This document shows positions 1 to 64,000 of a stretch of 64,000 bases of DNA, piece by piece. The notes below the pieces were generated by a model. It had not been told where the DNA came from, did no database searches, and was given only the letters and a program-made list of their open reading frames with translations. The translations under genes were made by a program, and so were the position numbers. This DNA comes from Antedon mediterranea (Eukaryota; Echinodermata; Crinoidea; Comatulida; Antedonidae), in contig NC_092675.1 of the NCBI RefSeq assembly GCF_964355755.1, forward strand, positions 15,513,312-15,577,311. The letters run 5' to 3'. Positions within the stretch are counted from its first letter, which is position 1, and the number at the start of each line of letters is the position of its first letter.

Positions 1-249
1 AATCGACACAACAACTTCAGTTTTACTAATTTTTTTATTGCGTTTAAAAACACGATAATAATGCATTCGTATAACTGACTGTAACTAACCATTCCAAAGT
101 TTGGGTCCGTAATTGAAAATGTAAACCTAGGCCTAGGACCATGTATTGTTGGTCTGGTCAATTTCCCCACGACGTTCTTCGCGTTGGTCCGCCTCGCCTT
201 CAGAATCGGTGAGATCGGGCTCTCATATAGGCCTAGGCCTACGGTTGAA

Positions 250-390
250 TTAATTGCATTCAATAACACTTTCTTGCGTATCCATAACGTCGTCTCCTTC
301 ATCTTCATCAATTTCGAATTCATAATGGATAGTTTCCTCTTCAAAATCAGACTCCGAACTGTCGAGATCGTACACAATACGTGTTGACAT
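250..390 (-). CDS. Candidate acidic N-terminal exon, unidentified
   Basis: An open frame starts at the ATG at 390 (minus strand) and encodes about 46 residues, strongly acidic (DSSESDFEEE, then DEDEGDD). Acidic, serine-rich N-termini are common in piggyBac and other transposases and in many nuclear proteins, so the composition does not identify it. No donor site is convincing at its 3' end. A CRE-like palindrome lies about 75 bases upstream. It may be the first exon of a gene running off the left edge, or chance. Confidence 0.25.
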   Translation of the reverse strand: MSTRIVYDLDSSESDFEEETIHYEFEIDEDEGDDVMDTQESVIECN

Positions 391-463
391 CTTGCCGATA
401 CAGTACAGTTTGTATACAATAGATGCGTCGCGACGACCAGGGCAGTGCAGTGTGTTCATCTTA

Positions 464-471
464 TGACGTCA
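464..471. promoter_or_regulatory. CRE-like palindrome TGACGTCA
   Basis: A perfect 8-bp CREB/ATF consensus (TGACGTCA) sits upstream of the minus-strand acidic ORF starting at 390. Such sites are common in promoters near transcription starts. Function is inferred from position only. Confidence 0.25.
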
Positions 472-656
472 CGATTTATCGCCTTGGATTTCCTGCTTCC
501 AAATTCGACTTCGGAGATATAAACTCCGATGTATGTAAATCATAAAAAATTCATAATTTACGCTTATAGAATTTATTTTATCAAAACGTACTAATAAAAT
601 CAACATATTCAGACCCAAATCAGCCAAAAAACGTTATACATCAAATACCATGTTCC

Positions 657-1423
657 ATGATCTTTAAGTGCAGCATTTGATACGGTTGACCATTCCGTGT
701 TGTTAAATAGACTCAGTACGTATATTGGTATTGAAGGAAAAGCACTTGATTGGTGTCGGTCATATTTGGAAAAAAGGCCTCAACACGTTATGTATTGGTG
801 ATATGCTATCTCAAAAGCTTCTTTTTTAAACTTTTCTGTTCTTGGGCCGCAATGGTTCACAATTTATTTACACCCAATACGGGATATCATTAGTAAATAT
901 GATCTGTGCTATCATGTTTACGCTGATGATACTCAGATTTATATTTCTTTTAAACCTACAATGACACACAGTGACATTTCTTTGGAATTGCTCCAACATT
1001 GTATCCATGAATTGCGTGTCAGGATGAAAAACAACTTTCTTAAATTAAATGATGAACAAACAGAATATATTCTCTTTGGATCAAAGCTGCAGTTGGAAAA
1101 ACTGCCACCAAGTTTTATTTACATTGGTGAAACGCAAATAGACCCGGCTAGGCAGGTTAGAAATCTAGGGGTTGAAATTGATGCGGGTATGACTATGATT
1201 TCTCATATCTCAAAAACTATTTCTACGTCGTCTTTTCACTTACGAAACATCCGAAGGATTCGAAAGTTTATTAATGAGGCAGCAGCTAAACAACTTGTTC
1301 ATGCTTTTGTCACTTCACGACTGGATATGGGAAACTCATTGCTATATGGGCTACCACAAAAACAACTCCACAGGCTTCAGCTGATTCAAAATACAGCGGC
1401 ACGAGTTGTTAAAAAACTACCAT
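657..1423 (+). pseudogene. L2/CR1-like LINE reverse transcriptase, 5' part
   Basis: Translation shows reverse-transcriptase motifs of non-LTR retrotransposons: an AAFDTVDH block near 670-700 (the AFDTVDH catalytic-aspartate motif A region), then, after a damaged stretch around 800-850, a YADDTQIY block near 920-945 (motif C with the two catalytic aspartates). From 961 a clean frame of 156 codons continues through the thumb region and is cut at 1423 by the foldback element. The 3' part resumes at 4851 in the same frame when one copy of the CAT duplication is removed. The 5' end (endonuclease, ORF1) is missing, as is usual for 5'-truncated LINEs. The frameshift near 800-850 shows the copy is dead. 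Confidence 0.85.
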
Positions 1424-3335
1424 TACTCTAGTAGCTAGATCAACTTTCGTATGCACTTTGAGGTCCAGAGAATTTGACTTCAGAAATTGGTTTAGGGTGG
1501 TCAAACAATCATATTTGGCTTGGTTACACATTTTGAAAATGTGGCAAAAGGTCAAAAGGTCAAGGTGAAAGGTCATAAGACCAAACATAAATATGTCCTT
1601 AAATCTCAGCAACCACTTGTCACAACGAGGTAATTTTGGTCTTAAATTAATCAGAAGGTATACATTTATATTCAGTCTAATGGGACATTTTAGTAAAAAA
1701 TGACCGGAAATGCCATTTATGACCTTTGACCCACAACCCAGAGCATGTATGTATCTCCGTAACTACTGGTCGTAGACACTTGAATTTGGTTTTAAATTGT
1801 TCGAAATATATGTTTTGTTATTTGTTACACATTTTGAAAAATGTTACAAAAGGTCAAAGGATCAAGGTCAAGGGTTATTTGAACAAATAAAAAAGCTACT
1901 TTTATCTCGGCAACCACTGGTCGCAGCAAGTCAATTTTGGTCTCAAAATGTTCAGAAGGCATGCATTTATATTCCATCTAATGGGGCATTTTAGTCAAAA
2001 ATGATAAGAAATGCCATTTCTGACCTTTGACCCACATACCAGGGCATCTTCATATCTCATAAAGTACAGGTCGTAGAAACTTAAATTTGGTATCAAATTG
2101 TTCGAAATATACATATTTACATTCATTGTAATAGAAAATGTGGTTAAAAGATGAACAGAAATACTCTTACTAATGTCTCAAACAAAAAACATATCTACAC
2201 AACTTATCCTTAGACAGTAATGTTATGCAATAACTGATACTTTAAATTGTTTTAATTTCAAGTACTAGTTATTGCTGTCCCCGAGGACATTTTGATAGAA
2301 ACGTTAAGCTCAACAGTTCTTTTCAGAATGCTAGAAGTAACTTGCCATATGTATCCGATTAAACGCCCCTGGCATTTATTGTTCAAAATGGTTTTTAGGG
2401 GGAAAGGAGGCATCTTTATTTGGGGTATAATATGGTAACATGTATAATCAAATAAATACCACCTAGATGGGAAAAAATACTGAACAATTAATATCAAAAA
2501 GTGATAAAATTTTGTCAAAAAGCTTGGTAAATTGTAGATTATGGTAGTTAATGAAATGTGTTGACGTGATACAATTATTGTGATGCATGTGGCATGTTTA
2601 TTCCACATGGTGTTCTATTTGAGGGAATGGTGGCGTTTATTTGAAGGAATACTCTAATATTAATAATTGTATTTCGTTTCTCAACTGATAAAAGGTACTT
2701 TACATGATTCGTTTTCCTCTTTATGCTTTTTAACGAAATGTTTCTGTCTTTTAAAATAAAAGTGATAGATTCCATTAAATGGATCTTCACCTCCAGGTGC
2801 CAGTATAATGATATAAAACAATGACACATCATTATCCTGACACGATTGCACTCATAATGGATCTTCATTCTATCATCTATTTGTTTGTAACTACAATTTG
2901 ACAACAATCTTTTGCATAGTTTTAAATGCCAATACATAGTTTCATTACTATTGTACAATATGTCCAGCTTTCCTGAAAACACCCTTGTGTACTGTAGTAC
3001 AGTGTTGTAGTATGATTTTATCATGATAAACTTCTGATGCTTTTATTGTCAATGCATTCAGTACCTAAAACATGTCAAAGTTTCTAGTGGTATTGATAAT
3101 AAATCTCCAGAAATATATATTGTTTTATTATCTACACTGGGAACAGACGTGTATATGTATAAGTTTTGTCGTTGACATTCAAAACTATTATGCAACAGTG
3201 TTACGTAATAATGACAATGACTTGGTCTATTATTGTGGTCTCCGATACCTTTTATTACATGATTGTACTTCCTCCAGGATAGAATGAGGTTTAATCCCGT
3301 TATTATTCTTATTATATAATATATATTTTTTTTAT

Positions 3336-3770
3336 ATATAAACAAATCAGGCAAAGAACATTAATTCTAAACCGCCCGGTGATATACTGAAATTTAATTA
3401 ATTTGAAACGATAAAGATGAGGAAATCTGTGAGAATGAGAAAAAGTCGCCCCAACCGAGACTCGAACTCGGACCGCCTGCTTGATATGCAGATGTCCTAA
3501 CCATTAGACCACTGGGGCTTTCATGGTATTGTTCGAACTCGATTGGATAGCGACTCTTTAACATTCTCGGCGTGGTACGGCGGAACAGCACTAGTCCTCA
3601 GTTGTACGCACGCGCACCAGAGATCAAATTGATACGACCTCATCTTACATACAGTATTTTTATTCACGAGGCGGGATCTCCGAAGAGATACTTTTATATA
3701 TATAAACAAATCAGGCAAAGAACATTAATTCTAAACCGCCCGGTGATATACTGAAATTTAATTAATTAAT
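3336..3770 (-). repeat. tRNA-derived SINE, copy 1, with direct-repeat flanks
   Basis: A minus-strand SINE with a tRNA-like head (3448-3518) and a body shared with copies near 49.7 and 50.5 kb. A segment of about 66 bp (AAACAAATCAGGCAAAGAAC onward, through GCCCGGTGATATACTG) occurs twice in direct orientation, at about 3340-3405 and 3703-3768, bracketing the head. The repeat may be the SINE tail present at both sides of the unit, as in a dimeric or tandem insertion. AT dinucleotide runs adjoin both copies. Confidence 0.7.
3448..3518 (-). repeat. tRNA-like SINE head (A and B box)
   Basis: Read on the minus strand it starts GCCCCAGTGGTCTAATGG and ends with a matching GGGGC. A 7-bp acceptor stem, a GGTTAGGAC D-arm, a 5-bp anticodon stem with a seven-base loop ATATCAA and a GAGTTCGAGTCT T-arm (B box) are visible. 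It is treated as an internal pol III promoter of a SINE, not as a tRNA gene, because the same body follows it in other copies. Confidence 0.7.
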
Positions 3771-4847
3771 TTGAATTTATATATATATATCTGGGGTGTA
3801 TTTATTTGATTATACATGTTACCATTATTACACCCAACAAAATAAACGCCTTCCCTGAATAAATAAATGCCCGAGGCGTTTATACGGGTAACTACAGTAA
3901 ATTACTTCTAGCATTCTCAAAATGTTCGGGGGTAAACAATAATTTCTAGCATTATTATAAGCAAAAGTAGGCCTACAATTATTACAAACAGTAAAGGATT
4001 TGTTTTAATTCCTACAGTATAATGAAATCATTAGGCATCAATTATTGCATAACATTACTGTCTAATGATAAGTTGGGTAGATATGTTTTTCATTTAAAAG
4101 ATTAGTAATTAATAGTATTTATGATCATCTTTTATCCAAATTTTCTGTTAGAATGATGTAAATATGTGTATTTCTAACAATTTGATACTAAATTTAAGTT
4201 TCTACGACCTGTACTTACAGAGATAAGAAGATGCCCTGGTATGTATGTCAAAGGTCAGAAATGTCATTTCCGGTCATTTTTCACTAAAATGTTTCATTAG
4301 ACTGAATATGAATGTATAGCTTCTGAACATTTTGAGACCAAAATTTACTCGCTGTGACCAGTGGTTGCCGAGATACAAATACCTATTTGTGTTTATTCAT
4401 ATAACCCCTGGCCTTGACCTTTTGTAACATTGTTCAAAATGTGTAACAAATAACTAAATGTATATTTCGAACAATTTGAGCCCAAATTCAAGTCTCTACG
4501 GCCAATAGTTACGGAGATACAGACATGCCCTGGTTTATGGGTCAAAGGTCAGAAATGGCATTTCCGGTCATTTTCGACTAAAATGTTTCATTAGACTGAA
4601 TATGAATGTATACCTTCTGATCAATTTGAGACCAAAATTACCTCGCTGTGACCAGTGGTTGTCGAGATTTAAGGACATAATGGTGTTTGATCTTATAACC
4701 TTTGACCCTGACCTTTTGACCTTTCGCCACATTTTCAAAATGTGTAACCAAGCCAAAAATGATTGTTTGACCACCCTAAACCAATTTCTGAAGTCGAATT
4801 CTCTGGACCTCAAAGTGCATACGAAAGTTGATCTAACTACTAGAGTA

Positions 4848-5495
4848 CATATGCACACATATCAAATACCTTGGAAACTTTGCATTGGCTTCCTTTTAGG
4901 TACCGCATTGTTTTTAAAATATTACTTTTTGGTTTCAAGTCTATAATGGCATGGCTCCTGAATATATTTCTGACATGCTTAGGCTGTATGTTCCCAGACA
5001 GAATCTGCGTTCTAGTGATACGCTGCTTCTACATCAACCTAAGTCTCACCACTCATGGGGAGACAGAGCTTTCACCGTTACTGCTCCTCGTCTATGGAAT
5101 GCTCTACCGAGCTATATCAGATTTTGCAAAACTGTTGATACTTTTTAAAAATTATTTAAACACATTTATTCATCAAGGCATATGGAAATCATGAGGTTTC
5201 TTAAAGTTCTAGAATTTTATAGTATACTTTTTCCTGACCAGCATTATCTTTGGGGTGCCTCTGTCTTGGTTGTTGTCTCTGAGCACCCGGTCGTCTGTGG
5301 CAAGGCAAATGTGTATCCTGCTCCTTTGTTTGGTCACCTAGGTAGGGGTCCGGAGAACGGATGGGGACCCTCCAAAGAAATTGCATTTTATTTGTCAGGC
5401 ATTTGTATGATTTGTTTTTATTTTTTTGAATGCGCCTTGAGCACTCTTGAGTGGTATGTGTGCTATAAAAATCCTGTTATTATTATTATTAAATG
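4848..5495 (+). pseudogene. L2/CR1-like LINE, RT C-terminus and 3' end
   Basis: Continues the LINE interrupted at 1423. The protein reads LHWLPFRYRI, then after a one-base slip near 4945 NGMAPEYISDML and a long frame with the conserved APRLWNALPS block, ending near 5195. This C-terminal architecture is typical of L2/CR1-group reverse transcriptases. The untranslated tail ends with a GCGCCTTGAGCACTC-type string and (ATT)n repeats at about 5480-5495, the usual 3' microsatellite of this group. Confidence 0.85.
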
Positions 5496-6668
5496 ATTGG
5501 TTCTTATACTCTAATTAAGATTTTACTCGCGAATGATAGTTGAAAATATGCAATGCATTGTGATATCCACGCAAGTAATGCTGTAAAAAAAAGAATGTCC
5601 AGAATAAAACCAGATAACCAGGAGATCATTTACGCGTCAGATATAATGCACTATAAAGTATAAATAATCCAACAAGATAATAGGTATATTAAATCCCAGG
5701 TTTTGCAAGACGCAACATCAAGAAATCTTATTTTTCACTTAAAAAAACGTAAATTTTACCCATTTTGGCATGTGCATTTTGCCCTTAATTAGATATGGCA
5801 ATTGAAAACAGAATAGAAAACGAAAAAGAATTTGTGAATTGTTTTGTGACATTATTTTGTAATAATCTCGCTCTTCAATCAATTATTGAATTTAGGTGAT
5901 ACAATTATTTTCCGTAGGGGTGTTTCCAGGAATTTCATAAATGGGTATTATTTATGTCTTTCAAAGGGCTATAACTCCGATGTTAACGCTTCAAAAGCAA
6001 CCATGGTGCAGGCATGGTTGCTCTTGCTGTTTCCATTATAATTATCGTGGGGAATCATGCAATTGCTATGTAGTGTTTCTAGATAAATTGTTGAAATTTA
6101 CATTTTCTACAGTTATTTGTGTAATATCCAGAAATAGGTGGTATAGATTTTTCAGTCCAAAACATTTCAAATTGTTTTTTTAAACATATTAAATTATAGG
6201 GCTATTTAGATGTTACAGTAGTATTTAAAATTTACCCTGGTTCGTTTATTAGCAATTACCTAATATCCATATATTCAACATGGCTGCCATTTGAAAACCT
6301 TGTCCCTAATTATCTCTTTATTAAACGACTAAGTATATTGTATAAGAATGTATTAAGCACAAATATAAGCATTATCCTTACGATTCAGAATAAAACATTT
6401 CATTTTGCCTTTGGAGTCTTGGTCAAAGGTCAATTTATTACACTACATACAAATATGTTATATCATGGAAGAAGAGTGTAATTTCACTCTACCCTTAAAC
6501 TCAAGTATTTTAATAAGAATGTATTAAGTACAAATATGTGATGTGAGCTTCAAAATAACATTTAATCTGTGCTTTCTTCTGGATGTATAAAGTTAAAGGT
6601 CAAAGGCTTAAATGACCCCCAATTTTTGTTATTGTTTAAATTACTATTTAACCTAATAAAATCATAAC
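5496..6668. other. AT-rich non-coding stretch
   Basis: No gene is supported. The only notable structure is a diverged direct repeat: strings around AAGAATGTATTAAG(C/T)ACAAATAT near 6346 and 6519, each followed within about 90 bases by a GGTCAAAGGTCAA-like string. This resembles the blocks in the foldback arms at 1.4-4.8 kb and in 60.3-60.9 kb and may be a related, decayed repeat. Confidence 0.4.
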
Positions 6669-7500
6669 TTAAAAAAAAAAAATAGTAAACTGGAAACCAT
6701 ACCTTAACACCAGAAACCAGAAATTGTAAATATCCGAAAGGGAATGCTCATTATTACCAAAATAAGTGGCTACAGATAACCCGGAAGTCTTTAATTTAAT
6801 AGACCGTAAATATTCTACAAAGCTGCGTTTAGTTTCATCAATATACAGCATATTACATTTAGTACACGAAATACAATAAACTAGAGTTCTAGTGGTGCAA
6901 GTAATACGATCTGTGATAACATAATTACAAGAAGGTCCTACTATTTTGTTTGAACATGAAAACATCTATTTCTGTTACATTTGAATTTTCCAGTTGATTC
7001 ATTAGCTTTGTGTTGTAATTTAGATTTAATTAAAGTGTCTTTAATGCTTTGATCACGTCTGTAAGCTATCATTATGTGGTTCTTGAAAAATATCCTTTGT
7101 AGCGGATTTATCTTCAGTCAAAATCGAAAGGTTATCGCGGACAATGTTAATAACCTTCTTATTAATAGGATGATACGCGAGTACTAGAGGTATGCGGTCA
7201 CAAGCATTTGTATTATGTGTAGGTTGCAATGTGTCCTCGTGCATTAACTGGCAAACTTTTCCGGCAGAAAACGTACAAGGAGAACGTCCTTCTAAAACCT
7301 TTTTACCCGAGTCACTATCATTCCGAGAACCATCGTCTACACTTCCTAGAGGGGGAGCGTGCGAAGAAATGAAATCTAGTGCATGGAATTTGTTTTGTAT
7401 TTTTTAATTGTTTTCAAAACATAGTAGTTTTCTTTATTTTAGCACATATGTGTTTAGTTGACGCGCAGCATCTTGCGGTCCAGAACGATGGTCGATAACT
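6669..7500 (-). pseudogene. Penelope-like element, 3' part with GIY-YIG endonuclease
   Basis: The minus strand encodes a linker segment (PLVLAYHPINKKVINIVRDN, about 7195-7135) and then a cysteine-bearing segment with VYCISCTKCNMLYIDETKRS (about 6875-6820), which corresponds to the GIY-YIG endonuclease region of Penelope-like elements. Upstream, a weak reading to about 7500 fits the same protein. Frames change between the blocks and a tract of A residues sits at 6670, so the copy is dead and 5'-truncated. Penelope elements encode an RT fused to this nuclease; the RT is absent here. Confidence 0.75.
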
Positions 7501-7769
7501 CGTCTATCTGAACCTTTTAAGATTATTTACTTTTAATTAATAAAACCATATACTGATACCGCATTCGGGTAATTGAAAAAATCATATGCTTTGAAATACT
7601 ATAATTCTGATTAAAATAGGCTTATATAGCCTAAGAGTAAGAACTATGTTTGTTGCGCATACTGTTCTCTAAGATCAGTCTCACATTTTCACGATGGTGT
7701 GCCTTGCTTTGGAATGTGGCTTTTTTGCTAATTTTATCCCCTTTTATTCAGAATACCGACAGGAACACT

Positions 7770-9112
7770 AATCCAATGTACTGTTGTGATGTACTATGAT
7801 GCAATTGGACAGAATCCAATGTACTGTTGTGATGTACTATGATGTAATTGGTCAGAATCCAATGTACTGTTGTGATGTACTATGATGTAATTGGTCAGAA
7901 TCCAATGTACTGTTGTGATGTACTATGATGTAATTAGACAGAATCCAATGTACTGTTGTGATGTACTATGATGTAATTGGACAGAATCCAATGTACTGTT
8001 GTGATGTACTATGAAGTAATTGGACAGAATCCAATGTACTGTTGTGATGTACTATGATGTAATTGGACAGAATCCAATGTACTGTTGTGATGTACTATGA
8101 TGTAATTGGACAGAATCCAATGTACTGTTGTGATGTACTATGATGTAATTGGACAGAATCCAATGTACTGTTGTGATGTACTATGATGTAATTGGACAGA
8201 ATCCAATGTAGGCCTACTGTTGTGATGTACTATGATGTAATTGGGCAGAATCCAATATACTGTTGTGATGTACTATGATGTAATTGGGCAGAATCCAATG
8301 TACTGTTGTGATGTACTATGATGTAATTGGGCAGAATCCAATGTACTGTTGTGATGTACTATGATGTAATTTGGCAGAATCCAATGTACTGTTGTGATGT
8401 ACTATGATGTAATTGGGCAGAATCCAATGTACTGTTGTGATATACTATGATGTAATTGGGCAGAATCCAATGTACTGTTGTGATGTACTATGAAGTAATT
8501 GGGCAGAATCCAATGTACTGTTGTGATGTACTATGATGTAATTTGGCAGAATCCAATATACTGTTGTGATGTACTATGATGTAATTTGGCAGAATCCAAT
8601 GTACTGTTGTGATGTACTATGATGTAATTGGGCAGAATCCAATGTACTGTTGTGATGTACTATGATGTAATTGGGCAGAATCCAATGTACTGTTGTGATG
8701 TACTATGATGTAATTGGGCAGAATCCAATGTACTGTTGTGATGTACTATGATGTAATTGGGCAGAATCCAATGTACTGTTGTGATGTACTATGATGTAAT
8801 TGGGCAGAATCCAATGTACTGTTGTGATGTACTATGATGTAATTGGGCAGAATCCAATGTACTGTTGTGATGTACTATGATGTAATTTGGCAGAATCCAA
8901 TATACTGTTGTGATGTACTATGATGTAATTTGGCAGAATCCAATGTACTGTTGTGATGTACTATGATGTAATTGGGCAGAATCCAATGTACTGTTGTGAT
9001 GTACTATGATGTAATTGGGCAGAATCCAATGTACTGTTGTGATGTACTATGATGTAATTGGGCAGAATCCAATGTACTGTTGTGATGTACTATGATGTAA
9101 TTTGGCAGAATA
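7770..9112. repeat. 43-bp satellite array, about 31 copies
   Basis: Head-to-tail units of 43 bp beginning AATCCAATGTACTGTTGTGA, measured from successive unit starts at 7770 and 7813. Units differ mainly at the junction: ...TTGGACAG in the left third, ...TTGGGCAG or ...TTTGGCAG in the right two thirds, showing directional homogenisation. A segment starting with a CCAATATAC variant recurs 344 bp apart (8551 and 8895), that is eight units, indicating block duplication. One unit carries a 6-bp GGCCTA insertion at 8211-8216. No coding potential. Confidence 0.97.
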
Positions 9113-9554
9113 GTTGTAAGTTTGTCTGAATATTGTTAATTACTGATCTATATAAATAGTAATTATCAATAACATGTTCACTGACAGTGATGCACTGTAT
9201 TATGCTTTAAATTGGTTTACAATACTGAATTATAGCACTGATTACTGTATTTGATTAAAAATGATTATGATATAAATGCATTGAACTGTTAATTAGTTAT
9301 ACCACTGTTATGCTTGTCATTTGTTTACTGCTTTTCATTTGTGAAACTAACTGGATTGGATTTATGTAATTTTTACTTGTTTACTTATACATAGTTTTGT
9401 TTTGATTCTTGCAGAATTGAATAAATTCATTATCTAGTAAAAGTTACTGGGTTGTTTATCTCAAATCCCTCATCTCGTCACGCCTGAGCAAATCCCTCAT
9501 CTCGTCAATGTATTATATTTAATATGTGTTTACTATGTATAAATTCAAGTAATT
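9113..9554. other. AT-rich flank of the satellite
   Basis: No gene seen. A 19-base sequence CAAATCCCTCATCTCGTCA is present twice in close tandem at about 9464-9507. This stretch may be the other half of the element that carries the satellite. Confidence 0.4.
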
Positions 9555-11038
9555 AGGTGATCATTTAGAATAAAATGATCACCTATTGTTATTGTACAAA
9601 ATCTTTATTATTGTTCTTCTTTATTTCTTTCTGTACAGATTTTGTGTAACAATTATCTCAAAAAGTTAAATTTCAATAATCACAAAAATTTCACAATATC
9701 TTTAAAATACTATAACTTCCTAATCAGCTTTTCAGCATGATCACTCAACCGTGACGTCATTTATACGCCATTTTGTGAAATCACATCAATCATATCTCCA
9801 TTCATTATCACATATTAATGAAATTCACTACACGTAAACTTCAGGTCAAGGGTAAAAATATTAGCATATAAAAGTTACGCGTTTCAAGGTCATGCACGTA
9901 AAATCGAGCGTTAAAAATTTAAAAAGCTCCAAATTAAGTTTTAATCAATTTAGAGCATGAATTAGGCCATTTGCGTGTTTCCAAAAATGACTGCGCAAAA
10001 ACAATTTTTTTGTACAAATCGCATTCTACTCACCATCCTTAGTACATTCACCAAATTTGAGTCCGTTCCAACTTAAAATAACGCTATACGGACAGGTTAA
10101 AAATGACAAAATGCGCACATTAATTGCATCAAAGTGTTGAAAATGGTGAAAAATAAGGCATTTTTAAAATGAAAATAATTCTTCAGAATGCACGATGACC
10201 CCAATTTTTTTTTAACTTATTCCGGAAGTCATTGAGTTGTAGATATGAATTCATGTACACATTTTACGTACAAAATGTTGTGACATCATGGCCACTTGAA
10301 TTTAAAATTAAGTTTTTTTTATCTTTCGTCATATTTTATCACATTCAATAGAACGCATCTCTGTTATTTTGTGCCCGTTTTCGCTCAAATTTTAGTATGT
10401 GATTGCTCAATTAATTGACTTCCTCATGACTTGCCACTATTTTTATTTTTATGACGTCATCACGCGTAAAAACTTGAATAACGTAGGTCGTGTAATTTCA
10501 CCTTCGCCGTAAATTTGAATATCTTACAGCTCTTCAGAATTGAAAGTTACCTTGATGATTATAAATTATTATGAAAGCTGATGAAATGTAGATGAATTCA
10601 TATAAAAATCAAGCCTATCGGATGTTGTGACGTTAACATATGGCCAGTTGAAGTTTAAAAGTAGTTTTTTCATCTTTTTCGTCGAAGTTATACAAATTTC
10701 AAAGAGCGCGCACAGCGCTTCTACGTGCCTCTTCCAATTCTTATATTTATTTGCTCAATTCATTATCTTTCGAAATTGTCATCTTCGAGTTTATTTTGAT
10801 AATTCCATCATACCAAAAAATTAGAACATGATGTGTGTCCCGTAATTTCACCTATGCTACACATTATAGAGATATATACATTATATACTGTACATATTGT
10901 ATATGGCATATAATAGGCACAACTCAGCACTATAAGCGTATTATAGGATGGCATACATCAACATTTTACGATCGTATGTTAACGTACGTGCACGTAAAAA
11001 AAAATTTATTTCAGTAAAATGATTAAAATGATCACCTA
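9555..11038. mobile_element. Possible TIR element with internal duplication
   Basis: AGGTGATCATTT at 9555 is matched in inverse orientation both 20 bases away (a 12-bp hairpin at 9555-9587) and at about 11027-11038. Inside, a segment with TTGTGAC(A/G)T...GGCCA(C/G)TTGAA recurs about 360 bp apart (10270-10330 and 10625-10685). No ORF of note and no clear target duplication, so the element call is tentative. Confidence 0.35.
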
Positions 11039-11127
11039 TGATTTGTCAAAGTGACGAATTAAATTCTAGTTTAAACTTTACTTTACTCTTATACAGCAAG
11101 TCAAGCAAAACTATTGTATGCATATTA

Positions 11128-11215
11128 TCAACTGATTATGTTAAAATATGATGACAACAGTTCCTCTCCTTCATGAATGTCTCGTAAAGATACCAGCACA
11201 ACTGAGCGAATTAAT
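11128..11215 (-). CDS. SETD9: SETD9 last coding exon
   Basis: This 88-base exon gives the C-terminus of the SET domain: LIRSVVLVSLRDIHEGEELL, ending SSYFNIIS and a TGA stop at 11128-11130. GEEL followed by Y is the conserved C-terminal SET motif that helps form the active-site pseudoknot. A pyrimidine-rich acceptor (CCCCCTAG) precedes it, and it begins with one base that completes an Arg codon with AG from the previous exon. The match is to SETD9, a small SET-domain protein of the methyltransferase fold whose substrate is poorly known. The family assignment comes from remembered similarity, not a search. Confidence 0.9.
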
Positions 11216-11603
11216 CTAGGGGGTAAAAAACAAAGAAAGAATGCAATATAAAATAACAAAGTGTACTCTCTTGTGGTGATTTTACCTACCTTTTTCAAGT
11301 TTACACATATCATTTAAAATATAAAATAGTGTAAAGTCATCACCACATTCAAATACCGAATTTTCTAATTACATGTACACTATGTATATTTATTTCATTA
11401 AATCTTTTTTATTTTAACGTTTTGTCTAAGTCTCATTTGAGGCTTAGAGAATGGATTGGAAAGAGTAGTGAGTTACAACCTGGCACTGGGTCAGGATTGA
11501 ACCCTGAACCTTGGGATTGGAAGGCAAGCATGTTAACCACCAAGATACAATTCCACTACATGATTTTCTTCCAGTGCGGTACGATAACTCATGTTTGGCC
11601 TAC
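11216..11603 (-). other. SETD9 last intron with a SINE
   Basis: A 388-base intron with GT at 11603-11602 and AG at 11217-11216. About 11440-11585, read on the minus strand, looks like a tRNA-derived SINE: an A-box-like TCTTGGTGGTTAACATGC is followed by a B box GGTTCAATCCT at tRNA-like spacing. The SINE body is short. Confidence 0.6.
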
Positions 11604-11730
11604 CTGTTAGTTGAGCTTTGCCCAATATCAGAACTGGCACTATAGCATATGTATGGCAAATACTTTCGTAATTCAAATGCAAAATTTTCAGTAAAATCTA
11701 TTTCTTGGTATGCAACGTTGGCAGGAAATT
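11604..11730 (-). CDS. SETD9: SETD9 penultimate exon
   Basis: A 127-base exon flanked by a TTTTATAG acceptor and a GTAGGC donor. It encodes FPANVAYQEIDFTENFAFEL followed by RKYLPYICYS, matching the part of SETD9 after the catalytic Asn motif. Phase is consistent on both sides: it starts with two bases completing a Lys codon and ends with AG. It is too short for a simple ORF scan and was found by following splice phase. Confidence 0.88.
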
Positions 11731-11834
11731 CTATAAAAGTAAAAATTAAATCAATTTAAGTTTTTCAATAAAATATTTATTTTAAAAGTCTGATAAAGTA
11801 TAATATAAATTACTAGAATAAACAATGAACTTAC

Positions 11835-11950
11835 TCTTAGTTTGATTGTTAACATACTGTCCAATAGATAAAGGGTTTGAGAGTTCATGGGTCAACCACG
11901 ACATATCGCTCACCATGTACGGACCAACACAATCACGTTGTGAACATGAT
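11835..11950 (-). CDS. SETD9: SETD9 exon with NPLSIGQYVNN motif
   Basis: A 116-base exon between a TTTCATTTAG acceptor and a GTAAGT donor. It encodes SCSQRDCVGPYMVSDMSWLT and then HELSNPLSIGQYVNNQTK. The QYVNN segment is the SETD9 counterpart of the NHS/NCxPN motif of SET domains, which contributes to the S-adenosylmethionine pocket. It starts with one base and ends with one base, matching its neighbours. Confidence 0.92.
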
Positions 11951-11993
11951 CTAAATGAAAATTTAAACATTTTCTAAAGGATGAACTTAATTC

Positions 11994-12273
11994 CGTATAT
12001 CCTCGAGTATAATCCCACTTCGGGTCTAGTCCCACCCCTACTGTATATTTGATTTCACAAACAGGCATACTACCGTATCCCTGGGGATAGTCTCAGTATT
12101 AACTTTTGGGTGGATGTAGGCCTCTTTCTAACCAGTTCTGATGAGTTTTTAAAAGCGATGCTTACCAATCATGTTTTTTTTCCTGAACTAGGCTTTCCTC
12201 AGATATTGTCCCACCCCAAAAGTCGGCCCAATTTCGTATTTTATGGGGATGGGATTATACCAGAGGATATACT
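11994..12273. mobile_element. MITE in SETD9 intron
   Basis: Imperfect terminal inverted repeats of about 25 bp: GTATATCCTCGAGTATAATC on the left and AGTATATCCTCTGGTATAAT read from the right end, each followed by CCCA and then GGG/CCC-rich subterminal blocks (TCCCACCCC). About 280 bp with no coding capacity. It lies in the intron between the 12459-12582 and 11835-11950 SETD9 exons. Target duplication not resolved. Confidence 0.6.
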
Positions 12274-12458
12274 GTACGGTATATTATACAATGACTGTCT
12301 CTGAGTGTGACGGTACAAATAATTTCGAGAGATGACAGATGAAAGGTTATATTTTTACAAGGCGACAGCACAAATAAAATAACATCGACATTGGTTTGAT
12401 TTGTTATTAAATATGTGATTGTTTTTTCGGTAAAATATTAAGGAATGATAAACTTTAC

Positions 12459-12582
12459 CTAAAGATCATTTTTGACAGTCTCTTATCATTACCATCAATG
12501 TGAATTCCATCAAGACAGCGGAATATGAATGAATTATTTATTGACTGGAAGAAAATCGGGTCGTATGGTTGATAAATTGTAC
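12459..12582 (-). CDS. SETD9: SETD9 exon, central SET region
   Basis: A 124-base exon with a TTTTTATAG acceptor and a GTAAAG donor. It encodes TIYQPYDPIFFQSINNSFIF followed by RCLDGIHIDGNDKRLSK, very close to the SETD9 segment between the YPG motif and the RSC motif. It begins with GT completing a Gly codon (exon ending at 28164) and ends with AG completing an Arg codon (exon starting at 11950). The upstream intron is 15.6 kb. Confidence 0.93.
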
Positions 12583-12689
12583 CTATAAAAAATGAATACC
12601 TTTTAATACTACTGTACTACTAGTAGAGAGATAAAACATATGTGGGTTTATTTCTTCTAATGTTACCATATCTACCCACCAATCAGCAG

Positions 12690-15535
12690 TCTCCGAAGAG
12701 GACAGTTCCACAAATTAAGAAAGGGGTGTAGACGTCTTACATGAACACATTTCGCTACATCCCCCCACCTCTCAACATGATTCGTCACTTGAATCATCAA
12801 ATACAATTATAAAGGTTACATAAATTTAACTCAGAGGGTCTACTATTATTATTCTTGGAGAAATCTTGCCGGACGGTTCAGATTCTGCCGTTTGGGATAT
12901 CGTGTTAAGTCATCTGGTTTGGGTCCTGATGAGTCGGGAATAGTAGAAGTGTGCGGTGTATTTACAGTTAGATCTGGTCCTTTGGACAGCTTTTTTGCAG
13001 ATCAGGTAACGATTGTTAGTTTTGGGGAGACTCCTTTTGTCATACATGAGTGCGAAACTCCCCTCGTTCGAATAAGGTCCACCAGCCAAACGGTCATATA
13101 ATAACTACTTCGGCCGGTTCAACGGATACAACAGCCTATCTGCCAAACATCATCATGAACAGGGTTTCTCCCGTAGACTCATGTTGAGTTGTTCTGTAAG
13201 CAAATATCGCATATGGCAAGGATCGGAATGTGTCTGCATCATGATTGCTACCACATCCACTAGTTTCCGATTAAATCGCTTAAATAAGTCATCGGACTTC
13301 GTATTTTAGGGTGTCGTTCTGGTCTTACGGTGGCAAGTAATGTGCACAACATCTCTGCAGCCGACTCAAAGTTTCTACCCTGATGATAGTGTAGTTTTTT
13401 AGGTACTCCGTATTGAAGCACGAATTCCTCCACAAACTTTTTGGTCACTGTCTCTGCATATTCATCAGCAATCGAATAAGCTTCCAGTCATTTGGTTAGA
13501 TACTCGCCCACCACAAGCACGGACTTGTTGCTTCTAATCGACTGGGGTAGGGGAGCCAGGATGCACATTGCTACCCGTTCCATTGGTTCATGCGCTGTGG
13601 TGGGATCTTTCGATTAGCACATGGCCCACACTTCCTTATATGCTTGTACATCCAGGTGCATTCGGGGCCAATAAAATATTTGTTTCAATTTTTTTAATTT
13701 TTTTTCCCACTGGTAACACCTCTGTGCACTTCGTCCATTTTCTGAGACCGGAGCTTACTTGAAAACACAACTTTCCATGTACTGGTCTCCGTAATCGTTT
13801 TCAAATTTTCTGCACCATTTCATATTTCTAACAGGTCCCATAGTAACCAATATGCCCGTTTCGCCGGAGACATGCCCACCCAATCGGGCCTAGCAGTACC
13901 ATTTTCTTTCACGCGGTACACCCATCATGCGATGGATTTATCCTTTAACTGCTGGGTTTTTAATGCTTCGTTCGGTATTTCCGGTTCTAGTCGTGATAAT
14001 CGGATATGGTTTTCGACTGGTGGTTTGACACAGGTTGTTCATGTACAAGTTTCCCTGCAAGTACATGTTCTTTAGGTACAGGTTCTTCTGCAAGTACAGG
14101 TTTGTTAGGTACAGGCTCTTCTGCGAGTACAGGTTTTTTCGGTAACAGGTTCCTCTGCAAGTACGGTCGACGAGATAATCCATCAGCATTGAACTGAACA
14201 AGCTTACAACCTCAATTCACCTGGCTAGTTTATGTTTCATCGAAAGATAAATGATCGGTCCGGATTGATTTTTTGTTCATATACGTAGGCCCAAATGTCC
14301 GTTCGACTCCCGTAAGTCGTTCCTGTCCATCACGGTCCTGTGATAAGACCCATCCTAATGCATAATTACTAGCATCTGTGTCCAGAATAAATCCAACGTC
14401 TTGATTCAGATAAGCCGGGATAGGTTGAAGTCTGTAACATCTGTTTAAGGATTTCAAATTCACGTTGCTTCTGCATTCTCACCCCATTCGGTTTTTGCTC
14501 TGCGTCTCAGAATCGCTGAAACACCTTTTCCAATCTGGCTATCTCGTCCTCTATGGAGTTGGCATACACTATCACATCGTCTAAGTAAATCAATAACTCT
14601 TTCCATTGCATCCCGTTCAATGCCCGTTCCATAAGTCGTTCGAAAGTGAACGACGCGTTGCGCAGTTTGTAAGCCATAATAGTCCACGTGTAATGGTCAC
14701 CCCCTACTACAAATGCAGCCTTCTCCTCATTCCACTTGCCAACCGGAAGCTAAGTCTAATAAGTAGTTAACCACTTTTTCCCCGATAATGCATCAATAGA
14801 ATCATCGATTCTGGGCAACGGGTATGTATACGTCTTTGACAGCACCTGGTTCTCTATAGGTTGTCGGCGTGAGGTTCTCTTACATGAGCAGCATCCTTGG
14901 TTTATGTCGTGCTTTACTAGAATGGCTCATTCAAGATCGACATCACTGGCAGCAAATACGTCTTGATAATCGTATATCAACTTCTGAATTTTACTATGGG
15001 GACTACAGTATGTTTGACATCCTTTATGCTACGGTCATAAAGCTCCACCAAATGCACAGGTATCTCACCAGATAGTGTCTCTCTCTCTCTGGTAGTGACA
15101 GGACACCAACTTTCGTATTAGAATAGAATAGAAAAATCCATTCACCTTCTGTTCAATGGTTCTTTCTATTACGCTGTAGCAATGCACTAACACTCCGGTC
15201 AAAAGTTTCATGACTGAGCGGCCATGTGGTTCTCTGTCCACCGTGGTACACCTGAATCTGTCGTTCCCCAAGCCTAATTCTAGAGTGGGGATGACTGGTG
15301 CTGTTAGGTCCGCAAATATTACCCTAATGGTTCGACAGGTATTACCTACTCGTACTTCAACCTTAGCGCTTACCTTGGTCTTGAGAGTTCTGATGATAAT
15401 TTAAACAGGCACGGGCGCAGGTTCACTGGTATCTGGTTGTATAAGGAAGTAGAGGTGCCCGTTGTTCCGGTATCTACTAACAGGTTTCTGTCTGTTTCTG
15501 TCACGGTCGCTTTTTACGTACGACCTTTTTCTCGG
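12690..15535 (-). mobile_element. Ty3/gypsy retrotransposon copy 1, decayed
   Basis: Minus strand, in element order: a protease-like LLVDTGTTGT block (about 15510-15450); a following block TTVDREPHGRSVM (about 15245-15205) also found in copy 2; an RT segment with the catalytic YLDD motif (LLIYLDDVIVYANS, about 14610-14565); RNase H (FILDTDASNYALGWVLSQDR, about 14395-14335); a linker with tandem Pro/Glu-rich repeats (14020-14165); and an integrase core block (FVEEFVLQYGVPKKLHYHQG, about 13437-13375). Several frameshifts and stops separate them. A string TTCCACAAATTAAGAAAGGGG at about 12702-12722 recurs near copy 2 (27624-27645) and may be LTR sequence. Confidence 0.8.
14020..14165 (-). repeat. 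Degenerate coding repeat between RNase H and integrase
   Basis: About four units of roughly 36 bp with the recurring string CTTCTGCAAGTACAGGTT. On the minus strand each unit reads approximately VLAEEPVP, giving a Pro/Glu-rich repeat. It falls between RNase H and integrase of the gypsy copy, where such a repeat is not a standard domain. Confidence 0.55.
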
Positions 15536-15544
15536 ATTTCAATT

Positions 15545-16590
15545 GAATTGAAAAAAACATTTATATATATATACAAATATGCCAGTATTTTATATGAATA
15601 TGTTGAAAGCAGCTTTAAAGTTAAACAATATTGTATATTATTTAGAGCCGCAAAATTTACAAGAAATTAAGTCACAAAACTTATGGGAAAACAAATTTAT
15701 AACATCAATTGAGGGAAAATCTCTATTTTCAACACCTGGTTAAACTCTGGATACAAAACAGTAAATGATATAGTCGTTAATAACAGGTTATTGACGGCAG
15801 CAGAAATTATTCCAACTCTTTCGAATAAACAGAATGGATTAATTGAATACTTTGCAATACCTGATATATGGAAAGAACAAATAAGGTTGGAAAATGCACG
15901 CATAGATATACTATTAAGAAAACATAATATATTTGATAATAGGATAAGATCGTCTTACTATTATAAGCAAATGATATGTATTATTCCAAATCCTCAAATG
16001 AAATGGGAAGTAGAATTTAGAAATGAAATTATTGACTGGAATGAAATATGGAATAGAAAAGTATGTAGAATGAAACACAGTAAAAGTAGCTCAATTTAAT
16101 TTTAAGTTGTTACATCGAATCCTTATATGTAAAAAAGACTAAAAAGATGAAAATTATCTACAACAGACAAATGTACAGTAATAAGTGTAAGAATCATATA
16201 GAAAATGAAAAACACTTATTAATTGCATGTAAAACTATTCAACCTGTCTGGAGAAAGTTTAAAGATATGCTGGTTCAGTGTCTCCCAAATGAGGTTACAG
16301 TACAACAAGACTTCCTAAAGTGGGTTAATATAATTTTGGGAACAACAAACAAACTTGTAAACGAATTAATTTCAGTTTTTACTTTTTGTATATTTTATAT
16401 AAATCCTCCATAATATATAAAGAACTAGAAACGACAAAAAAAAAAAAGAATCTGCAAATATTTGGGGTCTATTTAAAAATGAAATTATAATTAACCTCAT
16501 AAATAATGAGTATTCGTATAACTTTTATACTGCTGATCAGAAATGGAAAAATACTGTAGTAAAGACAAGATATTTGACCTAGTATTGAAT
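15545..16590 (+). pseudogene. Tx1/L1-like LINE, RT C-terminal part
   Basis: The plus strand encodes, across two or three frames, WLNSGYKTVNDIVVNN (about 15740), a 102-codon frame beginning near 15791, NFKLLHRILIC (about 16100) and HIENEKHLLIACKTIQPVW (about 16195-16255). The last block is the zf-RVT-like C-terminal zinc-binding region (Cys/His with ...W) typical of L1/Tx1-type reverse transcriptases. An A-rich tract at about 16435-16450 follows the coding part. The copy is 5'-truncated and frameshifted. Confidence 0.7.
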
Positions 16591-17919
16591 AATTAAAATA
16601 TATATGTGCTGGAGATCTCTCTCCCTACGTTTTATAATTGTATTTTATATTAGTGTGACATATACTGTATAAGTTTTAATTTAAATGTGTAGCCCTTTTT
16701 TATTTCAAGTGATTTTAAATGTAACCCTTGATTATGTTTCAATAATATATGAAATCCGCAATATTCAGCATGTCTGTATAATATATATTGTATGTAGGTC
16801 ATAAGTAAATGTTTTTAATAATTGTAATTTTTTTTTTTTTTTATTCATTAAAAAAAATACTATGTCATTAAAAAAAAACATGTTTTAACAATAATCATAA
16901 ATATGTACGCGTCACTTGCATGTGACAACAAAAATTGAGAACATGACCTTTGTTTTTAATATTTTAATAATACAAGAGAATATACATATTATATGCCTTA
17001 TTATAGTGAACTTGTATATATTTAAATAATTTGTACTGAAAACTGAAATAAAAGTGGGCCCATAAAAGACCAAAAAAAAACCATTTATTTACATCCAAAA
17101 GACAAATAGTAACAAAAATAATAATGGCAAGAGATAAGTTAGAAAATGGACGGATGGCAGGATCTAAAAAAAAACTCACGAAAGATTGAATTCTTTCCTA
17201 TACATTAGTGTGTCGTTGTAAGTCCGAATACACACATTTTTAGTGATTTATATTGCACAAGTCACAAATAACGCGGCAACAACACGCTACAAAAGCCGAC
17301 GAAACGTAGGTAATTCGATAAACAAACGACAGAGCTGATATGTGGGACCATATCGATTCTCTCAAGCACGTTGTATATCATAGGCGGCGTCCTGTAACTG
17401 GCGCTAGTATACTGTATATTGTACAGTACTATGTTGTTGTTGTTGTTGTTTTAGCGTTGAAAACTTAAGCAGCGTTTTGTGGGTACCCATTTTGTGGTAG
17501 ACAGATGGCAATAAGCAATGGATACCGATTTCGAATAAGAACCGAAATGTATTTATTATACGTTTTCTTATTATTGTTACGGCCTAAACCATAAAGAAAA
17601 TACACTTTGCCATTGCCGATGAAGGAAGCTTAGTATGTGTTAACTAGCTAGCTAAGCAACAAACTCAATTCAAGAAGTGTGGCCTGCGATCGCGATGCAA
17701 TATGTATTTGCGAAGTAGACCTATGTCTAAGGTCTAGCTAGCCGTAGCATTTTTGTTTACAAATCTGTAAGTCGAAGTTCGCATAACTCGAATTTTTATA
17801 CCAGTCCCATTATATTTGACTTGGGCGGAGTTATTGGGAGAGACCCGGAGGATGCCACAGGTGATAGGGAACGGTTAGTGAGATAGCTTTTAAAAATTAA
17901 AAACATTTAAAAAGTAAAA
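16591..17919. other. Intronic non-coding stretch
   Basis: No gene supported. Contains simple sequence, poly-T at about 16829-16844 and (GTT)n near 17430-17450. Confidence 0.4.
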
Positions 17920-18140
17920 TATTATGGTCAATGGTGTCGAAAGCCTCGAAAGATCGATGAAAAGTCTGATTGAAAATTGACGATTTTCGAATGCATGCAT
18001 GAATAATATTGTTTTGTTAGCGAGATCGTCAGAGCCATGGCGGTATTATGTCCTTTTCTAAAGCCATATTGCCTCTTAAAGAGAGGTTTTGTGACACCCG
18101 TTTGTTGATCATCATCATCATCAACTCTTTCCCAGGCTTT
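17920..18140 (-). pseudogene. LINE reverse transcriptase fragment
   Basis: The minus strand reads LFKRQYGFRKGHNTAMALT, the conserved QYGFR...T block N-terminal to RT motif A. After a frameshift it continues to a LFIDLSR...STPLTII stretch, the decayed FLDLSKAFDTIDH motif A. Only about 70 codons remain. Confidence 0.7.
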
Positions 18141-18371
18141 CAAAGATATTAGAGGGAGCGATATGGTGGTCAGACATCACGATTTGAAATTTGATAAAAT
18201 CAGGTTTTTACTAATTATTTTGTAGAAATTTAACTAGTAACTTGATTATTAATAGTTATAATTGAAGTTTGGTCTGGATTTGAATATTTGGGACGCAGGA
18301 TTGAAGTTATTTTTGTGGATTATTTTCTTAGGCCTAGAACTTGTGTTTTGATATTTTCAAGGTAGGGAATA

Positions 18372-18924
18372 ATGGCTGCTCCAGGGTCCAAAGCTATGCC
18401 TACTAAGTCAAAGTCAACTGATACCCAACATGGAAGTGACATTGATGAATTGTCTAGTTTAAGTGTGGTTCCTGAGATTCACCAGTTCTGAAATCAGATA
18501 GGGGAATTTTTTGTGGCTTGTGTAAATATTAGTTTCACTCGCAGTGTCAAGGTGTGAATAAGACGAAGTATGATTGGTTAACAAAAGGTGATCCTTCTAT
18601 TTTTTGATATTGCCGTACTTGCACTACACTAGCGGGAAATCTTATGGGAGTTCTGAACGACGTTAGTAGTAACCAGAAACTAATGAAAGCGGAAATTAAT
18701 AGCATTAAAGTAGATGTTAAGAAAAATAGTGATGCGATACAACATTTTTCAGTAACACATGCTGAACACCAAACTGATACAAATTCCGAAGAGATGACTG
18801 AAAGACTTAGTCAGAGAAGTATTGTTATTGTCTTTAAACTTAAGGAGGGTGACTCTGCTGATGGTAAAGAGATGATAGAACCCAAGCAGAGCGGTCTGAA
18901 TATAAAAAGTTGCGGTATACTTTA
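18372..18924 (+). pseudogene. LINE ORF1 with PHD-like zinc finger
   Basis: Starts MAAPGSKAMPTKSKSTD. After a frame change, a Cys/His array reads CGLCK, FHSQCQGV, YDWL, YCRTC (about 18505-18625), which matches the C4HC3 spacing of PHD fingers found in CR1-group ORF1 proteins. A TAG follows CGLCKY and a TGA replaces the Trp codon before YCRTC. The part after about 18644 is a Lys/Asp-rich segment likely to be helical. PHD fingers in ORF1 are known in CR1 elements; the domain call is by motif reading. Confidence 0.65.
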
Positions 18925-19074
18925 AATGCTAGGATCGAGGCGGGCGAGAAGGATCTAGAAATTCGACGTGGCCATATAAGGAAAAAACCTCAATCAGAAA
19001 AAGACTTCAAAGAATTCTTCATTTTTTTCTTGTTTTTACACAAATTGTGACTCTTTGTTCAATACGAACGATGA

Positions 19075-19760
19075 GTAGGTTGCAAGAATAGCTAACGAAC
19101 AACCTGATTTTATTTTTTTAACTGAAGTTTTCCCTAAGAATTATTTATTCGAAATTGACTTCAATTGTTTGTTTCTTAATGGGTATAAATTTTTTCATCC
19201 AGAAAACTCAGTTCGGGGTATTGGAATTTATGTTAAGCATAATATATCAGTGTCAGAAGTTTGTTAGAAGGCAGAGTATACTGAATTCATTTTGTTAAAT
19301 TTGAAACTTTCAACAGATGAAACAATTTTGATCGGATGTATTTATAGAAGTCCAAATAGTACACCGGCCAATAATGAGTTGCTTGAAGATTTGTTAGGAA
19401 AGGTAGACAATTTCAATTCAGATCACATTTTAGTAGTTTGAGATTTCAATTATAAATCGATAGATTGAACATCGTTAGAAATTCCAGGTGATAGACTTTC
19501 AAGACATTTTTTTGAGTGTATTGAAGATTTGTTTTGGGTACAGCATTGTACACTACCTACAAGAGTTCGGGCAGGTGAAGAACCAAGTGTTTTTGACTTA
19601 ATTTTTTCTAGAGATGATTTCTTAATTAAGGATTTATGTTATAAACCGCCTCTTGGTCTTAGTGACCATGTTGTTTTGACCTTCAATATTGATTGTTCTA
19701 TAGAATCCATTGAAGTACAATTTATTACAAAGGAGATTATAACGGCATGTGAAAGTATTT
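19075..19760 (+). pseudogene. LINE AP-like endonuclease
   Basis: Conserved blocks of the exonuclease/endonuclease/phosphatase fold are readable: NEQPDFIFLTEVF (motif with the metal-binding Glu), GIGIYVKHN, ILIGCIYRSPNS, DFNYKSID (catalytic Asp/Asn) and LGLSDHVVLTFNI (terminal SDH). Stops at about 19264, 19440 and 19467 interrupt the frame. Confidence 0.8.
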
Positions 19761-21067
19761 AGAGGATCTGAACCTTGAGCAAGCTGCTTTAGATTTATCT
19801 GCTAATGATTTGGCTACATTGATCGAATGTTCCCTTCAGGATGGAATTTCAAAATGTATTCTTCTTAATAGAAAAGGTAGTGGAAAAAGAAAACAATGGA
19901 TGAATAGAGACGTGGAAGAAGTGATTAAATTAAATAAACATAAAGCGTGGAACATTATCAAAACGAAAGAGGTGAGTTGTCTTAGAATGAGTTTGTAAAA
20001 GCAAGAAATAGGACTACTGCGGAAGTTCGAAAAGTAAAAGCATCCTTTGAAAGAAAATTAGCTGCGGAAGTCAAAATTAATACTAAAGCATTTTAGACGT
20101 ACATAAAAAGCAATTCCAAATCTAAACAAGGTATTCCTGACTTGAAAGATAAAAATGGAGTTTTTGTGTCTTCTAATTCAATGAAAGCAGAAGTTTTTAA
20201 TACTGCCTTTGTTCAGGTTTTTACTGAGGAAGATTTAACCCAACCTCCCAATTTTGATGAAGTAAAGACGGATGCTTTGATTGATTCAGTTATGTTTGAA
20301 GTAGACGAAATTATTGAATATTTCAAGAGCTTAGATGTAAATAAATCTCCTGGTCCAGACATGATTAATTCTCGTGCATTGAAAGAAACTGCAGAAACAA
20401 TTGGTGGAGTAGTTACTGTAATATAATGTTTCGTTGTTGAGGTACTAATGAAGGACTCTGACTCGCTTGACTGTCGTAACACATATATTATTTATTCAGT
20501 ATAATACTTCAGTACAATATACAACTATAAGTATAGATAAGGAACGCGGAGGATCAATGATGCTGTCGGTGAGGTGTGAAGTGTGTAGGTCTGCTGTGAG
20601 GTGTGTGCTCCGTGAGGTGGCTGTAAGGTGTGTGCTCCGTGAGGTGGCTGTAAGGTGTGTCTGGGCCCTTCTGAAACTTGGGAGTATATTGGCTCAGTTC
20701 ATTTGCATAATGTCATTACATCATCTGTGAGGGTAACGATTGGTCCTAAGTTGATCCAGGGGTGTTTAAGTGGGAGTGATTAACGGTATAATAAGGTATT
20801 TCTGTGATGGATGACACTGTCAAATCTGTACTTAAATAGTGTCGATCACTCCTGGTTTAACGATGGGAAAGTCACAAAATTAAGCTAAGTGTTTTCTTTA
20901 GGGATTCTATTATAAACTAAATGGTCATTAAAACATCTGGACAAACTCTCCTTTGGACTTTCTGGGTCAAGTTTGTGAACCTATTTGAATTCCGATACAA
21001 AGGTCAATTTCTTAAATATAAAGGTATATCATTATATTACATTACTTTAGTTTTTAATTAATTGATG

Positions 21068-21415
21068 TTTGAAGGAGTAGTGAGTGAGTGAGTGGCCGAG
21101 CGGTTAAGACAGTGGAACCGTAATCACGTAGCCATAACATCGGCAGGGGTTCGAGGCTCACTCACTCCATGGTTCTGGTGGTAGAACGAGTCTTCTCGGA
21201 TAAGGACTATAAACCGTAGGTCCAGTGTACACAACTTGCTCGTGTGCACTTTAAAGAACCTAGTACATCTTTCGAGACGAGTAGGGGGTTACCCCGGTGT
21301 ATTAGTACATCACAGCCACTGATCACCAACTGGGCCCTCTGGGAGATCAGTCTTTGACTGAAGAGGTCACCCAGTATAAAGATAAAACAAACAAACAAAC
21401 AAAACAAACTCATGG
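21068..21415 (+). repeat. tRNA-derived SINE in the CR1-like LINE
   Basis: The head reads GTGAGTGGCCGAGCGGTTAA, a Leu/Ser-type A box, with B box GGTTCGAGGCTC about 60 bases later. The body contains a string ending ...GAAGAGGTCACCCAGTATAA, and the tail is (ACAA)n. It separates two contiguous RT blocks of the host LINE. A related body without head lies inverted at 47.6-47.8 kb. Flanking duplication was not resolved. Confidence 0.8.
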
Positions 21416-21588
21416 AAAAGAGCCGATGTTGTCCCTTTGTATAAAAAAGGTGATAAGTCTGAACCTCTCAATTATAGACCAGTTAGCTTAACTTCTGTAA
21501 TGTGTAAGTCAATGGAAAAACTTGTTAAAGACAAAATATACAAACATCTAGAATCACATCATTTAATTTCAAATCAACAACATGGTTT

Positions 21589-21690
21589 TTAGTCGCGTGG
21601 ACGCGACTCTATAGTTCACTATGTCGGTCGGTCGGTCCGGTATCACTATGCGTTTTAGCACGCGACTTATGGCTGTTGGTCTTGTTCGTG
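21589..21690. mobile_element. About 100-bp insertion in LINE RT
   Basis: Lies exactly between QHGF and SCTTQLIEV, positions that are adjacent in intact RTs. It begins with the palindrome AGTCGCGTGGACGCGACT and ends with an inverted partial copy (AGCACGCGACT), so it looks like a tiny inverted-repeat element. It contains (GGTC)n. Confidence 0.5.
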
Positions 21691-22900
21691 TACAACCCAG
21701 TTAATTGAGGTCATTGATTTGTGGTCAGTATGGTTGGATAATGGTTTTTCTTTTGATTGTATTTATTTTGACTTTCAGAAGGCCTTGATAAAGTGCCTCA
21801 TGGTAGATTGTTATCTAAACTCAGGTCTTATGGTATTTCTAGCAACTTGTAAAGGTGGATCGAGTGTTTTTTGAGTGATCGAAAACAAAGAATTGTGGTA
21901 AATGAGAAGAAGTCGGTGTGGCGAGATGTTATTAGCAGAGGGCCTCAGGGCAGTGTCCTGGGGCCATTATTATTTTTCATTTTTAAAAATGATCTACCAG
22001 ACGCTATTTCCCAATCTGTCATTAAGCTCTTTGCAGACGATACAAAGTTGTTCAGAATAATTCAATCCGATTCAGATAGAAATTTAATGCAGATTGATAT
22101 AGATACAATGTGCAAATGGTCTCATGATTGGCAGCTACCGTTTAATTTGACCAAGTGTAAAGTCACATATTTTGGGTCAAAGAATTTGAAGTACAGTATG
22201 AATACTTTATTGGCCTTGGTGATAACAAAGTTGGTATTGATAGCGTTTCTCAAGAGACAGATTTAAGAATACTGATTGATCATAAATTAGACTTCTCTGC
22301 CCATACTTCCAAGGTTGTTAAATCTGCAAACAGGATACTCGGTATGGTGACTAGATCTTTCAAATATCTTGATAGTAATAGTTATATGTATCTGTACAAA
22401 TCTATGATCAGACCTATATTGGAATATGGTGGTAGTTCACGGACACCTCTGTATCAGAAAGATTACAATCGTTTAGAAAAAGTCCAACAGAGATCCACAA
22501 GGTTAGTGTCTGAATTGAGGAGTAAGTTATATGCATAGAGATTGAAGTTATTGGATTTGCCTACCTTAGCCTTTAGAAGGAAAAGAATGGATTTAATTCA
22601 AACTTTTAAAATCTTTCATAAATTTGATAATATCTAGGCAGGAAAATTATTTCAAAGATCTAAATACCAGAAAACCAGGGGGAATGTTTTAAGGTATCGA
22701 AATCCAAATATAATAAAAACATTAGAAAAAGAGCATATGCAGTTAGAGTTATAAATGATTGGAACTCGCTACCAAACCATATTGTGACGGAACCAATGAT
22801 TAACAAGTTCAAAGCCGGCATTGTAAAGTTATGGTCTGACCACCATCTCAAGTTTTGCCCATGTTACCGAGGAGTTCTCATTGATGACAATGGAAGGACA

Positions 22901-24039
22901 AATGAGCTAGTTCTCAAAGTCCAACGGTTCAAGGTATATTCAAGGTATATAAAAAGATTGTAATGATGGAAATAGGACGATAGTTAGAAAGGTTTGATTT
23001 GGGGCCAGATTTGTAAATAGGGGTAACGGCGCGCCAGCTTCAACCTCTATTTGGAAAAATACCTTTGCAGAGGACAAGATTCTAAATGGGACACAAGAGA
23101 AGGGAGATAAGATTAATAACATGTTTAATGGCTTTAGTATGGAAATCATCAGTACCAGGAGCTTAATTGTTATCGAAGAAAAAGAAAATCTAGGACGGGG
23201 TTATGAAAATTGATTTCGGATTTGATTGAGGAAGAAACATTGCTGAGGGGAATTTTGTTAGCAAGGGAGGGTCCAATTTTTACAACAACAAAAAAACATT
23301 AAATGCTTTAGCAATAATGATGGGGTTTTTAGTTGGTACTCTGTAGTGTTACAGTTGTATTGCTTTTGTGGTTAATTTCGGTTTTTATGTTGTTTAATAT
23401 TAGAGTTGATTGTTTTCCAGGTTGCATTAATATCATTTTTGTGCTTGGTGAAATATCATGGAAGTGGATTCTATTGGCATTTTTGATAGTGGAGTTTATT
23501 ACAGTACTGTTTATGTTTAATTTCATTGGCAGGTGAAGAAATCTAGCATAGAGTTTATGTTAATGCATTAAGATTTGAGCAGGCCATTTGACATCCAAGA
23601 TTTAATTTGTTTGTTCTTGAGTATTATTATACCGTAGTATTGAGCTGGGAAAAGAAAACACAAGGGTTACGAGAGTACACATCTGGTCGTTGATCCATGT
23701 AGAACATCCTGAAAGGTTATCATTTAGATGCAGCGAAGATCAGACTCCGGTTTTATTACCATCTTTTTCTTGTTTCTCTTTAGTATGCATGTGATACGTC
23801 TCGTCCGTATTGCAGCGGCTTTAACAGCTTCATTGTTTGAGGTCTTATGAAGCAGATTAAGGCGTTTAGATGTTAAGTTTTCTTTTTTGTTAAGACTTCT
23901 GATCGGGAACGGTACGACGTGAATTTGATGATAATATAATACTTTAATAACAATAATAATAATAATTTTGATTTTCTTGCGTCTGATCAAGGTCGCTTTA
24001 GTCCAATACTGTATGTTATTTTAGAGGCAATTAAAACGT
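22901..24039. other. Intronic stretch, no gene recognised
   Basis: AT-rich sequence with scattered short ORFs on both strands, none with recognisable domains. It may include the LINE 3' untranslated region at its left. Confidence 0.35.
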
Positions 24040-24450
24040 TTGAACTTTGTCCTTTATATGCTGTTTTTTAGTCTTAGGGTCAAAGAGAGAAACTCACTAC
24101 AAAGAATTGTTCACTTTAGTTCTAAATTAATAGGTTGTCAACTTCGTAGCTTATCTTCTTTCTGTGACATGCAAACTCTAGAAAAAAGTAGAGCTATTCT
24201 AAAAAATGTTAACCATGCCTTGTTCAGTGATTTCGAGCTCATGCCTCATGGGCGTCACTTTAGAACAAACCGGAAAATATATTCGTTTTTGCCAGTGCCC
24301 ATTCGACTCTTAAATTCTTGAACTATGACTGTTGTTATGTACTGTACTGTGTATTGTGATATTTTGTATATTTTGTAAGATCATTTTAATCCAGACCTTT
24401 TTATTTGAATTGCCCCGTGTGAGATTAAAGAATTTTGAATTGAATTGAAA
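24040..24450 (+). pseudogene. LINE 3' end (RT C-terminus and tail)
   Basis: Encodes RNSLQRIVHFSSKLIGCQ and further SRAILKNVNHALFSDFELMP then PHGRHFRTNR and SFLPVPIRLLNS, a C-terminal domain shared by many non-LTR reverse transcriptases. The tail ends with TTGAATTGAATTGAA at about 24436-24450, a typical short-repeat 3' end. Severely 5'-truncated. Confidence 0.75.
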
Positions 24451-24989
24451 TTAATATCTAATGTGTCAGTGTATCTTGTTGATTCACGCATACCATGTAA
24501 AAGTGGGCAGTTTCGTAGACTATACTGTTCTAACTCGTAACTCGTCAAGCTTATCCATCATGGTGTGGTTTTCTTCCAAAAGATTTTTTATTTTCGCGGA
24601 GAATTTTATCCGTTGTTCATGGTTACGCTGTTGTAAACACTTTGTTAATAGTACTGAAAGTGGTACTATCAATCGGTGAACCCACTACCGGGGATTTCAA
24701 CGTTGCTTCCCATGTTCTATATAGGCTCGGTCGTTTCATCCTGTACACTTGTCCTTACCTACGTCTTCGATAGAATCCTTCGTTCCTTTGGATCTGGTAG
24801 ATGCCAGAGTGAAGTAGTAAATTTAGTAAATAAGATAACAAAGATCGATGAATAAATACCAATGATATGTTTGTAAAAAATGCAATTTTAGGAGCTTGTA
24901 CCGGAGCTATGTTGTTAACAGCGCACTACATAATAACAAAACAACGATGCACATAATCTCGTACTTTCTGACTCTTTTTGTTTTTACTT

Positions 24990-27520
24990 GTTGTTACCAT
25001 GGTAACTTTTACACCATTCATGCTACGGTCACAAAGCTCCGCCAAATGCGCAGGTAACATCTCACCAGACAGTGTCTCGTTCTTGTAGTGACTGGATGTT
25101 CTATCATACTAGGGGTCAGGACACAAACTTTCGTACCAGCCAAAATCATTTTCTTTTCAACTCCAGGATTTAGTATAAGAAGCGGGAACGTTTGAGCATT
25201 TGGGTCTACTACAGTTCGGCCTAATAAAGCAAATGTCACTGTTTTTGTATGGTTTCTTGATTTTTAAAATGTTTTTACTCGGGGTACCTAGTCTAGTACT
25301 CTCTCATCTTCTCCTCTTCGTCTTCTTCTTCTTCCATCTGGACACTATCGAGTAAAAAGTGCGATTTATAAAGTACTAATTCTCCCTTATTAGTTGTAGT
25401 ATTGAGCTGGGATTTGGCATGAATATACTACAGGGACATGTCCTCAAAGCTATAGAGCCATATAGCCGTATTTGGTAGCGAGGTTATTGATGTTGTATTT
25501 GACGTCACATCCGATCTTATGACGTCATTACAGCTTCTTTTGCTGTACCCCGAGTATCGTACATTCATGGTTGTTTTTTCTAATATTAGTGAGTGCAATA
25601 AGTGTATCGTTGTTTTTTATTTAACTAATTAAATTGTAATTGCAAAATATAATTTATTTCAGCTTTTGGCTGCCACTGTATTTTAATGTTTTTTTTCAAA
25701 TAAAGATTCAGTACCATGAATAATAATAAAAGCGTTGAATAGAAAAACCCTTCGGTTCCACTATCTATTCACCTTCTGTTTCTCACTGGTTCTTTTCACG
25801 TACGCCGTAGCAATGTATTGACACTTCGATGGTATTTCAATAGTTTCATGTATCATTACTGAGCGGCCAAGTGGTTCTCCATCCACCGTGGTACACATGA
25901 TTGGCGCTAGTTCCGTTTCGCACCTGTTTTTATTTCGACTTCCTTTTGACTCCAAATTGTTAAGCAACTTATTGTGAATACCATACCTTAAAATTGGGCC
26001 TCATAAGTACTTTTATGAAGAAGAATCACATAAAAAGTAACAAGTAAATCCTTAAATTGATGATTTTACAGACATGTACCGTTCGCGAATTTAGCATACA
26101 CGAAGTTCAATATTTTCGTTTCTATGGAGCGCCAAAAGAGCAACAACAATAGATGGTTAAAAACTCAGTGGAATGCGTCTTCTTTTAATGCATTTATTAT
26201 TTAAATACACGTTTAATTTTAATATATTTTGTCAATAAAAATGCTGTAACATTTTACTGCTAATAATTTGCTGTTTTCAAATAGCAACCAACCCTAGGCC
26301 TAACTAAGAGTAAGACTATAGACTAAGAGGAATATTATTTAGATCAGGTATACCCCTACAGCAGTACATGTAATATGATGATGAATTTGTCGATTTTCAT
26401 TCCTAAAAGTTCCTGCAAAAACCATGTACAGTATCAACAGTAATAGTTTTGTTGCATTGACATTGACAAAATATGATAAAATTGAACGTAATTTTCACCA
26501 ATAAATGCATTCAATATACGCAATTTACTGAGTTTTTAGACCTCTATTATGATTGCTCTTTTGGCGCTCCATAGAAACAACAACATTGAACATGGAGTAT
26601 GCGAAATTCACAAACCGATGTGCGAGAAACACGTCTGTAAATTCATCAATTTAAAGGATTTATTTTTTACTTTTTGTGTGAAAACCTTCGTAAAAGTATT
26701 TTTGAGGCCTAATTCTGAGGTGTGGTACTCACGATAAAGTTACTTAACCAATTTTGAGTCGAAATAAACGACAGGTGCGAAACGAAACTAGCGCCCACAT
26801 GATTTGCTCGTTCTCCAAGCATAATTCTAGAGTGGACAAGTATTCCCCCGGTCGTTAAGAGGAAATCCATTCCAAGGATGCCTGGTGCTGTTATTAGGTC
26901 CGCAAATATTTCCCTAATGGTTCGGCAGGTAGTACAATACTCATACTTCAACCTTGGCCTTAAGAGGTTTGCCATTCGCATGATTAAAACACGGGCGCAG
27001 GTTCACCAGTATCTAGTAGTAAAAAGAAGTAGAAAACAAGGTGTCTGTTGCTTCAGTATCTACAAACAGGTTCATGTCTGTTCCTGTCATCACGGCCTCT
27101 TTCACGTATAACCCTTCTCTCTAATAAAACAATGGTGCACATAATCTCGTACTTTCTGACTCTTTTGTTTGAACTCGTTCGTTCTTAACAGGTTCGGTGC
27201 AACCCAACTGGTCTGTCACGTTCTCTGATTTACTCGTTACTGTATGGGTGGGCCTCCGTCGAATCCCAACCTTCCACTGGCCCCTGCGGTTGGTTGTCAG
27301 TCAGTCGTTTCCCGACGGTCGTTCAGATTTGCATTTCTTGAGCAAAATGCCATTTCTCTTCACAGCCCTCGTATTCTGGTTCCGCCGATTCCATTGGTTC
27401 CCTTGTTTTACTGGAGTTTTCTCGTTCATTGTTATTAGGATGATCTCGTCCGCTATTACTAGTGATTACATTCGGTTAACTTGTCTATATGCTTTCGGTT
27501 TTGAATAGGCGTGTGCTAAT
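24990..27520 (-). mobile_element. Ty3/gypsy retrotransposon copy 2, decayed
   Basis: Minus strand, element order: a possible gag zinc-knuckle remnant (CEEKWHFAQE, about 27375-27345); protease active-site block NLFVDTEATDT (about 27075-27045, Glu where Gly is usual); ILGMDFLLTTGGILVHSRIM (about 26895-26835), the conserved C-terminal protease motif; a 893-bp insertion; then TTVDGEPLGRSVM (about 25895-25860), and TVVDPNAQTFPLLILNPGVE (about 25215-25155). RT, RNase H and integrase are missing. The TTVD(R/G)EP block shows it is the same family as copy 1. Confidence 0.78.
25903..26795. mobile_element. Inverted-repeat element with 9-bp TSD (MULE-like)
   Basis: CACATGATT at 25894-25902 is repeated exactly at 26796-26804. 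The ends are inverted repeats GGCGCTAGTT(C/T)CGTTTCGC with similarity continuing for about 250-300 bp, including a TTAAATTGATGATTTTACAGA-type block and, at the inner edge, TTTCTATGGAGCGCCAAAAG. 893 bp, no transposase. 9-bp duplications with long TIRs are typical of Mutator-like elements. Inserted in the protease region of gypsy copy 2. Shares its body with the element at 44121-45202. Confidence 0.85.
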
Positions 27521-28106
27521 TTTCCACCTACTATTCAGTAAAATTACCGTATCCTTATCCTTATCAATGAAACATAATATGACCACTTCAGTATTAAAAG
27601 GTATCAACCAGAGGACTGTTCCATAAATTAAGAAAGGGGTGTCAAATTTCACTACAATATACAGTATAAGTCTTCAGGACCAGCCCTACCATAGTTTGGG
27701 TGGAGCTAAGGCAATTTTGAAAAATAGATCTGCGCACCCCTCTCAAACAAGAAAAATGATTACTTAAATTAGACTTAGAAAACAATTATAAACAAATAAT
27801 GAATTAACTTGAAAAATGACAAAATTCATTCACCCAAAAATCCATTTTCTGGGAAACCAATTTGAGCATTGTTTGCTTTAACAGTTAGGGGAAAAATGGC
27901 AAAATTGTTTCTACTTTCTAGGATTTTTATCAGAGAATCTATATTGTTTTGACTACTCTTGTAACATGACCACAGTGCTGATTTTGCCATTTTTCCTCTG
28001 TTCAATTTTTGGTCTGGTCAAAGTGGATAACTATTATGCCACATTAAAATGGTATAATATAACAAATATTTTTTAAGAATTATTTTTTCTGGGGGACAAT
28101 AAATCT
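27521..28106. other. AT-rich stretch with TTAA-MITE remnant
   Basis: The right part (about 27820-28106) ends in GGGGGACAATAAATCTTTAA, the right terminus of the TTAA-MITE family, preceded by a GGATAACTATTATG string shared with the copy at 28434-28716. The left terminus is lost. 27624-27645 matches a string near the 3' end of gypsy copy 1. Confidence 0.5.
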
Positions 28107-28163
28107 TTAAATTACTTGTACAAGTTTGTACTGCTTAGTAGGCATTAAATAGATGATACACAC

Positions 28164-28307
28164 CTGGATAAATGGAGGTGACACTTCCAGCTGGAATGTA
28201 GCCTTTGCTTACTATTACACCCATATCTCCATCTACCACTTTACTAGGTCCACGATGAACAACAAACCCAAAGTGTCTATTCATTACACTGTCCACATCT
28301 TCCGTAC
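28164..28307 (-). CDS. SETD9: SETD9 exon, start of SET domain
   Basis: A 144-base exon with acceptor TTTTTATAG and donor G|GTGTGT. It encodes TEDVDSVMNRHFGFVVHRGP, then SKVVDGDMGVIVSKGYIPAG and SVTSIYPG. The GVIVSKGYIPAG...SIYPG stretch is the N-terminal strand pair of the SETD9 SET domain. Both ends are phase 1. Upstream exons (about 100 residues of N-terminal region) were not found with certainty; the exon at 38126-38223 ends in the right phase. Confidence 0.93.
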
Positions 28308-28433
28308 CTATAAAAAATACATTTTTTATCAATAAAACATAAATTTTATTGGATCAAAATTCTGTTATGCTCTCAATTATTACTTCTGATAATTTTTTGA
28401 TTTTTCAGTTTTATAGTTGCACCGTAAACTTAA

Positions 28434-28716
28434 AGATGTATTGTCCCCCAAAAACACATGAAAAAAAGATTAATTAAATCAGATTTTGACTACCTGTAGG
28501 TTACTTTTTAGTTTTAATAAAGTTAATCCCTTACATAAAAAAAAACATATTAAATGACAAAATAATGGTCAAATTCAACCAAAAACTGCTTTTTTCAGGT
28601 AAATAAATTTTTTTTTATTCAATTTTTGTTCAAAGTGGATAACTATTATGTGATATTGAAATGGCATATTTAAAACAAAATTTTTTTTACATTTTTTTCA
28701 GGGGGACAATACATCT
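28434..28716. mobile_element. TTAA-flanked MITE, copy A
   Basis: TTAA at 28430-28433 and 28717-28720 flank inverted ends AGATGTATTGTCCC. 283 bp. The TTAA target suggests piggyBac or Kolobok mobilisation. Same family as 59742-60286 and the remnant ending at 28106. Confidence 0.8.
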
Positions 28717-28720
28717 TTAA

Positions 28721-29867
28721 ACTTTCATTCCAACCACTAAGGTGCAACGCAAAGACGTACATGTGTAATGAAAATAATTTATACAATCACAAAAGCAATG
28801 AATCATCTGAACATATCACTTCTGTAAATGGGAAGATTGTGTTGAGTTGGGAAGATAATGAAAAAAAAAACTACAAGGCCGATATTCATTTTTCACGCTG
28901 CTGCTCTAGTCCCATTAGGACTACTCAATCAGAAGCTAAAGCATGCAGCAGTAGTTCTAAGGACGACAATTTTGCGAAAATGGAAACTCCACTATAATTT
29001 ATTGATTCCAGCTGCTACAGTAGACCCAAAAAACGTCTGGGAAAAGAGTCTATTAGGACATGTCATGCTAAAATTACAAATCCCAAAGCATTTCGGGTAT
29101 AATATATTCATTGTCAGTGTCAGATATTCATTGAATTATTATCGAAACAGTCCATTAAAGTTTGTGTTTGTAATAGGATACTTCACACTTGAAATATCTA
29201 GGGTGATGAAGTGACCCCCAGACTTGACCTTAGCAATAAAATTAACTAAAGTGACAGAAATTGAGTATTCACTTCTGTAACAAACAAATAATATTTATTC
29301 ACATATAAAAAGAGAAAAGAAACCCAAAAACTATTGTAGTTTTAAGTATTTGTTGCTTTAAATTACATTTTTTTCAGGTAAAATAACTATTATGTGACAA
29401 TAAAATGACACATTCAAAAACATTTGAAATAAAAAATATTTTTCAATAAGCGAGCAGCGTTTTTTGTAAGAAATATTTCTTGTTTAGAATTATATTATTA
29501 GACATAGCACACACATTTCAAATTTGTATTCAGTGCTTCTATTTTACAGCTTATAAGATGCAGCTTGGTGAGAGGAACTCGGAACAGAAAAGATTTTTTA
29601 AATTGGACTACCGGTTGTTGAGTTATGTTAAAAAATGTTACCCAGTTTCAATGCCAATTTCAGCCAATTTTGGTGAAAAATTACAAAATCGCTTTTTTCC
29701 AATATTAAAGTCTTAAAACAAGTAAAAATATAATCTGTATTATATTGTGAATTAACTCTTTCAAAGAGTGACATACTTGGAAACCTTTGGTTTAAAAAAA
29801 AGTAGGTTCTGTAATGTCCTGAAACATTTTTTTCGTGCTCATGAAAACTGCTAATATTTGTTTTTAA
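28721..29867. other. Stretch with an unassigned plus-strand ORF
   Basis: From 28761 the plus strand has a 78-codon frame (starting MCNENNLYNHKSNESS) with a polar, Ser/Lys-rich sequence that, apart from one stop at about 28995, stays open to about 29100. No domain recognised. The rest is AT-rich, with a TAACTATTATGTGACA string of the MITE family near 29385. Confidence 0.3.
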
Positions 29868-29961
29868 CACTTTGACTGCCAGAGGTTTTTCCAGTTAGAA
29901 ACTGCCACCGCCAGCGTTTTTAGCCCAATTCGATGTTTATATCAAAGCTGATTGAAACCAG

Positions 29962-29992
29962 GGAAGAGTTAAATTTTAACTCTTCCCTGTTG
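29962..29992. repeat. Long perfect hairpin
   Basis: CAGGGAAGAGTTAA is followed after three bases by its exact inverse complement, giving a 14-bp stem. It lies about 95 bp inside the left piggyBac terminus. Confidence 0.8.
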
Positions 29993-30093
29993 AAACCATG
30001 TATGTGATCTGATTTATATGTAATTTAGACTAAAATAATCATAAAGATTTTAGCTTTACAATGGTATCAAGAACGATTTTTAAATCACAATAT

Positions 30094-33000
30094 CAGGGCT
30101 GCAAATTAACTTTTTCACTTGGTAGCACTATCAAATTTTTATGACAGCTCATAATAATTTTTGGTAGCACCACCAATTTTTTTGGTAGCACCTGATCAAC
30201 TTTGTTCATTGACAACTAACCCTTCTCCCCTACCCCATCCCCCACCCCACACACAAAAAAAAACCAAAACACACTAAAGCAAACTGCATGTACAACAGTA
30301 ACACTCAGTTACCATCAGAGGCAACCAACCAATAAAACTTTATTTCTTTATTAAATGATTAAAGAATACAATGTAAGATATGACAGTAGTAATATAATGT
30401 TGTGCCAGGGATCATTGATTCAGCGAACTAGTACAATTCCATCAGGCCAGTTTCTGTACATAGGCCTCCTACTTCGCTGGCCATCTGATAACCACTTTTC
30501 AGCTATAGTTGTTGGATCAAAAGACTCTAGTGTTGGACCCTCCATTTCTATTCGGATCAAATCTTCTGTAGTGCTTACGTGGAGAGAATTTCTCACATCA
30601 GTTTTAATGCGTTTTTGGGCTGAAAACCCCCTCTCGCATTGAGCAGCACTGATCGGCATAACAAGGAGGATTTGCACAAGGTGTAGGATATTCTGGTAAG
30701 ACAAAACAAGTTATAGAGTAGACTAGTTAAAAAAGTAAGTTCCTCCTTATATTTAAATTTTCAAAAATTAAATTAATTAAAAAAGACTTTTAAAATTACT
30801 ATAGTCACTGTACCTTGTAATCTTCACAGTATGGTTTTTTAGTAAGCATAATCTGCCACAAATCAAGGTATGACTTATCCTGTAAGTTTATTTGGATTAA
30901 CAGTTTCATGTCACTCCATTCATGTAATGCCTTCAACTTGTTACATCCTTGTCTGTATAAAATAATTATATTGGAAAAATAAAACATAAAATGATTAGAA
31001 AAAAATGTGGATTAAGATGGAGTTTCTGAAGAAAGTGGACTTTTTTTTTGTCTTGCTGCTACTGCTTCTTAAGAGGAAGAACTTTAGAGAACAACAAATT
31101 AATTAATTTAATATTCAATAATGTAATGTTCTGTTACCTTTCTAGTATATCTTCAAAATGATGAAGAAGGTATTCTACTTCACCACGACCATATTCAAGT
31201 AATTCTCGCTGATTTTTCGGCCAACTGTCATGGTTGAATATGTTAAATGCATAGAGTGCTTTCTGTGGTGTTGCGTCATTGCCTACAACTTCATCATCTG
31301 GATCACTAAGAACATTCTTAAACCTGTCTTTCATGTCCCTTACAACAAACTGACAGGCGTGCTTAATCGAAGCAGTTAACCGCACATCAATCTCTGATTC
31401 AGTACCTTTCAGTTTAATGCCCTGTATAATTAAGAAACATTGGTAAACATAGAAGTTGGCAGAGAGTTTTAGTTCAAATACATGTCACTGAATTTATAAT
31501 TAATTTTAATAATATGTAATAAGTACTAATTACCTGAAACAGTACTTCTTCTTTGTCAATTGTTGTATCTATGAACCTTTGAAGATAGCCACCAACCTTT
31601 GGGCTGTCCTCAAGAGCTTCAATGCTCAAAATACACCTTAACAACTGTGCCTTTGCCGTTGGTAGTATCAGATCATTGCGCTAAAGTGTCAGGCTAAGCT
31701 GCTGGATTTCAGTAAACATGTCTGCCAAGAAGTGACTGAAAGCGGCAAACATAATTGTTTCCATTTCTTTTTTTATCTGAGAAGAAAATATTCATAAATT
31801 AAAAATCACAAACACTATGCTTTACAAAGCAACACAAGTCAAACTCAGCACAGTGAGCAATCATGAAAGATGTCATGCTTGCATCAACATTTAATCAACA
31901 AATTACAGGTATGGTGCTATTAACCTTTCTTGCTCTCCCTTGAATGCCAGCAGATGTGTGGGTTGCTGCCAGGTGATCCATATGTGCATGGATTGCACCA
32001 TATTGGCCAGCATCTGTCATTACATCAGGTGATTTAATGAAGGATGTGAGTGATCTTGTAACATGGGCAATCCACCTTGTACCCTTGACATTTCCTGGAT
32101 TCACCACATTTACTCCAAGTTCTCTGCCAATTTGTTTAAGCTCCCTTTTGGATTTAGGGCTGAAATGGTAGGTCTTCCAAACCAAGTACAGCAAGTCATA
32201 CACTTTCGTCACCGTTGGCTGTTTTTTCAGGCCAGAAAGCAATGCCAACTCAAGTCTGTTAATTTATAAAAAATAAAAGATGATATTATTTATATTGCAT
32301 TATAAATAAATGAGTGAAGGCTTGGACATAAAAGCTAATCATTGATTTAACAAATATTGTTTAATATATGAAGATTTAATTCAATACCTGTGAGGCATAC
32401 AGTGCATTGGTATAATGTGTTCTCCTGCGCTCTCCTTGAGATGTACAATTACTCCACCTCTCTTTCCAAGATTGACACTTGCACCATCTGCTCCAAAGCC
32501 TACTACTTTAGACTTCCATCTCTCACCACAGCCTGTGTTGTTGAATATTTTCTCCACTGTAGAAAAAACCCCTGCAAAATTAATAGAACAGGTGTATATT
32601 TTAAAAATAAAGTTTGTATATTGCTAAGTAATAGTAATTTATACTTTAAAACAAAAATAAATTTGTTAATAATATCTGTTCCTGGGCTCCTCTGATCTTG
32701 TCACTGTGTGTAGAGAGAGGCCTGGGCTAGTAATCACTCAGTTTTTAATTTTAAATCTTATATACAGAGGCCCACTACTGAGTAGAGTAGCCTACCCTAG
32801 GGCCTAGGCAGTTAGTATTAGTAAAAAATGAGAGTAGGCCTAAATTAATATTATTTAATAACAATTAATACTGTTTTGTGATTTGCTATTCAGGCCTAGG
32901 CTGAAGAATTTAATTAAACTTACCAGCTGCATGAGCATGTTCTACTTCGGCTTGACCAACCAAACGATTTACAGGCAAACCATTTTCTAGCATCCGAACG

Positions 33001-34678
33001 TATAATATCTCGCACTCTTTGACTGAGATATCCGTGTCGCCATCGATCAAAATACTAATGTATCGCTGTTTGTCAACATCATTTGCAAATCGTTCTTTCA
33101 TCGAATCTGCTATTACGCCGATTAGCTGGGCGCACACTTGGTGGTTGGCATACGTTGGTGTGATTTCCGCTCCATTTTTGTGGTGCAGTGTTACTAAAGG
33201 TCCAAATTTTGTAAACGGCAACTCTTCCTTTGCAATAAAATAAGCGATGTTCATCTTTTTTTTTACTTCTAACAGCTTTGTCTTTTGACTTTGCAAAAAA
33301 GCCCGCTGTAATTGCGAAGGCTGTTTTTGTTGTCTGCGAAGCCAGTTATCACGGCAAGCTTGATGTGACTTTGATCTAGAATGGAGCGTCAAAGTCTCCC
33401 TTTTAAATCTTCCCTGGACTCCTGTAGCTAAAGTACTTTTTTTTCCTGCATTATCTTTGCAATACGCGCACCACATAATGTTGTCTGTCTTTGAATAGCG
33501 CAGAAATGGAAATTCTTTTAACCACTTCTCCTGGAAATGGTATGGTTTAGGCCTGTTTTTAGCAGCGAACCGTGGGCGCTCTGCAATTTCTGCGGTCTCC
33601 TCTTGGCCTTCTTCTAGGCCTAGGTCATCCTCTCTAACTCTATCTTCTTCCAACAAAGGTTCTTCATCATCAGACGACAGCGACATATAATCTGGCTTAT
33701 CATCAGTAATTATTGATTCGTCTGAACTTTCTTGTTCTTCCGAGACCGAGGTAGAAGACTTAAAAAAATCAGAAATTTTTTTGTTCATCTTTTCTTGATG
33801 AAAAACACGTCACGACAAGATGATGTGATGTAATGGCCGCCGGCGGGAAGATCGGAGCCTAGTATAGCCGCAAAAACGTGTGGAGTACAATTTGTCGCAA
33901 AAAAAAGCGTGCGCGGGCGGTGGTGGTGGTGTAATGTGAGCATGCGCTCTGCCATATTTACATTTATTTTATATTTACATGACTGAAAATATTTTTCCGT
34001 TTGTTTGTAATGTAAATAAATCAAGTATTACATCTACAGCTATCTATAAACAATACTGCTGTTTAATAAATTAATTTATTAATGAATAGATATTATTATA
34101 ATTATTATTACATCATTAATTACATTTTATAGTAATCATTAATTAGTAATAGCTACATTATAACCATTTATTTATAATGCATAATAAATGCCGATGATAC
34201 TGCGCGGCGAAAATCCTTTGTATCTGCCGCGCTCGCTCTGGTTAACTTCTCTCTACAGAGCTCTCTGTGTACTACGGCGGCTTCCTTCTTTAAAACGGAG
34301 GTGATTTTTTCCACGAGGTTTGTGTGCGTCCATGTCACACACTGTGTGTTTGGTGTCCTTTGTGTGATTGGGTAAGGCAGCATGCTTATAAATGGACGAA
34401 CTACCAATCACAACGAGTGTAAAATGTTTAGCGGCTTTGCACGCTTGAATGAATCTGACTCTGTGGTGGTGGTGACGTACGTACGACGTCGTGTGTGGAG
34501 AGACAGATTAAATTACAACAGTGTTGAAATAGGGAAAAACACACTGGACTTCAATTTGAAACAACTCGCACAAGCAGACGATCTTGTCGCAATAGGCGCG
34601 ACCTATTCTAATTCTTTAGTCGCAACCAGAAAAATGAGGTCGCAAATGCGACCAAATACCCCTTAATTTGCAGCCCTG
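30094..34678 (-). mobile_element. Complete hAT transposon, 4.6 kb, with introns
   Basis: Ends are 16-bp inverted repeats CAGGGCTGCAAATTAA (30094-30109 and 34663-34678), classic for hAT. Just inside both ends sit short repeated strings (GGTAGCACCA-like on the left; TCGCAA/GCGACC-like on the right). Flanking sequence shares AATAT but an exact 8-bp duplication is not visible. Encodes a spliced transposase on the minus strand. Confidence 0.88.
30420..33788 (-). CDS. hAT transposase, seven exons, one internal stop
   Basis: Exons 33788-32924, 32571-32388, 32255-31925, 31776-31534, 31421-31138, 30952-30814 and 30692-30420, all GT-AG; lengths sum to 2319 bases, an exact multiple of three (772 residues). 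Exon 1: acidic N-terminus, then a TTF-type zinc-finger region (WCAYCKDNAGKKS ... HSRSKSHQ). Exon 2: VVGFGADGASVNLGKRGG, with the catalytic-core GxDGA segment. Exon 3: GTRWIAH. Exon 7: the hAT C-terminal dimerisation domain, with CERGFSAQKRIKTDVRNSL. Architecture matches the ZNF862/KIAA1586/C17orf113-like branch of hAT. Exon 4 has an in-frame TAG at 31683-31681 where CAG (Gln) would fit; otherwise intact. Located inside hAT TIRs, so this is a transposon gene, not a domesticated one. Confidence 0.88.
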
Positions 34679-35465
34679 AATATGTAAATCGTAATAGTAA
34701 AATGAAAGTAACCCACTTTTTGAGTTTTTCGTAGTTTCGCACAAGAAAGTAGAGATATTCGCGATTTTGTGCAAGACATCACAATATGAAAATATCGCCC
34801 GGTGAGATCAACGAACAACGAAAAAGTTACTTACACGGCACCGATAGGCCTATAAAAACAAGTTATCACTATCGAAAAATGTATTACATTTTATAAATCA
34901 TAAATCTTATATCAATGTTTCGCCAAAATCCACATAGTAAAGACACCAGGCCTAGTTAACCAGGCCTAAAAAGTTGGTCCGGAACCGTTTTACGACTAGG
35001 CCTAGGCCTAGGCTAGCCTAGTACTACTAGCCTAGATAGTAAACTGATGATAATATCCATACCATTTCAAAACAAGTTTGTTGCGTGAAACTCGGTCACT
35101 TTCAGTAAAACACCAAAACAATTAAATAGGGTATACATACAATAATAAAATTAAAGACTTCATATTGAAAATGACTCCATTATTTTTTATTCAGATAACA
35201 AACAAACAAGTCAATCCACAAAAACCTTTGTAATGCTTCGGCGGCATAGCTAGCGCGCGACCGATACACAATGTGCCAAGCCATCGCTCTACGCGCTAGT
35301 GTGATGCGCGGTGTTTGTTATTTCGACAGGTACCATTTTGAAAATCGTTCGTAACTAGATTAGTTACTTTCAAATTGTAAAATATTGACGGTCCAGACCG
35401 AATATAGTGTTCATATTTATAGTATATACCAATAATTAACCTATCTACCGGATTTTGTAAAAAAA

Positions 35466-35548
35466 CGCGAAACACGAAGATCTTCGTGTTTGGCAGTCAA
35501 GCGTTGTGTTTCCAAAAACGAAGATCTTCGTGTTTGGCAGTCAAAGTG
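35466..35548. repeat. Duplicated palindromic subterminal block
   Basis: ACGAAGATCTTCGTGTTTGG followed by CAGTCAA occurs twice, about 46 bp apart; the second copy runs into the piggyBac terminus. Each copy holds a 14-bp perfect palindrome centred on AGATCT. Such repeats often serve as transposase binding sites; function inferred. Confidence 0.75.
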
Positions 35549-35552
35549 TTAA

Positions 35553-37256
35553 AGCTCAGGTACAGGCATGAATTTTAAATATAATATCTGGTTAATTGTA
35601 CATAAATCAAGTATTTGTAAAAGGAATCAAGACGAAAAAACATAAATTTCCCTTAAAATGGTCAAATACAAAATTTTGCAAAATTCTGCTATAAAAACCA
35701 GGAAGACTTTTTTTCAGTAGTTAGGTAGTTAACCTAATGTAATAACATGTATGGTGACTCCCTAGAAGGTGAAAAAAGATGGTGGATATACGGTGGATAA
35801 TTTTTGCTATAGCATGAAAATAAAAATCTGAAGTTGAATAAAAATACCAGAAATGTAATATTCAAGTTATATTACCTATATTTAGTCATCTGATAACATT
35901 TTTTACCACACCGTTTGTTTTTCATAGCTTTTTAAAATGCCTCTCTATTTACAAAATTTGTGTACAAAAGAATAGAGATTTTACTGTGTAATTTGAACTA
36001 TCCCCCCACTGATAAGAAAGTGCTTGTTTTCTACAAGCTCGTGTAACACAAATAAAATCCCAAAAATTATGAAACATAGGGGAAACTATAGATCGATAAT
36101 TATTGGAATGTATGATCAATGGAAATTTTTTGCCCGCACCTGGCCTTTAATGTAATGGCAAACCAATAAAATGTTCAAAAATTGACTAGCTAATTAATAT
36201 GCATAATTGCTGTAACTTTAGTATACAATATTCAATAATAAAGAAACTTGGCACAGTTTATGTCTGCATACAGTATGTCTTTATTGTAAATACAATTTCA
36301 AGGTAACAGGTACAAGATTATTCAAATTAGCTAATTAATATGTATCTTTATATGCAAAAAGCCTCATTAAATATGCATAAATGATGTAATTAACTGGAAA
36401 ATTCAATGACACATGACCATCTTGGTATAAACATTATATATTTATAAAGTGTAATCTAATATAGTTATTAACATTTTTGTTAAACTAATATATGGAAAAA
36501 AATATGCTTGTTTTATGAAAATATTTAGGCCTTGGCCCAGGGCCTAGGCTAATCAATTAATTAAATACTAGGCCTAGCCTATAGGCCAATGTATGTATAT
36601 TAACTGAAAAACGTAATGGATAGCCTAGGCCTAGCAAACTTTTTGTAAAACAATTAAATATTAATAATAATTAAAATAAACAACAGTAAAACAGTATCAC
36701 CAATTAAACATCAACCATGACTTTTTTTTAATTCTATCCAGCGTATAGTTGCCCGTGCAAACTCCTCGCTGTCCAATGCGATCCACGCTACTACTTGCAC
36801 TGCGCAGCCTGTGGCGATCTTTTGAAATAACGAAAATGGTCCAACTTCCTAAGTTCGAAGGTTGTCAGCATCAAACCGGAAACCGTCAAAATAAAAAGGT
36901 TATAGGGGTGTCTGATGCTGTAAAAACATCAAATTTCCTGCGGGCGTATCAAGTCTAACGGCACACGCTATTGAGTATGATGTTTTAAAATCATTCGTTA
37001 ATGCTTTATTTGTTGCTCAAAACAATCAAAATATATACAAAAATGAAGATGAATTTTATTGTTGTCTAATTTATTTTCACATTTGAACAATATTATGTTT
37101 GACAAATGCCATTCCAAACTCAACATTGATAAAAAAAAATCCATGCTGTGTACGTTTTTACGGTTGTGCGTACAATTGGCTGACGATTCTGTATTCGCGA
37201 GTGCTATGCCTATAATATTATTGTGTAAAATTGCACATATATTATATTATTACTGT
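35553..37256. other. AT-rich intergenic or intronic stretch
   Basis: No gene is supported. CTAATTAATATGCAT-type strings recur at about 36188 and 36326. TAGGCCTAGGC clusters near 36535-36635. A GC-richer island at 36745-36950 has a 69-codon plus-strand frame preceded by an acceptor-like TTCTATCCAG but no recognisable domain. Confidence 0.4.
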
Positions 37257-37985
37257 CTTTCCGCTGAAAAGTCTGCCGACATTTCCGCTTGGGCTGCTCC
37301 GTAAATCTCTTTTACTAGTTTCTTCCAGTCTGATCTTTCATTGGCTAGTTCTTTAAGTTGTTTCATGTCTTTCTTGGTTTTCAATTGTCCGGGATACTTA
37401 ATGTCTGTATTATGCTTATAAAGGGTGAGTAGGTCGTTGCTGAGAGTTATTGGTAGGGTGGTTCTCGGTCTTCCTCGAAATTTTATATTGGTAGTGTTGC
37501 TGAAATAATAAATAGCTTATTGCTGTGTTGGCTGGTGTACATGGGTCTTGTCTAAGTATGTGACCCAATAGTCTCCATCTTGCGTCAACTATTTCTAATG
37601 AAATCGGTTTTGTTCCTGTCCTTCTGTATAAATTTATGTTCGATATCCTGTCTGGGAACCTGATACCTATGATTTTGCGAAGTTGCTGTCTGTGAAATGT
37701 GTCGAGTTTATGTGCTTCTTCTTTTGTGAGTCCCCATGTTTCAGAGTTGTAGAGTAATATACTTTTAACTAGTGAGTTGTACAGCTTGATACGTATTTTT
37801 AATTTGATTTTATGTTTTCGAAGCCACATCGAGTTTAGTTTGGTCATTGCTACACGCGCTAGTTGTTTTCTTCTAATTATGTCTTGTCTGTCCCCGGCCC
37901 AAGGAGCGATCCTACTTTTTTCGTGTTTCTCCATTGTTCTTGTATGTCTTCTTTTTCTCGTTTTACCCAAAATTGCACATGCCAC
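37257..37985 (-). pseudogene. 5'-truncated LINE, RT C-terminal region
   Basis: A 189-codon minus-strand frame contains SLVKSILLYNSETWGLTKEE, HRQQLRKIIGIRFPDRISN and RWRLLGHILRQDPCTPANTA, a C-terminal arrangement found in many non-LTR reverse transcriptases. After a frameshift near 37500-37420 it continues as LKELANERSDWKKLVKEIY, ending near 37257. Abrupt start at about 37985. Confidence 0.8.
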
Positions 37986-38125
37986 AGGTAATACATTTTT
38001 ACATTACCATGATTTAATAGCTGGACATTTTCCAGCAGATAGATTTTTGTTTTATGAAAATTAATGAAGAGGTTGATTTAAAAACAAATATATTACACCA
38101 TTTTACTCATGGAGTTTATACTCAC

Positions 38126-38223
38126 CCTTTTTTTCTAATGCTACAAAGAATTCAGCAATGTTTCCAATAATGTCTTCATCTTCAAGTATCTTATCCAAAT
38201 TTCCTGCTACTTGCCTTGCATTT
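38126..38223 (-). CDS. Candidate host exon, possibly SETD9 5' exon
   Basis: A 98-base open segment between a TTATTATTATAG acceptor and a GTGAGT donor, encoding NARQVAGNLDKILEDEDIIG then NIAEFFVALEKK. The frame is phase 2 at its start and phase 1 at its end. Phase 1 matches the start of the SETD9 exon at 28307, and the DEDIIG...FFVAL pattern resembles the N-terminal region of SETD9 as remembered. If correct, the hAT/piggyBac nest at 29.9-35.5 kb is also intronic to SETD9. At least one further exon of about 40-50 residues would still be missing between them. An unrelated gene is possible. Confidence 0.4.
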
Positions 38224-38303
38224 CTATAATAATAAGTTGAATACATTAAAACTAAAACAAAAATCAATAGTATTTAATAGGCCTAGCCCTGGAGTTATCA
38301 ATC

Positions 38304-39179
38304 GGGTGTGTAGAAAGCGACGACCTCGAATTGGACGACCCGGGCAACCTCGAATTGGACGACCCATAACACGAAACCGACGACCCCTATAGCCTAGCCT
38401 AGGTCTAAGTGTGGTATAACATCGCGAAGCCGAATATACTGTAGCCAAAGATCTTTAAACCATACCTATAATACTCGCAAACAAGCAATTGATTGAAAAA
38501 ATATAGAAATATCGTCATTTGATACTGAATGTGTCGACACGAACAAACGAACAGATATGGAACGCCAAGAGTGCATCAATAAAACTGCATTCGACTCGAT
38601 TAGCACACAAAATATCATAAACATGGCAAACCAGGTCAAAACGGCCCCTTTTTCAGCGGCGGGTAAGGTTTGACCGTATACAATGCATGTGTGAAATGTA
38701 CAGTAAGCTTTCTTATGGCCCTCCCCATGCACATGTTCGCAACACGCTGCTTGATAGGCCTATAGTGTTCGTTATAAGAAGACGAGATGTAATTATACGT
38801 CTATGGTTTAACCATGTCATGTATAATATTTATTTCTTTTTAATTTATTTTTAATATGTCGAATGCAGTTTTAATGATGCACTCTTGGCGTTCCATATCT
38901 GTTCGTTTGTTCGTGTCGACACATTCAATAGTATCAAATGGCGATATTTCTGTATTTTTTCAATCAATTGCTTGCTTGCGAGTATTATATAAGGTATGGT
39001 TTAAAGATCTTTGGCTATGTTCGGCTTTGGGATGTTATACCACACTTAGGCCTAGGCTAGGCTAGGATATAGGGGTAGTCGGTTTCGTGTTATGGGTTGT
39101 CCAATTCTAGGTCGTCCAATTTGAGGTCGCCCAGGTCGTTGGGGTCGTCCAATTCGAGGTCGTCGCTTTCTACACACCC
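38304..39179. mobile_element. Iteron-ended inverted-repeat element, 10-bp TSD
   Basis: Ends begin GGGTGTGTAGAAAGCGACGA and are inverted over about 300 bp. GTTATCAATC (38294-38303) and GCTATCAATC (39180-39189) are a 10-bp direct duplication with one mismatch. Behind each end is a run of iterons of the form CCTCGAATTGGACGACC. At the inner edge both arms carry TATGGAACGCCAAGAGTGC or its SNP variant. 876 bp, no transposase. Confidence 0.85.
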
Positions 39180-39234
39180 GCTATCAATCACCATCACAGC
39201 CGTGCAGTGTGAATGTTTTTTAAATTTTTACATT

Positions 39235-39585
39235 TAAAAAAAAATGTATTTATTTATTTATTTCTTTATTCGAATTCACAAAATAACACTACATATAAAA
39301 TACAAAGAATGAAATCAGGGTAACACAAAAAAGTAACCAAAGGTCGAACTTATTTCCATTTTTGTGGCCCTAAGGATGAAAACACGTCCTAAGTTAAGAA
39401 TAAACATTTTTTACAATAAACTATAACAGTTAACACTAGAAGTAACAATATATATATATATATATATAAATTATTATCTTTCAGGCATAACCTCTTTGAG
39501 ATGTTTTCTGATATTTCTTTTGAATTGATTGATGGTTTCTGAACCCTGTATCAATTTTGGCAGGTGATTCCATGATGTTATAGGG
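39235..39585 (-). pseudogene. LINE 3' end
   Basis: The minus strand reads PITSWNHLPKLIQGSETINQ then FKRNIRKHLKEVMPER and a stop (about 39590-39478), the conserved WN.LP...FKRN..KHL C-terminus of L2/CR1-type RTs. A 3' untranslated region of about 240 bp follows, ending in (TTTA)n at 39235-39260. Confidence 0.7.
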
Positions 39586-39697
39586 TGACTTCAAAATGTC
39601 ACGGGTCAATGATTTTCCGCTCGAGTTGCTTCTGGTAGACAAACAAACTCCGAGTACAGCGTGGTCAGTGTGTTTACTGTGTGTTTACGTATAGAAA

Positions 39698-40033
39698 ATG
39701 GCAGTCAGCACCGCTAGTTCGTCGTTGCCAAACATGGTTTTATCAGCAATAACTGATAATTTATCAACAACTGAACGTCGAAGATATCTTCAGAAAATAT
39801 CAGGTATCGGTAAAGACCCATATTTGATCGATAAAGATGAATTTTCGCACGAAATCGACAGTCTGCCGGACCTCACATCGATGGATATCATGGCATACTT
39901 AATCGCTACGCCAAGCCCATACACAGCTGAAAATTTTCAAGCCTACAAATCTAAAGAGGCTTACAATCAATTTGCTAATGGATTTCTGTCGGATATGAAA
40001 AAAAAAGGAAAAACAAAAAAAACAGCTTTGTAA
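39698..40033 (+). CDS. Truncated accessory protein of ISL2EU-like element
   Basis: 111 codons, starting MAVSTASSSLPNMVLSA. The segment YLIATPSPYTAENFQAYKSK followed by EAYNQFANGF is recognisable from a family of long proteins in marine invertebrates that continue into SWIM-type and YqaJ-like nuclease regions. Here the frame ends in a Lys-rich tail soon after, so the nuclease portion is missing, apparently by internal deletion. The assignment rests on remembered similarity. Confidence 0.5.
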   Translation: MAVSTASSSLPNMVLSAITDNLSTTERRRYLQKISGIGKDPYLIDKDEFSHEIDSLPDLTSMDIMAYLIATPSPYTAENFQAYKSKEAYNQFANGFLSDMKKKGKTKKTAL

Positions 40034-40436
40034 TGCAGCCGGACATTGTCTGAAGGTCCGAAGCCCTCGTAAATGCAGACGGCAAAGCTGTTTATTAAAT
40101 ATTAAATACGCTGCTAAACTTGTGTGGGACTTGTGTATATTTTTGTCAAGTGAAGTATTTGTATAAATAAAATACTATTGTTGTAAAAGTGAAAATTGTA
40201 TCATTTATTGTGTAATTGACACATACAACATATACAGAATACAAGTCATTTAACAGAAAGAAATAGACCATTCAAAACTTTTAATTCAATTTTATTTTTA
40301 TTACAGTATTTCATAAACAAAGCTTTTCATCTTCATTATAAGGGCTTCAGACCTTCAAACATGAAAATGCATGTTATTGTTAGGCTGCATATAAAAAGCT
40401 ATTTCTTTTTAACTGAACATTAGAACACTAAACGAG
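40034..40436. other. Spacer between convergent transposon genes
   Basis: AT-rich, no gene. It contains AATAAA-like signals near 40166 (plus) as expected between two converging 3' ends. Confidence 0.4.
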
Positions 40437-43102
40437 TCAACCACTTCTAACAATGGCAGGACATAAATTAAACAATGCACAGCATGTTCTGGCAATCTTG
40501 TCAACCTTAGGTATGCCTGTACTGTCTGTTGTCATGTACTCAATTGGTAATGTTGAACTTAAAATTGAGTACTTTTGACGGACACCACCGATGACCCTCT
40601 CCATATGAATTCGTAAATGAGCAATTTTTCTTGTGGTTTCCACCTCAAGAGCAGACAGCTGTTGTTTTCCCTTCTTAAAAGCAGGAATCTTTGCTTCGCA
40701 ACCATAAAACCCAGCATCATCTTTTATGTCAAAACCTCGGTCGGCAAGGATGACATCCCCAGGTAGCAGATAATCAAAAAAATCTGATGTCAATGTTATG
40801 GTCTTATCTGTACCACAGCCTTCCAATGCTGCAGACAAATATGAAATTGACCCGCATGGAGTGCAGCCAATTAAAAACTTTACTGTATTGTGGTGCTTGT
40901 AGTTGGAAAACAGTTGTGCCCTCGCTTCAAGACTTGAGGGCCACTCGCAAAAAACCTCAAAACAGTCAATTATTACTGCTACCTTCGACTCCAATGCAAT
41001 TCGAAATTGCATTGGCATGGTTTTCCACAACACCGGTACAAATCGGTACGCAATGTCCTGATCTCTAAGGTTCAGTCTAAGTTTGAACAGTACAATTAGT
41101 AACTGCTGAAATCGACTTACTGATGTTCTACTCAGGAATCTGCTTTTAACTAGTTCAAAAACCAACATCAATACTGCAAATGAAGGCAACCCTGTGTAGA
41201 AATGAGTTCGCTCATTGTTATTTTTAAAAGTTAACTCTGTTATTGGCGACTCCTGTAACAAGGCCTGTGACTGGGCCTGTAAGACATCTATGTCAGCACA
41301 ACACATATGTGTCTGTGTTGACATATCCACACCAAACTCTACTGTTTGAGTCGCTCGTTCTACAGGAGAAACATCTTCCATATTAGCCTCACCTAATTGG
41401 AGATCTAACGAACCTTCCACAGCAATACATTTCTTTTTTTCCAGTTCTCTTTTTTGTGACCTTTCGTATCGCTCCTTATCACGTTTTGCGGTGTGATCAT
41501 CCAGGTCCAACCTGCCCATGTCTTGAGTTGGAGCCCAATCAGGATGGGCTTGCTCAGCAAGTGGTGCAGGCTTGCCTAAAAGAAATATGTATACATGTTA
41601 AATACAGTATATAGACGTAATATAGCAATTTTTGGGTTTAATAAAAAATATTCAATTCGGTGGTTATAAATACATTTTGACAACACCCTGTATGTACAGA
41701 CTTCTATTAATACCTATGATATGCATAACCACCTATGATTAACTATGGTATAGTAATCAATTCACAGCATGAAGGCCTGCCAGCCCAGCATGGAATGGAT
41801 GATATCAACTGAGTTAATTAATGCACATGCATCCTCCATCCTAATTATAGATAGCATAGGCCTACTCGTAAACAATGTAAATTGTGTGAAACTATATCAA
41901 ATATATGTATATAAATATACTAGTCTAGGTTAACATACAATACTCAACAATGTTGAAAATCAATACATACCTCCAATAAAATGTTTAGAACATACACGAT
42001 AATTTTCGATTTTGTTAACATTTATGTCCTCTCTATGAATGTTGGCTAGCCAGACCCTCTGCCTTTTGGCCTTTATTTCTTGCTTTTCAGCACCATGTAG
42101 CTGTCACACCAAAATCAGTCCGGGCCAAAATCGGTCCGGTGGAACAGTTTTGGCTGCCAAAATCAGTCCGGGGGACCATTTATGGCTGCCAAAACCTGTC
42201 CGGCCGGACCAATTTTGGCCGCCAAAACTGGTCCGGCCTGGATAAAATCGGTCCGGGCAGTAGGACTGTTTTTGGCCGCCAAATATGGTCCGGTCTTACA
42301 AATATATGGTGTGCAAAATTAGTCATAATGTATACCGGTATATCATTAAAAAAAGGCCATGATTAGTCATTATATTGAAAACTATGGGGTTTTATTTGTT
42401 ATTTTAATATTATAAATTAAGCCTGTTTTTTTTATTATCATTATTAGTAGTAACTCATCAATAATTAGTACTAATTGTTAGGCTTTTTGTATACAATATG
42501 TATCTCTGCCTGTTTTTAATCCATTTTGTTCTTTTTTAACATCTTCGTTTCCCCATGATGTTAAAAACAATTTAATTTATTAATTATTTATGGTTATTCA
42601 ATCAATATATCAATTCAATACAATTATTATAAAACAATTATCCAATATTGATTAGGCTGAGGAAGGAAAAAGGCCTCAATCATAAATAAAATCTAGCTGG
42701 CAATATCAGCGTCTCATACCCGTTCATGTGAGTGTGTGGCAGGCCGAAATATGAGTGAACACCTAACTAAGTCATGTTTTTAGATAAAATACATTTATTT
42801 ATAGTATTTATCCGACAAGATAACTTACTAATATATATCATGGAATATTTTTCTAGCCATAAACAACTTAAAACAGCATCATAGGCCTAGTAATTCAATT
42901 AAAATCGACAGAAGAAAAGCCCGGACCGATTTTGGCAGTGGCGGACTGCTTTTGGCCACAATTTTAGAGCCCAAACTGATTTTGGCCCCGGACCATATTT
43001 ATCGTGACATAGCCTTGAAACTTTAGGAATTCTAAAAAAAGAAATTCCTACATCTCTGTTTGAACGACTACCACAATCTTTCACTGCACAGAAACTTGGC
43101 AT
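40437..43102 (-). CDS. THAP-DDE transposase (IS5/ISL2EU type)
   Basis: Two exons. Exon 1 starts MPSFCAVKDCGSRS at 43102 and, across the 42102-43009 insertion, continues as EKQEIKAKRQRVWLANIHRE to VCSKHFIGG, ending at 41971 before GTATGT. Together these form a C2CH THAP zinc finger (CAVKDC...CSKH, with W and P conserved). Exon 2 (41575-40437, acceptor CTTTTAG) begins KPAPLAEQAHPDWAPTQD and contains a DDE_Tnp_4-like catalytic domain: VIIDCFEVF (first Asp), VILADRGFDI (second Asp), HMERVIGG (Glu). The 360-codon exon 2 frame is uninterrupted. The only visible lesion is the insertion in exon 1, whose removal leaves the frame open. Confidence 0.85.
42102..43009. mobile_element. Iteron-ended element inserted in THAP exon
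   Basis: TAGC at 42098-42101 and 43010-43013 is a 4-bp target duplication. Ends begin TGTCAC. Behind the left end lie about ten copies of CCAAAATCGGTCCGG in both direct and variant forms (42110-42300); four inverted copies lie at the right (42915-43000). 908 bp, AT-rich centre, no transposase. The 4-bp duplication sets it apart from the 9-10-bp TSD elements. Confidence 0.8.
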
Positions 43103-44120
43103 TACTCAAAAATAATATACAATTGAAGAGCAAATAATACACGTAATCACTGTGTATAACACCATGTGTGAGCATACTGGAGGTTGTTTGTCTACCAGGA
43201 GCATTGGAGCGTAGCGAGGTCAACTTTTATAACCTTTTGACCTCATATGCAATCACCCTCTCCTCCTATATAGGATGGTCTATAAATTGGCTAGCCTATC
43301 TATGATCAAAGAATATATATCACAAGAATGAGTAATCCGTGATTTTCCCTGTAACAGTAATATTGTCCATGTGGTAGGGCGCCGCCATAAGTGTGGATGT
43401 ATCTGGGATGTATACAACTTTTTGTGAAGGTTTCACTAATCAAATGCTGGACCACCGGAGTATTTTCCGATGATAAAAATGTTATCAACTACATGCCAAC
43501 ATCATGTTAAATACTATTTGAATATTTAATTGTTCGTTTTATGCAATTTATTTAGTAAAAACTGCCGTATATAAACAGTTTGATTTATCAACAGGGCGCT
43601 ACGATAGCGTGACCGGGCGTGTTGGTGTTTACGCGTTTTCACGAAGGATAGTTTAATAATATTCCTATATTTAACTTGTTTCTGGTAAAACAAATAAATG
43701 TTAATGACATTTAACATTTCTCCTATTAATAATAATTAATAATGTGTTTTATACTAATTTATATCATAAAAACAATACTTAATTTACACGGCAATGGTAA
43801 AGAATAGGCCGTGCTGAGTAATATTCGTTGATTTTTGGTGTTGCTGTGTTAGGCCTTTTTTGTGAACTAACTTAGCATGTTAGTAAATAATTGTCTGTAA
43901 AAGTGAATAAACACTAGTTTGTTAATAAATATGTATTATAAAATAGTTTACAATTGCAAAAACTATCATCATAATTCTATTTAATGTGACATGTATCATC
44001 TCTATTAAATCAAGTCTTATTTAGTATGTATACATCCGCCCTTATGAGGGCGAGCATCACTCACTGGAGCTCTCTGTTACAAATTTCTCATGCAAAAATC
44101 GCGGAATACTCATTCTTGTG

Positions 44121-45202
44121 GGGTGTCACGAAAGCTCAGACCACGAAAGCTCAGACCCCCTAAGACCTAAGATCACGAAAGCTAAGACCCAACACCTAAG
44201 ATTAAAAATATTTATCTTTCGCACCTGCCTTGTATTTTAACTCCCAACATTTTTATTCTGAATACCACACCTTAGAATTGGCACTTTCATGAAAAAGAAT
44301 CACATAAAAAGTAACAAATACATTTTTAAATTGATGATTTTACAGACGTTTTTCTCGCACACAAAATGACTAGCCTACAGTACAGTACCCCATGGGCCAT
44401 GTTCAATGTTTTTGTTTCTATGGAACGTCAAAAGAGCAAAAATTATATAGAGGGCTGAAAACTCCGTGGAGTCCATCTACAGTGTGGATGGAACAATGTA
44501 AAATTAAAATTGTTATGATAATAGTATAATCATGCAAGTACGAAGAAATAAATACTGGCAAATAAATTTTAATTTAAAAATCATGATAAGTTTTTTTGTT
44601 TCGTTTTCTTTCTGTTTTTATACTTGTACTATTATTGTTGCTCTTTTGGCGCTCCATAGAAACAAAAACATTGAGCATGGGGAGCTCGAGGAGTTACATT
44701 GTCATTACAGTATACAAAGAAACACATCTGTAAAATCATCAATTTAAAGGATTTATTTATTTGTTATTATGTGTTTCTCCTTCTGAAAGTACTTATAAGT
44801 CCTAATTTTAAAGTGTGGTGTTCAGGATAAAGTTAGTCAACAAATTTGGAGTCAAAATACAAGAAAGGCAGGTGCGTAAGAAAAACATCCTCTGAAGCAA
44901 CACAATGGAGTAAATATATACCAACAAACAACCCGTCAAGTTTGTTTGTTGTAAAGAAAAAATATACATTTACTCAACGGGCGAAAATAATGTGAGTTTA
45001 TCTTTGTTTTTCGGTAGTATTAAATTATATTTATGGTAATAAATGAAACCTACTGTGTTTAAAATTATGTATGGATAAACAAGTATTGTTTTTAAGCTGT
45101 AGTATATCTTAGTATTTGTAATCTTAGGTGTTGGGTCTTAGCTTTCGTGATCTTAGGTCTTAGGGGGTCTGAGCTTTCGTGGTCTGAGCTTTCGTGACAC
45201 CC
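44121..45202. mobile_element. Iteron-ended element, 9-10-bp TSD (MULE-like)
   Basis: Ends begin GGGTGTCACGAAAGCTCAGA and carry three or four iterons CGAAAGCT(C/A)AGACC on each side, followed by TTTCGCACCTGC and the same inverted-repeat body as the element at 25903-26795, up to TTTCTATGGAACGTCAAAAG on the left and its GCGCC variant on the right. CATTCTTGTG at 44111-44120 recurs at 48574-48583 once the next element is removed. 1082 bp, non-coding. Confidence 0.85.
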
Positions 45203-46199
45203 ATTAGGCGCAGGAGCCCCGGATAGCGTTACGTTTGAAAACCCCAAAAAGTGAGGTTTTCAACCATTAGCGGCATGACTGATGTGAGTGATTAATGTGT
45301 TTTACGGATGGTTTCAAGGACTATCCTACCAGTGGGCTGTTCACTGGTCAAATGATTGACACTTTGTATCACCGTTTGTAACTGGAGCTGTGACGACCTT
45401 TGTAACTGGAGCTGTGACAACCTTGCAAGAATACTAGGCCAGAATTTTTAATTGAAAAGTGCCTTGGTATATGGTATTAACAATAACATGGAGATGGAAC
45501 AAATTTGTCTATCTTTCTTTCTAAAATAAATGGTCACTATAGTTTCAAACTAGGCTTAGTCCACCACATTAGTAATTACGAATCGAAACCTAAATTAAAA
45601 TTGTTGGTATTCTTTGGCCATTGTTTGATTAATTACATCTTCATGCCATGTTTTTTTTTCTCTAATGATTTGGCGATACGCTCCTATATTAATTAGGCCT
45701 ACTAGCAGAGGGTTCGATGAGTTTTGAAAAGTTATGGAAATGTGGTCTAACATATAGCAATTCAGTTTTTTAAGGCCCTTCTTCCTTGTCCGAGCCTTTG
45801 GAAATATTAAAAAGTTATATTAATATAATATATTCTGTGTTTTCATGTTTTGAGAAATTGTATATCATTTCAGATGTTTCGCGCTGCGCTTTTATTTGTT
45901 TCGCGCTTCGTCTTGTTCGAGCTTCCTCCGTACATACCGATAATTAATATGATTTTTCATTTCATTTTTTGTACATTATTAAAAAATAGCATACAGAACC
46001 CCATACAGAACATACCCTTCTCTGAGAAAACACTTGTGGGCGATTCCCCGAATACGGCATGATGGAATAGCTTTGGAGACTTTGACTTTGGAGTAGGCCT
46101 AAATCGAAAAACGTCAAGCAACTCAACAGTTCTTTTCAGAACTAATATAGGCCTACGTGGTGTACCGCAAATTTATATCAACAAATATGTAACTTGTTT

Positions 46200-47570
46200 A
46201 GCACGTTTAAAATGGATAGCAAAACATATTAAAAAAAAAACCTGAATTATTTCAAACAGACAGCACATTAGTTCAAACGGATAGCACAATAGATAGCTCA
46301 ATCAAATGGATATAACTATGATATAACTGTACTGTGCATTCTATACGGATTATCGGGTAGCACATTCTTTCAAATGGATAGCACATTCTTTCAAATGGAT
46401 AGCACATTATTTCAAATGGATAGCACATTAGGTAGCACAATCAAATGGATATAGTACTGTACATTATTCTATGATTATCGGGTAGCACATTCTTTCAAAT
46501 GGATAGCACATTAGGCCTATTTCAAATGGATAGCACATTCTTTCAAATGGATAGCACATTATTTCAAATGGATAGCACATTATTTCAAATGGATAGCACA
46601 TTGGGTAGCACAATCAAATAGATATAGTAATGTACATTATTCTATAAGGATTATCGGGTAGCACAATATTTCAAATGGATAGCAAATTATTTCAAATGGA
46701 TAGCACATTCTTTCAAATGGATAGCACATTATTTCAAATGGATAGCACATTATTTCAAATGGATAGCACATTAGGTAGCACAATCAAATGGATGTAATTG
46801 TACTGTACATTATTCTATACGGATTATCGGGTAGCACATTCTTTCAAATAGCACATAATTTCAAATGGATAGCACATTATTTCAAATGGATAGCACATTG
46901 GGTAGCACAATCAAATGGATATAGTACTGTACATTATTCTATAAGGATTATCGGGTAGCACATTATTTCAAATGGATAGCACATTAGGTAGCACAATCAA
47001 ATGGATATAATTGTACTGTACATTATTCTATAGCCTACGGATTATCGGGTAGCACATTCTTTCAAATGGATAGCACATTAGGTAGAACAGTCAAATGGAT
47101 ATAGTACTGTACTTTATTCTATAAGGATTATCGGGTAGCACATTCTTTCAAATGGATAGCACATTAGGTAGCACAATCAAATGGATATAGTACTGTACAT
47201 TATTCTATACGGATTATCGGGTAGCACATTCTTTCAAATGGATAGCACATTCTTTCAAATGGATAGCACATTGGGTAGCACAATCAAATGGATATAGTAC
47301 TGTACTGTACATTATTCTATACGGATTATCGGGTAGCACATTCTTTCAAATGGATAGCACATTCTTTCAAATGGATAGCACATTATTTCAAATGGATAGC
47401 ACATTAGGTAGCACAATCAAATGAATATATGTAATTGTACTGTACATAATTCTATACGGATTATCGGGTAGCACATTCTTTCAAATGGATAGCAAATTAT
47501 TTCAAATGGATAGCATGGATTTGGGTAGCACAATCAAATTGAGCAGATTGGGTAACACATTGCATCAAAT
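46200..47570. repeat. Two-level tandem array (TTTCAAATGGATAGCACATT)
   Basis: The basic unit is about 21 bp (ATTTCAAATGGATAGCACAT). Runs of one to five units alternate with a longer spacer containing GGTAGCACAATCAAATGGAT, TACTGTACATTATTCTATA and CGGATTATCGGGTAGCAC, giving about ten irregular higher-order periods. Two units carry GGCCTA or GCCTA insertions (46514-46519, 47033-47037). Confidence 0.92.
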
Positions 47571-47589
47571 GGGAGCCTACTGTACAGTT

Positions 47590-47765
47590 ATTCTATTGAA
47601 TTGAATTGAAATATATATTTATACTGGGTAATCTCTTCAGTCAAAGACTGGTCTCCCAGAGGGCCCAGTTGGTGATCAGTGGCTGTGATAATACACCGGG
47701 GTAACCCCCCACTCGTCTCGAAAGATGTACTAGGTTCTTTAAAGTACACACGAGCTAGATGTGTA
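47590..47765 (-). repeat. SINE 3' body, headless
   Basis: Inverse of the SINE body at about 21215-21390 (CCCAGAGGGCCCAGTTGGTG and CGAGACGAGT(A)GGGGG strings), ending in TTGAATTGAATT. No A/B-box head is present. It lies at the right edge of the tandem array. Confidence 0.75.
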
Positions 47766-48604
47766 TTCTATTATCGGGTGTAGCACATTAAAATTGAGAG
47801 GATAAGATGGACATCATAATTTATTATTAAGGGGCAAAACAGCAAATCCTTACTGAGGGGACACTCCTATAAAGCGGACATTAAGGGGACGGGGAACATT
47901 TAAGCTCAGTGCCAATGTTCACTCAATATATTTTCCATCACAAAATAACAAAAAAGACGAAATATTTATATCCATTTATCGCTATTAAATAAAAATGGAT
48001 ATCATGATAATTATGATACTTTGTTTGTCTTGAAAGTTTTCATTGGTGAAACGTTGCCTGCTACATTTTGAATTTCCGAGTCCAGATCAGTATTGGTATT
48101 GGTTTTTCGTGATCTATTCTAACTAATGAAACAATTTTTAGAAAATGATATATCTGATAGATATCATCTAAGTGATGTTTTACATATAAGTTATAACGTT
48201 TAACTTTTCATTCTCCATACATTCAATTCTTTTAATATAGTTCTTGTATAACACCATATCAAGTAGTAGTAGAAATTATTGTAGGGTTTTCTTATTATTC
48301 AGTCAATTCAGTGTTTCTATACAGAAAAGAGTAGTCAGTGGCCTTAACATCAATTAATTGTATAATTTGCACCCAAGGTCGAATAGCAAGAAACTCAGGT
48401 CCAGTTACATTGGTGTTCATTGGTCAATAGGAAATGAACAGCACACTTATGGGTGGTGACAAAGTTTAGTTATTGATAAGTTGTCCTTGGGAAAAACACA
48501 TTAGTTGGGTTGACCATGGGCTGACAGAGTTAACGACTTCGTAACGCTATCCGGGGCTCCTGCGCCTAATGCCCATTCTTGTGATATATATTCTTTGCTA
48601 TGAT

Positions 48605-49114
48605 GCATGGATTAGTAAGCGAAAGTGCAGTACTGTACCAACCTTTTACGTATATTAAATTTCAACCATGGTGAAAACCTGTAACGATAAGATTTCCATT
48701 TCGATGACACATTTCTGAACAACATTAATTATTTAAAAACTAGGCCTAGCCTACTAGGCCTCCTACCAAAGATTGTATAGAGCGGCGCAAGATAAGATGT
48801 TTCCAAGCTCCTATAACAATTCCCTGCTCCTACATAAACACGAGGAGCCTCGCTACTTTTACGGAGCGCCATTTATGCCTTTATATACTTCCGAAATAGA
48901 AATAGTGCTAAGGTAACTGATCGGTGGACCAAACTTAGCACCGGTGTAGCACGTCAGTGATATAAAATAGAATTAAGTCACTAATTTTAATATATTTTCG
49001 TATGTTAATACACTGTGCTCAAGTGGACCCAATTTGTAGCCAGTGGAGCACAATGATATAAAATAGAAACAAGTCACTGAATTTTAATATCTTTTCGTAT
49101 GTTAATTTAGGGCC
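48605..49114. other. Non-coding stretch with 100-bp direct repeat
   Basis: A segment GATATAAAATAGAA(T/A)(T/C)AAGTCACT... through TTTTCGTATGTTAAT occurs twice about 102 bp apart (48959 and 49061). A CCAAAGATTGTATAGAGCGGC string at 48768 resembles the repeat in front of the transporter exon at 61.0-61.1 kb. Confidence 0.5.
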
Positions 49115-49625
49115 CAACAACTAAAACTAAATTAAGTGTTTAAAGCATTACATGGCATGGCGCCTGACTACTTGACAAAAAGTCTATCCCTTAAAATTAA
49201 TAATTACAGTAAGAAATTCTAATAATTTATTAGAAGTTCCAAGGGTCTTTGGTTCTGGAAGAAATTCTTTTACTTACAACAGTGGAAGTAAAATGTGGAA
49301 TGCTCTACCACAAGAAATCCGATTGAATCAAAGTCTATGGATATTTAAACGTAACGTTAAGAACTACTATTTCAACATTTTAAAAGCAGCAGATCAATCT
49401 ATATAATTTAATTCACAGAATTATCAATTGTGTTTTTAATATATTTCCAATTTGTAATGTTTATTATTATATTTCTTATGTATTTTGTGTGTATGGTAGT
49501 TTTGATTATTTTTATTCAAAGGACCACAATGGAAATAAGTTTAATTAATTTTAAACGTTTTGTGTTGTTCTTATTATATTTAAGTTTATTGTTACTAGTT
49601 GTCTCTTGGTTTATCAAATTGTATT
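49115..49625 (+). pseudogene. L2/CR1-like LINE 3' end
   Basis: Reads VFKALHGMAPDYLTKSLSLK, then RNSFTYNSGSKMWNALPQEI and FKRNVKNYY, the usual RT C-terminus of this clade, followed by a 3' untranslated region ending TTGTATTGAATA, directly abutting the SINE. Confidence 0.75.
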
Positions 49626-49630
49626 GAATA

Positions 49631-49905
49631 TATATATATACCCAATCGAGTTTGAACAATACAATGAAAGCCCCAGTGGTCTAATGGTTAGGACATCTGC
49701 ATATCAAGCAGGCGGTCCGAGTTCGAGTCTCGGTTGGATGGGGCGACTTTTTCTCATTCTCACAGATTTCCTCATCTTTATCGTTTCAAATTAATTAATT
49801 AAATTTCAGTATATCACCGGGCGGTTTAGAATTAATGTTCATTGCCTAATGTGTTTATATATATATATATATATATATAAACAAATCAGGCAAAGAACAT
49901 TAATT
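49631..49905 (+). repeat. tRNA-derived SINE, copy 2
   Basis: The tRNA-like head at 49670-49744 is identical to copy 1 except for an ATG insertion in the 3' acceptor strand (GGTTGGATGGGGC). The body (TTTTCTCATTCTCACAGATT, CACCGGGCGGTTTAGAATTA) and an (AT)n run follow, then a second copy of the AAACAAATCAGGCAAAGAAC tail. It sits between a LINE tail and a Penelope fragment. Confidence 0.75.
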
Positions 49906-50440
49906 GCAAAAGATGGCGCCATTTTTGTGCCCATCGCTGTGCCATGAATTTGAAGGTAATGGTCATTTCCAAAAATAAAATTGTTGTTGGTTAAATATCA
50001 GCATGACCAGTTCTCGTAAATGAACTTTAGTAGGCGTTTTGCCTGGAATTTGTATGTAATTTAAAATACATGCGTCGGCTCCTTCTTCGTGAGGGATATT
50101 AGTATACAACGATGAAACCTCTAATGTAGCCAGAACAGAATTATTAGGTAAATTTTGAATTTGGTTAATTTTGGGGATAAAGTCCGTGGAGTCCTGAATG
50201 TATGAAGGGAGATCAGTCACATATGGTCTTAGTAAATCATCCACATATTCAGAAATTTTCTCTGTAGCAGTACCATTGCCCGAAATAATGGGTCTACCAG
50301 GATTGCCTGCTTTGTGGATTTTAGGTAGGAAATAAAATCTGCCAGGAACTGGAATGACCTGTGCCAAATGAGGTCCAATCTTAGGATCGATGGAGTGTTT
50401 TTTTACCACACAGAAACAGATTTGGTCACCTTATCCGCAA
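49906..50440 (-). pseudogene. Penelope-like RT, central part
   Basis: The minus strand encodes FYFLPKIHKAGNPGRPIISG, EKISEYVDDLLRPYV, VLATLEVSSLYTNIPHEEGA and [17 protein letters not shown], which are RT fingers/palm blocks of Penelope-like elements. It ends abruptly at the SINE boundary near 49906. A stop lies near 50425. The N-terminal continuation is on the opposite strand at 50553-52374. Confidence 0.85.
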
Positions 50441-50447
50441 TTTCCAA

Positions 50448-50552
50448 TTCGAGTTCGAGTCTCGGTTGGGGCGACTTTTTCTCATTCTCACAGATTTCTT
50501 CATCTTTATCGTTTCAAATTTATATATATATATTATATATATATATATAAAA
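50448..50552 (+). repeat. Partial SINE copy 3
   Basis: Begins inside the B box (GAGTTCGAGTCTCGGTTGGG) and continues with the TTTTCTCATTCTCACAGATT body, ending in AT repeats. Head and distal tail missing. Confidence 0.75.
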
Positions 50553-52374
50553 CAAGAGAGGCAGGCCATTGCCAAATTGCGTCAGCGTAATAGACCGGCA
50601 GCCCAGAGACATTTGGTTAGATGAGCTAGGTACCAATATCTGACTATTTAAGTGTGTTGGGGGGGGGGGGGGGCACTTGAAGTCAATGAAAATGGGAGTC
50701 TGCCGGGTACCCCCTGCTGCGACCCCGAAAGGTGCTAAAAAATCGGCTCAGGTTAGATGAGAGAGATACCACCTAATTTTAACACCATGGGATGCCCATT
50801 GGCATCCTTATACCAGTATCACAAACGACAGACTTTTTGTCTGCTGCAATAGGCCCGCCAGACCCCCCGAGGGAGGGCCTAAAATTGGGATAGCATAGAT
50901 GAGTGAGGTACCACTCAAAATTAATGCCAAATGAACAAGTTGTGTTCATACAACACTAAATGGATAACAACAGACTAATTGTCTGCTGCACTGCAAGTGC
51001 CAGACACCCTAAAGTTAGACTTCAGACCCCCCTTCCCCCAACTAGCCCAGCTTAAATATTGTAGATACCACCAGCAACCAATGTTATATGATTTAGCACA
51101 TTGTAAGCAATACCAAATGACCTATTACAGACTATCTGTACACTGCCTTGGCCCTCCCAGACACCCTAAAGTTAGACTAGAGACCCCCCTTCCCTCAACT
51201 AGCCCAGCTTAGATATTGTAGATACCACCAGCAACCAATGTTATAGGATTTAGCACATTGTAAGCAATACCAAATGACCTATTACAGACTATCTGTACAC
51301 TGCTTTGGCCCTGGCAGACCCCTCTAAAGTTCGACTAGAGACCCCATTTACCCCAATAGTATAGCATACCTTAGATATTGTAGATAACACCAGCAGCCAA
51401 TGTTATATGATTTAGCACATTGTAAGCAATACCAAATGACATATTACCGACTATCTGTACACTGCTGCCTTTAGAATGGTAAAATGGTCATTTCATCGTC
51501 ATTGATGTGATATATTTTCAATTGTTTTGTGATAGTTCGATTAAAGTTAAACTTTATTCAATTAAACATGTTGTTTTGGGTTTTTTTTTATGCTGGTGTT
51601 ATCTACAATATCTAAGGTAGGCTATACTTGGGGTAAATGGGGTCTCTAGCCGAACTTTAGAGGGGTCTGCCAGGGCCAAGGCAGCAGTGTACAGATAGTC
51701 GGTAATATGTCATTTGGTATTGCTTACAATGTGCTTATTGACTGCTGGTGTTATCTACAATATCTAAGGTAGGCTATACTTGGGGTAAATGGGGTCTCTA
51801 GTCGAACTTTAGAGGGGTCTGCCAGGGCCAAGGCAGTGTACAGATAGTCTGTAATAGGTCATTTGGTATTGCTTACAATGTGCTAAATCATATAACATTG
51901 GTTGCTGGTGGTATCTACAATATCTAAGCTGGGCTAGTTGGGGGAAGGGGGGTCTGAAGTCTAACTTTAGGGTGTCTGGCAGGCCTATTGCAGCAGACAA
52001 AAAGTCTTTCGTTTGTGATACTGGTATAAGGATGCCAATGGGCATCCCATGGTGGTAAAATTAGGTGGTATCTCTCTCATCTAACCTGAGCCGATTTTTT
52101 TAGCACCTTTCGGGGTCCCCTGGGTCTAGACGCAGCAGGGGGTACCCGGCAGACTCCCATTTTCATTGACTTCAAGTGACCCCCAACACACTTAAATAGT
52201 CAGATATTGGTACCTAGCCCATCTAACCAAATGTCTCTGGGCTGCCGGTCTATAATGATATTATCATTAAACCCGCTGATAAAGGTTCTGCCCTGTTGCC
52301 ATGGACATCAAATTTTATGAAGAGGAGTCCTTAAGACAGCTAAACAATCCTCTTCATCATCGTAAACTTACAAC
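50553..52374 (+). pseudogene. Penelope-like RT N-terminal piece, split by foldback
   Basis: 50553-50590 reads KQERQAIAKLRQRN. After the foldback, 52256 onward reads DIIIKPADKGSALL and RQLNNPLHHRKLTT up to 52374, where the BEL/Pao LTR starts. KPADKG is the conserved N-terminal RT block of Penelope elements. Orientation is opposite to the central RT piece at 49906-50440. Confidence 0.75.
50591..52252. mobile_element. 1.66-kb foldback element, TAA target
   Basis: TAA at 50588-50590 and 52253-52255 flanks inverted ends TAGACCGGCAGCCCAGAGAC. The arms stay inverted-similar for about 700-800 bp, and each contains two or three direct blocks of about 150-170 bp (CAGAC...CCCTAAAGTT... to TATCTGTACACTGC). 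A run of 15 or more G at about 50660 replaces GGGGGTCA of the other arm. The small loop is at about 51480-51590. A TAA duplication fits PIF/Harbinger target preference (TWA). No coding capacity. Confidence 0.82.
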
Positions 52375-53272
52375 AATTGAGTAAATTAACGCCGTTGTTT
52401 AAGAGTATTTTAAAAAACGATCGGTGAGTTAATCTATTTTATTGTATTAAACGTGATTATAAAAGTATTAGTTATATTAGAACGATTTAAATGCCGAAAT
52501 CATAGTCTATAAATACGGTAACAGTATAGCTAGTTAGTGAACTTAAAGTTTGGAAGGAAATTACTAGTATGTTTAATTACTTAATCAACATTATAGCTTA
52601 TGGTTGAACTAAGTTGTGGATTGAATGATACGGCATATGTATTAGTAATGCATGTTAGTTGTAGATGCCTAAGAACATTATATTATTGGAACTATATTCT
52701 ATCAGTGTATTAATGTAAAAGTAAAATGTTAGTAATGTTCTACACAAGTACATAACGCGGATTGATATCATTTTGAGTTTCTATTGTGCTGAGGTTGGGG
52801 TTCGGCTCGTGAATGTTGATCTCTGATTAATGGTATTTTGGGGTTAGAAGTTTCTGAGTGTAGAAAGATAAGGAGAGATTTTATTACTTTGATTTGATCT
52901 ACTTTTATTAGTTTTGAGCTTACAATTTTACGGAATGATTTAACATGTATAAACGTTCTTGTGTTTTTTTTAGGTGATATATAACATTTCGATGTTCAAG
53001 CTGTTGAGTAATTTGAGTTGAGTTTTGGATGTCGAAAAGTGTAAGTTTAAGTATACACTTTGATCATGAGCTGAACTTTAATTTTAATTATCAATAGCTT
53101 AGATTATACATTTGTTACACTGAGTTAAACGTTCTAAGATTTACGTATAGTATTGTATTTTTATTGATAGGTTCGAACAACCTACTTGAGATAATCAGTT
53201 GGGACACAATAAATCCACTATTCAAGTCAGTCTGAGTTCACGAGTTTTTTTATCAGTTTGAATATCGAAACA
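52375..53272 (+). repeat. BEL/Pao 5' LTR, 5'-shortened
   Basis: Matches the right LTR from AATTGAGTAAATTAACGCCG to ATATCGAAACA. It lacks the first roughly 110-120 bp present in the right LTR and begins directly against Penelope sequence, so its U3 start has been lost. Confidence 0.85.
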
Positions 53273-53306
53273 TTCGAACACTTGGCAAGATTGTCAACGC
53301 ACAGAG

Positions 53307-54539
53307 ATGGAGGATGCAAAAAGGCACAGACGGAGGAGAGAACGGAGCTTTAAAACAAAGGCAGAGGAGATGAAAACATCGGTACACGCAAATCATCCAC
53401 CGGAGTTGTTAAAAGATTTGTATGAAAAGTTGGACGAGTCATTCCAAAATTTAAAGATTGCGCACGAGAAGATACTAGATCTGACTGAGGCTGACAAAGA
53501 AGCGGAAGAAGACGCATGGATGCTACCACGGATAGACGTTCATAGCGCGATCAGACTACTCTTTTATAAACATAGAAAAGATCAAGAAGAGGCGGTACAA
53601 AAGGACCCCAAAGACGGAATGAGACAAACCGAAACACATAAAATTGAGCTAAAGAGAATGGAGTTGCCGAAATTCAATGGGGACATAAAGACATACACGA
53701 GGTTTAAGAAATTTGTGGAAAAGGCTACACATCCAGAGCAGTTGCCTTTCAGACTTCGGTCTTGTTTAGGTAACGAGGTGAATAAAGTTGTACAAGCAGC
53801 TGAAGACGATTATGAGCAAATGTGGACCCTACTAGACGTGAAATATGGCGATAGACACAAGCTGGTCAATGCGCTCATAGGGGACATTCTGAAGCAAAAT
53901 CCTTTAAAGGAAGGAGAAGAGAAACAATTTGTTGATTTCATAGATCTAATTTCAGCATGCCATCGAAATCTGAAGCGGATGGCAATAGAGCACGAGATGA
54001 ACAATACCAGAGTAATAAGTGAAATTGAGAGTAGGTTACCCGACGATCAAAAGAGAAGATGGGTCAGACTAATACATGATCCTCAATCGAAGGATAAAAT
54101 AGAAAAAGACGGTAAACTGAAGATTCTTTTGGACTACCTAGAAGAAGAAGCCAAAAGTTTGAAATATATGATGACTAGCTTACACGAAACTAATCAGAGA
54201 CCAAAACAGCAACGCAGCATTGTCAACACGGTATTTACAGAGAAGCCCACAGATATTGCTGCTTGTATCTTACATGACAATGCTAAACACCAAACGCAAG
54301 ACTGCAAAGGTTTTAAGGCCATGTCAATGCAAGAACGAAGAGAGGTCATCAAACAGAAAAGAGTTTGTTTCAAATGCCTCAAACATGGGCATCAAGTGAA
54401 AACATGTAAGTTGGGAAATTGTGGAAACGATGGATGCAGTAGGAAGCATCACCCGTTAATTCATTTTCCACCGAAAAAAGAGCCAGCTTCAAATACTCAG
54501 AACACCGCAACGTCGCAACAGACTAGTTACTGTAGTTAA
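53307..54539 (+). CDS. BEL/Pao gag polyprotein
   Basis: 410 codons, uninterrupted, starting MEDAKRHRRRRERSF. The central part (LPKFNGDIKTYTRFKKFVEK and following) is a DUF1759-type gag domain. Near residues 350-365 a CCHC knuckle CFKCLKHGHQVKTC is followed by a second Cys/His cluster (CGNDGCSRKHH). It would form the nucleocapsid-containing structural protein. The stop at 54537 separates it from pol, which starts in the protease region; whether read-through or damage is unknown. Confidence 0.88.
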   Translation: MEDAKRHRRRRERSFKTKAEEMKTSVHANHPPELLKDLYEKLDESFQNLKIAHEKILDLTEADKEAEEDAWMLPRIDVHSAIRLLFYKHRKDQEEAVQKDPKDGMRQTETHKIELKRMELPKFNGDIKTYTRFKKFVEKATHPEQLPFRLRSCLGNEVNKVVQAAEDDYEQMWTLLDVKYGDRHKLVNALIGDILKQNPLKEGEEKQFVDFIDLISACHRNLKRMAIEHEMNNTRVISEIESRLPDDQKRRWVRLIHDPQSKDKIEKDGKLKILLDYLEEEAKSLKYMMTSLHETNQRPKQQRSIVNTVFTEKPTDIAACILHDNAKHQTQDCKGFKAMSMQERREVIKQKRVCFKCLKHGHQVKTCKLGNCGNDGCSRKHHPLIHFPPKKEPASNTQNTATSQQTSYCS

Positions 54540-54559
54540 GTACCGGCACTGACGCGCCG

Positions 54560-57500
54560 TGAATCTTAATGGCCAAGAGCGTGATAACGAAAGGGGGAAC
54601 CAAAGCCAACGCGATGTTTGATACGGCCAGTACGTCATCCGTTATATTGGCAGACGTAGCTGAAAAACTAAAGTAGAAAGGAAAGCCGCTGACAGTCTCC
54701 GTGACAAAATTTGGCGGTGAAACTGAGCAAATCGAGACATTCAGTTATACATTGCCGCTAAAGAAGAAGTATAATGGATATATTAAAATAGAAGTATTTG
54801 GGATGCCACGCATTACAAACAGACGACTCCCTCAAGACACTGAGAAGTTAGCTGACATCTTCAAGGTGGAAAAGCATCTGATAGAGAGACCTACAGGTGC
54901 GGTAGAATTGTTGATAGGAGGCTTAGGAGCAGACAATGCAAGTCTATTTCCGAACATTCTGCGGACTGAAGGGAAATTGGCTCTATGTGAAGGGACGTTT
55001 GGAGTAATGGTTTTTGGTAAACATCCTGTGTGTCGGAGTGAGTCTAACGCAACCAATCTTACGTACATAGAAAAACAGGTTTCTTCGCAATTCCTTGATA
55101 TAGAAAGTATGGGAGTTGCTTGCAATCCGAAGTGCGGAAGTTGCAAGTGTGGCAATTGTCCTATTGGGTCAAAACGATTTACCCTAAAGGAAGAAAGAGA
55201 ACTGAATCTTATTGACGAAGGTTTGAGTTATTCAGATGGTAAATGGACAGCCAAATATCCATGGATCAGAGATCCTAAAGATTTACCGGACAACCGATCG
55301 GTTGCGGAAGCGAAACTGAGAGCAACCGAAAAGAGATTGCAGAAAAATGAGAAATATGCAGAGTGCTATGCTTCACAGTACAGATGGATGATATGTTAGA
55401 GCGGAAAGTTGCTCGTAAGTTATCTGACAGTGAGATGAGGAGCTATAAAGGACCTGTTCACTACATATCACATCACGGAATAGCAAAACCGGACAGTAAA
55501 AGTACACCTTTATGAATTGTTTTTAACAGTAGTGCCAACTATAAGGGCCATGTGTTGAACGAATATTGGGTCAAAGGACCAGACGTTAACAATAACTTGT
55601 TGGCCGTTTTATTTCGATTTAAAAGAGAACAAGTTGCTTTAGTAGGAGATATCAAGAAAATGTACCACCCAGTATTGATATTTCAATGTTGGACCAGCAT
55701 ACCCATCGCTTTCTTTGGAGGAATATGGAGATAGATCGTCCAATTCACACTTATTGTGTCACAGCGGTGAATTTTGGAGATGGACCATCTGCTACTATGG
55801 CTATAAAAGCACTACAAAAGACAGCAGAGCTTTCGGCAGAACTGTTTCCGGAAGCAGCACAAACGCTACAGGAAAACGTGTATATGGACGATATAGCCGA
55901 TAATCTACAGACCGTAGAAAAGGCCTACGAGAGATCCGAAGAGATCAACGCTATACTGAGCAAAGGAAGTTTCAATGTAAAAGAATGGACCATCTCAGGT
56001 GTAAACATGGACACTACCACATTTTTAGGGTTAGAATGGAACCCCCGAGACGATAAGCTAAAGGTACCAGTACCAACGTGCTGCGAAGAAGTAGGAAGCC
56101 TGACTAAGAGGAAATGCTTAGGTGCAGCCAATTCCATATATGATCCATTGGGGTTACTATCTCCGGTGATCGTAAGAGCAAAGATACTACTGAGAAATTT
56201 GTGGGGAAAGAAGGTGGATTTGGGATCAAGAAATTGAGCCGGGAGACTTAGACGAATGGCACAGCTTTCTAAAGGATGTTAAAAATTGCGAAAAGGTGTC
56301 AATACCTCGAAGTGTAAAACCAAGCAAACAAAGCGAAAACCCTACGTTGATAATGTTCTCAGATGCCTCAGAAGAAGCTATGGGGACAGTTGCCTACATC
56401 AGATATGAGACGAATCTTGGGGTCTTCGAATCTCGCTTGATGGCTGCTAAAAGTAGAGTTGCCCCCGTGAGAATAACAAGTATAGTCAGGTTGGAGTTGA
56501 GCGCGGCAGTAATGAGTGTGCGACTAGCAAAAACAATCAGAGAAGAGAGCAGAATCCCGTTTGTAAGGGTTTTATACCTAGTAGACAGCGAAATTGTCCG
56601 ATCCATGATACAGAAAGAGAGCTATGGTTTTAAAACATTCGCTGCGACCAGGATAGGAGAAATTCAGCAGTTTAGTGACTCTACTGACTGGTTCTGGGTT
56701 GCCGGCAAAGATAACATTGCAGATATTATTTCTAGGAGTATTACGAGCAAATGTTTAGAAAAGAATAAACAGTGATTCCAGGGGCCAGAATTCATGAGAA
56801 ATCCTTTAGAGCAATGGCCAATCTCTCAGAGTTGTAGCGTTTCGGACATACCAGAAAGAGTTGGAGTGATCATGGTGGCAGACGTAGAGGAAGTGATAGA
56901 AAGCCCTATTAACATTAAAAGATTTGGAAGCTTCGACAAATTGTTAAAAACAACCGCCATGGTTAAGCGCATAGCAAAGCAAAAAAGCTTTAAGTCCGCT
57001 GGAATAGATCTGAACGAGAACGACATATATGAAGCCGAACGGTATTGGATCAAGACTGTACAACGTCCGATAAGAGACTTAAAGATTAAAACGCCAGTAG
57101 CATTTACGAACAAATATGGTAGCTTAGGACCGATGATAGACAACGATGGAATCGTGGTAGTGGGAGAGAGAATCAAGAACCATGTTCATTTCAGTTACAA
57201 TAACAAACTAGTACCTCTACTTCCAACAGATCATACGTTTTCTAAGTTGTATACCGAGAAGGTACATAAATTATCTCACAGTGGAGTGAGCGCTACTATG
57301 GCAAAGGTTAGAGCAAAATATTGGATAATCCGATTAAGGCGCATAGTATCATCAGTAAGAAACAAGTGTATGGGCTGCAGACGCCTTGAAGGGAAAGTGC
57401 AGGAACAAATTATGGGATCACTACCTATCCAAAAACTAAAACCGTCACCCCCGTGGACTTATGTAGGGTGTGATCTGTTCGGCCCATTCAGAGTAAGAGG

Positions 57501-58348
57501 TGAAGTCCAGAAGAGGACTCACGGCAAGGCGTATGGAGCGATACTAAACTGTCTAGTGACTAGAGCTGTGCATCTCGATTTGGCGGTTGACTACAGTGAG
57601 GGTGCAGTGCAGAAAGTATTTAGGAGGTTTTCTGCGATAAGAGGATATCCATCAGAAGTATTTACGGACTGTGGGTCACAGTTGGCAGCGATGCATGAGA
57701 CACTCAAGAAATCGTCGCTGGAGTATAATGTTAAGTGGACATAATTTATAGTACGCCGGATGCTCCTTGGCAAAATGGGGTTACTGAGTCTTTAATTAAA
57801 GGCATAAAGAAAGCACTATTTCATACAGTAGGTGAACAAGTGTTGTCATTTGAGGAGCTACAGACCGTGTTATTTGAAATATTGGATCTGCTAAATAGTA
57901 GACCAATAGGTCAACATCCTACTAGTCCGGTAGATGGCACGTATCTTTGTCCGAACGACTTGTTGCTGGGTAGATCTGATAAAGCGGCACCTATGGGACC
58001 ATGGAATTTAATGACAGGGGAGGTCATGCGAGAAGGATGAGATACATGCAGTGTCTGATAGAGGAGTTCTGGCAGAAATGGACCAAATGTTATTTTACGT
58101 CATTGATTGTGAAAAAGAAATGGAGAACGGAATGTAGGAACTTGAAAGTTGGCGACGTAGTATTAATACAAGAAGAAGGAATTAAGCGATGTAAATGGAA
58201 GACAGGAGTAGTTGAAGAAGCAATTGTTAGCAATGATGATAGAGTGCGCAACGTGATTGTACGATCGACAACAAATACTGGAGCTATAACAAGATTGAGA
58301 AGAGCAATTCAGAGATTGGTATTATTACTACCTGTTGAAGAGAGTTAA
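54560..58348 (+). pseudogene. BEL/Pao pol, broken
   Basis: Order: aspartic protease with MFDTAS (about 54615), stop TAG at 54674-54676; peptidase_A17-like region; RT with VGDIKKMYH (about 55645) and VYMDDIADN (about 55875); DPLGLLSPV; RNase H (MFSDASEEAMG, 56350); integrase with HxxSH...CxxC (57265-57380), YVGCDLFGPF (57460), VFTDCGSQL (57660) and GVTESLIKG (57780); C-terminal DUF5641-like tail (KVGDVVLIQEE). Frame changes or stops occur near 55399, 55515, 55730, 56235, 56775, 57742 and 58038, so no functional polyprotein is made. Confidence 0.9.
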
Positions 58349-58407
58349 AACAAACAAACAAAAAATAAACATATGTAATTTTAGTAATTGTATTAAGGTG
58401 GGGGGAG

Positions 58408-59376
58408 TGTTTCGTTAGAGAAAGGAATTAACGCCCTCTACAAAGTTGTGGTTTTACAGTAATACACGTGAGAAGACTGCATACTTTTCTGAGAAAACGT
58501 GAAAACATTAAGAGAAATAATTGAGTAAATTAACGCCGTTGTTTAAGAGTATTTTAAGAAACGATCGATGAGTTAATCTATTTTATTGTATTAAACGTGA
58601 TTATAAAAGTATTAGTTATATTAGAACGATTTAAATGCCGAAATCATAGTCTATAAATACGGTAACAGTATACAGTAGCTAGTTTAGTTAGTAAACTTAA
58701 AGTTTGAAAGGAAATTACTAGTATGTTTAATTACTTAATCAACATTATAGCTTATGGTTGAACTAAGTTGTGGATTGAATGATACGGCATATGTATTAGT
58801 AATGCATGTTAGTTGTAGATGCCTAAGAACATTATATTATTGGAACTATATTCTATCAGTGTATTAATGTAAGAGTAAAATGTTAGTAATGTTCTACACA
58901 AGTACATAACGCGGATTGATATCATTTTGAGTTTCTATTGTGCTGAGGTTGGGGTTCGGCTCGTGAATGTTGATCCCTGATTAATGGTATTTTGGGGTTA
59001 GAAGTTTCTGAGTGTAGAAAGATAAGGAGAGATTTTATTACTTTGATTTGATCTACTTTTATTAGTTTTGAGCTTACAATTTTACGGAATGATTTAACAT
59101 GTATAAACGTTCTTGTGTTTTTTTTAGGTGATATTTAACATTTCGATGTTCAAGCTGTTGAGTAATTTGAGTTGAGTTTTGGATGTCGAAAAGTGTAAGT
59201 TTAAGTATACACTTTGATCATGAGCTGAACTTTAATTTTATTTATCAATAGCTTAGATTATACATTTGTATAATACATTTAATATTATACTTGAGATAAT
59301 CAGTTGGGACACAATATATCCACTATTCAAGTCAATCTGAGTTCACGAGTTTTTTATCAGTTTGAATATCGAAACA
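58408..59376 (+). repeat. BEL/Pao 3' LTR, full length
   Basis: Starts TGTTTCGTTAGAGAAAGG next to the polypurine tract and ends CGAAACA. 969 bp. Compared with the left LTR it has a short rearranged region near 59265-59290 (a TAATACATTTAATATTATA patch replacing about 70 bases), and a few small indels. Confidence 0.85.
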
Positions 59377-59741
59377 CTTTTATAAAAACTAGTTTACGGG
59401 TCTGGAGTAGCCTACCGTATGATGTAGGCCTATTTTGGGCAACGCGTTTCAATTTTCATGTGATTCCTGGAAGAAAGGGTCCACTTTATCATAACTTGTT
59501 ATTTCGTTTTTAAACATATTCATTCCTAGTATTTTGAGACCAAAACTTTGTGACTTGGTTGCTAAATATTTTTATGGTCATTTTCTTGATCATCAGTGGT
59601 CATGATATGTCTTTTTGCACTTGTTCATTAGAGTGATATCAATATGAGTGTATTTTGATATTTAAGCAAAAACAACATTTGCTAGTTATGTAAAATGTAA
59701 GTGTGCTCCACACAAACATGTTTGTACCAGCTATAGGTTAA
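59377..59741. other. Non-coding stretch right of BEL/Pao
   Basis: No gene seen; AT-rich with one TAGGCCTA site at about 59425. Confidence 0.4.
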
Positions 59742-60286
59742 AGATGTATTGTCCCTTTGACTAATTCAACAAAAAAATTTTTTTTTATATTTCGAAAAAA
59801 AGTGGGTCATTTTGAAGTATCATAATAGTTAATTAACTTTCACCAAAAATTAGTCGAAAAAAAAATAATTTAACCGAAATACAGAAGTTTTTTTGTTCAA
59901 ATAACTTTGACTTCCAGTCAAAGTTTTCGATCAAAACATATCTCATAATGCAACGCGCTTGTTTGGCTACTCTGTATGCATAATCATAAAACTTCTTCGC
60001 GATCTGTGTGAAAACACCTTCCCAACCGCGACGAGTTGCAAACAATCCTAATTAGCATCATGCATAATGCATAACTAATGGTTTGAAATCTTTGTTTACT
60101 TTCGCTTGTGACGATTTTCCAGACGAAATGTAATCAAATTAATTTACCTGTTAATTACGTAAACTTGTTGTTTTTGCCTCGAATTTTCGACTTAAAGTGA
60201 ATAACTTTAATATTACTTTGATATGGCCAATTTATATTTAGAATATTTTTTTTTTCATTTTTTGTGTTTCAAGGGACAATACATCT
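59742..60286. mobile_element. TTAA-flanked MITE, copy B
   Basis: TTAA at 59738-59741 and 60287-60290; inverted ends AGATGTATTGTCCC. 545 bp, larger than copy A and with a different centre that includes a GACTTCCAGTCAAAGT inverted string. No coding capacity. Confidence 0.8.
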
Positions 60287-60299
60287 TTAAACGTCATAA

Positions 60300-60970
60300 G
60301 GTGTTTTTTTAAATTGTGTGTATTTCTGTTGTATTAGAGCAAATATAAATATATATTTTGGGAGTAATTTGAGAATAAATTATAACTTTCTGACTAGTGG
60401 TTGCTTAGATATTGATATGGATATTTTCTTGACCAATGGTCAAAAATAAATTCACGATCATTTTTGACAAAAGTTGTCCATTAAAGTGAATAGAAATGTG
60501 TATCTTCTACGACCATATCCTCCCAACAATTTCTGAGATATGAAAAGTGTGCTCCAAGCCAAACATTTTTTTACCGGCTATATGTCAAAGGTCAAAATTA
60601 TCGTTTTATTGGCAGTTTTATGATTTTTATTACATTAGAGGAAAGTATAAACATATACTTTCCGAGTAATTTGAGACCACAATTATCACTTTCTGACCCA
60701 TGGTTGCTGAGATATTCATATGGCTAATTTATTGACCAGTGGTCAGAAAAGGGGTTTCCGTCCACTTTTGGCAAAAGTTTCCCATTTTGAGTGAATAGAA
60801 ATATAGGTGTTCTGAGTAGTTTGGTACAAAAAATTTTCCAATACAGCCAGTAGTTAACTTTGACGATATTGACCTTTTGGCCCCTGTACTGACCAAGCAT
60901 CCCAATTTTTTTTCGGCCAACAGCAAAAAAATTGATTTGTATTGATATAAGGAAGCAAACAAACATTGTA
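60300..60970. repeat. Diverged tandem blocks with GGTCAAA strings
   Basis: Two blocks of about 300 bp repeat the order: GGAGTAATTTGAGA, AACTTTCTGAC(T/C)..TGGTTGC, AGATATT, TTGACCA(A/G)TGGTCA, CA(T/C)TTTTG(A/G)CAAAAGTT. The blocks resemble those in the foldback arms at 1.4-4.8 kb in style and wording and may belong to the same superfamily. Confidence 0.5.
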
Positions 60971-61029
60971 TGTTGGCATAGTTAGCTAGATTTACTCATT
61001 TACTAAACTAAATTTATATGTGGCTCTGT

Positions 61030-61138
61030 GACCAAAGATCGTATAGCGCCACCTACTGGAGGAAAAAAATCGTCCCTCTCCCTCCCCCTCTCGACCAAAG
61101 ATCGTATAGCGTCACTTCGTGGCGCTATAGTATCTTTG
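61030..61138. promoter_or_regulatory. Repeat and hairpin upstream of transporter exon
   Basis: GACCAAAGATCGTATAGCG occurs at 61030-61048 and 61094-61112. The second copy forms a hairpin with its inverse (61096-61115 against 61119-61138, stem about 20 bp with few mismatches, loop three bases). It lies 90-200 bp before the ATG at 61229, so it may be a short inverted-repeat insertion in the promoter or 5' leader. Confidence 0.45.
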
Positions 61139-61228
61139 CTCTCGACTAGAATAATAATAATAGTGTCATATCTGATTCAATTTAAGTTGTTAACTTGTTC
61201 TCTCTACCACCACCACCATCGATCAAGC

Positions 61229-61353
61229 ATGAGTGTTGAAAGAGCCACACAAGTGTTTGGAAACCGATTTTTATCTATTGCTAGTGCGATTTTCTATGCA
61301 TCTAGTTCTTTTTTCATAGTAATTGTCAATAAAAACATCCTTACCAATTACAA
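61229..61353 (+). CDS. Nucleotide-sugar transporter (SLC35D-like), exon 1
   Basis: From the ATG at 61229 the exon reads MSVERATQVFGNRFLSIASA, then IFYASSSFFIVIVNKNILTN and Y, ending at 61353 before GTTAGT (phase 2). The segment is one hydrophobic transmembrane helix followed by VNK..LTNY, the conserved start of SLC35D1/D2-type transporters, which move UDP-sugars (for example UDP-glucuronate, UDP-GalNAc) into the ER or Golgi lumen. An in-frame ATG at 61028 would add a repeat-derived leader and is unlikely to be used. No later exon was found up to 64000, so intron 1 is at least 2.6 kb. Confidence 0.75.
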
Positions 61354-61375
61354 GTTAGTTGAATTCAATTATATA

Positions 61376-61503
61376 TAGGGCCTAGGCTAGGCTAGGCTAG
61401 GGCCTACCTAGGGCCTAGGCCTAGCTAGTAGGCTAGGCCTAGCTAGCTATCAATGTATCATAGCTAGCTAGTAGGCCTAGGCCTACCTACCTGTAGTAGG
61501 CTA
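61376..61503. repeat. TAGGCC-rich cluster
   Basis: Dense overlapping TAGGCC, CTAGGC and CTAGCTAG words immediately after the transporter exon donor. Built from the same TAGGCCTA palindrome that is scattered elsewhere (127-140, 227-240, 34978-35035, 36535-36635). Confidence 0.8.
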
Positions 61504-61590
61504 GAGGGGATCCAGTCAAGTCGCCCCATCGCAAAGTCGCCCAAAACTAAGTCGCCCCATCGCAAAGTCGCCCCAAAACAAAGGGATTAC

Positions 61591-63187
61591 GGTCGAAGCG
61601 GCCGCCAACTAAAGCGGCCGCTAGTTCAATAATGGTAATCTGTATGGAACGCCGTGTGCGCTTTGATTGTCGTTGTTTTGTAATCTTTGATTGTCATTGT
61701 TTCGACAGGTTTTCTTTACCTCGGACGTAAATAACAATCTACATTATTATGTAACTTATTCTCTTTTTTTTACAGATTGAATGTGATACGCGTACGTTCT
61801 TTTAAACGAAATGGCGAATCGATGATTACTTATTTTAACTGTTCTAAATGATATGTTTAATAAAGTCTATAAAATACATTGTGGTGTTTATATTAATATA
61901 ATATAATAATAAGCCAATTATTAAGAATTATATATAAATAAACCAATCAATAAAGTATATCAAAATATATAAATATATTAATAATTAAAAATATTTGTTA
62001 TTTTATATTAATTAATTAGTAAAGTAACTAGTAGTGTTCGCAATCATAATTTAATTACAATAACATGATGACAGCAATTTATTTAATATTCTACACTATT
62101 TTATTAATTCAGATATTTAAATATTGATCAATTGAAAATGAGTTTTAAATACTAAAATAAGATGAAAGTGTCTGTTTGATACGGTAATTAATTACGCGAA
62201 TTTCTGCTAATAACTCGACTGACGGCCAGCAATAGTGCTGCTGCACATTAGGTGCGCGTCCCATGTTGCTTTATTGAAAACACAAACAATGTATTACAAT
62301 GGAATAACACTTAAATGTATAACACACCCTATTACTAATAATAAAAACCTAGATTCGATAGTACCTGTAAATGAGATATAAATATTCGGCAATACCGTAC
62401 GTAAATTATTATTGCAATACTGTATAAAGATTCGATAGTATGTAAACAAGATATAAATATTCGGCAATACCGTACGTAAATTATTAATGCAATACTGTAT
62501 AAAGATTCGATAGTACAGTGTAAACGAGATATAAATATTCGGCAATACCGTACGTAAATTATTATTGCAATACTGTATAAAATTCGATAGTTAAATGTAA
62601 ATGAGATATAAATATTCGGCAATACCGTACGTAAATTATTATTGCAATACTGTATAAAATTCGATAGTTAAATGTAAATGAGATATAAAGATTCGGCAAT
62701 ACCGTACGTAAATTATTATTGCAACACTGTATAAAATTTGATAGTTAAATGTAAATGAGATATAAATATTCGGCAATACCGTATGTAAATTATTATTGCA
62801 AGACTTTATAAAATTCGATAGTATGTAATGAGATATAAAGATTCGACAATAACGTACGTAAATTATTATTATTGCAATACTGTATAAGGATTCAATAGTA
62901 TATAAACGAGATATAAAGATTCGGCAATACCGTATACGTAAATTATTATTGCAATACTGTATAAGGATCCAATAGTATGTAAACGAGATATAAAGATTCG
63001 GCAAAATATATTTCGATAGAGGCCTATGTATTAGTTAATAGTAAATACAAATAAAATATACATTGATTTATCGGCAGGCAGGCAAACTTAAATCAACAAT
63101 CACAATCAAAGATTAAAGCGCACATGGCGTTCCATACAAATGACGATATTAAACTGGCGGCCGCTTTGGTTGGCGGCCGCTTCGACC
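61591..63187. mobile_element. Inverted-repeat element with NotI-type iterons
   Basis: Ends begin GGTCGAAGCGGCCGCCAAC(T/C) and include a second AAGCGGCCGC about 14 bp in, on both sides (inverted). Further in, both arms carry TGTATGGAACGCC(G/A)TGTGCG, the inner block shared with the elements at 38.3, 44.1 and 25.9 kb. Centre is AT-rich with a minisatellite. No transposase; no exact target duplication seen. Confidence 0.75.
62350..63005. repeat. Minisatellite, 75-79-bp unit, about nine copies
   Basis: Units contain GAGATATAAATATTCGGCAA, TACCGTACGTAAATTATTAT and GCAATACTGTATAAA. TTCGGC recurs at 62385, 62460, 62539, 62615 and 62692. Minus-strand ORFs through this region are by-products of a period near a multiple of three. 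Confidence 0.9.
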
Positions 63188-63323
63188 ATACTCCAAACAA
63201 AGTAGCCCCGGCACAGTCGCCCCATCGCAAAGTCGCCCCATCGCAAAGGGAAACTGATCACTCCGGCCGCGCTTAACTCCGGCTGCCGTATCAGTTTAGC
63301 ACGATGTTATGCACTCCGGCCGC

Positions 63324-64000
63324 GGGTGTGTCGAAAGCGAAGACCTCGAAAGCGAAGACCGAAGACCTCGAAAGCGAAGACCCTGCGAAATGGTAGTGTG
63401 CACAAAATCCGACCAAAATCATACAAAATCGTGATAACACCTTGAATTTACAGATTCTAAAAAAAGATTTTCGATTTTAATTGTTATGTTATCAACAATC
63501 ATGACTTTATCTATGAACAAGCTCACGCGTTTTCGCCAATGGAGTTAATATGTGATATGGTTTTACGAACAAACACATCGCGCTATTTGCAAGGCGACGG
63601 ACGCACAAGAAGGACATCGCACAGAGAATTGAATTGAATGCAAGCTTACAATTTAAAACCATAGCCAACTCAGAGAATAATTTCTTTGTAGCACACGTCG
63701 CCTACAATTTAAACCCATAGCCAATTGTTTATAAGTATAGAAATAAACTACATAAAAGTAAATTGTAATAAGTAAAGGATGGCGGTATATAGGCTTTTTT
63801 AGGCTTATTTTAGAGCCTATATAAATGTGTTTTTTATCTATAATATTTGCCTATTGTTTATTATCTAAATTTGTGAATAAATACAATAAGATATTCATTT
63901 TCCTGTATTGTTTGTATTTAAACTTTTACATTTTGCCCATTGTATACTATTGCTGTTTTACTTAATCGCCAGTTTAAAAAATGTTTTCTAATGTATTCAT
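63324..64000 (+). mobile_element. Left end of another iteron-ended element (partial)
   Basis: GGGTGTGTCGAAAGCGAAGA followed by CCTCGAAAGCGAAGACC units (63324-63392), very like the terminus at 38304. No inverted partner occurs before 64000, so the element either continues beyond the window or is truncated. A TACAATTTAAAACCATAGCCAA-like string occurs twice at 63648-63670 and 63701-63724. No gene seen. Confidence 0.6.

Follow-up and report, generated by a model that had tools for sequence, protein, structure and literature searches.

A constant IS3EU-like block inside the exchanged termini of non-autonomous DNA transposons of Antedon mediterranea

Introduction

Can the outer ends of a transposable element be replaced while an inner recognition sequence stays the same? 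DNA transposon superfamilies are defined by one transposase paired with one kind of end, and the 64,000-bp stretch of the crinoid Antedon mediterranea analysed here (contig NC_092675.1, positions 15,513,312 to 15,577,311; referred to as the window in the rest of the paper) contains four elements, E1 to E4, that carry the same short block inside different termini. An initial annotation of the window, made from the sequence alone, had described them as one inverted-repeat family whose constant inner module occurs with different ends, and had suggested that they may form an undescribed MULE-like group.

Several other repeats are present in the window. Positions 7770-9111 hold 31 tandem copies (97% match) of a 43-bp unit, and large nested inverted repeats, with arms of up to 228 bp that are 93-100% complementary and consist partly of a 157-bp tandem unit, are found at 50590-52253. 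The remains of a Pao/BEL-type LTR retrotransposon at 53262-58348 contain several broken frames with DUF1759, Pao peptidase A17 and integrase H2C2 domains. On the minus strand, a 386-aa open frame at 40437-41597 has DDE_Tnp_4 and HTH_Tnp_4 domains and codes for a Harbinger/ISL2EU-type transposase.

Results

The inner block is frequent in the genome and is a joint conservation maximum of E1/E3 arms

The block, with consensus TATGGARCGCC-N6-GC, lies on both arms of all four elements and faces inward, as the initial annotation had reported (Table 1). In the 354-Mb assembly (18 contigs), the 11-mer TATGGARCGCC occurs 3,635 times compared to 34 times for its reversed control. The 20-mer originally proposed for the block gave 1,859 matches genome-wide with at most 2 mismatches compared to a single match for the control, and was matched in none of 100 shuffles of the window. 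Among the first 100 matches listed, 29 of the 40 neighbouring block sites separated by less than 6 kb are inward-facing pairs. The distance between the block and the end of the element is 58-300 bp in E1 to E4, except on the longer arm of E3 where it reaches about 540 bp. The E4 blocks match the 20-mer over TATGGAACGCC and over the GC at positions 18-19.

Table 1. Positions of E1 to E4, their inner blocks and associated features in the window.
Feature	Position	Strand	Sequence	Description
E1	25903-26795		GGCGCTAGTTCCGTTTCGCACCTG (ends); GGCGCTAGTT (tip)	893 bp; no iterons
E1 left inner block	26122-26141	+	CTATGGAGCGCCAAAAGAGC	exact match to 20-mer
E1 right inner block	26555-26574	-	CTATGGAGCGCCAAAAGAGC	exact match to 20-mer
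E2	38304-39179		GGGTGTGTAGAAAGCGACGACC (ends)	876 bp; 15-bp iterons
E2 left inner block	38555-38574	+	ATATGGAACGCCAAGAGTGC	4 mismatches to 20-mer
E2 right inner block	38879-38898	-	ATATGGAACGCCAAGAGTGC	4 mismatches to 20-mer
E3	44121-45202		GGGTGTCACGAAAGCTCAGACC (TIRs)	1082 bp; 90-bp iteron TIRs at 44121-44210 and 45113-45202
E1-like core inside E3	44217-44883			arms 70-74% identical to E1
E3 left inner block	44418-44437	+	CTATGGAACGTCAAAAGAGC	2 mismatches to 20-mer
E3 right inner block	44640-44659	-	CTATGGAGCGCCAAAAGAGC	exact match to 20-mer
Single arm, C-variant block	48860-48883	+	TACGGAGCGCCATTTATGCCTTTA	further family
E4	61584-63194		GGATTACGGTCGAAGC / GGAGTATGGTCGAAGC (GGATTACGGTCG.. 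/ GGAGTATGGTCG..)	1611 bp; corrected ends
E4 duplication	61576-61583 and 63195-63202		AAACAAAG	exact, 8 bp
E4 left inner block	61642-61661	+	GTATGGAACGCCGTGTGCGC	
E4 right inner block	63118-63137	-	GTATGGAACGCCATGTGCGC	
End of related iteron family	63324-63382	+	GGGTGTGTCGAAAGCGAAGACC	

We scored conservation on six arms of the E1/E3 group, leaving out the block copies L031-L090 because these had been chosen by near-exact match to the block. The block is the joint maximum (0.975 compared to a mean of 0.65), and one further stretch is conserved equally. The arms of E2 and E4 have the block in common (11-12 bp exact, above chance with 0 of 300 shuffles) and little else. This conservation peak, together with the sharing of little but the block by E2 and E4, suggests that the block may have retained a function.

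In E1, E2 and E4, no 6-bp direct repeats accompany the block; its flanks are inverted rather than direct, and the inverted repeat is continuous through it. A simple IS3EU insertion (see below) therefore cannot have produced these arms, and the independent small insertion against which the initial annotation had weighed its own proposal does not describe these three elements. None of 30 E2 and 30 E4 arms has a block detached from the arm sequence of its family, so that the inner ends show no sign of being cut on their own. A text search of the literature for the block sequence returned unrelated papers only.

Four terminus types are associated with family-specific target duplications

The four elements proved to have four types of termini, with family duplications of 8, 10, 10 and 8 bp for E1 to E4, and thus do not form the single family first described. 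E1 (388 end matches genome-wide, about 190 elements) has TIRs of about 220 bp, and its tip and block are about 220 bp apart. Its copy in the window is flanked by the 9-bp direct repeat CACATGATT, as annotated, but all 8 family copies assessed have 8 bp. For E2 (334 end matches), in which both the TIR and the tip-to-block distance measure about 282 bp, the annotated 10-bp duplication with one mismatch (GTTATCAATC/GCTATCAATC) is correct and typical, as 10 of 11 copies have 10 bp and one has 9 bp. The E3 family has 972 end matches, which correspond to about 490 elements that vary little in length; the copy in the window has no target duplication, against 10 bp in 10 of 10 copies of the family. 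Single copies are hence misleading on duplication length. The E4 family (198 ends) has 16-bp iterons, a TIR of only about 58 bp and a tip-to-block distance of 58-59 bp. Its annotated bounds, 61591-63187, fell 7 bp short of the true ends on each side and missed the 8-bp duplication, a length seen in 8 of 10 copies of the family, with 9 bp in one. Duplication lengths, the comparison on which the initial annotation had staked its proposal of one group, thus differ between families, and their regularity within each family is too great for a single machinery with variable output.

The interior of E4 contains an 8.5-copy array of a 77-bp unit (62353-63004), and changes in the copy number of this unit may cause the variable length of E4. 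E4 is itself an insertion in the array of a different iteron family, whose AAGTCGCCCCATCGCA iterons lie on both sides of it (61518-61583 and 63211-63248). The fifth end announced at 63324 does exist, with neither a partner end nor a block within the next 2.2 kb. Iterons of the CACTCCGGCCGCG type at 63256-63323, which belong to a further block-bearing family (compare L095-L098), directly abut this GGGTGTGTCG end.

E1 and E3 share one core within exchanged termini

The body of about 250 bp said to be common to E1 and E3 was recovered as two pairs of homologous arms, 70-74% identical over 225-270 bp. The E1-like core of E3 abuts the left TIR and is separated from the right TIR by about 220 bp, which places the blocks 298 and 544 bp from the left and right ends, respectively. 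The shared core, the unlike termini and the 8-bp versus 10-bp duplications together demonstrate that termini were exchanged around one core. The combination of a constant inner module with different termini is thus supported for E1 to E4, and the exchange itself is demonstrated for E1 and E3, though not as the property of a single family. Since E1 and E3 are both present at high copy number, E3 is an amplified unit and not a chance nesting. This suggests that an E1-like element was once nested in an iteron element and that the composite was then amplified to give E3; a duplication at the junction of core and TIR could not be proved.

Nesting followed by amplification can be seen at a later stage in E2. 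Most long E2 copies contain a complete second iteron element that has its own block variant, TATGAAACGCC, and is flanked by CCCCATGCA, while the same site is uninterrupted by it in short copies; such composites do occur. In L033, the nested element has AAGTTGAGCCGCCGAC iterons and an inner TATGAAACGCCAAATGC and was amplified along with its E2 host; its ends, GGATTAGGCC / GGATATGACC, resemble the tips of E4. We rejected long E2 copies as autonomous elements, as L111 has no ORF longer than 109 aa and the 155-aa ORF of L112 has no Pfam match and apparently lies in a separate insertion. Short E2 pairs were likewise rejected as empty sites, since they have 10-bp duplications and are copies that have lost internal sequence.

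The block is the extreme tip of families with 6-bp duplications

In the family F_A (279 end matches genome-wide, mostly about 800 bp long), the block forms the extreme tip, and 8 of 10 copies have exact 6-bp duplications flush with TATGG..CCATA. It is also the tip in F_D, for which one pair has the 6-bp duplication GACATG. IS3EU elements have TA..TA termini and usually 6-bp duplications (PMC10045372), with TAYGG..CCRTA termini in fungal families (PMC12730594). F_A and F_D thus have the signature of IS3EU (and GingerRoot; PMC10045372, PMC12730594), which leads us to read the block as an IS3EU-type end. The inner block of E1 to E4 has the same sequence, but there it is internal, the tips are GG or GGG and each duplication measures either 8 or 10 bp. 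Judged by sequence and signature, the block would therefore be an IS3EU-type end that is not an end in E1 to E4; its descent from IS3EU is argued from about 11-13 bp and from the tips of F_A and F_D.

The block recurs in further families. The C variant TACGGARCGCC, present on a single arm in the window, has 302 genome copies compared to 40 for its control and is internal to longer arms where sampled; TACGG-variant pairs of 3-5 kb were rejected as autonomous elements, the block being internal there too. The block also accompanies iterons of the CTCCGGCCGCG type in L095-L098, where one pair has an 8-bp duplication, and of the CACAATTAAAGAAGTCCG type in L093/94 and L103/104. Beside a MULE transposase fragment, L018:1050-1420 carries two unlike iteron-plus-block arms, one of CGCGACCGATTTCAAA iterons with TATGGAGCGCCGCTAG and the other of GGGTGTCTGATCATTTCGGCCGCC with TATGGAACGCCC. 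Altogether, at least nine families have the inner-block design.

The transposase loci read have neither E-type end pairs nor convincing flanking blocks

Animal MULEs produce 8-10-bp duplications and have subterminal tandem repeats of 9-15 bp (PMC5225508). On structural resemblance, the outer ends of E1 to E4 could belong with MULEs: all have duplications of 8 or 10 bp, a trait not exclusive to MULEs, E1, E2 and E3 have long TIRs, and E2, E3 and E4 have subterminal iterons. The proposed MULE-like character is borne out by these outer features but not by a transposase. Only 36 PF10551 (MULE) matches exist in the genome, and in 30 of these loci, read with 1.5-kb flanks, there was no MULE DDE domain between such ends, no pair of E-type ends and no strict match to the block, hence no MULE autonomous partner. 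Looser block matches lie near two of them, L003 and L018, and correspond in L018 to the neighbouring iteron elements.

The genome also has 77 matches to the integrase-core domain PF24764, which we take as a marker of IS3EU, including groups of identical copies. None of the matches listed is flanked by the block. One group has an element end near ACTGAATGTG / ACTGAATGTGAACAG and extends more than 4.5 kb past the domain, and in a second the copies diverge within 1 kb, one of them containing LINE-like sequence. Probing the boundaries of these two groups did not lead to an IS3EU-type partner. The loci read thus contained no autonomous element with the outer ends of E1 to E4 or with the block at its ends.

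Discussion

We propose that E1 to E4 are non-autonomous DNA transposons with two-part ends, in which an IS3EU-type end has been kept inside exchangeable MULE-like termini, an explanation to which we give about an even chance of being right. The outer part consists of a GG or GGG tip, in many cases with 15-16-bp iterons behind it, and varies among families; it would be cut by the mobilising transposase and would set the duplication (8 bp in E1 and E4, 10 bp in E2 and E3). The inner part is the constant block, which has the sequence of the extreme tip of the elements with 6-bp duplications; it would descend from IS3EU-type ends and may serve as a second binding site. The outer ends would be of MULE type and moved in trans by outer transposases, and new ones would be gained by the nesting of small elements and amplification of the composite, so that the driver can change and the core stays. 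The broader form of this proposal, in which one inner recognition block is common to elements that different transposases cut with 6-, 8- or 10-bp duplications and a core lineage repeatedly switches driver as termini are exchanged as modules, is more tentative.

The same data could also be produced by one lineage with a genuinely bipartite end, whose single group of transposases binds both the inner block and fast-evolving tip iterons, much as P elements have internal inverted repeats. The termini would then differ by divergence and concerted evolution of the iterons, and the 6-bp elements would be relatives that cut at the block. At least nine families show the order of tip, iterons (in all but E1), spacer and inward block, which favours a trait of the lineage over repeated capture, and for this reason such an origin keeps substantial weight. 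The block is moreover the constant part of families that are otherwise unalignable, as well as a conservation peak in the E1/E3 arms, and GGGTGT tips with similarly built 15-bp iterons are common to E2, E3 and the end at 63324. However, duplications are fixed within each family yet unlike between families (6, 8 and 10 bp), and different duplication lengths usually mean different transposases among DDE transposons. E1 lacks iterons altogether, and the alignable cores of E1 and E3 with their unrelated tips indicate replacement rather than gradual divergence. We regard descent from one bipartite lineage as less likely than the exchange of termini between lineages proposed above.

Less probable still is a passenger role, in which the block belongs to a non-autonomous IS3EU element that is nested in each outer element and takes no part in its movement. 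Free elements with 6-bp duplications do have the block as their tip, the long E2 copies show that a nested element can amplify along with its host, and in E3 the E1-like core directly adjoins one iteron TIR but is about 220 bp away from the other. The continuous inverted repeats of E1, E2 and E4, devoid of 6-bp direct repeats beside the block, speak against it, as does the absence of the palindromic 6-mer expected had the insertion hit the middle of a fold-back; the block would also have to have been captured exactly and independently many times. We hold it very improbable that the block is a host-factor site, or a promoter with a start codon, acquired convergently by many elements. It begins as ATG GAR CGC (Met-Glu-Arg), with variation at third codon positions (GAG/GAA, CGC/CGT), and recurs in the same orientation in many families. 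Yet in E1 and E3 a stop codon follows after a few codons, for which reason we rejected the block as a start codon, and its exact placement at the tips of the 6-bp families would be unexpected of a promoter.

Among animal MULEs, Muta1 and Muta5 (PMC5225508) resemble the E elements in their long fold-back TIRs, subterminal tandem repeats and non-autonomous derivatives with varied interiors, but their descriptions contain no counterpart to the constant inner block, and the single family Muta1 makes duplications of both 8 and 9 bp, in contrast to the E families, each near-fixed at 8 or 10 bp. The composite-like KolobokP (PMC9587614) is likewise a eukaryotic DNA transposon made of parts with their own short inverted repeats. 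Its long repeats are direct, its duplications are 3-5 bp and it encodes a transposase and an endonuclease; the E elements instead consist of nested layers in inverted orientation that have no coding capacity. Nested or chimeric MITEs of the ordinary kind, in which a small element lies inside another and is moved by the outer ends, are comparable to the long E2 copies, but not to E1, E2 and E4, in which the block is part of a continuous TIR and belongs to a design found in at least nine families.

If the proposed two-part structure is correct, non-autonomous elements would be able to outlive their driver by taking on the ends of another element, and classification by an internal motif or by termini alone may give contradictory answers. 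The exchange of termini is directly testable, as a single genome contains about 190 E1 and about 490 E3 elements.
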